This document shows, in pieces, positions 1-64,000 of a stretch of 64,000 nucleotides of DNA. The stretch's first letter is position 1. Each line of letters begins with the position of its first letter. Source of the stretch: Parahoeflea alexandrii (GTDB lineage: Bacteria > Pseudomonadota > Alphaproteobacteria > Rhizobiales > Rhizobiaceae); the NCBI RefSeq assembly GCF_024105735.1, contig NZ_JAAAML010000004.1, positions 248,001-312,000 on the forward strand. Direction: 5' to 3'. A program made the position numbers and the translations under genes. A model generated the notes under the pieces. The model made no database searches. It had not been told where the DNA came from and saw only the letters and a program-made list of their open reading frames with translations.

Positions 1-716
1 ACTTTGGCCAACCGGTGATCGACATTCCGCCGGAGGCCGGAGGCTTCAACACCGACGGGCTCAAGCAAGACGTCTACCGTCCGATGATCGATTCGGAAGC
101 AGGGATGGCGGCTGCGGAATACCTCATGGAGCTGCTGAAGTATTCGCCCCCCTACATCCTTTCAATGTCCTGGTACGAGCGGATCCGTCCCTATGCGGCG
201 GGCGAAGTCGCCATGGCCTATGGCTACACCTTGCTTGCCCCCTATTTCGAGCTCGACCCGGCATCGCCGGCACACGGCCAGACCGGTTTCCTGCCGCATC
301 CGGCCGGACCGGAGGCCACACCGGTCGCGCCCGTGGGCGGGTATGTGATGGGCATTCCGCGCAACATTGCCCCTGAGAGAATAGAAGCCGCCGCAGAAGC
401 GCTAATCGTTTTCACCTCTGCGGGCGCCCAGAAGCTCTACGTCGAAAACGGCAGCCGGACCAATCCGCGTTACTCGGTTGGCGCAGACCCGGAAGTGCGC
501 CGCGCATCGCCAATCTTCGAGGCCGTCGACCAGATGTCCTGGCGCGATGAGCTTCAGTTCTGGCCACGCCCGCCAATCCCCGAGATTGGCAAGATCTTCC
601 AGATCTGCGGCGAGGAACTGCACGACATGCTTCGCGGGATCATCCCGCCGAAAACCGCATTGCAAAACGCCCAGAAGCGGGCGGAACAGGCCCTGCGGGA
701 GCAACACAAGACTTGA
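1..716 (+). CDS. ABC transporter solute-binding protein, C-terminal part (cut by window edge)
   Basis: The frame is open from base 3 to the TGA at 714-716, so about 237 C-terminal residues of a longer protein are present; the true start lies left of the window. The segments GGYVMGIPRNI, ALIVFTSAGAQKLYVENGS and NPRYSVGADPEV match the C-lobe of periplasmic family 1 (sugar or oligosaccharide type) binding proteins. It would capture a substrate for an ABC importer whose permeases and ATPase are not in the window and presumably lie upstream. Only 16 bases separate it from the SDR gene, so uptake and catabolism are probably co-transcribed. The substrate cannot be read from the sequence. Confidence 0.75.
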   Translation, partial: FGQPVIDIPPEAGGFNTDGLKQDVYRPMIDSEAGMAAAEYLMELLKYSPPYILSMSWYERIRPYAAGEVAMAYGYTLLAPYFELDPASPAHGQTGFLPHPAGPEATPVAPVGGYVMGIPRNIAPERIEAAAEALIVFTSAGAQKLYVENGSRTNPRYSVGADPEVRRASPIFEAVDQMSWRDELQFWPRPPIPEIGKIFQICGEELHDMLRGIIPPKTALQNAQKRAEQALREQHKT

Positions 717-732
717 AAAATGGAGGAGTGAA

Positions 733-1539
733 ATGGATCCCAATCGGCTCAAAGGAAAGAATATTCTCATCACCGGCGCGGCGCGCGGCATGGGCGCGGC
801 GAATGCAGAGAACTTCGCCCAGCAGGGCGCAAATGTCTGCCTGGGTGATCTGGATCTCGACGAAGCCCAGAAAGTCGCCGACCGCATCAATGCTGCCGGA
901 AACGGCAAGGCGATTGCCGTGAGGATGGATGTCACCAAGCGCGAGGACAACGCGGCGGCCGTGGCCGCAACGGTGGAGGCCTTCGGCTCGATCAATGTAG
1001 GCGTCTTCAATGCCGGTCTGAACAAGCCCCGCTTCTTCATGGATATCGATGAAGACAACTGGGACATGATCATGAATGTCAACACGAAGGCGATGTGGCT
1101 CGGGATGCAGGAAACAGCCCGCCAGATGATCGAACAGGGGCCCATGGACGAGCCCTACAAGATCATCAATGTCGGCTCCATTGCGTCGAGAAAGCCGCTG
1201 GTTGACGTCACCGTCTACTGCACCTCGAAATATGGCTGCCTGGCGCTCACCCATTGCGGTGCCGTGGCGCTCGCGGAGCATAACATCACCGTCAACGGCT
1301 ATGCGCCGGGCGTTGTGGTGACGCCGCTTTGGGAGCAGCTCGACAAGGATCTTGTCGAAATCGGCTTCAAGGAGAAGGCCGGCCAGGCCTACGAGGATAT
1401 TGCTCGCGACCAGCTGCAGATCAAGCGGGTCTCCTATCCCGACGACATTGTCGGAACAGCCTCGTTCCTCGCCAGCCGGGACAGCGACTACATGACCGGC
1501 CAGATGATCCACATCGATGGCGGCTGGTGCATCCAGTAA
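733..1539 (+). CDS. Short-chain dehydrogenase/reductase (SDR)
   Basis: A 268-residue classical SDR. The dinucleotide motif TGAARGMG is at residues 14-21, the catalytic Ser at 149 and YCTSK (Tyr162, Lys166) at 162-166; the C-terminus ends in the usual GQMIHIDGGW. A longer in-frame opening begins at 478, but ATG 733 follows a strong Shine-Dalgarno (GGAGGAG, 722-728) and gives the family's normal length, so it is chosen. An Asp-Leu-Asp stretch after strand 2 (GDLDLDEAQ) suggests NAD rather than NADP. It probably oxidises a hydroxyl of the imported substrate before the later dehydrogenase steps. Substrate unknown. Confidence 0.9.
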   Translation: MDPNRLKGKNILITGAARGMGAANAENFAQQGANVCLGDLDLDEAQKVADRINAAGNGKAIAVRMDVTKREDNAAAVAATVEAFGSINVGVFNAGLNKPRFFMDIDEDNWDMIMNVNTKAMWLGMQETARQMIEQGPMDEPYKIINVGSIASRKPLVDVTVYCTSKYGCLALTHCGAVALAEHNITVNGYAPGVVVTPLWEQLDKDLVEIGFKEKAGQAYEDIARDQLQIKRVSYPDDIVGTASFLASRDSDYMTGQMIHIDGGWCIQ

Positions 1540-1603
1540 CGGCGTAAACCCAGGTTTCAACGAATGAAACGGGCGCGTGAAGGCGGGTCCGGAGGAGAAA
1601 GTC

Positions 1604-2902
1604 ATGTCGCGTGCACTGACACCGAACATCCTGACAGCCCAGGATCTCGAACCCCAGTGGAAATGGGAAAACCGGCTGCCCGCGTGGGGCCACACATCCG
1701 TCGATTTCGAACGCAGGATCGATCATGACCGGCTGCGGCGCTATCGCCTGAGCCGGACCCGGCAGGCATTGCAGAACTCCCCTGCCGGGACGCTGCTGCT
1801 GTTTGACGTCAACAACATCCGCTACGTTTCAGCGACCAAGATCGGCGAGTGGGAACGTGACAAGATGTGCCGTTTCTGCCTGCTGACAGGCGACGACTCG
1901 CCTTACGTCTGGGACTTCGGATCGGCGGCCATGCACCACAAGAAGTTCTCGGACTGGCTCGAGCCGGACCATTGCCGGGCCGGCGTTGTCGGCATGCGCG
2001 GCACGATCCCGCCGGATTTCGGCCTGATGCGCAAATATGCGAAGGAAATTGCCGGGCTGATCAAGGACGCCGGAATGGCCGACATGCCTGTCGGTGTCGA
2101 CTACGCGGAAACAGCCATGTTCCACGCTTTGCAGGAGGAAGGTCTCAACGTCATCGACGGCCAGCAGATCATGCTGGCAGCGCGCGAGATCAAGAACTGG
2201 GACGAAATCCAGCTGCTTACCCAGGCGGCCTCGATGGTCGATGGCGTCTACCACATGATCTACGAGCAGCTCAAACCCGGCATTAGGGAAAACGACATCG
2301 TCGCGCTGTCAAACAAGATGCTCTACGAGATGGGATCAGATGACGTGGAGGCGATCAACGCCATCTCCGGCGAGCGCTGCAACCCGCATCCGCACAATTT
2401 CACCGACCGTTACTTCCGGCCAGGTGACCAGGCGTTCTTCGATATTCTGCAGTCCTACCAGGGATACCGGACCTGCTACTACCGGACCTTCAATATCGGC
2501 CGGGCAACGCCGTCGCAGAATGATGCCTACGTCAAGGCGCGTGAGTGGATCGATGCATCGATTTCCATGATCAAGCCCGGCGTCAGCACCGACAAGGTGG
2601 CCGAAGTCTGGCCGAAGGCCGAGGAATTCGGCTTCCCCAGCGAGGAGGCCGCCTTTGGCCTGCAGTTCGGCCACGGGCTGGGCCTGGCGCTTCACGAACG
2701 CCCGATCATCAGCCGTGCTGTCTCGCTCGATCATCCGATGGAGATCCAGACCGGTATGGTGTTCGCGCTCGAAACCTACTGTCCGGCAAGCGACGGCTAC
2801 TCGGCTGCGCGGATCGAGGAAGAAGTGGTGGTGACCGACACGGGCTGCGAGGTCATCTCGCTGTTCCCTGCCGAGGAACTGCCTATTGCCAACCGCTATT
2901 GA
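1604..2902 (+). CDS. M24-fold (creatinase/aminopeptidase P-like) protein with one metal ligand replaced
   Basis: A 432-residue protein with an N-terminal creatinase-like domain (about 1-195) and a C-terminal pita-bread domain. ATG 1604 is chosen because GGAGGAG lies 6 bases upstream. Active M24 enzymes bind two metals through Asp, Asp (+11), His, Glu, Glu. Here Asp280, His357 (FGHGLG), Glu390 (FALETY) and Glu405 (RIEEEV) are present, but the +11 position is Cys291 (QGYRTCYYRTF). Length and layout resemble DMSP lyase DddP, but the two-Asp signature of DddP is absent. It may be a lyase or C-N hydrolase rather than a peptidase. It sits in the operon just before the E1 genes. Confidence 0.8.
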   Translation: MSRALTPNILTAQDLEPQWKWENRLPAWGHTSVDFERRIDHDRLRRYRLSRTRQALQNSPAGTLLLFDVNNIRYVSATKIGEWERDKMCRFCLLTGDDSPYVWDFGSAAMHHKKFSDWLEPDHCRAGVVGMRGTIPPDFGLMRKYAKEIAGLIKDAGMADMPVGVDYAETAMFHALQEEGLNVIDGQQIMLAAREIKNWDEIQLLTQAASMVDGVYHMIYEQLKPGIRENDIVALSNKMLYEMGSDDVEAINAISGERCNPHPHNFTDRYFRPGDQAFFDILQSYQGYRTCYYRTFNIGRATPSQNDAYVKAREWIDASISMIKPGVSTDKVAEVWPKAEEFGFPSEEAAFGLQFGHGLGLALHERPIISRAVSLDHPMEIQTGMVFALETYCPASDGYSAARIEEEVVVTDTGCEVISLFPAEELPIANRY

Positions 2903-2971
2903 GCTCCTCCCTGGAAGGCCCGGTTCGCACACGGTGCGGCCGGGCCCGAGCAGGAGATTGGGAACTGACAC

Positions 2972-3979
2972 ATGAGCACCAGCAAGACCAAAAACGCCGC
3001 CCAGGCTTCGGCCAAGGACAATGCCGAGGACTTTCTGCGCATGTACCGCCAGATGGTTCGAATCCGGACATTCGAGGACAATGCCAACCAGCTTTACCTG
3101 TCGGCGAAGATGCCGGGGCTGACCCACATGTATTCGGGCGAAGAAGCCGTTGCCGTGGGAATCTGCGAAGCCCTCAAGGTGACTGACAAGATCACCTCGA
3201 CGCACCGCGGCCATGGGCACTGCGTGGCCAAGGGCGCCGATTTCAAGGAGATGTTCTGCGAATTGCTGGGCAAGGAAGAAGGCTATTGCCGGGGCAAGGG
3301 TGGGTCGATGCACATTGCCGACCAGTCCAACGGCAATCTGGGGGCCAATGCCATCGTCGGCGGCTCGATGGGGATTGCGACCGGGGCTGCCTTTACCGCC
3401 AAACTGCTGGGCAAGGATGACGTTACCGTCTGCTTCTTTGGCGACGGCGCCACCGCCCAGGGCCTGATGTACGAGGTGATGAACATGGCCGCTCTGTGGA
3501 ACCTCCCGATCATCTACGCCTGCGAGAACAACGGTTATTCCGAATACACCAAGACTGCCGAGATCGCAGCCGGTTCCATCACCGGCCGGGCCGAGGCGTT
3601 CGGCATCGAGGCGCACACCGTCGATGGCCAGGATGTTCTTGCGGTCAATTCGCTGACGGAGCAGCTGGTTGAGCGCTGCCGCAAGGGCGAAGGCCCGTTC
3701 TTCATCGAGTTGATGACCTACCGCTATCACGGTCACCATGTCGGCGACATCAACCGCGAATACTACCGCTCCAAGGATGAGGAAAAGGACTGGCGGGAAA
3801 ACAAGGACCCGATCACCCGGTTCGCCCGCCATTTGACCAGTGAAGGCATCGCCACCGAGGAAGAGCTCGAAGCCATGCAGGCCGAGATCAAGGCCGATGC
3901 CACTGCCGCCGTCGAATACGCGCTCAAGGCAAAATACCCTGATGCGTCGGAAGTCGACATGCACGTCTATGCGGCCTGA
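2972..3979 (+). CDS. Thiamine-diphosphate-dependent dehydrogenase E1, alpha subunit
   Basis: A 335-residue E1 alpha subunit of the pyruvate/acetoin dehydrogenase type. The thiamine diphosphate motif starts with GDGATAQG at 157-164 and closes with Asn186-Asn187; HRGHGH at 78-83 and TYRYHGHHVGD are further family hallmarks. With the beta subunit it decarboxylates a 2-oxo acid, or cleaves acetoin, and passes the acyl group to a lipoyl domain. The length fits AcoA and bacterial two-subunit PdhA. A Shine-Dalgarno (AGGAG) precedes ATG 2972. The beta gene follows 11 bases later. Which oxo acid is used cannot be decided; the surroundings argue against the housekeeping pyruvate complex. Confidence 0.92.
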   Translation: MSTSKTKNAAQASAKDNAEDFLRMYRQMVRIRTFEDNANQLYLSAKMPGLTHMYSGEEAVAVGICEALKVTDKITSTHRGHGHCVAKGADFKEMFCELLGKEEGYCRGKGGSMHIADQSNGNLGANAIVGGSMGIATGAAFTAKLLGKDDVTVCFFGDGATAQGLMYEVMNMAALWNLPIIYACENNGYSEYTKTAEIAAGSITGRAEAFGIEAHTVDGQDVLAVNSLTEQLVERCRKGEGPFFIELMTYRYHGHHVGDINREYYRSKDEEKDWRENKDPITRFARHLTSEGIATEEELEAMQAEIKADATAAVEYALKAKYPDASEVDMHVYAA

Positions 3980-3990
3980 GGAGAAAATCC

Positions 3991-5001
3991 ATGCGTGAAA
4001 TCACCCTTTCCCAGGCCGTCAACGAGGCGCTTGCCGAGGAAATGCGCCGCGACGAGACCGTGTTCATCATCGGCGAGGACGTGGCCGAGGCCGGCACCCC
4101 CTTCAAGGTCCTGTCGGGCCTTGTGGAGGAGTTCGGAACGGCTCGGGTTGTCGATACGCCGATCGCCGAACCTGGCTTCATGGGCATTGCCGTCGGGGCT
4201 GCCATGACCGGTTCCCGTCCGGTGGTCGATCTGATGTTCGGCGACTTCATTTTCCTGATCATGGACCAGCTCTGCAACCAGGCGGCCAAGACCCATTACA
4301 TGTCCGGTGGCAAGCTGAGCGTTCCGCTGGTGCTGCGGACAAATCTCGGCGCCACCCGCCGGTCGGCCGCGCAGCATTCGCAGTCACTGCATGCTCTGGT
4401 GGCTCATATTCCGGGTCTGAAGGTTGCCCTGCCGTCATCGGCCTACGAGGCCAAAGGGCTCATGAAGACGGCAATCCGCGACAACAATCCTGTCGTCATC
4501 TTTGAAGACAAGCTTATGTACCAGGAGAAGGCCGGCGTACCGGATGAGGAGTACCTGATCCCGTTCGGCGTCGCCAATGTGAAGCGCGAAGGCACCGACA
4601 TCACCCTGATCGCCACCTCGTCGATGGTGCAGGTTGCAGAGAAGGCGGCCGAAATTCTTGCCGCGGAAGGCATCAGCGCCGAGGTCATCGATCCCCGAAC
4701 AATCGTTCCCCTCGACGAAGCCACGCTGATAAAGTCGGTGAAGAAGACCTCGCGTGCCATCGTCATCGATGAGGGGCACCAGAGCTACGGGGTCACCTCG
4801 GAGATCGCCTCGCGGCTCAACGAGAAGGCCTTCTACCATCTCGACGCGCCAGTACTGCGCATGGGCGCCATGGATGTGCCCGTTCCGTTCAGCCCGGCAC
4901 TGGAAGATCTCACTGTGCCGACCCCGGAAGGCGTGGCAGCCAATGCCCGCAAGCTTGTGGCCGGAGAGATGCTCGACGGGGAGATGATCCATGCCGCATG
5001 A
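3991..5001 (+). CDS. 2-oxo acid/acetoin dehydrogenase E1, beta subunit
   Basis: A 336-residue E1 beta subunit (transketolase pyrimidine-binding plus C-terminal domains). It opens with REITLSQAVNEALAEEM and contains FIIGEDVAEAGTPFKV and DTPIAEPGFMGIAVGAAM, the usual E1 beta landmarks. The C-terminal domain carries EVIDPRTIVPLDEATLIKSV. It pairs with the alpha subunit encoded immediately upstream to form the decarboxylating tetramer. ATG 3991 follows GAGGAGAAAATCC. Its 3' end overlaps the lipoyl-protein gene by 11 bases, which implies translational coupling. Confidence 0.93.
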   Translation: MREITLSQAVNEALAEEMRRDETVFIIGEDVAEAGTPFKVLSGLVEEFGTARVVDTPIAEPGFMGIAVGAAMTGSRPVVDLMFGDFIFLIMDQLCNQAAKTHYMSGGKLSVPLVLRTNLGATRRSAAQHSQSLHALVAHIPGLKVALPSSAYEAKGLMKTAIRDNNPVVIFEDKLMYQEKAGVPDEEYLIPFGVANVKREGTDITLIATSSMVQVAEKAAEILAAEGISAEVIDPRTIVPLDEATLIKSVKKTSRAIVIDEGHQSYGVTSEIASRLNEKAFYHLDAPVLRMGAMDVPVPFSPALEDLTVPTPEGVAANARKLVAGEMLDGEMIHAA

Positions 5002-6352
5002 TGTCATCATGCCGGCACTGGGGATGGCGCAGGACACCGGCCTGATTGTCTCCTGGCTGAAAAAACCCGGCGACGCGGTGAAAACCGGCGAAGGGCTGAT
5101 GGAGGTCGAAACCGACAAGGCGGTGATGGAAGTGGAAGCCGTGGCTGACGGATATCTTGCCGCGGTCAGCGCGGAAGCCGGCGATCACGTGCCAGTCGGC
5201 CAGGTTGTCGCCGTGATTGCGGACACATTGGAGGCGGCAGAGAACACAAGCCCCTCCCCCTCGCGTTCCAGCCCACAAGATGACGAGCCAACCTCGCGGG
5301 CAGCGTCCGGGACCGAGGCCGTGCCGTCAGGAGAAGAAATCATCATGCCGGCGCTTGGCATGGCACAGGACAGTGGTCTGATCGTTGCCTGGCGCAAGAA
5401 ACCGGGCGACCCTGTTGCTGCAAGCGACATTCTGCTTGAAGTGGAAACCGACAAATCGGTGATGGAAGTCGAAGCCGGACATGACGGCTTCGTCGCCGCA
5501 ATCCTGGCCGATGCCCAGCAGGCGGTACCGGTCGGATCGGTGATCGCAATCATCAGCGCTGAGAAACCAGAAAACGCGGTCGCGCGCAGCCACAAGAACA
5601 TCCCTGTTGACGACGAGACGCCTGGCAAGGCGGTAGTCAAGGAACCACAGGCCGCACCGAAGAAGACCGAAGCCCGAAACACGCCTGCTTCAAGCGGGCG
5701 CGTGCTGGCGTCCCCAAAAGCACGCCGCCTGGCAATGGAGAAAGGGCTCAACCTGAGCCTGCTGGTCGAGAACGGCGTGCCGCAGCCCTATCATGTCTCT
5801 GATCTCAAACTTCTGGAGACCCTAGCACCGTCTGACAAAACGGCGGGGGCCATCCCCTCACCCGCGTCTGCGGGATCGTTGCCAATGCACATTGGAGCGC
5901 GAATTGCAGCGAGCGGCAGCGACGAGTTCATCGCCTGGCTCGCTGAAGACGGCGATGTTCGCCTCGAACCGCGCCTGATCTGGTTGCGTTTTGCCGCGGC
6001 AGCGTTCCGTGAAGCGGCCGGTCTTGGAGACATGCCGCTCATCGTGGAATCCCGGACGGTTCGCAAGATGGATGGACGTTTCGCCGATGCCGACCGCGTA
6101 GGGGTTTCCAAACCGCTGAGCGACGCAGGCGATCAGGTTCCGTCCATCGTGCTGCGCGATCTTTCCGGATCGCCGATTACCGCGGCCACCGGTTCGGCAA
6201 TCGATGCACCGGTGCTGACTGTTTGCCGCGAACGTGAAGACTACGCCGTTTCGCTCGACTACCTGGCCGGCCAACTTGACGAGGACCAGGCGATTGAATT
6301 CGTCACCGGCTTTGTGGACCGCCTCGGCGACCCTCTCAGACACCTGCTTTGA
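4991..6352 (+). CDS. Double-lipoyl E2 protein with a degenerate acyltransferase domain
   Basis: A 453-residue E2-like protein. It has two lipoyl domains (about 4-78 and 116-190) with lipoyl-lysines Lys43 and Lys155 in VETDKAVMEVE and VETDKSVMEVE. A linker rich in Pro, Ser and Ala, a peripheral subunit-binding domain (ASPKARRLAMEKGLNLSLL, about 233-272) and a C-terminal region follow. That region keeps the E2 catalytic outline (APVLTVCRERED, SLDYLAGQLDEDQA, RLGDPLRHLL) but lacks the HxxxD/NG motif: the expected DHRV segment reads DYLAG. It can carry acyl groups but probably cannot transfer them to CoA. The missing activity is likely supplied by the separate E2 protein at 7799. Confidence 0.88.
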   Translation: MPHDVIMPALGMAQDTGLIVSWLKKPGDAVKTGEGLMEVETDKAVMEVEAVADGYLAAVSAEAGDHVPVGQVVAVIADTLEAAENTSPSPSRSSPQDDEPTSRAASGTEAVPSGEEIIMPALGMAQDSGLIVAWRKKPGDPVAASDILLEVETDKSVMEVEAGHDGFVAAILADAQQAVPVGSVIAIISAEKPENAVARSHKNIPVDDETPGKAVVKEPQAAPKKTEARNTPASSGRVLASPKARRLAMEKGLNLSLLVENGVPQPYHVSDLKLLETLAPSDKTAGAIPSPASAGSLPMHIGARIAASGSDEFIAWLAEDGDVRLEPRLIWLRFAAAAFREAAGLGDMPLIVESRTVRKMDGRFADADRVGVSKPLSDAGDQVPSIVLRDLSGSPITAATGSAIDAPVLTVCREREDYAVSLDYLAGQLDEDQAIEFVTGFVDRLGDPLRHLL

Positions 6353-6366
6353 CTGGAGCAAACCGG

Positions 6367-7797
6367 ATGCAACACACCAATCTCTACATCGATGGCCAAT
6401 GGCGCGACGCTGCAAGCGGCGATCGCTTTGATGTCATCAATCCCGCAACCGAAGAAACAATCGCGTCGGTTGCCTCCGCCGATCTCGCTGACGCAGATGC
6501 GGCACTCGACGCAGCGCAAGCCGCCTTCGGAGTATGGGCCGCCAAGAAGCCTCGCGAACGCTCGGAGATCCTGCGCAAGGCGTGGGAACTGATGACCGCG
6601 CGGCTGGACGAATTTGCGCAGCTGATAACGCTTGAAAACGGAAAGGCCCGGGCCGATGCGGTGGGTGAGGCAGCCTATGCGGCCGAGTTCTTCCGCTGGT
6701 TCGCCGAGGAAGCCGTTCGCGCCGACGGCATGATCACCCATGCGCCATCGTCGGGCGCGCGTATTGTTGTTCAGCACAAGCCTGCCGGAATTGCCGTGCT
6801 GGTCACGCCGTGGAACTATCCGGCGGCAATGGGCACCCGCAAGATCGCGCCGGCTCTGGCAGCCGGATGCCCGGTTATCATCAAGCCCGCTTCTGAAACG
6901 CCGCTGACGATGCTGGCGCTGATGCCATTGCTGGAAGAGGCCGGCGTGCCGAAGGGGCTGGTCAACGTGCTGCCCTCGAAGAAATCCGGTAGGCTTGTCG
7001 ACCACATGCTGCACGATCCGCGGGTGCGGGTCATTTCGTTTACCGGCTCCACCGAAGTTGGCCGCAAGCTGCTCCATTCTGCAGCCGACCAGGTGCTCAA
7101 GCCCGCGATGGAACTGGGCGGCAACGCGCCGCTGATCGTGTTCGAGGATGCCGACATCGACAAGGCTGTGACTGGCGCGATGCTCGCCAAGATGCGCAAT
7201 CTCGGCGAGGCCTGCACTGCCGCCAACCGTTTCTATGTGCATGAAGCGGTCAGCCAGGAGTTCACAAGCAAGTTCTGCGCCGCCATGGCTGCCCTGACGA
7301 TGGGCAACGGGATGGAAGACGGGATCGACGTCGGCCCGCTGGTCAATGCCGATACCCGCGACAAGGTGGCGGCTTTCGTCGCGGATGCCGTGGCCAAGGG
7401 CGCCAGGCTGGAACTCGGTGGCATATTGCCCAACGGCAAGGGATATTACTATCCGCCGACGGTGCTCTCCAACGTGCCGGAAACGGCCGACTGCGTGAAC
7501 GACGAAATCTTCGGACCGGTTGCCGCCATCCAGTCCTTCACGGATGAAGACGACGTTATCCGCCGCGCCAACAATACGGAGTACGGGCTGGTGGCCTATG
7601 TGTTTTCGGAAAACATGAAACGCGCCATGCAGGTTTGCGAACGCCTGGAATATGGCATGGTCGGCCTCAATCGCGGCCTGGTTTCCGATCCCGCTGCCCC
7701 GTTCGGCGGCGTCAAGCAATCGGGTCTCGGCCGCGAGGGCGGGCATGAGGGCATGCTGGAATTCATGGAAACCCAGTATATTTCGGCGGAATGGTAA
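6367..7797 (+). CDS. NAD(P)-dependent aldehyde dehydrogenase (succinate-semialdehyde dehydrogenase type)
   Basis: A 476-residue ALDH-superfamily enzyme. The catalytic thiol is Cys283 in LGEACTAANRF and the general base Glu249 in MELGGNAP; PWNYPAAM (148-155) and FTGSTEVGRKL mark the cofactor site. Overall closest to GabD-like semialdehyde dehydrogenases, although those usually have GQTC rather than GEAC before the thiol. The start at 6367 follows GGAGCAAACCGG; a 5' extension to 6349 has no better support. It lies between the two halves of the E2 component and so belongs to the same pathway, probably oxidising an aldehyde to an acid. Cytoplasmic. Confidence 0.92.
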   Translation: MQHTNLYIDGQWRDAASGDRFDVINPATEETIASVASADLADADAALDAAQAAFGVWAAKKPRERSEILRKAWELMTARLDEFAQLITLENGKARADAVGEAAYAAEFFRWFAEEAVRADGMITHAPSSGARIVVQHKPAGIAVLVTPWNYPAAMGTRKIAPALAAGCPVIIKPASETPLTMLALMPLLEEAGVPKGLVNVLPSKKSGRLVDHMLHDPRVRVISFTGSTEVGRKLLHSAADQVLKPAMELGGNAPLIVFEDADIDKAVTGAMLAKMRNLGEACTAANRFYVHEAVSQEFTSKFCAAMAALTMGNGMEDGIDVGPLVNADTRDKVAAFVADAVAKGARLELGGILPNGKGYYYPPTVLSNVPETADCVNDEIFGPVAAIQSFTDEDDVIRRANNTEYGLVAYVFSENMKRAMQVCERLEYGMVGLNRGLVSDPAAPFGGVKQSGLGREGGHEGMLEFMETQYISAEW

Positions 7798-7798
7798 G

Positions 7799-8719
7799 AT
7801 GGGTCGGGCCGATATCATAGCCAGCCCCTCGGTCGTTGCCCTGGCCGGGCGACTGGGCGTCGACCTTGCGGAAGTGGCCCGGACCGCTGACCGCACCAAT
7901 ATCGCACGGGAGGATGTCGAGCGTCATGTGAGTGGCGATTCCAAGCAGAGCTCAACCCACGCCGCTGCCTTAGCGGCAGCCTCCAGGGACACGAGCTACT
8001 GGGATGTGGATCACTCGGCCTACGGACCAGTGGCACAAGAGCCGTTGTCACGTTTCGCACGGATCGCTGCTGACAATCTGTCTGCTGCGAGCCGCGTCAT
8101 TCCGCAAGTTACCCATCATGATCGTGCCGACATGCGCGCCGTGGAAGCCTTTCGCGCCAAGCTGAAGCCGGAGGCCGCGGACCGTGGCGTGCGCCTCACC
8201 GCACTGGCCTTTCATGTGAAGGCACTGGCCGCATGCCTTTCGGAATTCCCTCGCTTCAATGCATCACTGACAGCCGACGGCGAAACCCTTGTGCTCAAGC
8301 AGTTCTGCCATATCGGCATTGCAGTCGACACGCCGCACGGCCTGATGGTGCCGGTGATCCGGGATGTCGACCGCAAGGGGCTGTGGCAAATCGCCAGCGA
8401 GATCTCCGATCTCGCCGGGGGGGCGGCCCAGCGCAAGATCAAGCCTGACGAGATGGGCGGGGCCTCGATGTCGATCTCCAACCTCGGCGGCATCGGAGGC
8501 ACCGCGTTCACCCCGATCGTCAATCCGCCGGAAGTCGCGATCCTGGGCATCACCCGGACAGAAACCGTTCCAGTGTGGGAAAACGAGAGCTGGACTCCGG
8601 TGCCGATGACACCCTTGGATCTGTCTTACGATCACCGTGTGATCAACGGTGCCGATGCCGCCCGCTTCATGGCGCATTATGCGCGGCTGATGGCCGACCC
8701 TCGCAGAATGATGGTGTGA
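7799..8719 (+). CDS. Separate E2 acyltransferase with its own subunit-binding domain, no lipoyl domain
   Basis: A 306-residue protein that starts directly with a peripheral subunit-binding domain (ASPSVVALAGRLGVDLAEV, about 8-43), then a complete E2 catalytic domain. The active-site His279 lies in DHRVINGADAARF with Asn283 at the position usually written D or N (HxxxN/DG), and MSISNLGGIGGTAFTPIVN is the upstream catalytic strand. It should transfer the acyl group from lipoate to CoA but has no lipoyl domain, so it must use the one encoded at 4991. The ATG at 7799 is 1 base after the ALDH stop. No dihydrolipoamide dehydrogenase gene is present here; E3 must come from elsewhere. Confidence 0.9.
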   Translation: MGRADIIASPSVVALAGRLGVDLAEVARTADRTNIAREDVERHVSGDSKQSSTHAAALAAASRDTSYWDVDHSAYGPVAQEPLSRFARIAADNLSAASRVIPQVTHHDRADMRAVEAFRAKLKPEAADRGVRLTALAFHVKALAACLSEFPRFNASLTADGETLVLKQFCHIGIAVDTPHGLMVPVIRDVDRKGLWQIASEISDLAGGAAQRKIKPDEMGGASMSISNLGGIGGTAFTPIVNPPEVAILGITRTETVPVWENESWTPVPMTPLDLSYDHRVINGADAARFMAHYARLMADPRRMMV

Positions 8720-8723
8720 TCCG

Positions 8724-9485
8724 ATGGGCATGACAATAGATCTTTCCGGCCAGACCGCCCTCGTGACCGGATGCAAACGCGGCATTGGCCTGGCGATCTG
8801 CAAGACGTTGGCCGAAGCGGGCGCAGACATCATCGGCACCAGCGCATCCCTGGAAGCACAGGGCAGCAATGCGGAGAAGGCGGTTCATGCCGCTGGTCGA
8901 AGCTTTACGGCTTGCCAGTGCGATTTCTCCGACCGGGACGCCACAATCGCCTTTGCCGAAACAATGGAAAACCGTGGCGACATCTCCATTCTGGTCAACA
9001 ATGCCGGCACCATCAGGCGCGCGCCGGCGGCGGAGCACTCCCTTGAAGACTGGGATCATGTGCAGGCTGTCAATACCGATGCTCCCTTCATCCTGACACA
9101 GGCGCTGGGTCGCTCCATGCTCAAACAGGGGACCGGGAAAATCGTGTTTGTTGCCTCGGTTCTGAGTTTTCAGGGTGGCATCAACGTCCCTGGCTATGCC
9201 GCCAGCAAGGGTGCCATCGCTCAACTGGTTCGCGCTTTTTCCAACGAATGGGCGGCCAGGGGCATCAACGTGAACGGCATAGCGCCGGGCTACATCGCCA
9301 CCGACAACACTGCAGCTCTTCAGGCTGATCCGGATCGCACGCGTTCTCTCATGGAACGCATTCCCGTTGGCCGTTGGGGAACGGCTGAAGAAATCGCCGA
9401 ACCGGTTGCCTTCTTGTGCAGCGACCTGGCGAGATTTGTGCACGGCACGATCCTGCCGGCCGATGGCGGCTGGATGTCGAGATAG
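8724..9485 (+). CDS. SDR oxidoreductase, KduD-like
   Basis: A 253-residue SDR with TGCKRGIG (15-22), NNAG (92-95), Ser145 and YAASK (Tyr158, Lys162). NNAGTIRRAP followed by SLEDWDHVQAVN is typical of the KduD group (2-deoxy-D-gluconate 3-dehydrogenase and relatives), so a sugar-acid-like hydroxy substrate is plausible. The start is 4 bases after the E2 stop. It is the last gene of the plus-strand operon and converges on the FMN reductase gene. Function beyond SDR is inferred from similarity only. Confidence 0.88.
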   Translation: MGMTIDLSGQTALVTGCKRGIGLAICKTLAEAGADIIGTSASLEAQGSNAEKAVHAAGRSFTACQCDFSDRDATIAFAETMENRGDISILVNNAGTIRRAPAAEHSLEDWDHVQAVNTDAPFILTQALGRSMLKQGTGKIVFVASVLSFQGGINVPGYAASKGAIAQLVRAFSNEWAARGINVNGIAPGYIATDNTAALQADPDRTRSLMERIPVGRWGTAEEIAEPVAFLCSDLARFVHGTILPADGGWMSR

Positions 9486-9554
9486 GCTGCCCCTGTTTTC
9501 ATCGCGGGTGCCGGGATCATTTGCAGCCGAATGGACTCGCCGATGGCCTTGATC

Positions 9555-10079
9555 TCAGAAGCTTGAGACAAAGGCGCGCATATTCAGTTCGGCAAAATCA
9601 AGGATGGCTTCGTCGGTGAGATGCCCGTCGGTAATCTTGGCATTGGCCTGCGGGATGACGATCTCCTGGCAGGCAAACGGTCTGGCCAGCATGCCGTTGA
9701 GAATGTACTTCAGATGCGCCTGAGCCCGCACGCCGCCGAGCGCTCCGCCGGAAACGCTGATGATGAAGAAGGGCTTGTCCTTGAAAACGGAATTGTAGGC
9801 AGGCCGCGATGCCCAGTCGATGGCGTTCTTGAGCACACCGGGAACGCTGTAATTGTACTCGGGCGTGACAAAAACGACGCCGTCGGCCGCCGCCACCTCC
9901 GCAACGAAGCCTTCAACCGCGGGATCCTGGCCGAGATCCGCATTGTAATGAGGAAGCCGGCCGGGATCCGCGACACGGCATGTGACATCCTGATCAAGAC
10001 GCTTGACCAGCGCCCGCACCGTGGCGCGAGAGGAAGATGCCTCCCGCAGGCTGCCGGGGATGAAAAGAAGCTGTGTCAT
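9555..10079 (-). CDS. NAD(P)H-dependent FMN reductase (ChrR/ArsH-like flavodoxin fold)
   Basis: A 174-residue flavoprotein reductase. The phosphate-binding loop IPGSLREASSS is near the N-terminus, and VFVTPEYNYSVPGVLKNAIDWASRP is the hallmark flavin-binding segment (quoted in parts: FVTPEYNYSVPG, LKNAIDWASRP). SVSGGALGGVRAQAHL follows. It reduces quinones or other electron acceptors with NAD(P)H. It begins 12 bases after the dctM stop and is the last gene of the minus-strand operon started by the citryl-CoA lyase-like gene. Its role there may be redox protection or reduction of a pathway intermediate. Confidence 0.88.
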   Translation of the reverse strand: MTQLLFIPGSLREASSSRATVRALVKRLDQDVTCRVADPGRLPHYNADLGQDPAVEGFVAEVAAADGVVFVTPEYNYSVPGVLKNAIDWASRPAYNSVFKDKPFFIISVSGGALGGVRAQAHLKYILNGMLARPFACQEIVIPQANAKITDGHLTDEAILDFAELNMRAFVSSF

Positions 10080-10091
10080 GAAATCACCTGA

Positions 10092-11405
10092 TCAAAGACG
10101 CGCCAGCCATGTGGCGATTTGCGGAAAGACGACGATGAGAGCGATCGATACCAGCATGGCGCCGACAAAGGGCAGCGTCCCGCGGAAGATCTCGCCGACC
10201 TTGAGATCGGGATCGTCCATTGCCGACTTGATGATGTAGACCGAGAGCCCGAAGGGCGGGGTGAGCAATCCAACCTCCACCGCAACCACCGTCAGGACAC
10301 CGAACCAAACCAGATCGAAGCCCGCGGCTTCGGCGATGGGCAGCGCAATTGGCAGAAGGATCAGCATGATCGAGATGGAATCGATCAGGCACCCAAGCGC
10401 AATGATCAGCAGCAGGTAGATCAGCAGAAAGCCATAGGGCCCTATCGAGCCTTCCAGCAGAACTTCGGCCAGCGCATTCGGTACGCCCGAGAGCGCCAGC
10501 ATGCGGCTGAAAAAGGTTGCCGCCATGATCAGGAACAGGACCGAGACCGTGATCTGCCCTGCCTCCAGCAAAAGCCGCCAGAATGACTTAGGATCCAGAG
10601 AGCGCCGCATCAAAGCGATGACGAGAGCGCCAAGCGCACCGGCTGCACCGGCTTCCGTTGGGTTGAGAAAGCCGCCATACAGACCGCCGAGCACCACCAG
10701 CATCAATGACAGAATGGGCAGCGACTTGCGTGCTATGCCGAGCCCGCTCATCACCTCATCAGACGAGCCTGTTTCGGCCCCGGTGAAGACAAAATCGCGG
10801 CGAAACCGGGCAAGCAAGACGATGGTGATGGAAAAGGCGACGGCCAGAAGAATGCCCGGACCGACCCCTGCGAGGAACATGCGGCCGACCGATTCCTCGG
10901 CCAGCACCGCATAGACGATCATCAATAGCGAGGGCGGGATCAGCATGCCCAGCACCGAGGACCCGGCGACGACACCCGTGGCAAATTTGCGGGTGTAGCC
11001 GTGACGTTTCATCTCCGGCACAGCAACGCGGCTGAAGACTGTGGCGGAAGCAATCGATATGCCGGTTATGGCCGCAAACACCGCATTGGCGAAGACAGTC
11101 GCTATCCCCAAACCCGCGGTCACACGTCCGAGTAACTGCTGGAAGACATCAAACGTGTCCTTGCCCACCTTCGACACGGTCACCAGCAATCCCATGAGGA
11201 CAAACAGGGGAACCACGGCGAAGAGATACTCGCGCAAGGAGTCGTTTGCGACCTGTCCCATCATCCGCAGCGAGACGACATCGCCGCGGATTGCGGCAAC
11301 ACCGAGAAAGGAAACCGTGAGCATGCCAATACCGATGGGCATGCCAAGATAGATGAGAACCAACAGGCCAAGCGTTGCCAGTGCGCCGATTTCAATTGGG
11401 CTCAT
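10092..11405 (-). CDS. dctM: TRAP transporter large permease (DctM family)
   Basis: A 437-residue, strongly hydrophobic integral membrane protein with many predicted helices, of the DctM (TRAP-T large subunit) family. Landmarks are FANAVFAAITGISIASATVFS and GVVAGSSVLGMLIPPSLLMI (parts of longer helices). The start MSPIEIG at 11405 is chosen: it overlaps the dctQ stop by 4 bases, and the frame upstream is arginine-rich and inside dctQ. It uses the sodium gradient to import the substrate delivered by the DctP protein encoded upstream; TRAP substrates are usually carboxylates. Confidence 0.93.
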   Translation of the reverse strand: MSPIEIGALATLGLLVLIYLGMPIGIGMLTVSFLGVAAIRGDVVSLRMMGQVANDSLREYLFAVVPLFVLMGLLVTVSKVGKDTFDVFQQLLGRVTAGLGIATVFANAVFAAITGISIASATVFSRVAVPEMKRHGYTRKFATGVVAGSSVLGMLIPPSLLMIVYAVLAEESVGRMFLAGVGPGILLAVAFSITIVLLARFRRDFVFTGAETGSSDEVMSGLGIARKSLPILSLMLVVLGGLYGGFLNPTEAGAAGALGALVIALMRRSLDPKSFWRLLLEAGQITVSVLFLIMAATFFSRMLALSGVPNALAEVLLEGSIGPYGFLLIYLLLIIALGCLIDSISIMLILLPIALPIAEAAGFDLVWFGVLTVVAVEVGLLTPPFGLSVYIIKSAMDDPDLKVGEIFRGTLPFVGAMLVSIALIVVFPQIATWLARL

Positions 11406-11971
11406 GACCTTGCCTCTTGTGTCGCGGCTATTCGGAGGTCGGAGATCATCCGAACGATGAATTCGAGGGCGGCAATCGTCATGCCGGCAAGAATCAGGGC
11501 GCGAAACGGCCATGTCGGCAAAGTCGCGATGCCAATGATTCCGATGTAGTCACCGGACGCCCAGTCCTTGCCAAGAATGCGGATCGACGCGTAGGCGATG
11601 AGGCCGATGATGATGGCTCCGACCAGATTGAAGAAGGCCGAAAGCAGCGCCGCGATTCTCGGGCGCGACGCCTTCAAACCGACGAAGAACAGATCGGTGC
11701 GCGCAAGACGTTCGGCACGGATCGTCGTGGCGAGCTGCAGGCTGACAATCATCACCAGCAGCAGAGCGCCGAGCTCGGACACCAGGGGCAACGATGCCCC
11801 CAACAGGTTGCGGGCGACGATGTCAGCACAGATGATGACCATCAGCACTCCGATCAGTACTGTCCCGAGCGCGGCGAAGCCCTCGACCAGCCATTGCCAG
11901 GCCCGGCTGACCGCAGCGCCTTTACGCTGCGGTCGAACGGGATCGTGCGTGTTTTCATGATCTGCCGGCAT
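11402..11971 (-). CDS. dctQ: TRAP transporter small permease (DctQ family)
   Basis: A 189-residue membrane protein with four predicted helices, the usual DctQ layout. ARNLLGASLPLVSELG and TLPTWPFRALILAGM are typical stretches. It partners the DctM subunit encoded downstream (4-base overlap) and lies 20 bases after dctP. The N-terminal 20 residues are hydrophilic (MPADHENTHDP), so a slightly later start is possible. Confidence 0.9.
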   Translation of the reverse strand: MPADHENTHDPVRPQRKGAAVSRAWQWLVEGFAALGTVLIGVLMVIICADIVARNLLGASLPLVSELGALLLVMIVSLQLATTIRAERLARTDLFFVGLKASRPRIAALLSAFFNLVGAIIIGLIAYASIRILGKDWASGDYIGIIGIATLPTWPFRALILAGMTIAALEFIVRMISDLRIAATQEARS

Positions 11972-11991
11972 GATCCCGCCCTGAGCCTTGC

Positions 11992-13065
11992 TTACTTGTC
12001 CCAGTCACGGGCAGGCACTTCACCGGCGTCCCGCAGGGCATTCATGTATTCGGCGAGAAACGCGGTCCCCTGGCCTCCCTGCGCATCGACGCTGGCGGCC
12101 CATTCGCCGGCAAGATCGGGAAGCATGTCGACCCATTTCTGGCGCTCACCGGCCGGCATCGGCACGATCGTGACCGGCGGCGACTGTTCAGCACCGTTCT
12201 TGACCATCAGGTCGAGCATCAATTCATGGCGGTCGACCATGTCCTGACCGTGAGACCTGGTGTAGTGCTTGCCGGCCTCGATCATTGCCGCCTGCACCTC
12301 TTCGGGAAGGGTTTCCCAGGTGTCATTGTTGATTGCCACCGCGCCCGAGAAAGCTGCGCCGACATCAAAGCGGTTGATGTAGGGAGCGACTTCGTAGAGC
12401 TTGATCGGCATTGCACCCAGGGCGAGGGTCAGCGCGCCATCGGATACGCCGGTCTGCACGTCGGTGTAGAAGGTTGTCAGCGCGCCATCGACCGCATTGG
12501 CTCCGGTTCCGCGCAGCCAGCTGCCCAGGACGCCCGGTGCGGAAAGCTTCATGCCGTTGATGTCGGCAATGCCGGTGAGCGGCTTCTTGGTGTAGATGTC
12601 ATAGAGATCGGTTGCGGTCAGCCCCAGAACCTTGAGGTTGTGGTCTTCCCACTCGCTACGGAAGGCTTCGTTGGTTTCGAGAAGCTTCTCCATCACCTCG
12701 AGCAGGACCGGCGGGTTGGCGGTTGCGAACGGGGTGTTGGTGGAGACCTGGCTCAATGGCAGCTTTGCCGCCTCGAGGAACGAAAATACCCAGCCGACAT
12801 CGGTGATGCCTTCTTCCACCGAACTCAGCGTCGCGTTTGCCTTGTAGAGCGTGCCTCCAAAGGCCTCGTTCCACTCGATCTTGTAATCGCCCTTTTCAGC
12901 GAGGATCTCGTCCGTGCGCGCCATGAAATGGGTCTGGATCATGCCCACCCACGGAACCACCGTCGGATGGCTGGAGGCCACTGTCAGGTTGATGACTTCC
13001 TGCGCCGAAGCGGCGCCCGGCAGCAGCATCATGCCCGCTGCCATCATTCCCATAAACTGTTTCAT
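11992..13065 (-). CDS. dctP: TRAP transporter substrate-binding protein (DctP family)
   Basis: A 357-residue periplasmic binding protein. A Sec signal peptide is clear (MKQFMGMMAAGMMLLPGAASA, cleavage after AxA near residue 21). TLALGAMPIKLYEVAPYINR and FSGAVAINNDTWETLP are typical of DctP proteins in which a conserved Arg binds a carboxylate. It delivers the substrate to DctQM. Upstream in the same operon are a CoA-transferase and a lyase, which would fit import of an organic acid activated as a CoA thioester. Confidence 0.92.
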   Translation of the reverse strand: MKQFMGMMAAGMMLLPGAASAQEVINLTVASSHPTVVPWVGMIQTHFMARTDEILAEKGDYKIEWNEAFGGTLYKANATLSSVEEGITDVGWVFSFLEAAKLPLSQVSTNTPFATANPPVLLEVMEKLLETNEAFRSEWEDHNLKVLGLTATDLYDIYTKKPLTGIADINGMKLSAPGVLGSWLRGTGANAVDGALTTFYTDVQTGVSDGALTLALGAMPIKLYEVAPYINRFDVGAAFSGAVAINNDTWETLPEEVQAAMIEAGKHYTRSHGQDMVDRHELMLDLMVKNGAEQSPPVTIVPMPAGERQKWVDMLPDLAGEWAASVDAQGGQGTAFLAEYMNALRDAGEVPARDWDK

Positions 13066-13086
13066 TGCTTCTCTCCCAAGTGAGGT

Positions 13087-13491
13087 TCAGGCCAAAGTGA
13101 AAGTCTGGCTGGAATAGTCGAGCCGGACCGTGAGTGTTCCTTCATTGATGAGCCATGGACGGACCTGAAAACTGCGGGCACCGCTCGTGTGCATCGGGTC
13201 CCGCTCGGCAATCGCGATTGCCTCCTGCCGCGAGGCTGCCCGCACCACGACCATTCCCTCTCCCTCCCAGCTCTGCTCGTCATCGCTCCACATCGGACCG
13301 GCCGCGAACATCACGCCTTCGCGCTCCAGGCCGACCTGAAACTTCAGGTGTTCTTCCAGATGCGCGAAGACCGGACCCATGCCGTTCACGGGCGTGGTGA
13401 AGATCGCGTAGAGCTGCTTTTGCAGCATCGCCCGACTTGCTTCCATCACGCCGGCTGCTGGCACAGACGTGACCATTTCCTCTTCACTCAT
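13087..13491 (-). CDS. YciI-like (YCII-related domain) protein
   Basis: A 134-residue protein whose core (about 22-125) resembles the YCII/muconolactone-isomerase-like ferredoxin fold: HLEEHLKFQVGLEREGVMFAAGP, then a segment ending in MVVVRAASRQEAIAIAERDP (each shown only in part) and RPWLINEG at the C-terminus. The His-Asp type motif of YciI proteins suggests a small acid-base enzyme or intermediate-binding protein. The first 20 residues are poorly conserved in character, and a start at Met22 is possible. It sits between the CoA-transferase and dctP genes, so it probably acts on the same substrate. Confidence 0.7.
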   Translation of the reverse strand: MSEEEMVTSVPAAGVMEASRAMLQKQLYAIFTTPVNGMGPVFAHLEEHLKFQVGLEREGVMFAAGPMWSDDEQSWEGEGMVVVRAASRQEAIAIAERDPMHTSGARSFQVRPWLINEGTLTVRLDYSSQTFTLA

Positions 13492-13517
13492 GCTTTCCTC
13501 CCCTATGTTTGCGGCGT

Positions 13518-14663
13518 TCAGACTGCCTTTCTGGCCTCCAGTTCGGCACGGAGTTCAGCGCCATGCTGATCCAGTGTCGGCGGAGGCGTCACATGCAGCT
13601 CCGCCTCGCCATCAAAGCTGTAGGGAGGCCGGACTGTCTTGGAATCCCCCATCTCAGGGTGGCTGGTCTCGACCGCCAGCTGCAGATGCAGCGCCTGCGG
13701 GTCCTCGAGTGCCTCGTTGGAATCGTAGGCCGGCGCATGCGGCACCTCGAGAGCGAGAAGCTTGGCGCACCAGGCATCGCGAGTGTCAGTCTTGAAGATC
13801 GGGGTGAAGATCTCGATCAGGTCGTCCTGATGCTGGATCCTGTCCAGCCGCTCGGCGAAGCGCGGATCTTCGGCCAGCTCCGGCTTTCCGGTGGCCTCCA
13901 GAAACCCCTCCCAGAACTTGGGGGGTGACGACATGTGGATCGCAATCCACTTTCCATCACTGCATTCAAAGGTATAGCTCTGCGACACGACAGGACGCGA
14001 AAGCGGCCCCATGATCTCGCCTTCGGAATAGTAGTGCGTGAAACTGTCGAGGTTGAAATGCGCCATCGCCTCCAGCATTGAGATGTCGATGCGCCGGCCC
14101 TTGCCGCTGCTGCTCCGCTCGAGAAGCGCTGCGAGTATCGCGGTTGCCGCGTACTGGCCGGTTACCGCATCGGCGATCGCCGGTCCGATCACACGCGGAT
14201 TGGTTGGGGGCGTCAGCAGCCTGAGATATCCGCTGGCGGCCTGTGCCACGGTGTCGAAGGCGGGACGATCCCTCGACGGACCGGACTGGCCAAACCCGGA
14301 GATTGCACAATAGATCAATCGCGGATTGATCTTGCGCAGGTCGTCCTCGCCCACCCCAAGCTTCTCGGCAACGCCCGGCCGGAAATTCTGGATGAAGACG
14401 TCGGCGGTGGCGATCAGTTGGTAGAATGTCTCGAGGTCTGCGGCATCCTTGGTATCAAGCGCAATGGATCGCTTGTTGCGGTTATAGGTCTGGTAGTGCG
14501 GAGAGTAGAGGCCGCCCTTGAAAGCGCGAAACGGATCGCCGGTTCCGGGGCGCTCGACCTTGATGACATCGGCGCCGAGGTCACCCAGATGCATGGCGGC
14601 AGCAGGACCGGTAATGTAAGTGCCGAGTTCAACCACACGGATATTCTTCAAGATCTTGACCAT
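13518..14663 (-). CDS. Class III CoA-transferase (CaiB/BaiF family)
   Basis: A 381-residue class III CoA-transferase. ELGTYITGPAAAMHLGDLGADVIKVE is the canonical N-terminal motif (seen as GPAAAMHLGDLGADVIKVE), followed by FRAFKGGLYSPHYQTYNRNKRS and DVFIQNFRPG; the conserved catalytic Asp is in the region after CAISGFGQSGP. It moves CoA between acyl-CoA and a free acid. It is 11 bases downstream of the citryl-CoA lyase-like gene; together they could activate an imported di- or tricarboxylic acid and cleave it. Confidence 0.92.
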   Translation of the reverse strand: MVKILKNIRVVELGTYITGPAAAMHLGDLGADVIKVERPGTGDPFRAFKGGLYSPHYQTYNRNKRSIALDTKDAADLETFYQLIATADVFIQNFRPGVAEKLGVGEDDLRKINPRLIYCAISGFGQSGPSRDRPAFDTVAQAASGYLRLLTPPTNPRVIGPAIADAVTGQYAATAILAALLERSSSGKGRRIDISMLEAMAHFNLDSFTHYYSEGEIMGPLSRPVVSQSYTFECSDGKWIAIHMSSPPKFWEGFLEATGKPELAEDPRFAERLDRIQHQDDLIEIFTPIFKTDTRDAWCAKLLALEVPHAPAYDSNEALEDPQALHLQLAVETSHPEMGDSKTVRPPYSFDGEAELHVTPPPTLDQHGAELRAELEARKAV

Positions 14664-14674
14664 GACTGCGTCCT

Positions 14675-15484
14675 TTACGCCTGCTTGGGGTGACGCGGAG
14701 CGGATGTGCCGTCGTACTCGATCGCCAGGTCCGCCTTGTGAGACATGATGAAGCCGATCGATCGGAGGGACTCCTCATAAAGGTGAGCCGCGAGACCGGC
14801 CGTGCGGGCAAGCAACGGAACTGCCTTGAGAGCCTCGAGCGGCCAACCGGCGTCCAGTATTGCAGCGGGAATGGCTCCGGATACATTGATCGGCAAGGGC
14901 CGCTCGATGATGCCCGGCGCATGTTCGGCAAGGGTCCGCAGTGTGGAAATGTAGCGACCGGAGATGCCCAGTTCGTCCGCGATTTCGAGCAGGCGATTGG
15001 CGCGCGGGTCGCCGGCATTGTGTTGCGGGTGGCCAAGACCCGGCACCTTCTTGCGCGCCTGCTTGAGTGACTTCAAGCTGGTGATCGCGGCTGTCTCGAC
15101 ATCGGTGCCATTGGCTTCCGCATCGGCAAGCACTTCGGCCAGGTACTGACCAGCCGTTTCGGAACTGCCGGCAACAACACTTCCCATTCCCAAAAGACCA
15201 GCCGCCATCGCTCCCTGCCAGGCCTCCGGACCGGCTGCGAGCGTCATGCGCGCCGCCTGGACACTTGGCACCAGGCCATGCTCGGCTATGGCGACCAGGC
15301 AGGCATCGAGCATCTTTCGTTGAGCGTCTGTCGGTTTTTCGCCAAGCACCAGAAGCCAGAAATAATCGGTGAAACCGATCTTTCCGATCAGATCGCCGCA
15401 CAGATCGTGCCCACGGACCGTGATCGAGTCGGCATCCGATGTGGCGATCGCGGTGAATGCCTGATCCTGCTTTCCAATGCGCAT
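14675..15484 (-). CDS. Citryl-CoA lyase / citrate synthase-like protein
   Basis: A 269-residue citrate-synthase-fold protein, much shorter than citrate synthase (about 430) and matching the short citryl-CoA lyase-like group. It begins GKQDQAFTAIATSDADSITV and carries RGHDLCGDLIGKIGFTDYF, GLGHPQHNAGDPRANRLLE and ISGRYISTLRTLAEHAP; the last segments hold the conserved His and Arg region. It would cleave a 3-hydroxy-3-carboxyacyl-CoA to a 2-oxo acid and acetyl-CoA, or the reverse. First gene of the TRAP operon and divergent from the IclR gene, with a palindrome just before its ribosome-binding site. Confidence 0.8.
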   Translation of the reverse strand: MRIGKQDQAFTAIATSDADSITVRGHDLCGDLIGKIGFTDYFWLLVLGEKPTDAQRKMLDACLVAIAEHGLVPSVQAARMTLAAGPEAWQGAMAAGLLGMGSVVAGSSETAGQYLAEVLADAEANGTDVETAAITSLKSLKQARKKVPGLGHPQHNAGDPRANRLLEIADELGISGRYISTLRTLAEHAPGIIERPLPINVSGAIPAAILDAGWPLEALKAVPLLARTAGLAAHLYEESLRSIGFIMSHKADLAIEYDGTSAPRHPKQA

Positions 15485-15495
15485 TTCGGTTCCTT

Positions 15496-15531
15496 TTTTC
15501 GCATGCCGAAAATATTTCCTCTTGCCGAAAA
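15496..15531. promoter_or_regulatory. Candidate IclR operator
   Basis: Between the divergent lyase and IclR genes lies a 17-base palindrome, TTTTCG-CATGC-CGAAAA (15496-15512), followed by a second half-site TGCCGAAAA at 15523-15531 that repeats the 15504-15512 sequence. The palindrome is immediately upstream of the lyase gene's Shine-Dalgarno (AAGGAA on the minus strand). Its position fits control of the minus-strand operon by the neighbouring IclR protein. Inferred from position and symmetry only. Confidence 0.45.
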
Positions 15532-15640
15532 CATTGCACTGATTTATCGTTGCGTCAAGTCATCCGCCGAGGCCTGTGAAAACGGGCGATCACCACGTAG
15601 GAAGGGAGCATCACAGCAATGAGGAAGGTCCCGTTCACCC

Positions 15641-16495
15641 ATGATTGATGATCGCACGACAGAAACGACCGAGACGTCGACAGGCAAGGTTGCGGGAGGC
15701 CAGGCGGCCAAGCCCGCCGAATTCGTCGAGGCCCTGGCAAAGGGACTGGCAATTCTCGAAAGCTTCGATGCCGCCAATCCGGAAATGACACTGAGCGAGA
15801 TCGCGAGGAAGGTGGGCTATTCGCCCGCGGCTGCGCGGCGAAGCCTGATCACGCTGATGGCGCTTGGCTATGTCGGACAGACAAACAAGCGCTTCCACCT
15901 GCGCCCCAAGATCATGACGTTGAGTTCCGGTTTCTACTACTCGGCCCAGATAGACGAGGTTCTTCAACCGCATCTGCGTGAGGTGGTGTCGAAGTTCGGC
16001 GATGCGTCGTCGGTTGGCACACTCGACCAGCGCGACGTGATCTATATCGCCCACAACTCGGTGCAGCGCGCGCGACGTGCGGCAGCCGTGGTGGGAGCAC
16101 GCTATCCCGCTTGCGCCACGTCATTGGGACGAGTGCTTCTTGCAGGATTGAGCGACGCAGAACTGGACCGCTACTTTGACGGCCTGGTCATCGAACCACT
16201 CACATCAAAGACGATGGTCGACCCGGTGCAGTTGCGAGAGGAAATCGAGCAGGTGCGCAAGAATGGCTACTCGACCACCGTCGATCAGCTCGATTATGGC
16301 ATCACCGCTCTGGCCGTCCCCATACGGGCGCTTGATGGCCGAACAATCGCGGCTCTCAACACGTCCGGCTACTCCGGCATGGTTGACGCGGACTTCCTGG
16401 TCGCCAACCGCCTGCCCGAGTTGCGCGCCACTGCATCCAGAATTGCCAATGCCCTGACGCGATATCCGATGCTCGTTTCCATCATCGGATCCTGA
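15641..16495 (+). CDS. IclR-family transcriptional regulator
   Basis: A 284-residue IclR regulator. The N-terminal winged helix-turn-helix spans about 30-90 (FVEALAKGLAILESFDA, MTLSEIARKVGYSPAAARRS) and the C-terminal effector domain about 100-270, with RYPACATSLGRVLLAGL and IALNTSGY-type motifs (AALNTSGYSG). The pattern is close to the PcaR/PobR group that senses aromatic or organic acids. It is divergent from the lyase/TRAP operon and leads a plus-strand operon with an amidohydrolase and LigBA, so it may link both. Confidence 0.92.
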   Translation: MIDDRTTETTETSTGKVAGGQAAKPAEFVEALAKGLAILESFDAANPEMTLSEIARKVGYSPAAARRSLITLMALGYVGQTNKRFHLRPKIMTLSSGFYYSAQIDEVLQPHLREVVSKFGDASSVGTLDQRDVIYIAHNSVQRARRAAAVVGARYPACATSLGRVLLAGLSDAELDRYFDGLVIEPLTSKTMVDPVQLREEIEQVRKNGYSTTVDQLDYGITALAVPIRALDGRTIAALNTSGYSGMVDADFLVANRLPELRATASRIANALTRYPMLVSIIGS

Positions 16496-16524
16496 ACACA
16501 AGAACGAACCTGGGAGGAAAGTGA

Positions 16525-18036
16525 ATGTGCAGACTCTGTGATCCGAAGAGACCTCAACTGCCCTGTCCGACGCGGCGGGATTTTCTCACCGCGAGCGCCA
16601 TTGGCGGCGCGGCTGCAACGCTCGGACTAGGGTCGACCCGAACCGCGCAAGCCCAGACGGTTGCGGCCTCAACGCTGCCCGAAGGCCTTGGCACGCCGGG
16701 TCGCAGGGTTCTGATCAAGGGCGGCGCGGTGCTGTCCGTCGATGATGCCGTGGGCAATTTCGCCGTGGGAGATGTACTGATCGACGGCAAGACCATTGTC
16801 GAGGTCGGCGCAAACATCGATGCTCCCGATGCCGTGCAGATAGATGCAGCCGGCAAGATCGTGATGCCGGGTTTCATCGACACGCACCACCACCAGTTTG
16901 AAACCGCCCTGCGGAGCCAGCTCGCCAACGGCATTCTCATCAATGATGGCCGCCCGGCGAATGCCTCCAACTATTACGAGACGATTCTTCAGGGCTTCTC
17001 CATGGTCTACCGGCCCGAGGACGTCTACATCAACGAGCTGTTCGGCGGCATCGCTCAGCTTGATGCCGGCGTCACCACGGTGATGGACGTCAGCCAGATC
17101 CACCATTCGCCGGAACATTCCGACGCCGCGATCGAAGGTCTCAGGGACGCAGGACGCCGTGGCGTCTTTGGTTACTTCGAAGGATGGGGCGACCGTGCCA
17201 AGTACCCGCAGGATGCCGCGCGCATCAAGCAGCAGTACTTCTCCTCCGACGACCAGCTGACCACCATGGTCATGGGCGGCGAGATCTATCTTCCGGGCTA
17301 TGAAGCGGCCTGGAAGATCGGACGCGAACTTGGCCTGCCGATTGCCCTTCATGTCGTTGGTACCTTCGGCATGCAGCCAACCTTTGACGAGCTTGGTGCG
17401 GCGGGCATGTTCGGCGAAGACAACATCTTCATTCACATGACCGGAATGTCGGATGACGGCTGGAAATATGCTGCGGATGCCGGTGCCCATGTTTCGCTCT
17501 CGGTGCCCATCGAGATGCACATGCGCCATGGCACCCCACCGATCCAGCAGGCCATCGATCTGGGCATGGACATGTCGCTCTCCACCGACGTCGAATGCAC
17601 CATGACCGCCGATTTTTTCACCCAGATGCGCAGCCTGGTGACCTTGCAGCGGATGTTTGCCAACGAGAAGGCTCTCTCGGGACAGGAGTACCCGGAGCTG
17701 ATGACAACAATGGAGGCGGTCCGTCAGGCAACCATGGGCGGCGCCAGGGGGCTGAAGCTCGACCGCAAGGTCGGGTCGCTGACGCCGGGCAAGGAGGCCG
17801 ACATCATCCTTCTCGATGCAGAGGCAATCAATGTTGCGCCGCTCAACAACGTGCCCGGCGCGATCGTCACGCTCATGGAGCGGACGAATGTCGACACGGT
17901 CATGGTCGCAGGCGAGGTCAAGAAGTGGAAAGGCCAGATGATGGGCTTCGACATCGACCGCCTGCGCGGAGAGCTGGAAGCAAGCCGCGACTATCTCTTC
18001 GAGGCGGCAAAGATCGAGCGCAACCTGTTTGCCTGA
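16525..18036 (+). CDS. Tat-exported amidohydrolase (metal-dependent, TrzA/AtzA-like superfamily)
   Basis: A 503-residue amidohydrolase-superfamily protein. Residues 17-44 form a Tat signal (TRRDFLTASAIGGAAATLGL, AQA cleavage), preceded by an unusual short Cys-rich leader (MCRLCDPKRPQLPC). Metal-binding elements are visible: GFIDTHHHQF, a His in LPIALHVVGTFG, a His in IFIHMTGM and the Asp of LSTDVECTM; the C-terminal KVGSLTPGKEADIILLDAEA closes the beta-sandwich. Periplasmic location is rare for this family. It lies 29 bases after the IclR gene, with GGGAGGAAAG before ATG 16525. It may deaminate or hydrolyse a substrate outside the inner membrane before uptake. Confidence 0.85.
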   Translation: MCRLCDPKRPQLPCPTRRDFLTASAIGGAAATLGLGSTRTAQAQTVAASTLPEGLGTPGRRVLIKGGAVLSVDDAVGNFAVGDVLIDGKTIVEVGANIDAPDAVQIDAAGKIVMPGFIDTHHHQFETALRSQLANGILINDGRPANASNYYETILQGFSMVYRPEDVYINELFGGIAQLDAGVTTVMDVSQIHHSPEHSDAAIEGLRDAGRRGVFGYFEGWGDRAKYPQDAARIKQQYFSSDDQLTTMVMGGEIYLPGYEAAWKIGRELGLPIALHVVGTFGMQPTFDELGAAGMFGEDNIFIHMTGMSDDGWKYAADAGAHVSLSVPIEMHMRHGTPPIQQAIDLGMDMSLSTDVECTMTADFFTQMRSLVTLQRMFANEKALSGQEYPELMTTMEAVRQATMGGARGLKLDRKVGSLTPGKEADIILLDAEAINVAPLNNVPGAIVTLMERTNVDTVMVAGEVKKWKGQMMGFDIDRLRGELEASRDYLFEAAKIERNLFA

Positions 18037-18050
18037 GGCCGTCGAAATCC

Positions 18051-18074
18051 CGATCCCGGCGACCGCCGGGATCG
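18051..18074. terminator. GC-rich hairpin between amidohydrolase and ligB-like genes
   Basis: A perfect 10-base inverted repeat (CGATCCCGGC, loop GACC, GCCGGGATCG) lies 14 bases after the amidohydrolase stop. There is no T-run after it, so it is more likely an mRNA-stabilising or attenuating stem than a full terminator; the dioxygenase genes continue downstream. Confidence 0.5.
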
Positions 18075-18130
18075 CCAGTCGAAAACCGTATCTCCGGGCC
18101 CACCGGGAAGATTGAAACAGGAGTAGAACC

Positions 18131-18991
18131 TTGGCTCAGCTCGTTGCCACTTTGGCCTCCACCCATCACCCCTTCTACCTCAAGGCGACAACGATGCCGC
18201 CCGAACAGCAGATGCCGCAGGCGCCCAAGTGGAAACGCAAGATCGAGGCTTATCGCGAGACCCTGGCCCGCACCAAGCCGGACATTCTGGTGATGATCGG
18301 TTCGGACCATTTCCACCAGATCTTTCTCGACAATTGTCCCCAGTTCCTCATCGGCAAGGCGCCACGCTACGACGCCACCTTCTACAACGAGGAACGCGAA
18401 TTCGGCATTCCGAAATATGTGCTGGAGGGGGACGAAGAGATGTCCCGCTTCATGCACCAGCACCTGATGGACCAGAACTTCGATTTCGCCTTTTCCAACG
18501 AATTGAAAATCGACCACTCGATCATCTGCCCGATCATCACGGTGCGGCCGCAAAACGATCTGCCGGTGGTGCCCATCTACACCAACATCTTCGCTCCGCC
18601 GCTGCATTCGCCTAAGCGCTTCTACGAGCTTGGCCGCGCCATTCGCAAGGCAATCGACGACTTTCCTTCGGACAAGCGCGTTGCCGCCATCGGCACCGGG
18701 CATCTCTCGCTCGAACTGGGCGGGCCGCGCCAGTTCATGGAAACCGGACCGGATCCCGACTTCGACCGCCAGGCCATCGAGTGGCTGCGCGCGGGCGACA
18801 TCGATTCAATCCTCGCCAATGTCAATCACGAGACCATGGCCAAGAGCGGCAACGCCACCCATGGCTTCCTCAACTTCATCCTGATGCTGGGTGTGGCCGG
18901 GCCCGAAGGCGCCGATTACGTCGACAATCTCGACCTCTTCCATACCATGGAAGCCTATTTCACCTGGTATCCGAAGGAGCAGGCAGCATGA
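18131..18991 (+). CDS. Class III extradiol dioxygenase catalytic subunit (LigB family)
   Basis: A 286-residue LigB-domain protein. The iron ligands of this family correspond to His12/His13 in ASTHHPFY, a second His in MIGSDHFHQIF and a distal Glu. The start is TTG at 18131 with AGGAG 7 bases upstream; no ATG gives the conserved first strand (AQLVATLASTHHP). These enzymes open catecholic rings next to the hydroxyls with Fe(II) and O2. The small LigA-type subunit gene overlaps its stop by 4 bases, so an LigAB-type heteromer is likely. Substrate unknown; no other aromatic-pathway gene is adjacent. Confidence 0.85.
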   Translation: MAQLVATLASTHHPFYLKATTMPPEQQMPQAPKWKRKIEAYRETLARTKPDILVMIGSDHFHQIFLDNCPQFLIGKAPRYDATFYNEEREFGIPKYVLEGDEEMSRFMHQHLMDQNFDFAFSNELKIDHSIICPIITVRPQNDLPVVPIYTNIFAPPLHSPKRFYELGRAIRKAIDDFPSDKRVAAIGTGHLSLELGGPRQFMETGPDPDFDRQAIEWLRAGDIDSILANVNHETMAKSGNATHGFLNFILMLGVAGPEGADYVDNLDLFHTMEAYFTWYPKEQAA

Positions 18992-19353
18992 GCAAGTACT
19001 ACGTCAACAAATTCCTGTTCACCGTCGACCGCGATCCGGATTATCTCAAGCGCTACATCGAGGATCCGAAGTCCTTCGTCGCCACATGGGAACAGTCAAT
19101 CGGACCCAAACTCAACGATGCCGAACGTTCCACCGTGCACAGTCTCACCGACGCCGAGCGACAAGCGCTGATCGATCATGATTATGTCGCGCTGTTCGAA
19201 ATGGGTGCGCATTTCTTCCTCAACCTGACCATGTATATCGGCATCTACGACGAGCCTTACCTTGCGAAATCCGGCCCGTTGTCGTTCCAGCGCGAATTTG
19301 CCGCCAAGCTGCAGCACTGGCGCGACAAGGACTATCCGAGCGTCGAGACCTGA
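18988..19353 (+). CDS. Extradiol dioxygenase small subunit (LigA-like)
   Basis: A 121-residue, mostly helical protein of the LigA (protocatechuate 4,5-dioxygenase alpha subunit) family: VNKFLFTVDRDPDYLKRY and ALIDHDYVALFEMGAHFFL, the latter forming the lid over the LigB active site. It overlaps the LigB-like gene by ATGA. The order is B then A, the reverse of classical ligA-ligB. It lacks the extension seen in fused LigAB enzymes. Confidence 0.85.
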   Translation: MSKYYVNKFLFTVDRDPDYLKRYIEDPKSFVATWEQSIGPKLNDAERSTVHSLTDAERQALIDHDYVALFEMGAHFFLNLTMYIGIYDEPYLAKSGPLSFQREFAAKLQHWRDKDYPSVET

Positions 19354-19453
19354 CGGCGGCATCACTCTGTTCAAGCTTGCAGCTCTTGGCGCCGACAGGT
19401 TTGACCCGCTTGCCGGAAACGCTCCCGGCGGAGAACCCAGGGTGTCTTTCGCT

Positions 19454-21160
19454 TCAGCTATCCGATGCCAACCAGGCAGGAAGGCCCGGTCCTGCGCGCC
19501 CGGTCACGGCGGCTCTTGTACAGTCTTCCAGGCTCCCAAAGCGCATGTTCCGTCCGGTCAGGCCCTTGCCGTAATGGGCATATTTGCCTGAGTTGGTCAT
19601 GACGACGGATGCCTCTGCGGGAAAGACAGGTTCTGTTATCGAACACCAGCAGAGATCCGGAATGACCTTGACGCCGGCTCCCTGAAGCCGGTCGAGAATG
19701 CCTTCAGCCGCCATATCGGCCAGTGTTCTTCGGCCAACGGTGACGATTGCCGTTGTACCGTCATGGCAGTGTTGAGCGTCGAGGAGATCAGCGAACCGCC
19801 GGGTTTCGGCGAGCGACGCATGCGGGCTGCCGATGGCGACGAGATCAATCCTGTCACCGCCGGCATTGAACTCTCGCCACAGCTGCCTCAGATCGCCGGG
19901 TGTGATCTCCTCAAGGCGGGCATCGACGGCCAGCGGCAGGCCGCCCTCCGGCGTGTGCCCCCTGACATGCAGCATCGGCGCTGCCGAGGTCGTTCCGAAC
20001 GCGGCGCACAGCGCCTTCAGGTCATCGGGCGTCGGAGACAGGTGCTCGAGCCCGCTCAGAACCGGGATGCCCGCCGGGGACTTGGCTCCGGCCAGCCATC
20101 CGAGCATCGGCCACAGCGCATCGTCGAACGACGCAGGCAGCGCAACGCGGATCTCGCAGACCGGCCTGCGGTTTTCCGCAAGATAGACCCCGGTGTTGGG
20201 CGCACGCCCGGTTATCGCGATGAACAGATCGAGGTAATCCGGATGTTTCTGGGTGCGGGCTCCGAGCACCGAGTTCGCATAGATCACGGCGTTGGATTCC
20301 GACCAGCCGATCGCTTCATCTTCATCCGGCACATCGTCAAGCAGGTAGGGCGCACAGGTAAATGTCGGACGTGCGCCCATGTGGACGTAGGCATCGGCAA
20401 GCCGGCTGGCCTTGGCGCCGAAATCAGCCGGCACACCCTGGGTTTGCCAATTCTCCCGGTCCACCGAAATGGCGTTGATGGTGGTGGGGATGACCGTCTT
20501 CGCTCCCAGCGCGTCCATCTTCTCGGCGAAATCGAGATTGGCGTCATGGGCCAGGATGCAGCCGTCGATGTGAGCCCGCGACACATCGATCAGGTCCCGT
20601 GCTCCCTGGACTGCCGCCATCAGGCAAAGGACTTCCATGGCAATCTGGCACGCGGGTCCGTCCCTGCCCGCCAGCCGGTCCCGGTCCGTTTCACTGAGGC
20701 GCAGTCCCCGGGTTTGCGGCTGCGACAGTTCAATCTGACGTTCGGCAAAGAGCAAGGTATTGCCTTTGATCTCAACTTCGGCGGCCCGGGACAATGCCTC
20801 GTAGGTTTCAGCTGGCAGACGCAGGACAGCGATCGGCCGATCAAAGAGGCGCGCTGAGATGATCGCGCCGAGGGTGAGGATATCCTCCGCCTCACGAAAG
20901 ACCAGCGCGGCAGGAGCCTTTCCATTGCGCGCCAGTTGAAGCAGCACGCCGCTGCCGCTGCAGGACCCGCGGGAGGTTGGCATCAACACGATCCTGCCGG
21001 CGAGCATTGCGCCATGGTCGGGATGATGCGTATCGATGATCCTACCGGTATCGGGATCCACGCCTCCCCAGAAGCTCAGTCCTTCACGGCAGGTCAGCAC
21101 ATCGCCTCTGGTGTCATTCTGGACAAACAGGGTGGCTTCGGATCCGGCAGGAACAGTCAC
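19454..21160 (-). CDS. Aconitase X (AcnX), fused small and large domains; cis-3-hydroxy-L-proline dehydratase type
   Basis: A 568-residue fused AcnX. The N-terminal swivelling domain (about 1-135) has MPTSRGSCSGSGVLLQLARN, the family's Ser-rich substrate loop. The catalytic domain follows (about 145-560), with the iron-sulfur Cys region CAPYLLDD and NSVLGARTQKHPDYLDL. Fused bacterial AcnX proteins are known cis-3-hydroxy-L-proline dehydratases; others in the superfamily act on mevalonate phosphate, as two subunits. The start is GTG 21160, preceded by GGGGA; no ATG fits. It stands alone and convergent with the LigBA genes, with no proline-racemase partner nearby, so the substrate is uncertain. 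Confidence 0.85.
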   Translation of the reverse strand: MTVPAGSEATLFVQNDTRGDVLTCREGLSFWGGVDPDTGRIIDTHHPDHGAMLAGRIVLMPTSRGSCSGSGVLLQLARNGKAPAALVFREAEDILTLGAIISARLFDRPIAVLRLPAETYEALSRAAEVEIKGNTLLFAERQIELSQPQTRGLRLSETDRDRLAGRDGPACQIAMEVLCLMAAVQGARDLIDVSRAHIDGCILAHDANLDFAEKMDALGAKTVIPTTINAISVDRENWQTQGVPADFGAKASRLADAYVHMGARPTFTCAPYLLDDVPDEDEAIGWSESNAVIYANSVLGARTQKHPDYLDLFIAITGRAPNTGVYLAENRRPVCEIRVALPASFDDALWPMLGWLAGAKSPAGIPVLSGLEHLSPTPDDLKALCAAFGTTSAAPMLHVRGHTPEGGLPLAVDARLEEITPGDLRQLWREFNAGGDRIDLVAIGSPHASLAETRRFADLLDAQHCHDGTTAIVTVGRRTLADMAAEGILDRLQGAGVKVIPDLCWCSITEPVFPAEASVVMTNSGKYAHYGKGLTGRNMRFGSLEDCTRAAVTGRAGPGLPAWLASDS

Positions 21161-21351
21161 GCCCGCTGTCCCCTGTCTTTGCCCGGCTTCAGAAAGGTCC
21201 TATTGGCGGCGGCAAAGGCTGGATACAGGTCTCCGGCGGCAGCAGGAACTGCATAGACTGCGAAGCGAGGCCGCCGCGTGCGGTTGCTATCAACATACGG
21301 CAGATGCGAAACAATCATCATATCCTGCGGGTCCAATCGATTCCCTTTCAA
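21157..21351 (-). CDS. Possible small protein upstream of aconitase X (doubtful)
   Basis: A 64-codon frame starting at TTG 21351 ends in a TGA that overlaps the aconitase X GTG start by 4 bases, the arrangement seen between real operon partners here. The product is Arg- and Pro-rich with no recognisable motif. No convincing Shine-Dalgarno is seen. It could be a leader peptide, or chance. Confidence 0.2.
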   Translation of the reverse strand: MKGNRLDPQDMMIVSHLPYVDSNRTRRPRFAVYAVPAAAGDLYPAFAAANRTFLKPGKDRGQRA

Positions 21352-21631
21352 AATGGGCTCAAACGGCCGGGCCGCCAGACTTCCGACAACGGCAGGCTCT
21401 CCGCGCCTGCCGCGTGCCGAAACTCAGCCCGACAGTCGTTCTGGCTCAATCAAGCGAGCAGGACAAGCTCAAACCGGGCACCGCGTCCGGTACAATGCGA
21501 TGCGCGCGTGGAGGCCGGCGTTTTGCGACGCTCAGATTTCTCACCAGGCAAAAACCACCTTGTCAGATTAGTCCCGAGATGACGAAAGCCATCAGACGCA
21601 TTTGCGACAAATCGCACCGGGACCGCGAGGC
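21161..21631. other. Intergenic stretch between aconitase X and MDR oxidoreductase
   Basis: About 470 bases separate the start of aconitase X from the end of the MDR gene, both on the minus strand. Apart from the doubtful 64-codon frame at 21157-21351, I see no plausible gene, repeat or RNA. It presumably holds the aconitase X promoter and the end of the transcript coming from the MDR gene; no clear terminator stem was found. Confidence 0.5.
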
Positions 21632-22633
21632 TCAGACCCTGATCATGACCTTGCCGTGGTTGTGGCGCGGAGCGCGGAGATATTCCCACGCTTCACGGAA
21701 CTGCTCCATCGGGAAGACGCGATCGACAGTCGGGCGGATCTTGCCGGACGCGAGTGCGCCGTAGACGAAATCCAGACCCTTCTTCTTCCAGGCGGCGTCT
21801 TCGATGTAGTTGAAGAGCGAATAGGGCTTGAAGGTCGCATTCGCCTGGTAAAGATACATCATCGGCAATTCAGGCAGTTTCTCGTCGAGCGTGCCATAGA
21901 AGAAAATCTGCGCATCCTTGGCCAGTGCCTGGCTGTAGTGCGCGATCATGCCTGCGCCGACAGAATCAAACACGGCATGAACTCCAACCCCGCCGGTCGC
22001 TTCCCTGACGGTCTCGGCCAGCCCCTCGCCATTGCCGATGTAGACATGGCTGGCACCACCCTCCATCAGGTAGTCCCGGTTATGGTCATATCGTGATGTG
22101 CCGATCATCGTCGCGCCGAGCATGCTGCCTATTTCCAGCGCTGCGCGGCCAGCGGTGCTGGTCGCCGCGGTCACGAGGATGTTGACGCCCGGGCCAGCCT
22201 TGGCCAGTTCGGCTATCGGGTAATAGGCTGTCATGAACTGCATCCAGATCGAGCCGGCCTCGACCGCGTCCATTCCGTCGGGCGCCTTCGTGAGGTAGCG
22301 CGGATCCCTGATGACGGTGTCACCGCTGGCGCCGTTCATGTCGTAGAAATAGGGAAGCGTGCAGTGGCGCTCTCCGATTGCGATGCCTGTCACGCCCTCG
22401 CCGATCTGGTCGACAATACCGACCGCCTCGCAGCCGACGCGCGCGGGCAGCTCGCTGAAATTGAAGGAATAGCGGCCCTGCATGAGGTCCATGTCACCCC
22501 AGTTCAGCGCAAAAGCCTCGACCTTGAGCCTGACTTCGCCCGGCCCGGCGTTCTTGGGGGTGTATTCGCGCAGTTGCAGCCCGTCGATACCGGAATACTG
22601 CGTGATGACCCATTCGCGATTTGTTTCCGGCAT
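21632..22633 (-). CDS. MDR-superfamily zinc-type alcohol dehydrogenase / quinone oxidoreductase
   Basis: A 333-residue medium-chain dehydrogenase/reductase. The N-terminal GroES-like domain (GEVRLKVEAFALNWGDMDL) and a Rossmann domain (NILVTAATSTAGRAALEIG, then GTSRYDHNRDYL) are clear, but the structural-zinc Cys cluster is absent, so it is closer to quinone oxidoreductases. ATG 22633 is preferred over upstream in-frame ATGs because GGGAG lies 6 bases before it. It is the last gene of the minus-strand operon with the sugar-type importer and HyuAB, 52 bases after the permease stop. Confidence 0.85.
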   Translation of the reverse strand: MPETNREWVITQYSGIDGLQLREYTPKNAGPGEVRLKVEAFALNWGDMDLMQGRYSFNFSELPARVGCEAVGIVDQIGEGVTGIAIGERHCTLPYFYDMNGASGDTVIRDPRYLTKAPDGMDAVEAGSIWMQFMTAYYPIAELAKAGPGVNILVTAATSTAGRAALEIGSMLGATMIGTSRYDHNRDYLMEGGASHVYIGNGEGLAETVREATGGVGVHAVFDSVGAGMIAHYSQALAKDAQIFFYGTLDEKLPELPMMYLYQANATFKPYSLFNYIEDAAWKKKGLDFVYGALASGKIRPTVDRVFPMEQFREAWEYLRAPRHNHGKVMIRV

Positions 22634-22685
22634 TCCGATCTCCCATGATTTCATTTGAGCTGTTCGAGGTCCTGTGATCTTGCGA

Positions 22686-23621
22686 TTATCGTCGTTGGCC
22701 AAGAGCGGAGATGCCGACGGCGGCGAGGATGATCAGTCCCATGGTCAGATCGCGGAAGAACGGATCAATACCCAGGATGTTGAACCCGTTGTTGACGAGC
22801 GCCAGCAGGAAAACACCTGCCAGCGACCGCCAGACCGCGCCTTGCCCGCCATAGATGCTGGTGCCGCCCAGGATCACGGCTGCGATGGCCTGAAGCTCCA
22901 TCCCGTCGCCCGCAGTTGCCTGTCCAAGTGCAACCCGCGATGTGGTGATGATCGAGGCGAGGCCCGCCGCAAAGCCGGCAATTGCAAAGGCCGCAATCTT
23001 GATCCGGTTGGTGCGGATGCCCGAGAGGATGGCCGCCTCTTCGTTGCCTCCGACTGCAAACACCCTGCGGCCGAAGGTCGTGCGGGTGAGAAGAAAGGTC
23101 AGCACGAGCGCAAACAGGACCATCACCCAGACCGAGTTGAAGACGCCAAGAAACTTGCCGCGGCCAAGCCAGGTGAAGTCGTCGATTCTGGCCGAAATCA
23201 GCCGTCCGTCCGACACCGCGACGGCGATGCCCTTGAAGATCAGTGCGGTTGCGATCGTGGCAAGGAACGAATGCACCCTGAGCACGGTGATCGCGAGCCC
23301 GTTGGCATAGCCCAGCGCAAGCCCGACGAACGGTGCCAGCAGCAGGCCCAGATAGGGATCCACATTGACCGCCAGCCAGGCCGAGGTCACCGAGCCCATG
23401 GCAAAAATCGCGCCTACCGAGAGATCGAAACCACCCACGATAATGACAAGTGTCATCGCCGCGGCCATGATCGCCAGGGGGGCGTTCTGGTTAAGGATAT
23501 TGAGAAGATTGCGGCCCGTCAGGAAGCTGTCGGACAGCAGCGTCAGAGCGACCACCAACAGGGCGATGAGGATCAGCACCGCGTAATTCTGAAGAAAATG
23601 AAGCGTCTTAGCGCGGGTCAT
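22686..23621 (-). CDS. Sugar-type ABC transporter permease (RbsC family)
   Basis: A 311-residue permease with about eight to ten hydrophobic helices and the RbsC/AraH-type motif GGFDLSVGAIFAMGSVTSAW. VTVLRVHSFLATIATALIFKG and LGGTSIYGGQGAVW are further landmarks. The start at 23621 overlaps the ATPase stop by 4 bases; the longer frame upstream is Arg-rich and lies inside the ATPase gene. It forms the membrane channel, presumably as a homodimer since only one permease gene is present. Confidence 0.92.
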   Translation of the reverse strand: MTRAKTLHFLQNYAVLILIALLVVALTLLSDSFLTGRNLLNILNQNAPLAIMAAAMTLVIIVGGFDLSVGAIFAMGSVTSAWLAVNVDPYLGLLLAPFVGLALGYANGLAITVLRVHSFLATIATALIFKGIAVAVSDGRLISARIDDFTWLGRGKFLGVFNSVWVMVLFALVLTFLLTRTTFGRRVFAVGGNEEAAILSGIRTNRIKIAAFAIAGFAAGLASIITTSRVALGQATAGDGMELQAIAAVILGGTSIYGGQGAVWRSLAGVFLLALVNNGFNILGIDPFFRDLTMGLIILAAVGISALGQRR

Positions 23622-25126
23622 TCGGCGGCGTCCCCCATGCCCTGATGATTGAAGAGTGCGGCAAGTACTTCGGCCTCGCTGACCCGGTCCGGATCGATCT
23701 CGTCGACGAGGCGGCCGCGGTCGACCAGGAAGACCCTTGTGGCCAGCCCCAGCACTTCCTCGATTTCGCTCGAGATGACGAGGATCGCCACGCCCTGACT
23801 TGCAAGCCGCCCGATCTCGCGATGGATTGTTTCGCGCGCGCCGACATCGACACCGCGCGAAGGCTCGTCGAGAATGAGCACCCGAGGATCGCCGGCAAGC
23901 CATTTGCCGATAAGGACTTTTTGCTGATTACCGCCGGAATAGTTCGACACATCGCCATCGACGATGGCAGGCCGGACATCGAGCTGGTTGATAAGTCCAA
24001 GCGCCAGCGCGCGTTCGCGAACCTTTGCCATCACCCCGCCCGAAGACAGCGCACGAAGATGCGGCAGGGAGATATTGGCCCTGACCGGCAAAGACATGAC
24101 GAGCCCCTGCCCGCGCCGGTCTTCGGGAACCATGACGATCCCGGCCTCTGTCGCCTCGGCGATGGAGCGCCGGGTCAGCACTTTTCCCGCGACCTCGACA
24201 CTGCCGGTCGAAGGATCTGCGCCGATGATGGCACGGGCAATTTCGGACCGCCCGGCACCGACCAGTCCGGCCAGGCCGACAATCTCGCCGCCCCGGATCT
24301 CCAGCCTGTCGACCTGCGTCCCGTTGGGGGAGATGAGATCACGCACGGAAAGCACCACCTCGCCATGGTCACGGGACTTGGGCGGGTAAAGCGTATCCAT
24401 CTTTTCACCGCCGAGCATGGCGGAAACCAGCGTCTCCCTGGTTTCCCCGGCGGTGTCGCGGGTGTGAACCTTTTCGCCGTTGCGCAGGACGGTGATCCGG
24501 TCAGTCACCTCGAGGATGTCGTTGAGAAAATGGGTGACATAGATCACCGAGCGGCCTTCATCACGCAGGCTGCGCATGATGCGATGCAGCTGGTCGATCT
24601 CGGATTTCGACAGCGAGGCTGTCGGTTCGTCCATGACGATGACCCTGGACTTGCGCGCCAGAGCCCGCAGGATTTCGATCTTCTGTTGTTCGGCGATCGT
24701 CAGACTCGAGGTGCGGGCGTTGGGGTCTAGCCGCAGCCCGCTCTGTTCCATGAGTGTCTCAAGCCGGGCGGCCTCGGTGCCGCGCAGGATACCGTTGACG
24801 TTTTCCTCAAGCCCGAGGAACACGTTCTGAGCCACCGTGAGAGCGGGAACGAGCTGCAATTCCTGGTGCATGATCGCGACGCCATTGGCCAGTGCCGTGG
24901 GCGTATCCCACGAGCTCTGCAACTGGCCGCCCACCGTGATCTTGCCGGATGTGGCGCGGTAGTACCCACCCAGCACCTTGCCCAGGGTCGACTTGCCGGC
25001 TCCGTTCTCGCCGATCAGGCCGTGGATCTCTCCGGGACGGATATCGAGATCCACCCCGGAGAGCACTTCCACATCGCCAAACCGGACGCCGATGCCGCGG
25101 ACCGATAGCAGCGCGTCGACGCTCAT
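23618..25126 (-). CDS. Sugar-type ABC transporter ATP-binding protein, two ABC domains (RbsA/MglA type)
   Basis: A 502-residue double ATPase. The first domain has Walker [17 protein letters not shown] and a Walker B ending in VIVMDEPTASL; the second has the degenerate loop GLVGAGRSEIARAI typical of RbsA, then YSGGNQQKVLIGKWLAG and VLILDEPSRGVDVGA. ATG 25126 overlaps the hyuB stop by 4 bases and gives normal family length; the upstream extension is inside hyuB. It powers the importer encoded in the same operon. Confidence 0.93.
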   Translation of the reverse strand: MSVDALLSVRGIGVRFGDVEVLSGVDLDIRPGEIHGLIGENGAGKSTLGKVLGGYYRATSGKITVGGQLQSSWDTPTALANGVAIMHQELQLVPALTVAQNVFLGLEENVNGILRGTEAARLETLMEQSGLRLDPNARTSSLTIAEQQKIEILRALARKSRVIVMDEPTASLSKSEIDQLHRIMRSLRDEGRSVIYVTHFLNDILEVTDRITVLRNGEKVHTRDTAGETRETLVSAMLGGEKMDTLYPPKSRDHGEVVLSVRDLISPNGTQVDRLEIRGGEIVGLAGLVGAGRSEIARAIIGADPSTGSVEVAGKVLTRRSIAEATEAGIVMVPEDRRGQGLVMSLPVRANISLPHLRALSSGGVMAKVRERALALGLINQLDVRPAIVDGDVSNYSGGNQQKVLIGKWLAGDPRVLILDEPSRGVDVGARETIHREIGRLASQGVAILVISSEIEEVLGLATRVFLVDRGRLVDEIDPDRVSEAEVLAALFNHQGMGDAAE

Positions 25127-26823
25127 CTTGCGACCGAGGCCGCCTGGTCCACGCTGCCGTCTTCCGCGATGGCAACGCCGTAGGCGCTGAGCGCCATGTC
25201 GCGGCTGACCAACCCGCGCGAGACATCGCGCACGACCTCGGCGTAGGAGCGTTGCATCGGATCGCCATTGCCGCCGCCGCCACCGGTCTTGGTCTCGACG
25301 ACAGTGCCGGCCGGCAACTGCCGGGCGCGCATCTTGAGCGGATCCTCGACCTTGCCATCGGGGAAGCTGAGCGAAACCTCGGGTCCCCTGCCCTCGCCGC
25401 CACCGTTCAGCCCCCAGGCAGGGGTCTTCGACCGCTCGAACCAGATCGCGCCATAGCAATCCTCAAGCATCTTGTAGCGCCGCACCACGCCGCAGCCGCC
25501 GCGGTGCTTGCCCGGCCCGGCGCTGTCGGGCCGGATCGAGAATTCTTCCAGGCGCACCGGGAACTTGGTCTCCATCACCTCGGCCGGGATATTGCGGAAG
25601 CCGCCATTGACCAGGTTGATCAACGCACTCTCGCCATCGCTGTCGGCGCGGCCGCCCCATCCGCCTGCTGTCGGCTCGATGGAGATCCATTGCCCGCGCT
25701 TGGGGTCGACCGAGAAGAATCCCACCACCATGGAGTCGCCGTAATGGGCGGCGGTCGAGCGTTCCGGCATCGCCTCGGAGAGACATGAAATGAACAGATC
25801 GGCGAGAAGACCAAGACCGGTGAAGTACCATTCGCAAGCTGCCGGCTCACCGGCGTTGAACATGCACTCGTCCGGCAGGATCACCTTCATGGTCTCGAAG
25901 GAGCCGCCGGTGATCGCACGGTCAGGCGATATCATGGTCTTGTAGGCCAGCCGCAGAAGCGATTCCGTCTGGCTGGCGCCGCAATTGACCGACCCGGCGA
26001 CAGGTCCGGAGGTGCCGGTCAGATCAACGATCAGCTCCTCACCCTTGACCGTCAGGGTCAGCTTGACCTTGACCGGTTCGGTGCCGACGCCGTCATTGTC
26101 GAGATAGCCCTCTCGGCTCCAGGTGCCGTCCCTGATCGCGGCAATGGCCTCGCGATCCATCTTGCGCGCCTGCTCGAAGATGTTCTGGCAGGCGGCGCGA
26201 TAGGTTTCGGCGCCGATCTTGCTGAGCAACTGGCCCAGCCGCCGTTCGCCGGTGCGGATCGCCGCGATCTGCGCACCAAGGTCACCGATGGTGGCGCCTT
26301 CGAGCCGGGTGTTGAGCTTGAGATGGTCGTACCATTCGCGGATACGCTTGCCGCGCGAGACGATCCGTGTCGGCCCGAGGCGCAGGCCTTCCTGGTAGAT
26401 GTTCGTCGAGGACATGGTGCTGCCCGGATCCATCGCGCCGATATCGTTCCAGTGGGCGCGGGCGGCACCGAAGCCCACCAGTTCGCCCTTGTGGAAGATT
26501 GGACCGATGGCGGTAACGTCATGCAGGTGGGTGCCCTGCATGTAGCTGTCGTTCATGATGAAAATGTCACCTTCGTGGATGTCATCCTCGTAATAGTCCT
26601 TCACATGGCGAACGCAGACATCGATGGCGCCGATGAAGAGCGGCACGCCGGTGGACTGGCCGAGCATGTTGCCATGCTCATCCATCAGTGCCACGGCGCT
26701 GTCCTTGCCTTCATAGATGATCGCCGAATGGGCGGAGCGCCAGAGCGAGGCATTCATGTCCTCGGCGCAGGAGATGACGAAGTTGCGAACCACTTCGGTG
26801 GTGATCGGATCTGCGATGCTCAT
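25123..26823 (-). CDS. hyuB: Hydantoinase/oxoprolinase B subunit
   Basis: A 566-residue HyuB-family protein: DPITTEVVRNFVISCAEDMN, YEGKDSAVALMDEHGNMLGQ and FIMNDSYMQGTHLHDVTAIGP are typical. With HyuA it forms an ATP-dependent amidohydrolase acting on hydantoins (N-methylhydantoin), 5-oxoproline or related cyclic amides; the acetone and acetophenone carboxylases are relatives. The C-terminal 60 residues (about MLEDCYGAIWFERSKT onward) include a glycine-rich stretch (GGGEGRGPEVSLSFP). It overlaps both neighbours by 4 bases, fixing it within the importer operon. Confidence 0.9.
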   Translation of the reverse strand: MSIADPITTEVVRNFVISCAEDMNASLWRSAHSAIIYEGKDSAVALMDEHGNMLGQSTGVPLFIGAIDVCVRHVKDYYEDDIHEGDIFIMNDSYMQGTHLHDVTAIGPIFHKGELVGFGAARAHWNDIGAMDPGSTMSSTNIYQEGLRLGPTRIVSRGKRIREWYDHLKLNTRLEGATIGDLGAQIAAIRTGERRLGQLLSKIGAETYRAACQNIFEQARKMDREAIAAIRDGTWSREGYLDNDGVGTEPVKVKLTLTVKGEELIVDLTGTSGPVAGSVNCGASQTESLLRLAYKTMISPDRAITGGSFETMKVILPDECMFNAGEPAACEWYFTGLGLLADLFISCLSEAMPERSTAAHYGDSMVVGFFSVDPKRGQWISIEPTAGGWGGRADSDGESALINLVNGGFRNIPAEVMETKFPVRLEEFSIRPDSAGPGKHRGGCGVVRRYKMLEDCYGAIWFERSKTPAWGLNGGGEGRGPEVSLSFPDGKVEDPLKMRARQLPAGTVVETKTGGGGGNGDPMQRSYAEVVRDVSRGLVSRDMALSAYGVAIAEDGSVDQAASVAR

Positions 26824-28847
26824 GCCGCGTCCTCCTTGCTCAGGCTCATATGGCCGCCTTCGATCAAGCGCGCCGTCCAGCCGGGCGGCAGCAGTGTGGT
26901 CGAAGTAACCTCTTCGATAATGGCAGGGCCGCTCACGCTGTCGCCGTCGCCGATGCTGTTGCGGTCGATGATCGATGTGGCGCGGGGCTGTCCCGCGAAC
27001 CAGACCTCGCGTTCGCGTGCGGGGCGTGGCGTTTCGCGTTCGGGCGCCGCGTTTTCGGGGCGTTCGAGACGTCCCAGCGCCGCCAGGCGGATGTTGGCCA
27101 TCTCGACGCGGTTTTCCGGGCTGTTATGACCGTACTGGCGCTCATAGGCGGCGTCGAAATCGGCGCGGATCCTGTCCATATCGATCGGGCCATCCGCCAG
27201 CGGTATGGTCAGCACGTATTCCTGGCCGTAGTAACGGAAATCGATGGCCCGCTCGAATGACACGCGATCACCGGTGATGCCCTCATCGGAAAGGAAGCGG
27301 CGGCCTCTTTCCTCAAGCCCGCTGAAAGCGGTTTCGATTGTCTGGGCCTCGATCATGTCCCAGAAACTGTAGAGGGTCTCCTTGAAGTCGTGCCGGACAT
27401 CGGTCTGCAGCATTCCCCAGGCGGAGAATGCACCGGGATGCACGGGGATGATGACTTCGGAGATTTCCAGTTCCTCGGCCAGCGCCGCGGCCTGCGCGGG
27501 GCCGGCCCCGCCAAAGGCCACCAGCGAAAACTCCCGCGGGTCAATGCCGCGCTGGATGGTGATGGTGCGGATGGCGTCGGCCATCTTTGCGTTGACGATG
27601 TCGATGACGCCCTGGGCCATCTCTTCCGCGTTCATGCCGAAGTCCGAGCCGAGCGCAGCAAGCGCGGACGCGGCGGCATCACGGTCGAGCGTCATTTCGC
27701 CGCCCGAGAAATTGGCGCCGTCGAGCCGTCCGAGCACCAGGTTGGCGTCGGAAACGACCGGCTCGGTGCCGCCAAGTCCGTAACAGACCGGTCCGGGTTT
27801 GGAGCCGGCCGATTGCGGCCCGACTCGCAGCGCGCCGGCCTCTTTCCAGGCGATCGAGCCGCCGCCGGCTCCGATGACATGGATGTCGACGACCGACATC
27901 TGGATCGGCAGGCCTTCAAGCATGGCTTCGTTGGAGGTGGACGGCAGTCCGTCGATGACCAGCGAGGCATCGAAAGAGGTGCCGCCCATATCAACGCAGA
28001 TCAGGTTGCCGCGTCCAGTGGCGGCCGACAGCGCCTTGCCGCCGATGGCGCCGCCGACGGGACCGGACAGCAGGGTTTGCAACGGGTTTTCGGATGCGGC
28101 TGTCGCCGTCATCACGCCGCCGTTCGATTCCATCACATGCAGCGCACCACCCTCGGGCAGGCGATCGCCCATTTCGGCCTGCAAGGTCGAGATGTAGCGA
28201 CGCACCACGGGGGCCAGATAGGCGTCGGTCACCGTGGTCGAGGTGCGCTCGAACTCGCGCCATTCCGGCGAGACCTTGTGCGACATGACGATCTGCACAT
28301 CCGGCAGACGATCGGCCAGATAATCGCGGACGGCCACTTCATGGGCCGGATTGTTGAAGGAGAAGAGCAGCGAAATGGCAATCGCCTCGTAGGCCTCGGA
28401 CGCGCAGGCATCAACCAGTTGGTCGAGATCGGAAAGGCGCAGTGGCTCCAGTTCGGATCCATCCGCGGCAATCCGACCACCTACGGTAAAAGTGCTTTCC
28501 AGCGGGACCAGCGGCTCGGGCTTGTTCCAGCGGATCGAAAAGATCTCGCCGCGGTCATTGCCCTGGATGGTGTAGATGTCCCGAAAGTTTTCGTTGGTGA
28601 CCAGGGCCACCTTCGAGCCCTTGCGGGTGAGCAGGGCGTTGAGGCCGACAGTGGTGCCATGCACGAAAAAAGCAAGTTCCCCGTTGTCGCTCAAGACCTG
28701 ATCGATACCCTTGAGCACGGCAAGTGCCGGATTGTCCGGCGTGGACAGCACCTTGGTGGCGCCGCAGCGCCCGGTGGCCACATCCTGGTAGACAATGTCT
28801 GTAAATGTGCCGCCGATATCGGCAGACACGCGATAGCTGGTTTTCAC
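26820..28847 (-). CDS. hyuA: Hydantoinase/oxoprolinase A subunit
   Basis: A 675-residue HyuA-family protein with an actin-like ATPase fold: VSADIGGTFTDIVYQD at the N-terminus binds phosphate, VHGTTVGLNALLTRKG follows, then GGTSFDASLVIDGLP and VAFGGAGPAQAAALAEEL. The start is GTG 28847 with AGGA just upstream; it begins at the conserved YRVSADIGGT segment, whereas the longer frame adds unlikely residues. It activates the cyclic amide with ATP for opening by HyuB. Position between the binding protein and the B subunit suggests that the imported compound is a hydantoin, lactam or oxoproline-like ring. Confidence 0.9.
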   Translation of the reverse strand: MKTSYRVSADIGGTFTDIVYQDVATGRCGATKVLSTPDNPALAVLKGIDQVLSDNGELAFFVHGTTVGLNALLTRKGSKVALVTNENFRDIYTIQGNDRGEIFSIRWNKPEPLVPLESTFTVGGRIAADGSELEPLRLSDLDQLVDACASEAYEAIAISLLFSFNNPAHEVAVRDYLADRLPDVQIVMSHKVSPEWREFERTSTTVTDAYLAPVVRRYISTLQAEMGDRLPEGGALHVMESNGGVMTATAASENPLQTLLSGPVGGAIGGKALSAATGRGNLICVDMGGTSFDASLVIDGLPSTSNEAMLEGLPIQMSVVDIHVIGAGGGSIAWKEAGALRVGPQSAGSKPGPVCYGLGGTEPVVSDANLVLGRLDGANFSGGEMTLDRDAAASALAALGSDFGMNAEEMAQGVIDIVNAKMADAIRTITIQRGIDPREFSLVAFGGAGPAQAAALAEELEISEVIIPVHPGAFSAWGMLQTDVRHDFKETLYSFWDMIEAQTIETAFSGLEERGRRFLSDEGITGDRVSFERAIDFRYYGQEYVLTIPLADGPIDMDRIRADFDAAYERQYGHNSPENRVEMANIRLAALGRLERPENAAPERETPRPAREREVWFAGQPRATSIIDRNSIGDGDSVSGPAIIEEVTSTTLLPPGWTARLIEGGHMSLSKEDAA

Positions 28848-28869
28848 TGTTCCTGATCCTTTGACTGGG

Positions 28870-28896
28870 GGTGGCGCGCACCACATGCGCGCCACC
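28870..28896 (-). terminator. Perfect hairpin between binding-protein gene and hyuA
   Basis: An 11-base perfect inverted repeat (GGTGGCGCGCA, loop CCACA, TGCGCGCCACC) sits in the 68-base gap after the binding-protein stop. No T-run follows in the direction of transcription, so it is likely a partial terminator or 3' stabiliser that lets the binding protein be made in excess over the downstream genes. Confidence 0.6.
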
Positions 28897-28915
28897 GGCC
28901 TCGTTCAGCTTTTGC

Positions 28916-29902
28916 TTACTGTTCCCACTCGCCGGTGAAGTCGGGATTGGCCTCCAGAACAGCGGCATCGATCATGGCTTCGATCGGTCCCGCCTCATCC
29001 ATGTTGATGGCCTGGGTAACCGGCTTGCCCTCAATCGCATTGGCGATCTGCTCCATGGCCAGGGCGCCCATGGTCTTGGGGAAGTAAGCCAGCGTCGAAT
29101 CCCAGCGGCCTTCCCGGATTGCCGAGATCGCGATGGCTGCCGCACCGCCGCCCGACAGGTAGAGATCAGCCGGGTTCATGCCTGCCGCTTCAAGCGCGAT
29201 TTCCACACCCGCCAGGTGCTGATCCGCATTGGAAAGAACCGCATCCACATCCGGATTGGCCTGCAGAATGTCGGTCATCGCCTTCAGGCTCGGATCGGGC
29301 GAGTAATAGCCCTCGCCGACGGCGACGACCTTGATATTCTCGTGCTTGGCCAGAACCGACTGGAAGGTTTCAAGCCGAAGATTGTCGAAGGGGAAAATCT
29401 TCGCGCCGATCATGATGACCACATTGCACGGGTCCTTGTCAGCGCAGAAGTCGACCACGGATTCGGCTTGTGCCGTTGCGCCGGGAACCGGTGGGGAGGC
29501 CGCCGTGACAGTGATGCCCTCAACCTGCGGATCGAGCGAATTGAGATTCGGTCCGATCGGAAACAGGACCGTGCCGATGGGAACGCCCTCGGCAATGACC
29601 TGTTCGAACGCTCCTGCGACACCGACTGAATCGTTGGGCGCAACGATCATGCCAACATATTTGCCAGCAGCAAGGGCATCCTCGATCTGGCTGTACTGGA
29701 GGGCGGCGTCAAACTGACCGTCGAGGATTTCCGTCTCATACCCCCGCGCGGCAGCCACTTCCTGAACGCCTTCATAGGTGGCCTGATTGAAGCCGTTCTG
29801 CGAAGTCGCGGCAAAATAGGCGATTGTACCCTCTGCCGCAGCCATCCCGGTCATTCCGGCCAAGGCTACACAAGCCAACAGTGTCCTTTTGATAGTTCCC
29901 AT
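28916..29902 (-). CDS. Sugar-type ABC transporter periplasmic binding protein (RbsB-like)
   Basis: A 328-residue RbsB-like (peripla_BP_4) protein. A Sec signal peptide covers about 1-22 (KRTLLACVALAGMTGMAAAEG). The mature protein starts GTIAYFAATSQNGFNQATYEG, a typical first strand, and contains DILQANPDVDAVLSNADQ. The start at 29902 has GGAGAAAAAG upstream; the longer frame to 29989 lacks a signal at its N-terminus. A pair of Cys (FCADKDPC) may form a disulfide. First gene of the HyuAB importer operon, divergent from the GntR gene. Confidence 0.92.
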   Translation of the reverse strand: MGTIKRTLLACVALAGMTGMAAAEGTIAYFAATSQNGFNQATYEGVQEVAAARGYETEILDGQFDAALQYSQIEDALAAGKYVGMIVAPNDSVGVAGAFEQVIAEGVPIGTVLFPIGPNLNSLDPQVEGITVTAASPPVPGATAQAESVVDFCADKDPCNVVIMIGAKIFPFDNLRLETFQSVLAKHENIKVVAVGEGYYSPDPSLKAMTDILQANPDVDAVLSNADQHLAGVEIALEAAGMNPADLYLSGGGAAAIAISAIREGRWDSTLAYFPKTMGALAMEQIANAIEGKPVTQAINMDEAGPIEAMIDAAVLEANPDFTGEWEQ

Positions 29903-29947
29903 CACTTTTTCTCCGTTGAAAAGTTTGCTTCCTCTGATGCTTTGAGG

Positions 29948-30005
29948 TTGCACATTATGCAAACTTAATGCAAGAAGATTTTTATGCAAACTTAATGCAA
30001 GAAGA
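29948..30005. promoter_or_regulatory. GntR operator array: inverted repeat plus 24-base tandem direct repeats
   Basis: The divergent intergenic region has a 24-base unit (core TTATGCAAACTTAATGCA) occurring perfectly at 29955-29978 and 29982-30005, offset 27 bases. Each unit holds two ATGCAA hexamers 11 bases apart, so four hexamers lie at 29957, 29968, 29984 and 29995. An inverted repeat TTGCA-CATTA-TGCAA covers 29948-29962. This is the obvious binding region for the GntR protein encoded at 30011, controlling both directions. The local sequence is AT-rich compared with its surroundings. Confidence 0.65.
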
Positions 30006-30010
30006 AAATC

Positions 30011-30742
30011 ATGATGAAAAATGCCGAGCGAAAACCCAAGGACGAAACACCGATGCGCAAAAAACGCGGCGCGTTGATGGTCTATGAAAAGCTTCGCGAG
30101 GACATTCAGTGGTTGCGCATCGACCCTGGTTCGGCACTCGACGAGGTTGCATTGTCAAAGACCTACGACGTGTCCCGCACACCGGTCCGCGAGGCGTTGT
30201 TGTTGCTCGAGAACGAAGGTTTCGTGCAGTTCCTGCAAAACCGGACATCCATCGTGGCACCGCTGTCACTGCACAATCAGGCGGCCTTTCTCGATACCTT
30301 CATCCTGCTGTCGAGGGGGCTGATCCGTGCCGCGACCATGCGCGGCACGTCGCAGAAAGCCAGAATGGAGACCCTCGTCAGGGAGTATGCCGACAAGCTG
30401 GAGGCAGATGACGTGGAAGGCGCTTTCCGTGCGCAGCTCGAGTTGAACCGCTCTATCGCCAAGGAGGCAGGCAACCGGTTCCTGCAGAAATACTTCCTCG
30501 AGGCTCAGGACGCCTCTGTTCGCATGAAGCTGCTGTATTTCTTTCCACACCTGGCACAGGAACAAAAGAAAGAGGCGGTGGCGCGGCTTCAGGCAATCGT
30601 TGATGCAATGGTTGCAAGTGATCCCGACGCCGGTGATGCAGCCGTAAGGGATGCGATCCTGTTCGAGGCGAAAGTGATTCAAGGAGGGCTGGCGCCGCGT
30701 TTCGGGCACGAGATGTCCATAGTTCAGGAGGAAGCGAGATGA
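30011..30742 (+). CDS. GntR-family transcriptional regulator (FCD/FadR subfamily)
   Basis: A 243-residue regulator with an N-terminal winged helix (LMVYEKLREDIQWLRIDPGS, SKTYDVSRTPVREALLLLENEGF) and a C-terminal helical ligand domain (about 100-235). The start is uncertain: ATG 30011 is used, but ATG 30053 has AAGGA upstream and would give 229 residues, leaving the repeat array fully noncoding. It probably represses the divergent importer/HyuAB operon and its own operon with the M24 and GAF genes. Its stop overlaps the M24 start by 4 bases. Confidence 0.88.
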   Translation: MMKNAERKPKDETPMRKKRGALMVYEKLREDIQWLRIDPGSALDEVALSKTYDVSRTPVREALLLLENEGFVQFLQNRTSIVAPLSLHNQAAFLDTFILLSRGLIRAATMRGTSQKARMETLVREYADKLEADDVEGAFRAQLELNRSIAKEAGNRFLQKYFLEAQDASVRMKLLYFFPHLAQEQKKEAVARLQAIVDAMVASDPDAGDAAVRDAILFEAKVIQGGLAPRFGHEMSIVQEEAR

Positions 30743-31842
30743 GCGATTTCTCGATACGCCGCGCCCGGGCAGCAGATCTGCTGCGCGCAGCCGGGCTTGG
30801 CGCCGCGGCTTTCGTGCCGGGACCGAACCTTGCTTATCTGACGGGTGTCCATCTGCACCTGATGGAACGGCCGACGCTTTTCGTGCTTTGCGCCGATGGC
30901 AGTTCACATGCGCTGATGCCTGCACTTGAAAAGCAGAAATGGCGTTCCGCGATGCCGGAAGCCGACACGGTTTACTGGGAAGACAGCAATGGTCCGGCGG
31001 CCGGTTTTGCGGTCCTCGCCGACCGGCTGGGCAAAGGCGTCGTGCTGGGGGTGGAAGGCCTGCGCATGCGAGCCTCTGAATACCGCTCGCTTGCCCACCA
31101 TTTCGGCCATGAGGGTCTGGTTGATGCCGATCCGGCGCTTGTCGACTTGCGGCTGATAAAGGACCCGCGGGAAATCGACGAACTGCGCCGCGCGATCAAG
31201 ATCAGCGAAGCCGCTCTTGGGGAAACCTATGATGCAGGGATCGGCGGACAGACCGAGAAGCAGATATCAGCACGACTCAAGGCGGCCATGCTCGCCCATG
31301 GCGCTACAGGGTTTGCCTTCGAGCCGATCGTGCTGAGCGGCGGCGCAGCGGCTGATCCGCATGGAGACGCGTCAGAACGAACGGTCTCGGCGGGCAATGT
31401 GCTGCTGATCGATTTTGGCGCCAGTTACGGCGACATGCATGCGGATATCACCCGCACCGTGTTTTGCGAGCATGCCAGCGACGCGCATTCAGCTATCTAT
31501 GAAACGGTGCTGTCGGCAAACGAGGCCGGGCGGCAGGCGGTTCGTGCAGGCGCGCCCGTCGGCGCCGTCGACGCGGCCGCCACAGACCGGCTGCTGGATT
31601 CCCCCTTTGCCGACCTGATCCTGCACAAGACCGGGCACGGGCTGGGCCGCGAGGTGCATGAAGCCCCCGCGGTCATGCGCTCGAACACCGATCCGCAAAG
31701 GAACGGGATGGTCTTTACCATCGAGCCGGGCCTCTACCGCCGCAACGACATAGGCGTTCGTATCGAAGACAATGTCGTCGTCACCGACAATGGTCACGAC
31801 TGCCTTACCCAATTCAACAGGGAGATCATGACCCTTGCTTGA
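30739..31842 (+). CDS. M24-family metallopeptidase (Xaa-Pro peptidase/creatinase fold), canonical metal site
   Basis: A 367-residue protein with an N-terminal creatinase-like domain (about 10-140) and a C-terminal M24 domain. All five metal ligands are present: Asp225 and Asp236 (LLIDFGASYGDMHADITRT), His300 (TGHGLGREVHEAP), Glu329 (FTIEPGLY) and Glu343 (GVRIEDNVVV). It is therefore probably an active di-metal hydrolase, cutting an Xaa-Pro bond or another C-N bond. Co-transcribed with the GntR regulator and divergent from HyuAB, it may process the product of ring opening. Confidence 0.9.
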   Translation: MSDFSIRRARAADLLRAAGLGAAAFVPGPNLAYLTGVHLHLMERPTLFVLCADGSSHALMPALEKQKWRSAMPEADTVYWEDSNGPAAGFAVLADRLGKGVVLGVEGLRMRASEYRSLAHHFGHEGLVDADPALVDLRLIKDPREIDELRRAIKISEAALGETYDAGIGGQTEKQISARLKAAMLAHGATGFAFEPIVLSGGAAADPHGDASERTVSAGNVLLIDFGASYGDMHADITRTVFCEHASDAHSAIYETVLSANEAGRQAVRAGAPVGAVDAAATDRLLDSPFADLILHKTGHGLGREVHEAPAVMRSNTDPQRNGMVFTIEPGLYRRNDIGVRIEDNVVVTDNGHDCLTQFNREIMTLA

Positions 31843-32362
31843 CGAAACCACAGCTTTGCAGCGCTTCGACGCCGTCATCCGCACCGACAAATGGACCAGC
31901 CTGTTCCCCGCTCTCGACGAGCTGTGCCAGGCATCCATCGGCCACAGGTTGTTTTCCTGCTCAGTTTTCCAGATGAACGGTCCCGAAAGCGGTCTTGCGT
32001 CCCGGATCTACACCAGCGATCCCGAGAACTACCCGCTCTCCAGTCTGAAGACGATTGTTCCCAACCGCTGGACAGATCAGGTGATTGTCCGGCGCGAAAC
32101 CTTTGTCGCAAATTCGGTCGACGGCTTCGCGGACGTCTTTCCCGACCACGCATTCATCGCCTCGCTTGGCCTCGGCTCGGTGATCAATCTGCCGCTCATC
32201 TTCCGCGGCAATTTCATTGGCACCGTCAACATGCTGCACGAGGCTGGCTACTACACCGAAGAACGCGTCGAGCGGGCAAAGCAACTTGCCATTCCCGCGC
32301 TTCTGGCGTTCGAGGTTTCTCCGGAAGCCACGGTGCAAGCAAGCCAGGAACGATCCGGCTAG
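31835..32362 (+). CDS. GAF-domain protein
   Basis: A 175-residue single GAF domain (about 25-160): FSCSVFQMNGPESGLASRIY, then LGLGSVINLPLIFRGNFIGT and VNMLHEAGYYTEERVE. It has no output domain, so it may be a ligand sensor or a small ligand-binding protein. The start is TTG 31835, overlapping the M24 gene by 8 bases; no later ATG gives the whole domain. It is the last gene of the GntR operon and is followed by a strong bidirectional terminator. Confidence 0.8.
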   Translation: MLDETTALQRFDAVIRTDKWTSLFPALDELCQASIGHRLFSCSVFQMNGPESGLASRIYTSDPENYPLSSLKTIVPNRWTDQVIVRRETFVANSVDGFADVFPDHAFIASLGLGSVINLPLIFRGNFIGTVNMLHEAGYYTEERVERAKQLAIPALLAFEVSPEATVQASQERSG

Positions 32363-32381
32363 AAACGATCAAGCCAGAAAC

Positions 32382-32422
32382 AATCCGGCCGCGCTCTGTT
32401 GAAGACAGCCCGCGGCCGGATT
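32382..32422. terminator. Bidirectional stem between convergent GAF and dabA genes
   Basis: A perfect 12-base inverted repeat, AATCCGGCCGCG and CGCGGCCGGATT, separated by 17 bases that can themselves pair (CTGT with ACAG). It sits in the 73-base gap between the two convergent stop codons. No long T-run follows, but the stem is very GC-rich and the position is ideal for ending both transcripts. Confidence 0.7.
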
Positions 32423-32435
32423 GGCAGGAAACGCT

Positions 32436-34835
32436 CTAAGCTTCCGCAACGCCCTCGAACGGCACCCATTTCAGATCGCCGTCGTAGCGCCAGGCCAGGC
32501 GCCCTTCCTCGCTCATCGCGAAGAGATGCAGCCAGCGATTGTCAAACAGGGTGCGCACCTGCTCATGCTTTGCAAGCACATCCGCAATCGCCTCGCGCGG
32601 GGCCCTGATGCAGACCGACAGGCGCAATGGCTCGTGCACATGGGTCTCACCGTCATGGACCGATTGAACCGGGAGCCCGCCGCGCAGCGTTCCGCCATTG
32701 CCTTCCAGCACGCCGACGCCGCCCACGACATTGTGCAGAAGCTTGCTGCCGGCCCCGAAACTGGCCGGCGCAACCGTCGAACCATAATATTGCAGGCTGA
32801 TCCAGCTGGCGACGACGACGGGCGCGGTCAGGATGAGCTCGAGAACACTGAAACCGTTCTTGCTGTCCTGGTGCCAATCGTAATCATGAAGGAAGGCGCG
32901 CCCCTTGAGATCCCGTCCCGAGGTGTCTCCGCGCGGAGCCGCAATGAACGCCTTGCAGCCGGCCAGCGCCCATTCGGGGCGCACTTCCGCCCAGTCGCGC
33001 GAGCGCCTGGCAATCGCAGGCCCATCGGCGGCATGGGGCAGACGCAGGGCTCGCTCTCCGTTGGCCATTTTGCCGGCCGCGGCAAGCCATTTGCGGGCCT
33101 GTTCGATATCTGGCTGATGGGCCTTGCCCTCCACATCCCGGTCATAAAGCGTGACCACATCCGTCGTCGTGTCATGCAGACCGGCAATGAACAACGTGTC
33201 TTCCGGCACGGCGATTCCACGCGGAGCAAGCCCGTGACGGACTTCCGGATCGTTGAGAAGCCGCGCCAGCAGCCGCGCATTGACCTCGCCCGAGTGGCCG
33301 CCGCAGGCGCCGCAGTGCAGTCCGCTCGCGAAGGGGTTGTTAACGACGCTGGCGCCGTGGCCGGCAAGTAGGATCAGTCGGGCAAATCCCTCGGTCAGCG
33401 ACATCGCGCGCAGCACGGTTTCCGCCATCGCAACCCTGGTTTCAAGATCCGGTTCGGGATTGAACCGCGGCGCAGGATCGTTCGGCACGCTTGCTTTCCG
33501 GAGCCCAAAGGCATCGCGTATGATCCTGCCGGCATAGACCGGTCCCATCGCCTCGACGAAGGCGAAGGAGGAAACGGCGGCAAGCTTGAAGCGACCCCAG
33601 GCACGCTTGGACCGCGCGGCGTAGCGCGAGACGAGATCCTCGGGTCCGGAGCTTGCATGGGAGGAACAGGAATGTGCGCCCGGGTTCAGCAGCACCGGCA
33701 GGCGGAGCTCCTCCACGTCGGAGGCGAAGCCCTTGTGGCTGACCGTCATGCCAAAGAAGCCGGCAAAGCCCAGCGTGCGTATCGATGGGTCGACCGATTC
33801 CAGCGCCCGCCGGAAGACTTCCGAGCGGACATCGATGCAGAAGGCTGCCTGCAGGGACGGGCGCGCAACGTGTTTATTCGGCGCTGTTTCAGCCAGCACC
33901 GCTGCAAGATCGCGTTGCGCTGCACGCTCCGCTGCCTCCTGCAGGATTGTATCCACGATACCGGGCAGCTCCGCTTGAACCGGCCTCGCGTGGATGGCGC
34001 GGACACCGGCCCATGCGCCGGCAATAGCTGAGCGATACTGGATGTAGAGCGCTTCTTCCCAAAGGAGACGAATGGCCAGCAGATCGACGATGGTGCGGTC
34101 ACTGGTTCCCTTGAGTTCGGCGCGCCACAGCTGGTAGCGGGCAAATTGCGCCCAGCCTCCCAGGTCAAACAGCAACTGGTGGAAATAGCCCGGCAGTTCC
34201 GCCTCGTTGAGATCGAGGCTATCCACCGCCCGCGCAATGGCGGCTTCAGGGGTATCGGGCGCCTCGGCCACGAGCCGGGCAAATCCTTTCAGCCCGGCGA
34301 TTTCCGGCGTCAGGTCATGGGTCGCGAACGAGCGGAAAGAGGCCCAGGCCGAATTGCCGCGCGGCGCGGCCCACAGGGCCTGTCCTGCATCAAAATAGCC
34401 GGCTGCCCAGATACCGATGCGCTCTGCGAGCAGTGCCGGCCAATCGATACCACCGGCTTCGGCAGCGAGATCTGCAACGGTGTCAAGCGGTTCCGGCTGC
34501 ACCACGGGCTCCGAGGCCAGGGCCTTGAGCGCCGCGATGTCGGCCGGCTTGGAGGCGTCCCTGCAGCTTGCCAGTGCAGCCGACAGATCCGCCTCGGTGA
34601 TCTGGCCCGAGGCCATGCGTTCCTTGTACCAGGCGCGCGGCATGGTGACCGATACGCCGCCGACCCGTCCCAGCAGAGAGCCGGTTTCAGCCAGTGTCTT
34701 GCCGGACTGGCCGAGATAGGGATTGACGGCAACGGAGGACGCAAGTGGCCAGAGCGGCGGGATCTGCCGCGCGGCAGCATCGGCGGCCGTTTCCAGAGCG
34801 GCAAGGTCCGGTCTTTGGATGTCCATGCTTGTCAT
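32436..34835 (-). CDS. dabA: Inorganic carbon uptake protein DabA (UPF0753/DUF2309)
   Basis: A 799-residue DabA protein. The zinc site resembles a beta-carbonic anhydrase: Cys333 and Asp335 ([15 protein letters not shown]), His493 ([15 protein letters not shown]) and Cys508 ([18 protein letters not shown]); the His-to-Cys spacing of 15 equals that of characterised DabA. With DabB it forms an energy-coupled vectorial CO2-hydrating complex at the inner membrane that accumulates bicarbonate. The start overlaps the dabB stop by 4 bases. In heterotrophs such systems supply bicarbonate for carboxylases at low CO2. Confidence 0.93.
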
Positions 34836-36421
34836 TGGTCATTTCCTTGATTTGCGGAGAGCAGAGGCCGGGTCGACCAGTTGCCGATCAGCCGGTCGAA
34901 GACGGCGTTCGCGTAAAGCCCGTTGGAAAGGTGCACGCGCAGACCGGCGGCGGCTGGATGATCGGACCAGAGCGGAAACAGCGCCTGAGCAAAGGCCACA
35001 AATCCGAAACTTGCGACCGCCAGCACGATCAGCACCCATTCAAGCGGACCCGGATCCGGCGCTGGCGGCAGGGTGCCGGACGTCATCCAGCTGGCCACGG
35101 TGTGCAGCAGGAAATAGCTCAGCGAAGTGACCAGGGCATAGACCGCCATGCGCCTGGTAAGCGCTCGCGGCGCGGCGTCGGCAAGTCCCTGTGCCAGCAG
35201 GTAGGCGACGCCGAAAACAAGGATCGCGCCCAGGGCAATCGCCTGCGGTGACTTGGTATCGTAGCTGAAGGCGAAGCCGATCAGGGCGTAGATCGCCAGC
35301 GCGATCGCAAACGAGCGCACAACCGCCTTGCCGCTGGGGATGGCGATCGGTCCGGGACGCTTCAGCGAGGCCACGGCATCGACGGCCGTGCCCGAGTTGA
35401 GAAAGGCGTGCGCCTTGTAGAGCGAGTGGGCAACAATATGCAGCAAGGCCAACGGAAACAGCGCCAGCCCGCATTGCATGATCATGAAACCCATCTGCGC
35501 AATGGTCGACCAGGCGAGCGAGGTCTTCACCGCCGGCTGGGCAAGCATGGCGAGACCGCCGAGCAGTGCCGTGAAGCCGCCGACCATGACAAGACCAGCA
35601 AGGACGCCCGGCGCGAGCAGCATGACATCGGCAAAACGGATCAGCAGGAAACCGCCTGCATTGATGACACCGGCGTGCAGCAGCGCGGACACCGGTGTCG
35701 GGGTTTCCATCACTTCGGTGAGCCAGCCATGGGTCGGAAACTGTGCCGACTTGAGAATGGCCGCGAGCGCCAGGAACCCGGCCGCCCAGAGACTTCCGCC
35801 AGGTACCAGGCCGTCACGCGCAGCCGACAGGATCTCCGCAATGTCGATCGTGCCGTAACCTGCGCCGAGCAGCAGCACCGCGAAGAGCAGTGCCGCATCG
35901 CCAAGCCTTGCAACGATGAACTTCTTGCGTCCGGCGCGCACCGCTCCGGCTCTTTGGGAAAAATGCAGCAGCAGATTGTGCAGAAACAGGCTTGTGCAAA
36001 TCCATGCGGCGACCAGCAGAACCAGATTGCCGGCGAGAACCAGAAGCATCACCGCAGCCAGAGTGAGACACAGCCACCCGGTGAAACGTCCCTGCTGCGG
36101 GTCTCCGTCCAGGTAATTACGGCTGTAGTGAAGAACCACCGAGCCGATGAAAGACACCAGCAGCAACATGGTGATGCTCAGCACATCGAGCCGAAGGCTG
36201 AAGATCTGCAGCGCGCCAGAGCCCGCCGCCCAGGTGAAGGGTCCGGCAAAAAGCAACCCGGCCAGGCCGGAGATTGCGGCAACCAGAGACACAGTGCCGG
36301 CTACCACCGCGGCGAGATGGGTCGTTGCCGGTCGCAACCCGGGATCGCGCCTGCTCACGGCAAAGGCCGCCACGAGCGCCAATGGCCCGGCCAGGGTCAA
36401 GAGAGTGAATGCGAGTTGCAT
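34832..36421 (-). CDS. dabB: Inorganic carbon transporter membrane subunit DabB (NuoL/MrpA-like)
   Basis: A 529-residue polytopic membrane protein of the proton-conducting antiporter family (NADH_quinone oxidoreductase chain 5-like). [20 protein letters not shown], then [20 protein letters not shown] and [19 protein letters not shown] are the hallmark segments, including the conserved Lys/His channel residues. It couples cation movement to DabA. It is the first gene of the dabBA operon; the divergent LysR gene is 104 bases away. Confidence 0.92.
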
Positions 36422-36466
36422 GCCTGCCTCCGAAACGGTGTTGAAGTGCGCACCGGATAGCAGCAG

Positions 36467-36486
36467 GAATTTGATTTATTAAATTC
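36467..36486. promoter_or_regulatory. Candidate LysR binding site between dabB and its regulator
   Basis: An AT-rich interrupted palindrome, GAATTT-GATTTATT-AAATTC, lies in the 104-base divergent region. The T-N11-A character and the position between dabB and the LysR-type gene are as expected for a LysR recognition site. Supported by position and symmetry only. Confidence 0.45.
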
Positions 36487-36500
36487 ATTGTTTGTGCTTT

Positions 36501-36523
36501 ATCGTTTCTTATTGGAGAACGAT
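36501..36523 (+). promoter_or_regulatory. Inverted repeat spanning the LysR gene's ribosome-binding site
   Basis: ATCGTT (36501-36506) pairs with AACGAT (36518-36523) across an 11-base loop that contains the Shine-Dalgarno GGAG (36514-36517) of the gene starting at 36526. It could be a second regulator site or a weak mRNA stem that limits translation. A six-base stem is short and may be chance. Confidence 0.3.
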
Positions 36524-36525
36524 TA

Positions 36526-37407
36526 ATGAGCCAGCTCAATTACAATCACCTGCGCTACTTCTGGGCAGTGGCGCATGAGGGCAACCTGACACGGACCGCC
36601 GAAAGGCTGAACGTGTCCCAGTCGGCGCTGTCGATCCAGATCAAGAAGCTCGAAGTGCAGGTGGGGCACGCGCTCTTTGAACGCCGCGGAAAGCAGCTGA
36701 TCCTGACCGAAGCCGGGCGGGTGGCGCTGGACCACGCCGACACCATCTTTGCCGCCGGTAACGAACTCATGGGCACACTCAGGGAACGGTCCAGGCAGAT
36801 CAGGCAGGTGATCAGGGTCGGCTCTCTCGCCACGCTGTCACGCAACTTCCAGCTCGGTTTCCTGCGGCCGGTGGTGACGCTTCCAGATGTCGAGGTCGTG
36901 CTGCGCTCCGGCGGGCTTGCCGACCTGCTGCGCGAACTCGAAGCGCTGCGGCTGGACGTGGTTCTGGTCAACCAGGTGCCACAGCGCGATTCCGCGACGC
37001 CATGGATATCGCACAAGCTGGCCGACCAGCAGGTGAGCCTTGTCGGAACACCGGGGCGGGTTGGCGAGACCAGCGACCTGAAGACGCTGCTCGCAGACAA
37101 CCCGATCATCCTGCCAAGCCTTGAAAGCGGTGTCAGAACCAGCTTCGACGCCCTGGCCGACCGGCTTGGCGTCAGGCCCCGGATCGCCGCGGAGGTCGAC
37201 GACATGGCCATGATGCGACTGATGGCGCGCGAAGATGTCGGTCTTGCCGTCGTACCACCGATCGTCGTCAATGATGAACTCAAGAACGGCCTGCTGCGGG
37301 AGGCCAGCCGGCTGCCCGGACTGCAGGAGACCTTTTACGCCGTCACGCAAGTGCGGCGGTTCCCCAATCCACTGGTCAAGCAGCTGCTGAAGACCGACGT
37401 GATCTAG
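36526..37407 (+). CDS. LysR-family regulator (NhaR-like) of the dab operon
   Basis: A 293-residue LysR protein: MSQLNYNHLRYFWAVAHEGN with helix-turn-helix TRTAERLNVSQSALSIQIKKL, then an effector domain (about 90-290). It resembles the NhaR-like group often found beside dabAB. ATG 36526 has GGAG 8 bases upstream. It probably activates dabB-dabA, in response to low inorganic carbon or pH; that trigger is an inference. Confidence 0.88.
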   Translation: MSQLNYNHLRYFWAVAHEGNLTRTAERLNVSQSALSIQIKKLEVQVGHALFERRGKQLILTEAGRVALDHADTIFAAGNELMGTLRERSRQIRQVIRVGSLATLSRNFQLGFLRPVVTLPDVEVVLRSGGLADLLRELEALRLDVVLVNQVPQRDSATPWISHKLADQQVSLVGTPGRVGETSDLKTLLADNPIILPSLESGVRTSFDALADRLGVRPRIAAEVDDMAMMRLMAREDVGLAVVPPIVVNDELKNGLLREASRLPGLQETFYAVTQVRRFPNPLVKQLLKTDVI

Positions 37408-37845
37408 AAACCGGATGGTATGGTCTCCCGCACCAATCGGGAGATGGAGATTGGTTGGCATCCCACCGAATAGGCCCAGAGACTGCGTGGTTGGGGTCAA
37501 AGCCGCGGCATTCGCCCAATAAAGAGGCAGACAGCCGATACGTGTGGCTGCTGGGAAACCGTTGGAAAGCGGCTCCGGTCCATCCGGCTTTGGCTTGACC
37601 AGGTGTTGCTCCCCTTGCGCTTCCAGCGGCCGGCGTCCGAAACCAGCCAGAAACCGGGACTTGTGGCCAAGTATGGTTGAGGGGTGGATCGCCCGGCAAA
37701 GCCTTTCGCATGCGCCGTGGCATCGACGGCACATTCCAGCCTGCACCAGCCGATCTGGCGCAGGTCTTGCTTTGCTGAGCATTGGCGCGTCCGGGCATTT
37801 TCCGGCACGATGCGACGATGAAACGGCACACAAGGCAGACAGCGC
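37408..37845. other. Intergenic region between LysR gene and allophanate hydrolase gene
   Basis: About 440 bases without a supported gene. A short perfect stem, TCTCCCG-CACCAAT-CGGGAGA (37424-37444), directly after the LysR stop may end that transcript, though no T-run follows. The remainder contains open frames on both strands with no recognisable motif. It presumably carries the promoter of the allophanate hydrolase gene. Confidence 0.5.
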
Positions 37846-39597
37846 ATGTACAGTCACAAAACCGCAAGGAATTTCGCCTTCTGGCAAGCGATGTCGCCGA
37901 GCGATGCGGTCAGCCATGCCTTCCGTGCGCACGCCGCCTATGACGATCCTGCAATGTTCATCACCCTGCGAGACGAAACCGATTGCCTGGCGGATGCGAA
38001 GCGGCTGGAGGCCGAGGGGCCAGCGGGCAAACCGCTCTTCGGCCTGCCCTTCGCCGTCAAGGACAACATCGACGTGGCCGGTCTTCCGACCACGGCAGCC
38101 TGCCCGGATGCCAGATATGTGCCAACCGTGTCTGCCTTTGCGGTCGCACGGCTTGAGGCGGCCGGAGCCATCTGCATCGGCAAGACCAATCTCGACCAGT
38201 TTGCCACCGGCCTGGTCGGTGTGCGCTCGCCCTACGGCGTGCCGCGCAACAGCATCCGTGAAGACCTGATCCCGGGCGGGTCGAGTTCCGGTTCGGCCGT
38301 TGCCGTCGGCGCCGGTATCGCCGCGTTCTCGCTCGGTACCGACACGGCGGGCTCGGGCAGGATTCCCGCCGGGCTCAACGGGATTGTCGGGCTCAAGCCG
38401 AGCCTTGGCATGCTGTCGGCAACCGGCATGATGCCCGCCTGCCGGACGCTCGACACCATCTCGATCTTCGCCGCAAGAACCGCGGATGCAGCACGTGCCG
38501 CCTCGGTGGCACAAGCCTATGACGCGGCCGATTTCATGTCGCGTCAACTTCCCGATGCGGGCGTTTCCGCGCCGGGCAAGTCATTCACCGTCGGCGTACC
38601 GCGGCGTGATCAGCGGCAGTTCTTCGGCGATGCGGCCGCACAGGCCGCCTATGAGGCCGATCTTGAGACCCTAGCCGCACTCGGAGGCGAGATCGAGGAG
38701 ATCGATTTCGAACCGTTCCATGCCGTGGCCCGGCTGCTTTATGAAGGTCCGTGGGTGGCCGAACGCTATCACGCGGTCCGCGCTTTGATCGAAAGCAAAC
38801 CCTCGGCGCTGCATCCGGTCACCCACAAGATCATCAGCGGCGCCTCGAAAATCTCCGCCGTGGACACCTTCGATGCGATCTACAAGCTGGCCGACATGAA
38901 ACGGCAGGTCGCACCGGTGATCGAGCGGCTCGACTGTTTCGCCGTGCCGACGTTGCCCGCGGCCTACACCGTAGCCGAAGTCGAGGCCGATCCGGTACAG
39001 CTCAATTCCAACCTCGGCACCTACACCAATTTCGTCAACCTGCTTGACATGGCGGGGATCTCGGTTCCGGTCGGGACACGGTCCGATGGCCTGCCCTCAT
39101 CGCTTACGCTGATCGGCCCAGCGGGATCGGATGCCTTTCTTGCCGGGGTTGGCCAGAGGCTCGAAAGCGGTGTGATCGAGGCAAACGAGATTGCTTCCCG
39201 TCCAGGCGAAATCCTGATCTGCGTCGTCGGCGCGCATTTGAGCGGAATGCCGCTCAACCATGAACTGACAAGCCGCAAGGCTCGGCTGGTCGCCGCAACC
39301 CGCACCGCCCCCGACTACGCGCTCCATGCGCTTTCGGGCACAGTCCCGCCAAAGCCCGGCCTGGCGCGGGTCAAGCCCGGCAACGGCGTGTCGATTGAAG
39401 TGGAGGTCTGGGCACTGGATGCGGCCGGTTTCGGCAGTTTCGTTGATGGGGTGCCGGCTCCGCTTGGCATCGGCACGGTCCGGCTTGAGGACGGAACCCA
39501 GGTCAACGGTTTTATCGCCGAAGGCATCGCCATTGAAGACGCGACCGACATCTCGAGCTTCGGATCCTGGCGGCGCTATATCGCCAGCCGTTCCTGA
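37846..39597 (+). CDS. atzF: Allophanate hydrolase
   Basis: A 583-residue amidase-signature enzyme with the C-terminal domain specific to allophanate hydrolases (about 455-583: ILICVVGAHLSGMPLNHEL, VEVWALDAAGFGSFVDGVPA, PLGIGTVRLEDG). The catalytic triad is Lys72 (FAVKDNIDVAG), Ser146 (PGGSSSGSA) and Ser170 (DTAGSGRIPAG); spacing equals that of AtzF (98 and 24 residues). It hydrolyses allophanate toward ammonia and CO2. No biotin-dependent urea carboxylase is nearby, so the allophanate comes from biuret-type chemistry encoded by the facing operon. Its 3' end overlaps the convergent GntR gene by 22 bases. Confidence 0.92.
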   Translation: MYSHKTARNFAFWQAMSPSDAVSHAFRAHAAYDDPAMFITLRDETDCLADAKRLEAEGPAGKPLFGLPFAVKDNIDVAGLPTTAACPDARYVPTVSAFAVARLEAAGAICIGKTNLDQFATGLVGVRSPYGVPRNSIREDLIPGGSSSGSAVAVGAGIAAFSLGTDTAGSGRIPAGLNGIVGLKPSLGMLSATGMMPACRTLDTISIFAARTADAARAASVAQAYDAADFMSRQLPDAGVSAPGKSFTVGVPRRDQRQFFGDAAAQAAYEADLETLAALGGEIEEIDFEPFHAVARLLYEGPWVAERYHAVRALIESKPSALHPVTHKIISGASKISAVDTFDAIYKLADMKRQVAPVIERLDCFAVPTLPAAYTVAEVEADPVQLNSNLGTYTNFVNLLDMAGISVPVGTRSDGLPSSLTLIGPAGSDAFLAGVGQRLESGVIEANEIASRPGEILICVVGAHLSGMPLNHELTSRKARLVAATRTAPDYALHALSGTVPPKPGLARVKPGNGVSIEVEVWALDAAGFGSFVDGVPAPLGIGTVRLEDGTQVNGFIAEGIAIEDATDISSFGSWRRYIASRS

Positions 39598-40232
39598 ACC
39601 CGGTTGGAGAACCGCTTCCAGGCGCCCTCGACATAACCGATATGGGCGCGCATGGCCTGCTCGGCCGTATCCCGATCGGCGCGCAGGATGGCTTCGACCA
39701 CGGCGGAATGCTCGGCATGCGAGGCGGCTAGCCGGCCCGGCGTTTCGAACTGGGCGCGCCGGAACGGTTGCAGCCTCAGCCGGGTGTTGGCGGTCAGCTC
39801 CATCAGGTAGGAATTGCCGGTGCCCTCGTAGATCGCCGAATGAAACGCTTCGTTGGCAAGCGTGTAGTCCTTGCCACTGCCACTGCGAACCAGGATCGCC
39901 ATTTCTTCATGCATGGCCTGGAGGAAATGGCGCTGCCGCGTGGTCATATTGAGCGCGCTCTGTCCGGCGCACATGGTTTCCAGCTGCGCCATGACGAAGA
40001 AGATATTGGCGAGCTCCTTGTCACTTGGTTTGGCGACAATTGTCCGCCGGTGCGAAGACTGCTGCACCAGCCCGGTCACGCCAAGCTTGCGCAGGGCCTC
40101 CCGCACCGGTGTACGCGAGACGTTGAATTCTGCCGCCAGACGGGTTTCGTCAAGCGCCGTTCCCGGCTCCAGATCGCCGCTCACGATGCGCTGCGCAAGC
40201 GCATGTCGTATGGTCTCGGAACTGGTTGGCAT
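39576..40232 (-). CDS. GntR-family regulator (FCD subfamily)
   Basis: A 218-residue GntR/FCD regulator: SSETIRHALAQRIVSGDLEP, ETRLAAEFNVSRTPVREALR, then a helical ligand domain whose metal or acid-binding residues include SHAEHSAVVEAI. The start at ATG 40232 (MPTSSETIRHA) is chosen because the longer frame adds a Cys-rich stretch that overlaps the upstream intergenic region. It lies 29 bases after the AtzH-like gene, in the same direction, and so may end the BMP/biuret operon and regulate it. Its tail is antisense to the end of atzF. Confidence 0.88.
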   Translation of the reverse strand: MPTSSETIRHALAQRIVSGDLEPGTALDETRLAAEFNVSRTPVREALRKLGVTGLVQQSSHRRTIVAKPSDKELANIFFVMAQLETMCAGQSALNMTTRQRHFLQAMHEEMAILVRSGSGKDYTLANEAFHSAIYEGTGNSYLMELTANTRLRLQPFRRAQFETPGRLAASHAEHSAVVEAILRADRDTAEQAMRAHIGYVEGAWKRFSNRVQERLAI

Positions 40233-40261
40233 GGAGCGGTTGTTCCCGTGGGGACATTCGG

Positions 40262-40645
40262 TCAGGGCGTGTCTATAACACTCACATGTGCTGCTACAAC
40301 CCGCCAGCCATCGGCCATCCTCACCCATGTCTGCATCTGGCGTCCGCTCTTGCCCGGAGCTGTCTCGCGCTCGAACAGCGTAGAGGCGGTGGCGAAATCA
40401 CTTCCGTAGGTGGTTATCACCGTGCGGGAGAGCGTCCGCTCAAGTCCGGACGAAGGTCGTGCATTCCTGAAGGCGAGGATCTCGGCCGCCCCGTAGAGGT
40501 TCTCGCCACCGCCGTAGCGGATCGTGTGCTCGCTTTGCCAGAACAACTCGTCGAGCACCACCACGTCATTGCTGGTCAAAGCCTTCTCGTAGCGGGCAAA
40601 GACAGCCATCACCTCGGCATGCACCTTTGGGTCATTGATGATCAT
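40262..40645 (-). CDS. atzH: AtzH/HpxZ-like protein (1,3-dicarboxyurea decarboxylase family)
   Basis: A 127-residue SnoaL-like alpha+beta barrel protein of the DUF3225 family that holds HpxZ (oxalurate catabolism) and Atz[41 protein letters not shown] and [20 protein letters not shown] are characteristic. AtzH decarboxylates 1,3-dicarboxyurea to allophanate, the step after AtzE-AtzG. It overlaps the cyclo-ligase-like gene by 4 bases. Whether it is AtzH or HpxZ in function depends on the substrate of the AtzE-like amidase. Confidence 0.8.
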
Positions 40646-41403
40646 CCGGCTGTCATCCGGTCGCGCAGATCGCGAAGGAACGGAATGGTTTCGAACTGGT
40701 CGTCCTGAACGAAATCCCAGGCCACGCCCCTTGGCCGCGGGGAGGTGTTGCCGGTGACGATCAACTCCTGTTCGGTGGCGACGAAATCGAGCGGGGAATC
40801 GTGGGCCATCATGAAAACCTTGCTGTCGGGCACCAGCTGCGAGGAATGGACCGTGGTCGCCATCGGCGTGTCCGGCCCGATGATACCAAGCTCGCGGAAT
40901 ATCCCGGTCTCCAGATCGGCAAAGCCCGCGCCCTTGCCGGTGCGTCCGCCCTGACGGCTGACCGCGACGGAACCGACAATGCAGAAATCAAGCGGCTCGA
41001 CCTCTTCAAAACCGATCCGCTCGCCATGCATCATGTAGCCTTCCGAGGTGGCGGCGAGCTCGAAGGAGACGCCCCTTTCGATCAGGACCTTGGGGTCGAT
41101 GCGGAGATAGGGAAACTCCCGGGTCAGATAGGGCACCGGTGCATAGAGCATCTTGCCCTCGTAGAGCGCCCTGAGCCGCAGCGGGATCTGCGGCGGATCG
41201 GGATTGCACTTGACCGTTTTCGCACGCTTCCATTCCTCCGTCTGGGCCAGATGCCAGGCGGCCTGGTCAGCGCCGATGAAGTTGGGGATATGGCTCCAGG
41301 TCGGCCCCATCGCGTGACCGCCGTTTTCCAGCTGATCCCAGACCTCGCCGCGCACCGCATCCTTGTTCTCGTCGCGGCCGGACCATTTGCCCTGCTTGCT
41401 CAT
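40642..41403 (-). CDS. 5-formyltetrahydrofolate cyclo-ligase-like protein
   Basis: A 253-residue protein resembling the MTHFS/MTHFSD-like cyclo-ligase family: [73 protein letters not shown], and a [13 protein letters not shown] segment equivalent to the GxGxGYYD loop that binds phosphate. The housekeeping enzyme makes 5,10-methenyl-THF from 5-formyl-THF with ATP; this one is divergent and longer. It overlaps both neighbours by 4 bases inside the AtzE/AtzH block, so it is an integral part of the pathway. It could act on a formyl group or be an ATP-dependent ring-modifying enzyme. Confidence 0.7.
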
Positions 41404-42812
41404 ACTGCTTTCTCCTTCAGCGTTGCTACGGGTGCGGAGACATGGCCATTTTCCTCGAGCCACGCCGCAACCCGCAACGCGATGTCCTCCCGCCACGGTG
41501 CCGCTATGATCTGAACCCCGATCGGCAGCGGGCTTCCCTCAAGCCAAACCGGCACCGAAACCACCGGCAGGCCAATGAAGGATATCGGCTGGGTAAAGAT
41601 ACCCAGATTGGGCCGGACCGGCAGCTCCTTGCCGCCAAGCATGAAGGTCTTCTGGCCGATACGTGGCGCGACACAAGGGGTGGCGGGTGCGATCAGCACA
41701 TCGACCTCTTCGAACAGCGCCTGCATCTGCGCGCGAAACAGGCTGCGGAACTTCTGCGCCTTGGTCACCCAGGCGCCCGGAATCATCGCTCCGGCCAGAA
41801 GCCGGTCGCGCACATCCGGGTCATAATCGGCATGCCGTGTCCTGAGCCGATCAAGATGCAGCGATGCCCCTTCGGCCATGGTGATCAGATAGGCGCTGGC
41901 CCGGGCCAGGGCTGCATTCTCGATGGGCAGAGTCTGGCTCACGCCCAGCGCCGTGCAGATCTTTGCCACGGCGTCAAAGGCTTCCTGATGACCGCCTTCC
42001 TCGAAGAAACCTCCTGCCTTGGCGATCCGCAGGCCGTCGATAGCCGTGCTGGCCGTCAACGTCACAGGCGGGTCAATGCGGTCGGTGCACACCGGATCAA
42101 CCGGATCGGGCCCGGTCATTGCATTGTAGGACAGCGCCAGATCGACGGCGGAGCGGGCCAGCGGTCCGAGGTGATCGAGGCTCGCGACAAACGGGAACGA
42201 ACCGCTGCGGGACAGCCGGCCGTAAGTGGGCTTCAAGCCGAACAGACCGCACAGCGACGACGGCACCCGGATCGAACCGTTGGTGTCGGAGCCAAGCGTC
42301 AGCGGCACGAACCCGGCGGCGGCTGCCGCACCCGATCCACCCGACGAGCCGCCGGTCATGTGTTCGGGCGCGTGCGGATTGCGTGACGGCCCGTCATGAT
42401 AGTTCTCGCCGGTGAAGTCATAGGCATATTCGCCCATGTTGAGCGCACCGAGCAGAATGGCGCCGTTAGCCTCGAGCCGCTCGATCAGGACCGCATCCCT
42501 GGAGGCCGGCGCGAGATCCCGGTTGATCTTCGACCCCGCCAGGGTGGCGATGCCTTTGATATCGAAGAGATTCTTGACAGCGAACGGGACACCGGCAAGC
42601 GGACCGGGATCCTCACCGCGCTTGATCATGGCATCGATGCCGGCTGCCCTCGCCCGTGCCCGCTCATGGGCGACATGGGTGAAGGCGCCGATAGCGCTAT
42701 CATGGGCGTCAATCCTGGCCAGGCATGCCTCGACCACCGTACTTGCCGAAACCTCTCCGCTGCGCACCGTCTCGGCGATTTCCGCTGCTGTCGCGATAGT
42801 CCAGTCGGTCAT
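41400..42812 (-). CDS. atzE: AtzE-family amidase (1-carboxybiuret hydrolase large subunit type)
   Basis: A 470-residue amidase-signature enzyme. The triad is Lys80 (PFAVKNLFDIKG), Ser156 (TGGSSGGSGAAAAAG) and Ser180 (SDTNGSIRVPSSLCGLFGLK). MGEYAYDFTGENYHDGPSRN and FPFVASLDHLGPLARS are the specific AtzE/HpxY signature. AtzE with AtzG converts 1-carboxybiuret to 1,3-dicarboxyurea; HpxY with HpxX acts in oxalurate breakdown. The AtzG-type partner overlaps its start by 4 bases. AtzE is also known from cyanuric acid pathways, but no cyanuric acid hydrolase is present here. Confidence 0.88.
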   Translation of the reverse strand: MTDWTIATAAEIAETVRSGEVSASTVVEACLARIDAHDSAIGAFTHVAHERARARAAGIDAMIKRGEDPGPLAGVPFAVKNLFDIKGIATLAGSKINRDLAPASRDAVLIERLEANGAILLGALNMGEYAYDFTGENYHDGPSRNPHAPEHMTGGSSGGSGAAAAAGFVPLTLGSDTNGSIRVPSSLCGLFGLKPTYGRLSRSGSFPFVASLDHLGPLARSAVDLALSYNAMTGPDPVDPVCTDRIDPPVTLTASTAIDGLRIAKAGGFFEEGGHQEAFDAVAKICTALGVSQTLPIENAALARASAYLITMAEGASLHLDRLRTRHADYDPDVRDRLLAGAMIPGAWVTKAQKFRSLFRAQMQALFEEVDVLIAPATPCVAPRIGQKTFMLGGKELPVRPNLGIFTQPISFIGLPVVSVPVWLEGSPLPIGVQIIAAPWREDIALRVAAWLEENGHVSAPVATLKEKAV

Positions 42813-42997
42813 GGCTTGAACACCGGTGCAGGTTCTGCCTCGTCATCGAGCGGCAGCGCCAAAAGCCCAGCTGCGATACCGCGCGCGGCAACCAGGTGGG
42901 CGACAATGCCGGGACGATAGGCCGGCTCATCGGGCAGACCGAGATAGGCGAGCATGCTCCGGGCAATCGCGTCCGGGTCAAATTCATCCTGTGTCAC
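42809..42997 (-). CDS. atzG: AtzG-like small subunit (DUF4089)
   Basis: A 62-residue helical protein: [20 protein letters not shown], then [20 protein letters not shown]. Members of this family (AtzG, HpxX) bind AtzE-type amidases in the way GatC binds GatA and are needed for stable activity. It overlaps the amidase gene and the hydrolase gene on either side by 4 bases each. Small genes of this kind are easily missed; overlap and family match support it. Confidence 0.85.
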
Positions 42998-43674
42998 GCG
43001 GAAACCTCCTCTGTCTCGAACGCCACAGCCAGATTGGCCAGCGGGGCGGCCCAGCCGACAATCCCGCCTTGCGCGGTGATCATCTCTATGGTGGCCGTCT
43101 TGAAGTGTTCAAAATAGCTTTCGGTGGCATCGGTGACCAGCAGGCATTCATAACCGCGGTCATTGGCTTCGCGCATTGATGTCTGCACGCAGACTTCCGT
43201 TGTCACGCCGGCAAAGACAAGATGGGTGATGCCTTCAGCCTGAAGTCTTTCGTGCAGCCCGGTGTTCCAGAACATGCCCTTGCCGGGCTTGTCGATGACC
43301 CATTCCCCCTCGACCGGCGCCAGAGCATCAACGATCTGGTTGCCCGGCTCGCCACGCACCAAGAGCCGCCCCATCGGACCTTCCTCGCCGATCCGCACCG
43401 AGGCATTGCCGCGCGCCACCTTGCTCGGCGGGCAATCCGACATGTCGGGAAGATGGGCTTCGCGCGTGTGGATCACCGTGAGGCCCCGATTGCGGAACAG
43501 CGCGATCAGATCAGCCACCGTCGGGATGATCGCCACAAGACGCGAGACATCATTGCCGAGTGCATCACCAAAGCCACCCGGCTCGATGAAATCACGCTGC
43601 ATGTCGATGACGACGAGGGCTGTGCCCGCTTCCGGAAACCGGTAGTCATAGGGCTCTGCCTTGACGCTCCGCAT
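42994..43674 (-). CDS. Isochorismatase-fold cysteine hydrolase (second; triuret or guanylurea hydrolase candidate)
   Basis: A 226-residue isochorismatase-like hydrolase with the Asp-Lys-Cys triad Asp24 ([14 protein letters not shown]), Lys129 ([14 protein letters not shown]) and Cys162 ([20 protein letters not shown]). It differs from the clear BiuH at 45241 (for example [12 protein letters not shown] instead of [12 protein letters not shown]), so the two probably take different substrates. Known relatives hydrolyse biuret, triuret, guanylurea and N-carbamoylsarcosine. ATG 43674 is chosen; the longer frame runs into the ATPase gene. It ends with a 4-base overlap onto atzG, so its product may feed AtzE directly. 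Confidence 0.82.
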
Positions 43675-43678
43675 GGTG

Positions 43679-45244
43679 TCAGTGCCCCGCCATGTATTTG
43701 CCGATAGTGTTGCGGTCGGTCTCGTCGATTGGCGCCTGGTAGGTGATCTGCCCGCCCGACATGACCGCCACCCGGTCTGAAAGCTCGAGGATTTCATCGA
43801 GATCCTCCGACACCAGCAGGATCGCCGCCCCCTTGTTGCGCTGATCGATGAGCTGCGCCCGGATCTCCGCGACCGAGGCGAAATCCAGCCCGAAACAGGG
43901 ATTGGCGACGATCAGCACATTCACGTCGCCCGAAAGTTCCCGGGCCAGGATGGTTCTCTGCACATTGCCGCCGGAAAGGTTCTCGATCGGCGTCTCTGCC
44001 GATGGCGTCTTGACGTGGTACTTGTCGATAAGTCTTACGGCATTGTCCCGCATGGCAGCCGGTTTCAGCCACCAGCCGATGCTGGCCATCGGAGCCTTGT
44101 CGAAACTGCGGAAGGCGATGTTTTCGGACACGCTCATGCGTTTGACGGCGGCGTTTTTCAACGGCTCCTCGGGCAGGCCGAAGACTTTCAGATCGGCGAA
44201 ATCCTTCCGGGTCGCGTCAAAGCGCCGGCCGTTTACAATCACGGCACCACCGGCAAGGCTGCGCTGACCGGCCAATGCTTCCACCAGTTCCGACTGGCCG
44301 TTGCCTGACACGCCGGCGATGCCGACGATCTCGCCCCCGCGGATCTTGAGATTGACGGCATCGACCGCCCGCATGCCTTCATTGTCATCGACGCTGAGGC
44401 CGGCGATCTCAATCGTGCTCTTGGGTTCGACCCTCGCCAGTCGCGGCGCCTTTTCGCGCATCTGCGCCTCGCCGATCATCATTTTCGACATGTCGTCGGT
44501 GCTCAGGTCGTTTACCGATCCACTGCCTGCCAGTTTGCCGCGCCGCAGAACCGTGACCCGGTCGGCAAAGGCATTCACCTCGCGGAACTTGTGGGTGATC
44601 ATCAGTACAGTGATATCGCCGGCGCGCGCCATGTCGTGCAACAGGCCAAGGATCTCGTCGGCTTCACCCGGCGTGAGCACCGATGTCGGCTCATCAAGGA
44701 TCAGGAAGCGCTGGTTGAGATAGAGCTGCTTGAGGATTTCGAGCTTCTGCTTCTCGCCCGCCGACAAATCGGCCGCGACCGTATTGAGCGGAACCCGGAA
44801 CGGCATGCGTTCCATGAAGGCCTGCAGCTCTTCCTTTTCTTTCGCCCATTTGATCACGGCGGGCGCATCGGCGCGCGATATCACCATGTTTTCCGCGGCG
44901 GTCAGACAGGGCACAAGCGTGAAATGCTGATAGACCATGCCGATGCCGGCGGCCTGCGCATCCGCGGGCGCCTTGATGAGGACTTCGCGATTGTCGACCA
45001 GCAATTGTCCGCGGGTCGGCTGGTAGAAGCCCATGATGCATTTGACCAGCGTCGACTTGCCCGCACCGTTTTCGCCCAGAAGCGCGTGGAATTCCCCCGC
45101 ACCGACCTTGATCGAGACATCATCAAGGGCGACCAGCGAGCCGAAGACCTTGGTCATTGACACGGTTTCGAGCGAGAACGCGCCGGTTCGTCCACCAGCC
45201 ACCGGATGGGACGATAGATCCTCCGGGAGAGCCAACGCGGTCAT
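43679..45244 (-). CDS. BMP-type ABC transporter ATP-binding protein (two ABC domains)
   Basis: A 521-residue double ATPase of the simple sugar/nucleoside group. The first Walker A is [17 protein letters not shown], with [20 protein letters not shown] and [20 protein letters not shown]; the second domain has the reduced loop [14 protein letters not shown] and [19 protein letters not shown]. It powers the importer whose two permeases and binding protein are encoded at 46985-50200. It is wedged between two hydrolase genes, 4 bases from one and overlapping the other by 4. Confidence 0.92.
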
Positions 45245-45957
45245 GCCATCTGCTCCAGCGCGTCGAGCACGATGGCGCTGGTGGCAACCGCGCCGAACAC
45301 ACCGCCCTGCATCTTGATCATGTCGATGGCGGCGAGATGGTTTTCGCGCTTGGTGGCACCACAGCCATCCTCAACCATCAGGCATTCGAAGCCGCGATCG
45401 TTGGCCTCGCGCATGGTGGTGTGGACGCAGACATCGGTGGTGATGCCGGTCAGGATGATGTTGCGGATGCCCTTGACGTGCAGCAGCATTTCCAGGTCCG
45501 TGGCGCAGAACGAGCCCTTGCCCGGTTTGTCGATGATAGGCTCGCCCGAAATCGGAGCCAGTTCATCGATGATCTCCCAGCCCGGCTCACCCCGCACAAG
45601 AATACGTCCGCATGGGCCGGGATCGCCGATGCCGGCGCCAATGCGCTGCGAGCGCCAGCGCTTGTTGGCCGGCAGGTCCGACAGATCGGGGCGGTGGCCT
45701 TCGCGGGTGTGAATGACCGTCATGCCCTTGGCGCGCGCCGCATTCAGCAGCGAGCTGATCGGTCCAATCGGTGCGCGGGTGAGAGACAGGTCATAGCCCA
45801 TCTTGTCGACATAGCCGCCCGGACCGCAGAAATCGGTCTGCATGTCGATGATTATGAGGGCGGTGTTGGCGGCGCTGAGGTTGCCGTCATAGGGCCAGGG
45901 ATAGGGATCCGCCTGCACCGGACCATCGGCCACGACGGCTGCGGACACAGCATTCAT
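45241..45957 (-). CDS. biuH: Biuret amidohydrolase (isochorismatase fold)
   Basis: A 238-residue hydrolase very like the rhizobial BiuH proteins: [40 protein letters not shown] (Asp38), [39 protein letters not shown] (Lys144) and [20 protein letters not shown] (Cys177). BiuH hydrolyses biuret to allophanate and ammonia, and the allophanate goes to AtzF encoded nearby. It overlaps the ATPase gene and the formamidase gene by 4 bases each. Identification rests on remembered family signatures. Confidence 0.82.
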
Positions 45958-46973
45958 TCAGCCGCCTCCCCGAGCTTGGTTTCGCCATAGCGCCGGGTCG
46001 GACGCTCGAAGCCGCAGGAGGTGCCGTCGGTGTGAACCACCTCGTCTTCCCAGGGCAGCCGGTAGGTGCCCGCCACCATGTCCTTCATGAAGGTATAGGG
46101 ACAATCCTGCGCGCCGCCGAGAACTGCGGTGTAACCGCGATGGCCGAGCTGGTAGATGTTGTTTTCGACCGACCAGTGCTTGCGTGCCTCGCGCACCAGG
46201 TCGGGGCGCACCTCAGCGGTAATGATCTCGTCGACACGGCCGGATGTGCCGTGGGCGAGCACGGTGCCATCGAAATTGACGATCATGCCCTCGCCCATGG
46301 AATCAAAGGTACCGTCCGATCCGCACATGCAGACATTGGCGGTGACCATCAGATTGCTGAACGAGTTGGAAAGGTTGGTGAAGCGCCAGCTGTCGCGGAT
46401 CGGCGCGGTGTAACCTGCGGTCCTGAGCATGATCTCCGCGCCCTTGTAGGCGCATTCCCGCGCCATCTCCGGGAACATGCCGTCATGGCAGATGATCAGC
46501 GCCAGCTTGCAACCCTTCGGACCGTCGATCACCGGAATGCCGAGATCGCCCGGCTCCCAGGGCTCGACCGGAACCCAGGGGTGGAGCTTGCGGTAGTAGA
46601 GCTGCACCTCGCCCTGATCGTCGATGACGATGCCGGTATTGTAGGGATTGCCGCCCGGATTGTATTCCATGATCGAGAAACAACCCCAAATCGAATTGTC
46701 GATGCAGGCCTGCTTGAAGGCTGCGACCTCCGGTCCGTCCATCGACACCATGATCTCCGGATTGGTGTCCATCGACAGGCCGTGCAGCGCATATTCAGGA
46801 AACACCACGAGATCCATCGTCGCCATGTTGCGCCGCGCCTTGCCGACCATGGCAACGATCTTCTCGGTCTGCCGGGCAAGATCATGCCGGGTCTTGATCA
46901 GCGGCAGCTGCAATTGGACAACGCCGATGACGACGCCGTTGGGAGTCTTGTTCAATCCGCCAAGTGCGCTCAT
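45954..46973 (-). CDS. amiF: Formamidase (nitrilase superfamily)
   Basis: A 339-residue nitrilase-superfamily enzyme of the formamidase type. It begins [20 protein letters not shown], as in AmiF, and its triad is Glu60 ([10 protein letters not shown]), Lys129 ([14 protein letters not shown]) and Cys162 ([16 protein letters not shown]). The length matches AmiF (about 335). AmiF converts formamide to formate and ammonia. ATG 46973 is chosen on family length; the frame upstream runs into the permease gene. Its place between an importer and BiuH suggests that formamide, or a formyl-N compound, is produced from the imported substrate. Confidence 0.88.
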
Positions 46974-46984
46974 GCTTTCGTCTC

Positions 46985-47902
46985 CTATTTCGCGATGGAT
47001 AGTTCGCCCGGCGCCGCGCGGGCCGAGTTGCTTCCGGTTGCGGCAACCATGATGAAAAGTGTCAGGATGTAGGGCGCCGCATTGAAGAAGTAGTAGCCCT
47101 GGCTGATGCCGACGGACTGCAGTGCCGGGCCAAGCGCGCCGGCGGCGCCGAACAAAAGGGCTGCGAGGATACAACGCAGCGGGTTCCAGCGCGCGAAGAT
47201 CACGAGGGCTACCGCCATCAGGCCCTGGCCCGAGGACAGACCCTCGTTCCAGCTCCCAGGATAGGACAGCGAGAGAAACGCCCCGCCGATTCCGGCGAGA
47301 AAGCCGCCAGCCGCGGTCGCCAGGATCCGCACCTTGATCGGGTTGATGCCCATGGCACGGGCGGCGGGCTCGGAATCACCGGTCATGCGGACGACCAGGC
47401 CGACGCGGGTGTTGGCCAATGCCCACCACATGACGATCGCGATGAGAATGCCGACGATGAAGAGCGGGTTGATTTCAAGCGCCTGCTGAAGTGCCGGGTT
47501 CGACGCCCAGCCGCCAAGCGGCAGGCTTTCGAGCCGCGGCGCAGAGGGCTGGATGTAGGGCTTGCCGAAGAAGAAGGCGACTCCGATGCCGAACGACATC
47601 ATGGCAATACCGACGGCAATGTCATTGACCTTCTTGAGGCTGCAGATGCTGCCATGCATCAGGCCGAGGAAGACGCCGGAAAAGCCGGCTGCAAGAACGC
47701 CGAGCCAGGGTGAGCCGGTGTGAAAGGAGATGGCGTAGGCAACCATGGCGCCGAGCACCAGGTTGCCCTCGAGCCCGAGATTGATGCGGCCGGATTTTTC
47801 GGTGAGCGTTTCACCCAGCGCCACGAAAATGAACGGGGTCGAGACCCGTATGGCCCCGCCGAGCATGGCGATCAGAATGGTGGTAAGGGCTTCGGCCGTC
47901 AT
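46985..47902 (-). CDS. BMP-type ABC transporter permease (second)
   Basis: A 305-residue permease (BPD_transp_2 family) with about eight hydrophobic helices and the segments GETLTEKSGRINLGLEGNLV and VNDIAVGIAMMSFGIGVAFF. These are typical of the permeases of nucleoside/BMP-type importers. It overlaps the other permease by 4 bases and is 11 bases before the formamidase gene. Confidence 0.92.
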   Translation of the reverse strand: MTAEALTTILIAMLGGAIRVSTPFIFVALGETLTEKSGRINLGLEGNLVLGAMVAYAISFHTGSPWLGVLAAGFSGVFLGLMHGSICSLKKVNDIAVGIAMMSFGIGVAFFFGKPYIQPSAPRLESLPLGGWASNPALQQALEINPLFIVGILIAIVMWWALANTRVGLVVRMTGDSEPAARAMGINPIKVRILATAAGGFLAGIGGAFLSLSYPGSWNEGLSSGQGLMAVALVIFARWNPLRCILAALLFGAAGALGPALQSVGISQGYYFFNAAPYILTLFIMVAATGSNSARAAPGELSIAK

Positions 47903-49008
47903 GTCCGCTCCGTGCTGATTTTGGGCTGGAAGATCGCGAAGCGGCCGTAGAGGCTGTCGCTGGCCAGCAGCACCACGAAGATGATGCCCTGCAGCACCAG
48001 TGCCGTTGCGTCGGGCATATCCATCCGGCGCTGGATGAGACCGCCCGAGGCCTCAATGGCGCCGAACATGATCGCCACAGGCACGATCATCAGCGGATTG
48101 TGCCGGGCCAGGAACGCTACCAGAATTCCGGTGAAGCCGTAGCCGGCGACCAGCGAGGCATTGGCCTGGCCATGAATGGCGGCGACTTCGAAATAGCCTG
48201 CGAGACCGGCGCAGGCGCCGGCAATGGCCGAGCAGACAACAATAAGAGTGCCGACGGGCAGCCCCTGGGCGAGTGCCGCGCGGGGATTGCCACCGGTGAC
48301 ACGGGCGGCAAATCCGAAAGTGGTCCGCGACATCAGGACCTGCAGGGCCACGGCCAGGACCAGGCCGAAGACAAGGCCCCAGTGCACATCGGTGCCTGGA
48401 ATGTTGCCGACCATGTAGTCCTTGCCGATCGGCATGGTGGAGGGCTTGTTCTGGGACGCCGGGTCGCGCAGGGCGCCCTCGACGAAGAAGTTCATGATGG
48501 CGATGGCGATGTAAGTAAGCAGCAGGGTCGAGATGGTCTCGTTGACGCCGCGCGAGTGCTTGAGCCAGCCGGCAATGGCATTCCAGGCGCCGCCGGCGGC
48601 CATGGCAATGAGCACCATCAGCAGCATCGTCAGATAGACCGGCGCCTCGGCCGAGACGAGCGGAATGGCGAGCGCGGCCGCGGCAAAGCCACCGATCACC
48701 AGCGCGCCCTCGGCACCGATCATGACCAGGCCGATGCGCGCCGGGATGGCAAAGGCAAGTCCGGTCAGGATCAGCGGCGTGGCACGCTGCAACGTGTTCT
48801 GGAGCGAGAACGAGGAGCCGAAGCCACCGCGCCAGACCAGCTCGAAAAACTGTAGCGGGCTCTTGCCCAACAGCGTCAGGAACACCGAAAAAATGATGGC
48901 CGAAGCAACCAGGGCTCCAAGCGGTATGGCTACCGCCTCGATCGAAGCGCGGATGCGGGCAGTATCATAGGCGGGAGGTGTGGCGAACGACGTCTCTGCT
49001 TGTGCCAT
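47899..49008 (-). CDS. BMP-type ABC transporter permease (first)
   Basis: A 369-residue integral membrane permease of the BPD_transp_2 family. LVWRGGFGSSFSLQNTLQRA, ATPLILTGLAFAIPARIGLV and MIGAEGALVIGGFAAAALAI are the hallmark stretch, followed by NETISTLLLTYIAIAIMNFF. Together with the permease encoded next it forms the heterodimeric channel. The start at 49008 is 76 bases after the binding-protein stop, a gap that contains a perfect hairpin. Confidence 0.92.
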   Translation of the reverse strand: MAQAETSFATPPAYDTARIRASIEAVAIPLGALVASAIIFSVFLTLLGKSPLQFFELVWRGGFGSSFSLQNTLQRATPLILTGLAFAIPARIGLVMIGAEGALVIGGFAAAALAIPLVSAEAPVYLTMLLMVLIAMAAGGAWNAIAGWLKHSRGVNETISTLLLTYIAIAIMNFFVEGALRDPASQNKPSTMPIGKDYMVGNIPGTDVHWGLVFGLVLAVALQVLMSRTTFGFAARVTGGNPRAALAQGLPVGTLIVVCSAIAGACAGLAGYFEVAAIHGQANASLVAGYGFTGILVAFLARHNPLMIVPVAIMFGAIEASGGLIQRRMDMPDATALVLQGIIFVVLLASDSLYGRFAIFQPKISTERT

Positions 49009-49042
49009 GCCTGATCACGATCATTTCCGAAGGCAAACAAAT

Positions 49043-49072
49043 CGGGCTGCGCAGGTTTTTCCGCGCAGCCCG
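49043..49072 (-). terminator. Perfect hairpin after the BMP binding-protein gene
   Basis: A 10-base perfect inverted repeat (CGGGCTGCGC, loop AGGTTTTTCC, GCGCAGCCCG) lies just after the binding-protein stop and before the permease genes. Probably a partial terminator or mRNA stabiliser giving more binding protein than permease. Confidence 0.6.
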
Positions 49073-49084
49073 GCGACAGGTCGG

Positions 49085-50200
49085 TCAGGTGATCGAGCCG
49101 ATAACGCCCTCAAGCAGGTAGTTCATGCCATCGAGAACCGGATCGTAGTTGTCGAAGGTCTTGTCGAGGACCAGATTGCCCTGGTTGTCCTTGAGCGGGC
49201 CGACATAGATCGGCTTGCCTTCCTTGAGGCCGGCGATTGCCGCATCGGCTGCGGCGATGGCTTCCGGCGTGGCGCCGGCACCGTAGGCGGTGTTCTTGAC
49301 CATGTCATTGTGGTAGCCGCCGACGACCACGTTCGGCAGGGTTTCACCCTTGGCGAGCATATCGGCATACATCGAGTAGATGGTTTCCCACTTGTACTCC
49401 GCGCCGGTGATGAAGCCCTTGGGCGCCAGTGCCGCCTGCGAGGCATTGTGACCGCAGCTCTTCACGCCGCGGCCTTCGGCGGTCTCGATGACCACCTTGG
49501 GACCGTCGACATGGCAGGTGAGCACGTCGCAGCCCGCATCCACGAGAGCGTTGGCAGCTTCGGCCTCGCGCACCGGCAAAGACCAGTCACCGGTGAAGAT
49601 GACCTGCACCTCAACATTCGGATTGACCGAGCGTGCGCCCAGCAGCACCGAGTTGATGTTGGAGAGCACTGTCGGGATCGGCTTGGCCGCGACAAAGCCG
49701 ATCTTGTTGGTTGTCGTGCTCAGGCCTGCGGCCACGCCATCCACATAATGAGCCTGGTTGAGGTAGCAGAAGTAGCTGCCCAGATTGGCCGGGTGCTTGT
49801 CCTCGCTCCACAACGGCGCCGCGTGACGGAACTGGACGTCGGGATACTTGTTGGCGAGATCGATCATGAACGGCTCGAAATAGCCGAACGAAGTTCCGAG
49901 GATCAGGTTTGCTCCGTCGAGGTTGATCATCGATTCCATCGACTTGGAGACAGAATCGGTCTCTGGAACGTTTTCCTCTTCGATAACGGTGACATTGTCG
50001 GTCGACTTGAGAATCTCCATCGCGACCGCGTGCGCCTGGTTCCAGCCGAAATCATCGCGCGGACCAACATACACTGCCCCGAGCACTACGCCGTCGGCGG
50101 CTGATGCAGCCTTGATGAAAGGCATCGGCAGCGCCATTGCCGCGATGCCGGCAGCGCCGGTCTTCAAGATCGAACGCCGTGAAATCTGTTTTGTAGCCAT
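49085..50200 (-). CDS. BMP-family ABC transporter substrate-binding protein with a Tat signal
   Basis: A 371-residue basic membrane protein (BMP/PnrA) family binding protein. The leader carries a Tat motif (SRRSILKTGAAGIAAMALPM) and the mature part begins GVVLGAVYVGPRDDFGWNQA, a typical ligand-loop sequence. DLANKYPDVQFRHAAPLW and LNQAHYVDGVAAGLSTTTNK follow. BMP proteins mostly bind nucleosides and purines, and some bind other small N-containing compounds. Tat export is uncommon for a binding protein and implies folding before export. First gene of the 50200-to-39576 operon. Confidence 0.9.
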   Translation of the reverse strand: MATKQISRRSILKTGAAGIAAMALPMPFIKAASAADGVVLGAVYVGPRDDFGWNQAHAVAMEILKSTDNVTVIEEENVPETDSVSKSMESMINLDGANLILGTSFGYFEPFMIDLANKYPDVQFRHAAPLWSEDKHPANLGSYFCYLNQAHYVDGVAAGLSTTTNKIGFVAAKPIPTVLSNINSVLLGARSVNPNVEVQVIFTGDWSLPVREAEAANALVDAGCDVLTCHVDGPKVVIETAEGRGVKSCGHNASQAALAPKGFITGAEYKWETIYSMYADMLAKGETLPNVVVGGYHNDMVKNTAYGAGATPEAIAAADAAIAGLKEGKPIYVGPLKDNQGNLVLDKTFDNYDPVLDGMNYLLEGVIGSIT

Positions 50201-50495
50201 GTCCAGTTCCTTTGCTGGCTTTGCGAACCCCTGCTATGGCCGGATCTGGGAGACACCCGGTTGCCAGTGGTTTTGCAAGACGCATGCCAGTTCGAACAGA
50301 TTAGTTTTTGTTATATTTTACAAATAGATAGGGAAACCACCTCGAGAGGGCGGAATCCGGAAGGACGAAATCAGGGCAGCGGAAGGCGAAATTATGAACA
50401 AAATATAAATAGCGCTCATTTTTTGAGCATAATTTCTCTCATTGCATACATTAGCGCCCTGAAGGCGGTCCGCGTCTGGAATCCACGCCTCCCTC
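50201..50495. promoter_or_regulatory. AT-rich promoter region of the BMP operon
   Basis: This 295-base gap between two minus-strand genes is markedly AT-rich (for example 50390-50455) and holds no gene. A short inverted repeat GCTCA-TTTTT-TGAGC covers 50414-50428 and TTGCATACATTAG lies near 50441. This is the likely promoter and GntR-binding region for the operon starting at 50200; the exact promoter boxes are not clear. Confidence 0.5.
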
Positions 50496-51458
50496 TCAGG
50501 CGAGACCGCTCGCCTTGTAGGTCGGATTCAACCTGCTCTCCAGGTAGTCATCACCCCGAATGGGGTCATAGCGCGCCGGGTTGCCGGGCCCGCTGCAGGT
50601 CGGCAGACATTCGACGATCGCGTCGGGGTTCGGGTCAAGGAAGAAGGCGATCGAGTAACGCTCGCGGCCGGCCGGGCTGACAACCCGGTGGGGCGTCGAG
50701 ACATAGGTGTCGTTGGTCCATCGCATCAGGCAATCGCCGATGTTGCAGACAAAGGCGCCGGGAATGTAGGGCGCCTTGATCCAGTCGCCGGTTCGCGTGC
50801 GCACCTCGAGACCGCCGACTTCATCGGTCAGAAGCAGCGTCACGCAGCCATAGTCCGTATGCGCACCCGCCCCCATCTGGCCGTCTTCAACGACGCCACG
50901 CTGCGGCGGATAATGCAACAGCCGCAGCGTGGCCAGCGGCCGGTCGAGCTTGTCCTCGAAATGGTCCGCATCCAGCCCGAGTTCGGTGGCAAAGGCCATA
51001 TGCAGGCGACGGCCGATATCCAGTGCGGTTTCAAAGTAATCGAGCATGGTCTCGCGGAACCCCGGCTGGTCCGGCCAGAGATTGAGAGCCCGGAACCGGG
51101 CTCCGGTGACAAGTTCGGGATCGTCTGCCGCAAGCTCAAGGCCGATGTTGAAAGCCTCCTTGAGGTCCGCCGGCTTGGACGGATCCAGCGCCTCGCCGCG
51201 CATCGGCACATAGCCGCGGTTGCCGGTGGAGGGAGAGATCTCGACCTGTTTCTTGACGTCTTCGGCAAGCGCGAAGAAATCGCGAGACGTAGCAAACAGG
51301 GCTTCAATGTCGTCGAGCGAAAGGCCGTGACCCTTGATGTAGAAAAAGCCGATGCCGCGACAGGCGTCGCCGATCAGGGATGCGGTCCTTGCAATCTCTT
51401 GCCGATCCATACCGTAGAGGCTCTTGATGTCGATGACTGGAATATTCTGTTCAGACAT
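50496..51458 (-). CDS. Fe(II)/2-oxoglutarate-dependent oxygenase (isopenicillin N synthase-like)
   Basis: A 320-residue IPNS-like oxygenase. The iron ligands are His200 and Asp202 (GAHTDYGCVTLL) and His257 (VSTPHRVVSP); Arg267 and Ser269 (RYSIAFFLDPN) bind the co-substrate carboxylate. It hydroxylates or demethylates a small molecule with O2. Only 9 bases separate it from the deaminase-like gene upstream, so the two enzymes probably act in one pathway. Bacterial relatives include enzymes acting on purines, pyrimidines and N-alkyl groups; substrate unknown. Confidence 0.9.
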   Translation of the reverse strand: MSEQNIPVIDIKSLYGMDRQEIARTASLIGDACRGIGFFYIKGHGLSLDDIEALFATSRDFFALAEDVKKQVEISPSTGNRGYVPMRGEALDPSKPADLKEAFNIGLELAADDPELVTGARFRALNLWPDQPGFRETMLDYFETALDIGRRLHMAFATELGLDADHFEDKLDRPLATLRLLHYPPQRGVVEDGQMGAGAHTDYGCVTLLLTDEVGGLEVRTRTGDWIKAPYIPGAFVCNIGDCLMRWTNDTYVSTPHRVVSPAGRERYSIAFFLDPNPDAIVECLPTCSGPGNPARYDPIRGDDYLESRLNPTYKASGLA

Positions 51459-51467
51459 GGGTTTTCC

Positions 51468-52802
51468 TCAACTGAACCGCCGGGCGGCGGCGGAATGTTC
51501 TGCGATCAGTCCTGCGATATCAAGCCCGATGATGTGTCCGTCCATGACCCGCCACTCGCCCGCAACCATCACCCGGTCGGCGCGATTGGCGCCGCAATGG
51601 ACCAGGGCCGCGATCGGGTCGTGATTTCCGGAAAAGCGCATTTCATCGAGCGTGAACATGGCCAGATCGGCCTGTTTTCCGACCGCAATCTCGCCAATGT
51701 CACTGCGCCCGAGACACCGCGCCGAGCCGGTGGTCGCCCAGCGCAAGGCGTCGCGGTGGGTGATCCGTTCGGCCGACTTGTAGCCCAGCCGGTTGACCAT
51801 CAGCGCATGGCGCACCTCCTCCATCAGATTGGAGCTGTCGTTGGAGGCCGACCCGTCGACGCCGAGGCCGACCGGGCTGCCCGCCGCCTCGAGATCCAGC
51901 GTCTTGCAGAAACCTGAAGCCAGCACCGCATTCGATGTCGGACAATGGCAGACGCCGACACCGTGCCTGCCGAGCTTTTCGCAATCCTCGCAGGTGAAGT
52001 GAATTCCGTGGGCCAGCCAGACCCGGGGCTGAAGCCAGTTGCAATCCTCGAGCCAGTCGATCGGCCGGTAGCCGAAGGTCTCGATGCAGAAAGCCTCTTC
52101 GTCCACGGTCTCCGCCAGATGCGTGTGCAGCCGGCAGTCATAGGTCTCGGCGAGGACAGCGCTTTCGCGCATGACATGTCTCGACACGTTGAAAGGGGCG
52201 CATGGGGCGAGCGCGATCTGGATCATCGCGCCATCTGAGGTGTCGTGATAGCGCTTGAGCACGCGCTCGCTGTCGGCAAGGATGGTGTCGTCATCCTGAA
52301 CGATGTGGTCGTCGGGGATGGCGCCATCCTTTTTCGACAGCGACAGCGAACCGCGCGTCACGGTGGCGCGGATGCCCAGAGCCTGCGCTTCCTGCACCTC
52401 GATGTCGGTGGCATCCTCGAGTCCGTCATAGGACATGTAATTGTGGTCCATCGCCGTGGTGCAGCCCGACAGCAGCAGTTCGGCATAGGCCAGCCGGGCG
52501 CCGACACGGAACATGTCGCGGTCGAGCCTGCTCCAGATCGGATAGAGCGCCTGCAGCCAGGGAAACAACTCCTTGTCGCGCGCCGCCGGGTGAGCGCGGC
52601 ACAGGGTCTGGAAAAAATGATGATGGGTGTTGATCAGTCCGGGAATGATGACATGCCGGGATGCATCGACGGTTTCATCCACCTCGGCACGCGGTGTCGC
52701 GCCTGCGGCTACGAGTTCGACGATACGGCTGCCGGAGACAACGATGCCGCCGCCGGCATTCTCCGCCAGGATCGCCAGCGGGTTCTTGATCCAGGTGTTC
52801 AT
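51468..52802 (-). CDS. 8-oxoguanine deaminase-like amidohydrolase (AtzB/TrzA superfamily)
   Basis: A 444-residue metal-dependent deaminase. The metal site includes His60 and His62 (PGLINTHHHFFQTLCRAHPA), RLHTHLAETVDEEAFC, WLAHGIHFT and LGVDGSASNDSSNLMEEVR. These segments closely match the 8-oxoguanine deaminase group (urate from 8-oxoguanine) and its relatives AtzB and isocytosine deaminases. ATG 52802 (MNTWIKNPLAIL) is chosen because GGGG precedes it and the family begins with a short TWI segment. It shares an operon with the IPNS-like oxygenase and is divergent from the Liv-type importer. Confidence 0.82.
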   Translation of the reverse strand: MNTWIKNPLAILAENAGGGIVVSGSRIVELVAAGATPRAEVDETVDASRHVIIPGLINTHHHFFQTLCRAHPAARDKELFPWLQALYPIWSRLDRDMFRVGARLAYAELLLSGCTTAMDHNYMSYDGLEDATDIEVQEAQALGIRATVTRGSLSLSKKDGAIPDDHIVQDDDTILADSERVLKRYHDTSDGAMIQIALAPCAPFNVSRHVMRESAVLAETYDCRLHTHLAETVDEEAFCIETFGYRPIDWLEDCNWLQPRVWLAHGIHFTCEDCEKLGRHGVGVCHCPTSNAVLASGFCKTLDLEAAGSPVGLGVDGSASNDSSNLMEEVRHALMVNRLGYKSAERITHRDALRWATTGSARCLGRSDIGEIAVGKQADLAMFTLDEMRFSGNHDPIAALVHCGANRADRVMVAGEWRVMDGHIIGLDIAGLIAEHSAAARRFS

Positions 52803-53023
52803 GCACTGCCCCATCCGTTCTGCCTGTTTGTTGCCCATTCCAGCGGGCCAGATGGTTGCCATGCAACGCCCATGCCAAATTTCGGGCCAAACGCTCCCCG
52901 ATCCTGATTTTCAAGCCTGGCCTGAAAACCGCTCTGCCGCAGCGCGATGTCCGGGCTCTCGGCCCGGACGGATTTGTCCACATTTCCGTCCGGGATTGCG
53001 GGATTTCTCCCGTGGCAGGATCA

Positions 53024-53053
53024 TTGACATGAATATTGATTCATGTTTCATGT
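53024..53053 (+). promoter_or_regulatory. Promoter with TetR operator of the Liv-type operon
   Basis: A perfect 20-base palindrome (ACATGAAT, ATTG, ATTCATGT; 53027-53046) overlaps a consensus -35 box TTGACA (53024-53029) and fills the spacer toward a weak -10 around 53047-53054. A repressor bound here would block the polymerase. The same sequence, with slight changes, precedes the TetR gene (62266-62285), so that TetR is the likely ligand of both. It may also influence the divergent deaminase-like gene. Confidence 0.7.
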
Positions 53054-53088
53054 TCTCACCGTTGTTCGCTTAGGGGAGGAGACCCAAA

Positions 53089-54264
53089 ATGAAGATGAAG
53101 ACGATACTGGCAACCGGCGTGGCAGCCGCAATGCTGAGCGTACCTGCACTCGCCGACATCAAGATTGCACATGTTTACGGCAAGACCGGCGCGCTTGAGG
53201 CCTATGCGGCTCAATCGCACAACGGCCTTATGCTTGGCCTCGAATACGCCACCGGCGGCACCATGGAGGTCAATGGCGAAAAGCTCGTGGTCATCGAGAA
53301 GGACACGCAGCTCAAGCCAGATATCGGCAAGGCCCTTCTGGCCGAAGCCTATGGCGACGACGAGGCCGACATCGCGGTCGGCCCGGTCAGCTCCGGCGTC
53401 GCGCTGGCGATGCTCCCGGTCGCACAGGAATACGAGAAGATCCTGATCGTCGAGCCTGCCGTCGCCGACTCGATCACTGGCGAAAACTGGAACCGCTACA
53501 TCTTCCGCACCGGCCGCAACTCGTCTCAGGACGCCATTTCCAACGCGGTCGCGCTCGGCGGCGAAGGCGTGACGATCGCCACGCTGGCGCAGGATTACGC
53601 CTTCGGGCGCGATGGCGTGGCGGCCTTCCGCGAGGCGCTCAATGCCTCGGGCGCCAAGATTGCGCATGAGGAATACGTGCCGACCGACACCACCGACTTC
53701 ACCGCGGCGGCCGAACGTATCTTCAACGCCATGGAGGGCGTGGAAGGCAAGAAGAAGCTGTTCATCATCTGGGCCGGCGGCGGCAACCCGATGGGCAAGA
53801 TCAACGCCATGGATCCCTCGCGCTTCGGCATCGAGATCGCCACCGGCGGCAACATCCTGGCCGCACTGACGGCCTACAAGGAACTGCCGGGCATGGAAGG
53901 TGCGACCTATTACTACTACGAAATCCCGCAAAATCCGGTCAATGACTGGCTGGTCAAGGAGCATATGGACCGCTTCGGCTCACCCCCGGACTTCTTCACC
54001 GCGGGCGGCATGGCAGCCGGCATTGCCGTGGTCGAAGCCATCAAGAAGGCAGGCTCCACCGACACCGAAGCGCTGATCACCGCCATGGAAGGCATGGAGT
54101 GGGAAACGCCCAAGGGCACTATGCGCTTCCGCAAGGAAGACCATCAGGCGCTGCAGTCGATGTATCACTTCCGCACAGAAATCCAGGACGGCAAGGACTA
54201 TGGCGTCCCGGTTCTGGTCCGCGAGATCGGCATTGACGACATGGACATTCCTGTCCGCAACTAA
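53089..54264 (+). CDS. Branched-chain amino acid-type (Liv) ABC transporter substrate-binding protein
   Basis: A 391-residue periplasmic binding protein of the peripla_BP_6 class. Signal peptide about 1-23 (MKTILATGVAAAMLSVPALA). KIAHVYGKTGALEAYAAQSH opens the mature protein; AMLPVAQEYEKILIVEPAVA and FRTGRNSSQDAISNAVALGG follow. Proteins of this subgroup often bind aromatic or other carboxylates rather than amino acids. The Shine-Dalgarno GGGGAGGAG precedes ATG 53089. First gene of the operon ending with an alpha/beta hydrolase. Confidence 0.9.
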   Translation: MKMKTILATGVAAAMLSVPALADIKIAHVYGKTGALEAYAAQSHNGLMLGLEYATGGTMEVNGEKLVVIEKDTQLKPDIGKALLAEAYGDDEADIAVGPVSSGVALAMLPVAQEYEKILIVEPAVADSITGENWNRYIFRTGRNSSQDAISNAVALGGEGVTIATLAQDYAFGRDGVAAFREALNASGAKIAHEEYVPTDTTDFTAAAERIFNAMEGVEGKKKLFIIWAGGGNPMGKINAMDPSRFGIEIATGGNILAALTAYKELPGMEGATYYYYEIPQNPVNDWLVKEHMDRFGSPPDFFTAGGMAAGIAVVEAIKKAGSTDTEALITAMEGMEWETPKGTMRFRKEDHQALQSMYHFRTEIQDGKDYGVPVLVREIGIDDMDIPVRN

Positions 54265-54272
54265 GCCTCTGA

Positions 54273-54304
54273 GCCGCGGACGCTTGCCTTGTGGCGTCCG
54301 CGGC
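54273..54304 (+). terminator. Hairpin after the Liv-type binding-protein gene
   Basis: A perfect 11-base inverted repeat (GCCGCGGACGC, loop TTGCCTTGTG, GCGTCCGCGGC) follows the stop codon by 9 bases, and a pyrimidine-rich, T-rich tract comes after it. This is the best terminator-like element in the window and probably acts as a partial terminator before livG. Confidence 0.7.
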
Positions 54305-54332
54305 ATCCTTTCTTTTCTTCCATGGGTGCGCC

Positions 54333-55097
54333 ATGACACAGATGCTTCTGGAAACGGAAGGCCTGACCGTCCGCTTTGGCGGCCATGTGGCGGTCGACGC
54401 CGTCAGCTGCGGCTTCCGCGCCGGTGAACTCACCGCCATCGTCGGACCCAATGGCGCCGGCAAGACCACTTATTTCAATCTCATCTCGGGACAGATTGCG
54501 GCTTCAGAAGGCACTGTCCGGCTGATGGGCGAGGACGTGACCCGCGATCCGGTGGCTAGCCGTTGCCGCAAGGGGCTGGGGCGCGCTTTCCAGCTGACCA
54601 ACCTGTTTCCCAATCTCACCGTTCTCGAAAATGTCCGGCTGGTGATCCAGGCAAGGCGCAGGATGGGTTTCAACCTTTTGAGCATGGCGACATCCCACCG
54701 AGAATTGACGGTTGCGGCGATTGCCATTCTGGAACGGGTCCGGCTGCATCCGCTCGCCGAGCAGAAGGTCGGCGGGCTCAGCCACGGCAACCAGCGCAAG
54801 CTCGAGGTCGCCATCCTGATCGCACTCGATCCGGTGGTCTACATGTTCGACGAGCCGACCGCCGGCATGAGCGTCGACGAGGCCCCGGTGGTGCTCGACC
54901 TGATCGCCGAACTCAAGGCCGAGAAGGACCGCACCATCCTGCTGGTCGAACACAAGATGGATGTCATCCGCTCGCTCGCCGACCGGATCATCGTGTTGCA
55001 CAACGGCGCGCTTGCCGCAGACGGCGATCCGGCAACGGTGATGGCCTCGGACGTGGTGCAGGAAGCCTATATGGGACGGGACCTCGCCGATGTCTGA
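54333..55097 (+). CDS. livG: Liv-type ABC transporter ATP-binding protein LivG
   Basis: A 254-residue ATPase. Walker A is GPNGAGKTTYFNLISG; LGRAFQLTNLFPNLTVLENV is the LivG signature; GGLSHGNQRKLEVAILIALD and VYMFDEPTAGMSVDEAP hold the signature and Walker B motifs. ATG 54333 is chosen; the frame upstream would add residues inside the hairpin region. It overlaps livF by 8 bases. Confidence 0.93.
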   Translation: MTQMLLETEGLTVRFGGHVAVDAVSCGFRAGELTAIVGPNGAGKTTYFNLISGQIAASEGTVRLMGEDVTRDPVASRCRKGLGRAFQLTNLFPNLTVLENVRLVIQARRRMGFNLLSMATSHRELTVAAIAILERVRLHPLAEQKVGGLSHGNQRKLEVAILIALDPVVYMFDEPTAGMSVDEAPVVLDLIAELKAEKDRTILLVEHKMDVIRSLADRIIVLHNGALAADGDPATVMASDVVQEAYMGRDLADV

Positions 55098-55812
55098 TCC
55101 GATCCTCGAACTTTCCGGTGTCCACACCGACATCGCCCAGTATCACATCCTGCAGGGCGTCGATCTGGTTGTGCCGCGTGGCGGCGTGACCATGCTTCTC
55201 GGTCGCAACGGCGTTGGCAAGACCACGACGCTGCGCACCATCATCGGTCACTGGCAGGCGAAATCCGGCAGCCTCCGTTTCGATGGCGCCGACATCACCT
55301 CGCTGCCCACCCCCGCCCGCGCCCGCGCCGGCATCGGCTTCGTGCCTGAGGACATGGGCATCTTCTCCGACCTGACGGTCGAGGAAAACATGATCCTCGC
55401 CGCCGCTTCCGGTCCGCTCGATCCGGCCCGGCTGGACTGGATCTTCGCGGCGTTTCCGCCGCTCAGAACATTCTGGCGCTCGGAAGCCGGCAATCTCTCA
55501 GGCGGGCAAAAGCAGATGCTGTCCATCGCGCGTGCCATGGCCGAGGAACGCCAACTCTACCTGATCGACGAACCGACCAAGGGGCTGGCGCCGGCGATCA
55601 TCTCGACCATGGCGGGAGCGCTGCGCGATCTGAAGAAGAAGGGCGCATCGATCCTTCTGGTCGAACAGAACTTCTCTGTCGCCAAGGCGCTTGGCGACAC
55701 GGCTGCGGTGATGGATGACGGGCGGATCGTCTGGGCCGGCCAGATGGCCGAACTGGCCGGTGACGCCGCGTTGCAGGAACGGCTGATGGGCCTGACCATG
55801 GAGGCACACTGA
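55090..55812 (+). CDS. livF: Liv-type ABC transporter ATP-binding protein LivF
   Basis: A 240-residue ATPase. Walker A is GRNGVGKTTTLRTIIGHW, with FVPEDMGIFSDLTVEENM, NLSGGQKQMLSIARAMAEER and LIDEPTKGLAPAIISTM. It pairs with LivG. The stop codon overlaps the livH ATG by one base. Confidence 0.93.
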   Translation: MSDPILELSGVHTDIAQYHILQGVDLVVPRGGVTMLLGRNGVGKTTTLRTIIGHWQAKSGSLRFDGADITSLPTPARARAGIGFVPEDMGIFSDLTVEENMILAAASGPLDPARLDWIFAAFPPLRTFWRSEAGNLSGGQKQMLSIARAMAEERQLYLIDEPTKGLAPAIISTMAGALRDLKKKGASILLVEQNFSVAKALGDTAAVMDDGRIVWAGQMAELAGDAALQERLMGLTMEAH

Positions 55813-56846
55813 TGACCAGCGCCGCACCCGACCATGCACCGAAATATGCGCAACTGTCGCTGCCCGACAGGATCGGCAAGGCGATGCCCTTGCTGCTTGT
55901 GCCCTTGCTGGTGGTTTTCGGCTTCCTGTCGATCGGCTCGACATCGAGCTGGCTGACGCTGACCGTTTCCGGCCTGGCCATGGGGATGATGATCTTCATC
56001 ATGGCTTCGGGCCTGACGCTGGTGTTCGGGCTGATGGATGTGATCAACTTCGGCCATGGCGCCTTCATTTCGGTGGGCGCCTATGTCGGCATCTCGGCGC
56101 TGCTGGCGCTCGAGAGCTGGACCGGCGTGCCGTCGCTGCTGCTCAACGTGGCCGCGGTTTTGGCCGCGGTGATTGCCGCCATGTGCGTCACCGGAGCGCT
56201 CGGCTGGGGCTTCGAGCGGGTGATCGTGCGGCCGGTCTACGGTGCGCATCTCAAGCAGATCCTGGTCACCGTCGGCGGCCTTATCGTCATCGAGCAGATG
56301 ATCCATGTGCTGTGGGGCCCTGACGAGATCTATCTCACCCGGCCGGAAACGCTGAAGGGCGCAGTGACCTTTGCAGGTGCGGCGATCGAAAAGTACCGTT
56401 TGCTCGCCGTGGTGTTCGGCCTGGCTCTGTTCGTGGCCATGCGGCTGGTGCTCAAGCGCACCAAGATCGGGCTGATCGTCCGCGCCGGCGTGCAGAACGG
56501 CGAGATGGTCGAGGCGCTGGGCTATCACCTGCGGCTGGTCTTCATCGGCGTCTTCATCGCCGGTTCGGCGCTTGCCGGGCTGGGCGGCGTGATGTGGGGG
56601 CTCTACCAGGAAGTCATCACCGCTGGCATGGGCGAGGAGATGATGATCCTGGTCTTCATCGTCGTCATCATCGGCGGGCTGGGGTCGGTCGAGGGCGCCT
56701 TCATCGGCGCACTGCTGGTCGGCCTTTTGCAGAACTACATCGCCTTTCTCGAGCCCAAGCTGGCGCTGATTTCCAACATTGCCCTGATGACGGCGATCCT
56801 GATGTGGCGGCCGCAGGGCATGATGCCCGTTGTGAAGGCGAAGTAA
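55812..56846 (+). CDS. livH: Liv-type ABC transporter permease LivH
   Basis: A 344-residue permease with about eight to nine helices: GLTLVFGLMDVINFGHGAFI and GFERVIVRPVYGAHLKQILV are LivH hallmarks. The first 30 residues are hydrophilic (TSAAPDHAPKYAQLSLPDRI), longer than usual for LivH. It forms the channel with LivM. Confidence 0.92.
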   Translation: MTSAAPDHAPKYAQLSLPDRIGKAMPLLLVPLLVVFGFLSIGSTSSWLTLTVSGLAMGMMIFIMASGLTLVFGLMDVINFGHGAFISVGAYVGISALLALESWTGVPSLLLNVAAVLAAVIAAMCVTGALGWGFERVIVRPVYGAHLKQILVTVGGLIVIEQMIHVLWGPDEIYLTRPETLKGAVTFAGAAIEKYRLLAVVFGLALFVAMRLVLKRTKIGLIVRAGVQNGEMVEALGYHLRLVFIGVFIAGSALAGLGGVMWGLYQEVITAGMGEEMMILVFIVVIIGGLGSVEGAFIGALLVGLLQNYIAFLEPKLALISNIALMTAILMWRPQGMMPVVKAK

Positions 56847-56847
56847 C

Positions 56848-57900
56848 ATGCTGACAAACCTCATTTCCGACGACCGTCCCCGATCCCTGATCCTGACCGG
56901 CCTGCTGCTGGGCATTCTCTTCTGCCTGGCGCTGGCGCCGTTCCTCTTCCCCGGCGTGCGGTCGCTCGAAACCGCGGCACGGATCTGCATCTTCATCGTG
57001 CTGGTGGCGAGCTACGATCTGCTGCTGGGCTATTCCGGCATCGTCAGTTTCGCTCACACGATGTTCTTCGGCCTTGGCGCCTATGGCGTGGCACTGGCTT
57101 CGGTTCACATGGGCCGCGGCTATGATGCGCTGATCGTCGGCACGGTGTCCGGCGCCGTCGCCTCGGCCCTGCTGGCACTTCTGATCGGGCTGTTCTCGCT
57201 CAGGGTCCGGGCGATCTTCTTTGCCATGATCACACTCGCGGTCGCCTCTGCCGTTGCGGTACTTGTCAGCCAGCTCTCGGGGCTGACCGGGGGCGAGGAC
57301 GGGCTCAACTATTCCATTCCGCGCGAACTCACGCCTGCCTTCAAGCTGGGCAGCCTGTTCGGTGTCAGCATCACTGGCAAGCTTCTGAACTACTATCTGG
57401 TGTTCTTTGCCTCGCTGGCGCTGTTTCTGCTCTTGCTCAGGATCGTCAATTCACCCTTCGGACGGGTGCTGCAGGCGATTCGCGAGAATGATTTCCGCGC
57501 AGAGGCGATCGGCTACCGGGTGGTGTTCTACCGGACGCTCGCGACCTGCCTGTCCGCGGCGGTCGCGGCAATCGCCGGCAGCCTGTTTGCGATCTGGCTG
57601 CGCTACGTCGGGCCCGACACCACGCTGTCCTTCGAGATCATGCTCGACATTCTGCTGATGGTGGTGATCGGCGGCATGGGCACGATGTATGGCGCGGTGA
57701 TCGGCGCAACAATCTTCGTGCTGGCGCAGAACTACCTGCAGAACCTGATGGGCGTCGCGTCAGGGGCCACCGAAGGCCTGCCGCTCATTCCACAGCTACT
57801 TGACCCCGACCGGTGGCTGTTGTGGCTTGGCGTGCTGTTCATCCTCAGCGTCTATTTCTTTCCCACCGGCATTGTCGGGCGGCTAAGGTCGGAGGATTGA
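56848..57900 (+). CDS. livM: Liv-type ABC transporter permease LivM
   Basis: A 350-residue polytopic permease: LGYSGIVSFAHTMFFGLGAY, LNYYLVFFASLALFLLLLRI, VNSPFGRVLQAIRENDFRAE and LDILLMVVIGGMGTMYGAVI are typical of LivM. It completes the importer. The stop lies just before the hydrolase gene's start. Confidence 0.92.
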   Translation: MLTNLISDDRPRSLILTGLLLGILFCLALAPFLFPGVRSLETAARICIFIVLVASYDLLLGYSGIVSFAHTMFFGLGAYGVALASVHMGRGYDALIVGTVSGAVASALLALLIGLFSLRVRAIFFAMITLAVASAVAVLVSQLSGLTGGEDGLNYSIPRELTPAFKLGSLFGVSITGKLLNYYLVFFASLALFLLLLRIVNSPFGRVLQAIRENDFRAEAIGYRVVFYRTLATCLSAAVAAIAGSLFAIWLRYVGPDTTLSFEIMLDILLMVVIGGMGTMYGAVIGATIFVLAQNYLQNLMGVASGATEGLPLIPQLLDPDRWLLWLGVLFILSVYFFPTGIVGRLRSED

Positions 57901-57905
57901 GCCTG

Positions 57906-58691
57906 GTGGCGGATGGACTCCGGCCACGGCCCGTCGTGCTGCTGCATGGCTGGACGATGCGTGGCGCGATATTCAACGATCTGATTGCCAGGCTGCCTGC
58001 GGAGCTCGATTGCCATGCGCCGGACCTTCCGGGTCATGGTGAACTGGCAGCCGCCGAGCCATCACTCTCGGCAGCGGCGCGGACGCTGTCCGCCTTGCTC
58101 GAAGAGCGTGATCTGACCGATGTCGTTCTGGTCGGCTGGTCGATGGGGGCCGCGGTTGCCTGGCGATATGTTGAAGACTTCGGGGCGGACCGGATTGCAG
58201 GCCTGATGAGCGTGGACATGAGCCCGAAGCTTGCCTGCGGGCCGGACTGGCCGCACGGGCTGATCGGCCAGAGCGCTGAAGATCTTGAAACAACCACCAA
58301 GCGGATGATTGCCGACTGGCCGGGCATGGCCGAGGCGATTGCGACCACCATGTTCGGGCATCGCGAGGGAGCCCCGGGCTACAGCCGGGGCGACGCGCTG
58401 GCCCAGATCCTGAGCAACGATCCCGCCAAAATGATCGCAATGTGGAAGGCCCTGGCGCTGATGGACCAGCGGCAGGTGATCAAGACCCTGCCCTGCCCGC
58501 TGCTTGCCAGCGCCGGCGCGCTCAGCCGGGTCTATCCGGCATCCTCTGCCGCATGGCTGGCCGAGACCGCCCCGCGTGGCGAGATGCACTCATTTTCGGC
58601 CTCCGGCCATTCGCCGCACCTTGAGGAGCCCGACGCCTTTGCCGCCAGGCTCGTGGATTTCGCCACCAGCCTCCAGCCATCCGTCGCATAG
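57906..58691 (+). CDS. Alpha/beta hydrolase
   Basis: A 261-residue alpha/beta hydrolase: LLHGWTMRGAIFNDLIARLP holds the oxyanion HGW, VLVGWSMGAAVAW the nucleophile elbow (Gly-Trp-Ser-Met-Gly), and SASGHSPHLEEPDAFA the catalytic His. It is probably an esterase or thioesterase (BioH-like). The start is GTG 57906, since GGAGGA (57891-57896) is at the right distance; TTG 57897 is too close. It is coupled to livM and likely hydrolyses an imported ester. Confidence 0.85.
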   Translation: MADGLRPRPVVLLHGWTMRGAIFNDLIARLPAELDCHAPDLPGHGELAAAEPSLSAAARTLSALLEERDLTDVVLVGWSMGAAVAWRYVEDFGADRIAGLMSVDMSPKLACGPDWPHGLIGQSAEDLETTTKRMIADWPGMAEAIATTMFGHREGAPGYSRGDALAQILSNDPAKMIAMWKALALMDQRQVIKTLPCPLLASAGALSRVYPASSAAWLAETAPRGEMHSFSASGHSPHLEEPDAFAARLVDFATSLQPSVA

Positions 58692-58694
58692 GAC

Positions 58695-58714
58695 AAGCAT
58701 ATTTATTTATGCTT
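58695..58714. terminator. Inverted repeat at the junction of convergent operons
   Basis: A perfect 7-base stem (AAGCATA, loop TTTATT, TATGCTT) covers the 15-base gap between the convergent hydrolase and MaoC-like genes and runs into the last codons of the latter. It is AT-rich and weak, but with the flanking T-runs it could end both transcripts. Confidence 0.4.
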
Positions 58715-59063
58715 TTGCATCCTTGGCCTTGACCAGTGAGCGGCCTTCGCAGACCAGCACGCCATTATCGTCGATGCAGGTGGCCCAGAGGTCGACCAGG
58801 TGCTTTTCGGGGCGCAGCCGCGTGATTTCGACCTTCGCCGTCAGTTCGGTGTCCGGCGAAGCCGGCGCGAGAAACCTGAGTTCCTGCTTGAGGTAATTGG
58901 TCCCCGGGCCCGGCAGCTTGACGCCCAGCAGATAGGAAAAAAGCGCGGCGATGAGCGGCTCGGGGATGCTCTCGGGAGCAGCCGTGCCGCCGAGAGCGGC
59001 AAAGTCTTCCAGATCTGTACGGCTGTAGCTGCGGCTGACACTTGCTGACTGACCAACCTGCAT
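58707..59063 (-). CDS. MaoC-like hotdog protein lacking the catalytic motif
   Basis: A 118-residue hotdog protein. LLGVKLPGPGTNYLKQELRF and LRPEKHLVDLWATCIDDNGV match MaoC/(R)-specific enoyl-CoA hydratases, but the active-site Asp-x-Asn-Pro-x-His motif is absent: ALGGTAAPESIPEPLIAALF replaces the region that normally carries it. It overlaps by one base the gene for a second MaoC-like protein that does have the motif, so they are likely a heteromer in which this is the non-catalytic, substrate-shaping subunit. Confidence 0.8.
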   Translation of the reverse strand: MQVGQSASVSRSYSRTDLEDFAALGGTAAPESIPEPLIAALFSYLLGVKLPGPGTNYLKQELRFLAPASPDTELTAKVEITRLRPEKHLVDLWATCIDDNGVLVCEGRSLVKAKDAKA

Positions 59064-59419
59064 CACGCCACCTCCGTTTCGCCGACCAGCAGTTCCGCGC
59101 CATCCGCGGTTCTCGCCGCGCGAACCGAAAGCGTTCCCGGACATTCACCGCTGACCGTCAGCTCGACAGGCTCGCCGGTGTAGCAGGGATTTGGAAACAT
59201 CATCGTCTGGCCCATTTGCCTGATTTCCGGGTGCGAGGCGATCAACAGTCCCCACAGCTTGGTGTAGATAAGCATGCCGTGGCTGACCGTGCGGCCGAAG
59301 GCGGTCCGGGCGGAAAAATCCGGATCGACGTGGATCGGGTTGTCGTCGCCGGAAATCCGGGCGAACAGGTCGAACTCCTGCTGTGACGGGGTCCATGTGG
59401 CAGACAGCTCGATCTTCAT
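59063..59419 (-). CDS. MaoC-like (R)-hydratase with intact catalytic motif
   Basis: A 118-residue hotdog protein with SGDDNPIHVDPDFSARTAFG (Asp25, His30) and RTVSHGML, the hydratase-2 motif in which Asp and His act on the 2-enoyl-CoA. The later part is short and lacks the LPG.GT...Q.L.F strand that its neighbour retains. The two half-proteins thus look complementary. It starts 4 bases within the end of the acyl-CoA ligase gene. Reaction: hydration of enoyl-CoA to 3-hydroxyacyl-CoA. Confidence 0.85.
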   Translation of the reverse strand: MKIELSATWTPSQQEFDLFARISGDDNPIHVDPDFSARTAFGRTVSHGMLIYTKLWGLLIASHPEIRQMGQTMMFPNPCYTGEPVELTVSGECPGTLSVRAARTADGAELLVGETEVA

Positions 59420-60900
59420 AACAGCATAGACCTCAACTCCGGCTTGCGAACCTTGCCGGCCGCGGTGCGCGGAAAATCCTCCACAAGCGTGATCCGGACC
59501 GGCACCTTGTAGGCCGCCAGCCTTTGCCGGCTCCAGCTCCTGAGCTCGTCAGGATCGAGACTGGCACCCGGCCTGGGGATGATGAAGGCGGCGCCCACCT
59601 CGCCCCATCTGGCATCGGGCATGCTGATCACCGCGGATTCGAGCACATCGGCATGTTCATTGAGCACCCGCTCGACTTCGGCCGGATAGACGTTTTCGCC
59701 GCCGGAAATATACATGTCCTTGATCCGGTCGACGATGAAGATGTAGCCGTCCTCGTCGCGCCGCCCGACATCGCCGGTCCTGAGCCAGCCGTCCTCGGTG
59801 AAGGCGTCGCGCGTGGCCTTTTCGTTGAGGTAGTATCCCGGCGTGATGTTGGGGCCCCTGAGCTGGATCTCGCCGGCCCCCGCCTGCCCGGCGTCGACGC
59901 CGTCCAGCCGCATTTCGGTGAGCATCTGCGCGCGACCGACGGAGCCGATTTTCCGCTCGGCGTTTTCCGGATCCATCAGGAACACCGTCGGTCCGGTTTC
60001 GGTCATGCCCATCCCGTTGAGCACCTTGGCGCCCAGCCCGGCGAAGAAGCGGATCAGCGGTTCGGGCAACGGCGCACCGCCACAGCCGCAACGGACCGAG
60101 TTCCAGTCGATTTCGCCGACATCTGGCAGCAGGCTGAAGGCCTGGTAGATCGCCGGGACGCCGAAGAACTGGTTAACCCTGCTCTGTTTGAGCAGATCGA
60201 ATATCTGGTCCGGTTCGAATTTTGGCAGAACCGTCGATGAGCCGCCCATCAGAAACAGCGGCAGGGTGTAGAGATTGATGCCGGCGGTGTGAAACAGCGG
60301 CAGGAAATTGACCGAGCGGTCTTCCGCGGTCATCCGCGAGGCCTGGGAGATGTTGACCGCATTGGCCCAGGCCATCCGCGCGGTCTGGATCACCGCCTTC
60401 GGTCGGCCGGTCGTGCCCGAGGTAAACAACAGGTACCAGGGCTGGTTGGCGTCGACCGCCGCTGAGCGCCGCTCTCCTCCGGCCTCGATCCAGGCTGCAA
60501 GATCGGTTTCGATGGCCAGTTGCGGAATGCCGCAAGTCGTTGCCACCGCTTCCGCCAGCCCGGCCTGCGCATGGTCGTGGATGATCGCCTTGGCGCCGAC
60601 CGGTTCGAGCGTTTCGACAAGTTCGGGTGCTGGCTGGCGCCAGTTGAGCGGGCAGAGGATCACGCCGGTCTTCTGGCAGGCAAACAGCGTGATGAAGAAC
60701 TCGACACGATTGAGGCACAGGATCGCCAGACGATCTCCGTGGGTGAAGCCGGATTGGCCAAGGCCGGCGGCAACCGCGTTCGCGGCATCATTGATTTCGG
60801 CAAACCGCCATTGCCGTCTGCTGTCCGCATCGATGAAGGCAATCGCATCCGGGGAAATCTCTGCCCGCTTGGCGGCCATGTCGGGAATGGTGTCAAACAT
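59416..60900 (-). CDS. AMP-forming acyl-CoA ligase
   Basis: A 494-residue ANL-superfamily acyl-CoA synthetase. The P-loop is YLLFTSGTTGRPKAVIQTAR, with NGMGMTETGPTVF, LRTGDVGRRDEDGYIFIVDR and YISGGENVYPAEVER; the C-terminal catalytic Lys is in PRTAAGKVRKPEL. It makes acyl-CoA from a carboxylic acid, ATP and CoA. ATG 60900 is chosen because the longer frame lies inside the crotonase gene, which it overlaps by 8 bases. It probably activates the acid released by the alpha/beta hydrolase. Confidence 0.92.
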   Translation of the reverse strand: MFDTIPDMAAKRAEISPDAIAFIDADSRRQWRFAEINDAANAVAAGLGQSGFTHGDRLAILCLNRVEFFITLFACQKTGVILCPLNWRQPAPELVETLEPVGAKAIIHDHAQAGLAEAVATTCGIPQLAIETDLAAWIEAGGERRSAAVDANQPWYLLFTSGTTGRPKAVIQTARMAWANAVNISQASRMTAEDRSVNFLPLFHTAGINLYTLPLFLMGGSSTVLPKFEPDQIFDLLKQSRVNQFFGVPAIYQAFSLLPDVGEIDWNSVRCGCGGAPLPEPLIRFFAGLGAKVLNGMGMTETGPTVFLMDPENAERKIGSVGRAQMLTEMRLDGVDAGQAGAGEIQLRGPNITPGYYLNEKATRDAFTEDGWLRTGDVGRRDEDGYIFIVDRIKDMYISGGENVYPAEVERVLNEHADVLESAVISMPDARWGEVGAAFIIPRPGASLDPDELRSWSRQRLAAYKVPVRITLVEDFPRTAAGKVRKPELRSMLL

Positions 60901-61675
60901 CAGCGGTGCCTCCCATGCGCTCGAGAAACCGCGACATGCCGCGCAGCGTGTCGGGCTCACCGATACGCTCAAGAAACGCTGTCGTTTCCGCTTCCAGCCG
61001 GGTCTCGATCTGGCGGCGGCGGGCGCTGTCCCAGATCAGCGCCTTGGTCGCCAGACGGGTGCCGATCTCGCCGCTTGCCGCAAGCTCGAGTGCTCGCTCT
61101 TCCGGAATGTCGGAAACCGCCGTAGCCAGCCCCGCATCGCACAGCGCCTGGGCTGGCAGACGCCGGTCCGATTGCAGCCATTCCGCCGCCCGGCCTGCGC
61201 CGATGCGTTCGGGCAGCAGCGCCGTCCAGCCGCCGTCCGGGGCAAAGCCGACTTGTGGATAGTAGGGCTGCACGAAAGCGTCAGGAGCAAGCACGGCCAG
61301 ATCGGCGGCAAACAGCAGCCCGGCCGAGCCGCCGGTTATGGCGCCGCGCGCTGCCACAACCACCAGGCGCGGCATCGCGATCAGCCGGGCGACGATCGTC
61401 TGCAGCAGCGGGACAACCGTGCGGGCATAGTCCTGGCCCCTGCCGTCAAGCGTAGCGGCATGAAAGCCGCGAACATCGCCCCCGCTTGAGAAGTTCCGTC
61501 CGCCGCACAGCAGGATGATCCTGGCGTCCTGCGCCTCCGCCCGGTCCAGCGCCGAGATCAGATCACCGAGCAGTCCCGGCTCCAGCGCATTGGCGCGGCC
61601 ACCGGAAAGTGTCAGCCGCACACAGGCAGCGCCGCCCGGCAGGTCGACCGTATCGAAGGCGACTTTCGCCGTCAT
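60893..61675 (-). CDS. Enoyl-CoA hydratase/isomerase (crotonase family)
   Basis: A 260-residue crotonase-family protein. The oxyanion-hole segments are LLCGGRNFSSGGDVRGF and ARGAITGGSAGLLFAADLAV. In hydratases two Glu act as acid-base; here the second region reads YPQVGFAPDGGWTALLPERI with Asp rather than Glu, as in 2,3-dehydroadipyl-CoA or PaaG-type isomerases. It may therefore isomerise rather than hydrate. Its start overlaps the tetR stop by 4 bases. Confidence 0.87.
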   Translation of the reverse strand: MTAKVAFDTVDLPGGAACVRLTLSGGRANALEPGLLGDLISALDRAEAQDARIILLCGGRNFSSGGDVRGFHAATLDGRGQDYARTVVPLLQTIVARLIAMPRLVVVAARGAITGGSAGLLFAADLAVLAPDAFVQPYYPQVGFAPDGGWTALLPERIGAGRAAEWLQSDRRLPAQALCDAGLATAVSDIPEERALELAASGEIGTRLATKALIWDSARRRQIETRLEAETTAFLERIGEPDTLRGMSRFLERMGGTADV

Positions 61676-62262
61676 GGCGCAATGCCGTCCCTGATCATCG
61701 AATAAGCCTCGTCAACGACATGATCGATGTCGGCGGTCTCATCCCAGAGCACATAGCGCTCGCCGAGTGTCTTGGCGATTCCCATCAGCGCCCAGGCCCG
61801 GACCTCGGCGTCGCCAGGTCGCAACTCGCCCGATGCCTCGGCTTCGCGCAGTTGGGCTGCATAGGCCTTGGCGAAATTGGTGAAATAGGCCTTGTAGGCC
61901 TCGACATCGATGAAGCGGGCTTCCTCGACGATCCGGTACAGCGAGGGGCGTTCGGCGACAAAGCGTAAAAACGCCTTCAGGCCGGCGCGCTCGGCTTCAA
62001 GCCTGTTGGGCGCATCGGCCACCGCCTCGGTGACCATGGCGCGCGTCAGCTGCCCCATTTCCAGAACCAGTTCGCGGAAGACGTCTTCCTTGCTGGAAAA
62101 GTAGATATAGAAGGTGCCGAGCGCCGTTTTTGCATGACGGGTGATGTCGGCGATCGAGGCCGCAGAGAAGCCCTGCGTGCCGATCATCACCTCGGCAGCG
62201 CGCAGGATCTGCTCGCGCCGCTCGGCACCTCTCTTGGTTCTGGGATAGGGGTTCGTTGCCAT
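61672..62262 (-). CDS. TetR-family transcriptional regulator
   Basis: A TetR protein of about 196 residues (203 if started at 62283). The helix-turn-helix is ERREQILRAAEVMIGTQGFS, then AASIADITRHAKTALGTFYI and YFSSKEDVFRELVLEMG; the C-terminal ligand domain ends DETADIDHVVDEAYSMI. ATG 62262 (MATNPYPRTKRG) is preferred since the upstream Met would place its own operator inside the gene. It leads the crotonase/ligase/MaoC operon and probably represses it and the Liv operon. The ligand is likely an acyl-CoA from this pathway. Confidence 0.88.
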   Translation of the reverse strand: MATNPYPRTKRGAERREQILRAAEVMIGTQGFSAASIADITRHAKTALGTFYIYFSSKEDVFRELVLEMGQLTRAMVTEAVADAPNRLEAERAGLKAFLRFVAERPSLYRIVEEARFIDVEAYKAYFTNFAKAYAAQLREAEASGELRPGDAEVRAWALMGIAKTLGERYVLWDETADIDHVVDEAYSMIRDGIAP

Positions 62263-62265
62263 AAA

Positions 62266-62285
62266 ACATGAATACTGATTCATAT
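62266..62285. promoter_or_regulatory. TetR operator upstream of its own gene
   Basis: Palindrome ACATGAAT-ACTG-ATTCATAT, nearly identical to the perfect one at 53027-53046. Arms match over the inner six bases (ATGAAT and ATTCAT). It lies directly before the tetR start at 62262 and overlaps a plausible promoter on the minus strand (TTGCAA around 62297, TATTCA around 62274). It probably mediates autoregulation. Confidence 0.7.
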
Positions 62286-62382
62286 TTCAATTTGCAAGCG
62301 TGTTCGTCCCGGCTGAATGGCCTGGGCGGTTACCCGATCAACGCCGAACGCTCCACGCCAACCAGGCGCACCGGGGCTGAAC

Positions 62383-64000
62383 TCAGCGCAGCGCCGCTTC
62401 GATGTTGCCGCCGTCCACGGTGACGACATGAGCCGTTGTCCGCTCGGACTTCGCGAGCGCCACAAATGCATCGCCGACATGATGCGCCTCGACCTCGGCC
62501 TTCAGCAGGTTGCCCGCCATGTAGTCGGAAGCGGAAACGCCCCTCGCCTCGGCGCGGGACCTGATGAAATCATCAGTCAGCAGGCCGGAGCGGATCCTGT
62601 CGGCATTGACGCCGTTGACCCTGACACCGGATCCACCAAGCTCCAGCGCCAGTTGCCGGACCAGGAAAAAGGTCGCGGCCTTGGGGAGCCCGTAGGCGCC
62701 AAAACCCTTGCCCGGATTGACCGCCTGCTTGGAGACGTTGAACAGCATCTGCCCGCCATGGCCTTGCGCGGCGAACACACTCGCAGCAGCCTTTGCCATG
62801 GCCAGGTGGGAGAAGAAATTGAGCTCGAAACTCGAGCGAAGTGTTTCGTCATCAAGGTCGAGAAGCATGCCCTGAATGGCGGCGCCGGCGTTGGAGACGA
62901 GCACGTCGAGGCCGCCGAAACGCCGCACGATCTCGCTGATTGCCTGCTCGGCTGCGCCTTTCTGTGTCAGGTCCGCAACCACAGCAAGACAGTTCGAACC
63001 GATGGAGGCCGCGGCGGCCTTGCAGGCTTCCGGGTTGAAATCGATCAGGGCAATCGCAGCCCCCTCGCGGGCGAAGGCTTTCGCGGCGGCGAGACCTATA
63101 GCGCCTGCCCCGCCGGTCACCGCAACGATCTGTCCGGCGAAGGGCTTGGCCGCGGCCTTTGACAGCTTGGCCTGCTCCAGCGACCAGTATTCCATGTCGA
63201 ACAGATCATCCGGGCCGATCGGGCGAAAGCCGCCGGCTGCCTCGCCCTGGCTCATCACCTCGACGGTCTGTTCGGCGATATCTGCCGCGGCCGATGCGGC
63301 TGATGCATCCTTGCCGATGCCGGCAATGCCGACGCCCTCTATCCAGGCCACGCAGGGATGCGGCTCGAGCATGACCTTGCCGCCGCCGACGCGTTTGAAT
63401 TGCGCGTCGAACATGGCGCGGTAGGCCTCGGCAAACTCCGCCACCTTCGCCTCGATGCCTTCACGTCCCCCGGCAAGATCATCCTTGCCAAGAACCAGCA
63501 TGCGGCCCTTGGTGCGGATCACGTGATCGGGCGAGGCAACGCCGCGCTGCGCCAGATCTCCAAGATCGGTGCGGTGCAGAAATGCGTTTATTGCCTCGCC
63601 ACCCCGAACGTCCATCACCACCGGTCGTGGTGATGTATTGTGGTGCTGGCCACGCAAATTTGCGATCGCACCACGCAGCACCGGAAGGTTGGAGGCCGCC
63701 GATACGGGGTCGGCAACCTGGCGGATCTTCTTGACGGTGCAATCGAACCTGCGGCCCTGGTTCTTCGCAGCAAACCACTCCTCGACCATGTTGGTGTGCT
63801 CGATCACCTTGTCATAGCTCTCCTTCGCCGTCGCACCGAAGGTGAAATGGCCGTGCTTGAGCAGGATCAGCCCTTCGCAGTCGGGATGGGCGTCGAAGGC
63901 TTCGGCGGCCTTCTTGGCGAGGGCAAAGCCGGGCATGATGTAGGGCACGACGGCCAACCGGTCGCCAAATATCTCGCGGATCGCCGCTTCGGCGTCCGGC
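62383..64000 (-). CDS. Bifunctional class II aldolase/short-chain dehydrogenase (RhaD type), 5' end cut off
   Basis: At least 538 C-terminal residues; the frame is open to the right edge, so the start lies outside (the GTG at 63957 is internal). The first part is a class II aldolase domain (EGLILLKHGHFTFGATAKES) and the second an SDR: TGGAGAIGLAAAKAFAREGA, VLVSNAGAAIQGMLLDLDDE and catalytic YGLPK, ending VVTVDGGNIEAALR. This fusion is known as rhamnulose-1-phosphate aldolase/lactaldehyde dehydrogenase-like and acts on sugar phosphates or deoxysugar acids. It follows the same strand as tetR but is separated from it by 99 bases and the operator, so it is probably the end of another operon. Confidence 0.85.
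   Translation of the reverse strand, partial: PDAEAAIREIFGDRLAVVPYIMPGFALAKKAAEAFDAHPDCEGLILLKHGHFTFGATAKESYDKVIEHTNMVEEWFAAKNQGRRFDCTVKKIRQVADPVSAASNLPVLRGAIANLRGQHHNTSPRPVVMDVRGGEAINAFLHRTDLGDLAQRGVASPDHVIRTKGRMLVLGKDDLAGGREGIEAKVAEFAEAYRAMFDAQFKRVGGGKVMLEPHPCVAWIEGVGIAGIGKDASAASAAADIAEQTVEVMSQGEAAGGFRPIGPDDLFDMEYWSLEQAKLSKAAAKPFAGQIVAVTGGAGAIGLAAAKAFAREGAAIALIDFNPEACKAAAASIGSNCLAVVADLTQKGAAEQAISEIVRRFGGLDVLVSNAGAAIQGMLLDLDDETLRSSFELNFFSHLAMAKAAASVFAAQGHGGQMLFNVSKQAVNPGKGFGAYGLPKAATFFLVRQLALELGGSGVRVNGVNADRIRSGLLTDDFIRSRAEARGVSASDYMAGNLLKAEVEAHHVGDAFVALAKSERTTAHVVTVDGGNIEAALR

Follow-up and report, generated by a model that had tools for sequence, protein, structure and literature searches.

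A probable import-and-mineralisation operon for triuret, biuret and related condensed ureas in Parahoeflea alexandrii

The window analysed in this study is a 64,000-nucleotide stretch of the Parahoeflea alexandrii genome, in which a block of 12 minus-strand genes starts at position 50200 (Table 1). An open reading frame and a family match were identified for every gene named, which bears out the block as it was first described; the oxygenase and the deaminase-like amidohydrolase placed upstream of it and the AtzF gene facing it likewise agree in coordinates and family matches. Four-base overlaps occur at 7 of the 11 junctions within the block, a count in which the cyclo-ligase-like protein, TrtA and formamidase are taken from inner start codons and not from their longest open reading frames. 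The ABC ATPase gene is located between the BiuH and TrtA genes and the cyclo-ligase-like gene between the AtzE and AtzH genes, while the AtzF gene lies tail to tail with the regulator gene and overlaps it by 22 bases. A G+C-rich hairpin between the binding-protein and permease genes may dampen expression downstream; the search that yielded it returned 12 terminator-like sites versus 8.5 expected from shuffles.

Table 1. Genes and features of the block and its flanks (positions within the window).
Feature	Position	Strand	Evidence
AtzF, allophanate hydrolase	37846-39597	+	TIGR02713 756 bits, cut-off 511
GntR/FCD regulator	39576-40328	-	Pfam FCD, GntR
AtzH / HpxZ	40262-40645	-	NF033625 199 bits, cut-off 135; 2rcd 166 bits; AtzH 6bjt 153 bits
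5-formyl-THF cyclo-ligase paralogue	40642-41403	-	Pfam PF01812 58.6 bits, cut-off 27
AtzE, carboxybiuret hydrolase subunit	41400-42812	-	NF006631 710 bits, cut-off 461; 6c62 494 bits
AtzG	42809-42997	-	Pfam AtzG-like 41.8 bits, cut-off 24
TrtA, predicted triuret hydrolase	42994-43674	-	6xix 321 bits; 67% identity; 12/12 residues
ABC transporter ATPase, two ABC domains	43679-45244	-	Pfam ABC_tran, 2 stretches
BiuH, biuret hydrolase	45241-45957	-	NF050097 419 bits, cut-off 370; 6azo 394 bits
Formamidase, AmiF type	45954-46973	-	NCBIfam PRK13287 572 bits, cut-off 406; 5g3o/2dyu
ABC permease	46985-47902	-	Pfam BPD_transp_2
ABC permease	47899-49008	-	Pfam BPD_transp_2
G+C-rich hairpin, 12 pairs	49043-49072	-	
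BMP-type substrate-binding protein with Tat signal	49085-50200	-	Pfam Bmp 122 bits, TAT_signal
2-oxoglutarate/Fe(II) oxygenase (DIOX_N + 2OG-FeII_Oxy)	50496-51458	-	Pfam
8-oxoguanine-deaminase-type amidohydrolase	51468-52802 (longest ORF from 52862)	-	NCBIfam PRK08203 635 bits, cut-off 532

Two isochorismatase-fold hydrolases are encoded in the block. The one that the initial annotation had left as a second hydrolase of this fold keeps its fold and gene, and its sequence now identifies it as a predicted triuret hydrolase, TrtA. It scores higher against TrtA than against biuret hydrolase 6xjm (212 bits) or BiuH 6azo (185 bits), its identity to the crystallised enzyme extends over 215 residues, and the published TrtA residues that it retains include the catalytic Asp24, Lys129 and Cys162 as well as Phe35, Asn41, Glu160, Gln202 and Ile205. 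The other was correctly called BiuH, as it passes the curated equivalog cut-off and carries Tyr/Tyr/Asp/Val at the discriminating positions, which are the BiuH alternatives to the TrtA residues.

The carboxybiuret module AtzG-AtzE-AtzH is complete in one cluster, with family-level matches for all three proteins. Cyanuric acid hydrolase (AtzD) had been reported as not present, which can at best apply to the window: an AtzD equivalog (519 bits, cut-off 360) is encoded at G000:C9:238882-239940, 8 kb to the left of the window, which begins at C9:248001. Because this sole AtzD-family match of the genome is about 48 kb from the block and in another cluster, the block is not an AtzD-containing cyanuric acid operon.

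The formamidase is assigned to the AmiF family by its curated cut-off and Glu-Lys-Cys motifs, and activity on formamide is predicted. Its closest solved relatives are formamidases, and E60, K129 and C162, presumably the catalytic Glu-Lys-Cys, fall within aligned motifs. The product of the cyclo-ligase-like gene, which we take to be COG0212-like and which is probably ATP-dependent, has an AlphaFold model (pLDDT 93.5) that resembles 5-FCL/MTHFS folds, with a best E of 2.6e-9 and a TM of about 0.5 when scaled to the query length, and in a profile comparison it matches the 5-FCLs of the same genome at E 3e-7. It shares the fold, the N-terminal Lys/Arg and the RxGxGxG motif with 5-formyl-THF cyclo-ligases and COG0212 paralogues but differs from the two other PF01812 proteins of the genome around the NPDPPQ and GFADLE stretches. 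A housekeeping 5-formyl-THF cyclo-ligase orthologue was ruled out, since the protein is the weakest PF01812 match of the three (59 versus 117 and 101 bits) and has neither an NCBIfam match nor a credible PDB sequence match.

Comparisons with published systems here and below draw on parts of PMC6834077, PMC7948467, PMC6219798 and PMC12625717. The closest solved structures to the BMP-type binding protein are 3s99 and AtzT 6pi5, and its pocket comprises W53, S104, F105, T177, N181, W206, H230 and D232; all 57 BMP proteins with at least 50% identity have AtzT-like pocket positions. In common with AtzT, which binds guanine and 2-hydroxyatrazine, are the aromatic sandwich, Ser97, Phe98 and Asn169, whereas Glu165 is replaced by Thr, Asn218 by His, Asn220 by Asp and Tyr45 by Trp (PMC6834077). 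The guanine-reading Glu165 is replaced in all 57 relatives (Thr177 in the window protein), so that the protein lacks this mark of the guanine-binding AtzT type.

Upstream of the importer, the oxygenase has 9ovh (239 bits) and 6jyv (222 bits) as closest solved relatives. The amidohydrolase passes the curated 8-oxoguanine deaminase cut-off, which predicts this activity; its best solved relatives are 3hpa (370 bits) and 7ww2 (345 bits), and relatives were found in 7 of 57 operon rows (the window, L037-L039, L047, L049 and L143). Triuret alone does not explain these two neighbouring genes.

Conservation of the block, for which a genome search was initially suggested as a check, was observed: its gene set turns up again across numerous genomes and is more than a chance arrangement. 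The BMP protein occurs with BiuH or TrtA in 57 of 105 rows, among which the ATPase is present in 57, BiuH in 56, TrtA in 54 and formamidase in 38; these counts score presence, with gene order judged by inspection, the window taken as one row and at least two contigs counted twice. A real, co-conserved catabolic unit for nitrogen-rich ureides is supported.

The formamidase and cyclo-ligase-like genes are systematically linked to TrtA. Among 297 genomes of the order, formamidase was identified in 39, of which 38 have a TrtA-like match, and it lies within 5 kb of trtA in 27 of the 39 and within 15 kb in 30; a close cyclo-ligase-like gene was found in 27 genomes, all with a TrtA-like match and 25 with trtA within 5 kb. 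The two genes do not follow each other: at 49 strong trtA loci (chosen cut-offs of 277 bits and 15 kb, kinship ignored, genes on another contig scored absent), both are present at 14, only one at 11 and 11, and neither at 13 (Fisher p=0.57), while under the same settings the cyclo-ligase-like gene co-varies with the 2OG oxygenase (p=0.005) and AtzE (p=0.0005). The 13 loci with neither gene nearby indicate that both are dispensable for the core.

Class-wide, the cyclo-ligase-like gene is rare: matches occur in 20 of 385 genomes, and apart from that of the window just two reach at least 59% identity. The operons of these two (L021 and L022/L068) keep the importer, formamidase, BiuH and the cyclo-ligase-like gene, with TrtA and AtzE absent from the 20 kb seen, so triuret may not be the sole substrate. 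Outside triuret operons, the cyclo-ligase-like gene stands beside a 2OG oxygenase gene or one gene from it in L051-L054, L069 and L085. The formamidase gene was also identified between permease and BiuH genes in one plasmid record each from Rhizobium, Pseudomonas and Enterobacter, and the cyclo-ligase-like gene is absent from the annotated stretch of these three operons. The view that formamidase and the cyclo-ligase-like protein belong to no described biuret pathway is consistent with the open-licence literature, which yielded no paper that assigns either protein a function in such a block; formamidase, however, is not peculiar to this block.

TrtA, BiuH, AtzG/E, AtzH and AtzF together form pathways already described, in which triuret or cyanuric acid is converted via carboxybiuret to ammonia (PMC7948467, PMC6219798), and the core of the block is therefore a known pathway, not a new one, with two or three travelling enzymes in addition. 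In common with the triuret pathway of Herbaspirillum sp. BH-1 and Rhizobium leguminosarum 3841 (PMC7948467) are clustered TrtA, BiuH and AtzF orthologues that converge on carboxybiuret; here, AtzG/E and AtzH also handle carboxybiuret, and genes for formamidase, the cyclo-ligase-like protein, the oxygenase and the deaminase come in addition. The main text of PMC7948467 mentions neither formamidase nor cyclo-ligase. AtzG, AtzE, AtzH and AtzF are shared with atzDGEHF of Pseudomonas sp. ADP (PMC6219798), but the block lacks AtzD and contains TrtA, BiuH and a BMP importer. A BMP importer beside trtA, biuH and atzF is already in print for nitrifier triuret clusters (bmpA-nupABC, trtA, trtB, biuH, atzF; PMC12625717), and no formamid- terms occur in that paper.

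We consider it probable (roughly 0.78) that the block works as an operon for the import and mineralisation of condensed ureas, triuret and biuret among them. The GntR protein probably controls the operon, and the importer would take in a flat nitrogen-rich compound. By analogy with reactions reported for homologues, in which AtzH is the likely decarboxylase, TrtA would remove one ammonia from triuret to give carboxybiuret, which AtzE/AtzG may deaminate to dicarboxyurea and AtzH decarboxylate to allophanate; alternatively, carboxybiuret might lose CO2 to give biuret, which BiuH would convert to allophanate. AtzF would then release the remaining ammonia and CO2. Formamidase may be a linked accessory, most simply one that collects formamide from a formyl-capped ureide (formylurea or formylbiuret) that TrtA and BiuH trim back from the amide end, and the cyclo-ligase-like protein and 2OG oxygenase might act together on some upstream heterocycle.

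The remote AtzD could supply the same carboxybiuret pool from cyanuric acid. AtzD occurs in 10 of the 57 related operon rows, where its position just upstream of the ATPase gene places carboxybiuret at the hub. A block serving mainly as the lower cyanuric acid pathway is conceivable but unlikely. In its favour are these 10 rows, the AtzD equivalog of the genome with its amidohydrolase-superfamily neighbour, and AtzGEHF as the Pseudomonas ADP arrangement (PMC6219798). Against this, AtzD of P. alexandrii is clustered elsewhere, together with an isochorismatase-fold gene (RutB as best match, far under its cut-off) and an allantoinase/dihydroorotase-type gene, its amidohydrolase-superfamily neighbour reaches no NCBIfam cut-off, and TrtA is not needed for cyanuric acid.

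The initial annotation proposed that the block imports an azapyrimidine or ureide and opens it to N-formylbiuret, whose formyl group would be the target of both formamidase and the cyclo-ligase-like protein. Its ureide catabolic unit stands, its guess of triuret is now tied to TrtA, and the linkage of the two genes holds; its candidate new pathway gives way to the described core. TrtA shows small activity on formylurea (0.07 versus 24 U/mg for triuret; PMC7948467 Table 2), by our reasoning formylbiuret peeled from the amide end would leave formamide, and both genes are retained in the operons without TrtA. Nevertheless, their lack of co-variation weighs against one formyl pathway using both and weakens the joint formyl argument, and with the plasmid operons and the presence of a triuret gene it makes this proposal rather improbable.

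It is equally hard to favour, with a slim chance each, two further explanations. In an oxidative purine route, 8-oxoguanine would be deaminated to urate and the oxygenase would turn urate into triuret in the cell; the two genes are adjacent, chemical oxidation of urate gives triuret (PMC7948467), and L085 combines a cyclo-ligase-like relative with allantoate amidohydrolase, a gamma-glutamyltransferase-type enzyme and a 2OG oxygenase, but the oxygenase is near only 16 of 49 trtA loci, the binding protein lacks the guanine-reading Glu, and an OHCU decarboxylase gene in the genome is indicative of urate breakdown by the ordinary route. Alternatively, formamidase and the cyclo-ligase-like gene might be passengers with no part in triuret use: 24 of the 49 loci lack formamidase nearby and 24 lack the cyclo-ligase-like gene, and members of the cyclo-ligase-like family also belong to other operons, among them a distant one (29%) adjoining an NMT1/THI5-type transporter gene. 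Their proximity to trtA and their four-base overlaps inside the operon argue otherwise, as does a cyclo-ligase-like tree with at least two changes (gains or losses) between triuret and other settings.

Very improbable is an operon forming the lower half of an enzymatic purine route that excises carbons 5 and 6. In this scheme urate would come from the deaminase, the ring would be taken apart by the 2OG oxygenase together with the ATP-dependent cyclo-ligase-like protein, the chain would then be shortened by TrtA and BiuH, and formamide originating from C8 of xanthine would go to formamidase; by our own atom mapping, urate N1-C2-N3-C4-N9-C8-N7 corresponds to triuret and xanthine N1-C2-N3-C4-N9-C8 to N-formylbiuret.

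Triuret and biuret occur as impurities in fertiliser, and oxidation of urate is a further source of triuret. Genes for their breakdown form a modular import operon that is found in many Alphaproteobacteria and also on plasmids of other Proteobacteria. The block suggests testable roles for two unexplained, repeatedly linked enzymes, formamidase and the cyclo-ligase paralogue that goes with the oxygenase, and offers an operon handle on the cyclo-ligase-like family.

The arrangement described in the initial annotation was confirmed in this 4.9 Mb genome (window, G000:C9:248001-312000). The minus-strand block runs in the order BMP binding protein, two permeases, formamidase, BiuH, ATPase, TrtA, AtzG, AtzE, cyclo-ligase-like protein, AtzH, and GntR regulator, and seven of its 11 junctions are 4-base overlaps, judged from ORF calls and inner starts read from the sequences. 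AtzF faces the block, its gene overlapping that of the regulator tail to tail, and a 2-oxoglutarate oxygenase and an 8-oxoguanine-deaminase-type enzyme are encoded upstream. A sigma-70 scan returned one site, fewer than the 3.3 found in shuffles, and was not used. Genes for DabA and a NuoL-like partner that scored below its cut-off, which we take to be a DAB-type inorganic carbon pump pair, lie close to the gene of AtzF, an enzyme that releases CO2.

Coordinates of the features discussed (L-handles denote loci fetched from other genomes, except L124, which covers AtzD of this genome)
Feature	Location	Strand	Description
Block	window 39576-50200	minus	importer to GntR regulator
Cyclo-ligase-like gene	window 40642-41403	minus	PF01812, 5-formyl-THF cyclo-ligase paralogue
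trtA	window 42994-43674	minus	triuret hydrolase
Hairpin	window 49043-49072		12 pairs, 10 of them G-C; separates the binding-protein gene from the permease genes
Oxygenase	window 50496-51458		2-oxoglutarate/Fe(II) type
Deaminase	window 51468-52802		8-oxoguanine-deaminase type
ABC importer genes	window 53089-57900	plus	branched-chain/urea type; diverge from the deaminase-type gene
dabA	window 32436-36421	minus	PF10070, 844 bits; range includes the NuoL-like partner gene
Hydantoinase A and B genes	window 25123-29953	minus	with a sugar-type ABC binding protein gene
atzD	G000:C9:238867-239967 (L124:10867-11967)		cyanuric acid hydrolase
Enterobacter plasmid pENT-576	L148:2802-12425		atzF-BMP-permeases-formamidase-isochorismatase-ATPase-isochorismatase (TrtA)-GntR
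Small cupin gene	L140:9194-9547		ChrR type, PF12973 in L140
Pseudosulfitobacter plasmid	L151:7774-14500		compact LysR - cyclo-ligase-like - BMP importer run
Roseinatronobacter plasmid	L152:7874-14991		compact run as in L151
Gammaproteobacterial locus	L085:2195-10744		amidase, gamma-glutamyltransferase-type enzyme, class V aminotransferase, allantoate amidohydrolase, 2OG oxygenase, alpha/beta hydrolase, cyclo-ligase-like protein

The second isochorismatase-fold hydrolase gene had been correctly recognized, and its product can now be identified as TrtA. The protein scored 245 bits for BiuH, short of the cut-off of 370, and matched best the crystallized triuret hydrolase, at 321 bits where two biuret hydrolases gave 212 and 185. 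It is 67% identical to that enzyme and agrees with it at each of the 12 published positions compared, Phe35, Asn41, Glu160, and Ile205 among them. These four positions, which the accessible text of the structural study discusses as separating TrtA from biuret hydrolases (PMC7948467), are Tyr, Tyr, Asp, and Val in the neighboring BiuH. A second BiuH or an unknown isochorismatase is rejected on this match and these residues. Because the hydrolase is TrtA, the block is predicted from its genes to encode the conversion of triuret to carboxybiuret, along with that of carboxybiuret to dicarboxyurea by AtzEG, a biuret branch through BiuH, and AtzF; dicarboxyurea is likely converted to allophanate by AtzH. 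Reactions of TrtA, AtzEG, AtzH (likely), BiuH, and AtzF are already described on homologues in the parts available of two studies (PMC7948467; PMC6219798). At its core, the block holds the triuret/carboxybiuret/biuret pathway already known, together with an importer. The initial interpretation is thus partly supported: the proposal of a new pathway fails for this core, and the linkage of formamidase and the cyclo-ligase-like gene to trtA stands.

AtzD had been reported as not present, which is wrong for the genome: a cyanuric acid hydrolase equivalog (519 bits; cut-off, 360) is encoded 8 kb left of the window and approximately 48 kb from the block, and is 53-56% identical to the AtzDs within ten related operon rows. 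It belongs to a cluster separate from the block. Its neighbors there are an isochorismatase-fold gene, an allantoinase/dihydroorotase-type gene, and a gene of the amidohydrolase superfamily whose product scored below every NCBIfam cut-off. These surroundings look pyrimidine-like by eye; identity as a barbiturase was rejected since the cyanuric acid hydrolase equivalog was passed. Where AtzD occurs in related operons, its gene lies directly upstream of the ATPase gene. The genome also holds one OHCU decarboxylase gene and two further cyclo-ligase family genes.

A scan with the cyclo-ligase-like family yielded 154 relatives, of which the best 80 loci were kept. In total, 105 rows, each a locus scored for operon genes (L021, L022, L036-L114, L128-L150, and the window, with L035, L023-L034, and L115-L127 outside), were evaluated by our own cut-offs of percent identity and 45% length. 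The gene set recurs, as the search for block conservation suggested in the initial annotation now indicates: the importer's binding protein occurs with BiuH or TrtA in 57 of 105 rows, which are not independent (L022/L068 and L079/L132 are, judged by length, the same contigs, so that at least two are counted twice, and the window is one row). Among these 57 rows, the ATPase is present in 57, BiuH in 56, TrtA in 54, AtzH in 43, formamidase and AtzE in 38 each, AtzD in ten, and a small cupin in five. The cyclo-ligase-like gene is found in 44, a count biased by most loci having been fetched with its product as the query; the oxygenase (at least 24) and deaminase (at least seven) are lower bounds because the loci end near these genes. 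Gene order appeared by inspection to be near-constant. Cultured environmental relatives that carry a similar operon include Oricola indica JL-62 (L040) and Zhengella mangrovi X9-2-2 (L038), the row of the latter being without AtzG/E. The small ChrR-type cupin (L139, L140, L146, L147, and L149) is a candidate for the carboxybiuret decarboxylase TrtB; its five rows have neither the cyclo-ligase-like gene nor AtzE.

Across 297 genomes drawn from the order, 88 had a TrtA-like match at E 1e-60, of which 49 were strong (at least 277 bits) and the remaining 39 may not be TrtA. Proximity was counted from one best TrtA match per genome. A close cyclo-ligase-like gene (at least 53% identity, reached in 27 of the 37 genomes above the E-value cut) was always accompanied by a TrtA-like match (27/27), lying within 5 kb of it in 25; a close formamidase was identified in 39 genomes, 38 with a TrtA-like match and 27 within 5 kb of it. 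Class-wide, the cyclo-ligase-like gene is rarer, with matches in 20 of 385 genomes, two at approximately 60% besides the window's own. On one plasmid stretch each from Rhizobium, Pseudomonas, and Enterobacter, the backbone is accompanied by formamidase but not by the cyclo-ligase-like gene; the Enterobacter operon, on pENT-576, is flanked by two IS1 transposase genes. TrtA-like matches at E 1e-60 occur in 244 plasmid records (77 Escherichia; 127 predicted conjugative), 88 of them below 60% identity, some of which may be other hydrolases.

The initial annotation had tied formamidase and the cyclo-ligase-like protein to a possibly formylated compound. A formyl-handling pair of the two is unsupported, since the two genes do not co-vary among the 49 strong trtA loci (14 with both, 11 and 11 with one, 13 with neither; p=0.57, kinship ignored in this and the following tests). 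The cyclo-ligase-like gene instead goes with the oxygenase (13, 12, 3, and 21 loci; p=0.005) and with AtzE (20, 5, 7, and 17; p=0.0005). Formamidase showed no association with either (p=0.76 and p=0.09, respectively), and oxygenase and AtzE gave p=0.015. For the oxygenase, 22 of the 23 places at 50% identity or more were entered, leaving out that of G484, a genome without a TrtA match; for AtzE, 27 matches near listed trtA loci were entered, from one or two listed per genome in 75 genomes. No description of a linkage of either gene to this pathway was found in the open-licence literature.

The closest relatives of the window's cyclo-ligase-like gene are from Hoeflea and Oricola, which makes an alphaproteobacterial host of the Rhizobiales kind most likely. 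A predicted model of the protein (pLDDT 93.5) matched 5-FCL/MTHFS structures (best E 2.6e-9), and a PDB sequence search gave a chance match only (E 0.19). It aligns with the genome's own 5-FCLs over residues 3-220, with the N-terminal Lys/Arg, RxGxGxG loop, and a C-terminal HD..LD motif conserved, and Lys14, Arg18, Arg154, Gly156, Lys157, Gly158, and Gly160 are invariant in 47 aligned family members. The Lys/Arg and RxGxGxG-type residues are presumably ATP-site motifs; the likeliest function is ATP-dependent chemistry on a non-folate substrate. Outside triuret operons (L051-L054, L069, and L085), an oxygenase 38-41% identical to that of the window is encoded beside or one gene from the cyclo-ligase-like gene, and in six further loci (L055, L058, L078, L087, L151, and L152) this gene adjoins a PotD-like (partly by eye) or BMP-type importer. 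The L151 and L152 runs have no urea-type enzymes annotated alongside. In the family tree, triuret members do not fall together, and at least two gains or losses are needed to account for the starred branches; the group labels are our own, with L068 (BiuH, no TrtA) labeled triuret and 15 of 47 rows ungrouped. Because of the co-variation, the settings outside triuret operons, and the split tree, we regard importer and oxygenase, rather than formamidase, as the partners of this protein. The family is presumably also linked to thiamin; for this operon the link was rejected, as only L034, the locus of a distant relative (29%), has an adjoining NMT1/THI5-type transporter gene by Pfam. Transporters in L085 and L152 look similar by eye or record annotation.

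The formamidase scores above its curated cut-off, and the Glu, Lys, and Cys motifs are present. TrtA is reported to be weakly active on formylurea, its best side substrate (PMC7948467). If formyl-capped ureides enter the cell, their stepwise trimming by TrtA and BiuH would leave formamide for formamidase, whose presence would thereby be explained without the cyclo-ligase-like protein. No published activity of BiuH on formylurea was found, and the word formylurea is absent from PMC5806882.

Among solved structures, those closest to the binding protein are 3s99 and AtzT, the latter described in the available text as binding guanine and 2-hydroxyatrazine (PMC6834077). The Ser-Phe pair, Asn169, and Trp194 of AtzT are conserved in all 57 related binding proteins, of which 52 have Trp or Tyr opposite (a gap in five). 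Different from AtzT, all 57 have the guanine-reading Glu165 replaced, Asn218 changed to His, and Asn220 to Asp. Guanine import was demoted on the loss of this Glu, and the residue pattern is compatible with another flat ligand, for which triuret, biuret, cyanuric acid, and urate would each be candidates.

The novelty of this family of operons lies in two systematic linkages, that of formamidase and that of a cyclo-ligase paralogue associated with an oxygenase, and in a modular layout to which AtzD can be added.
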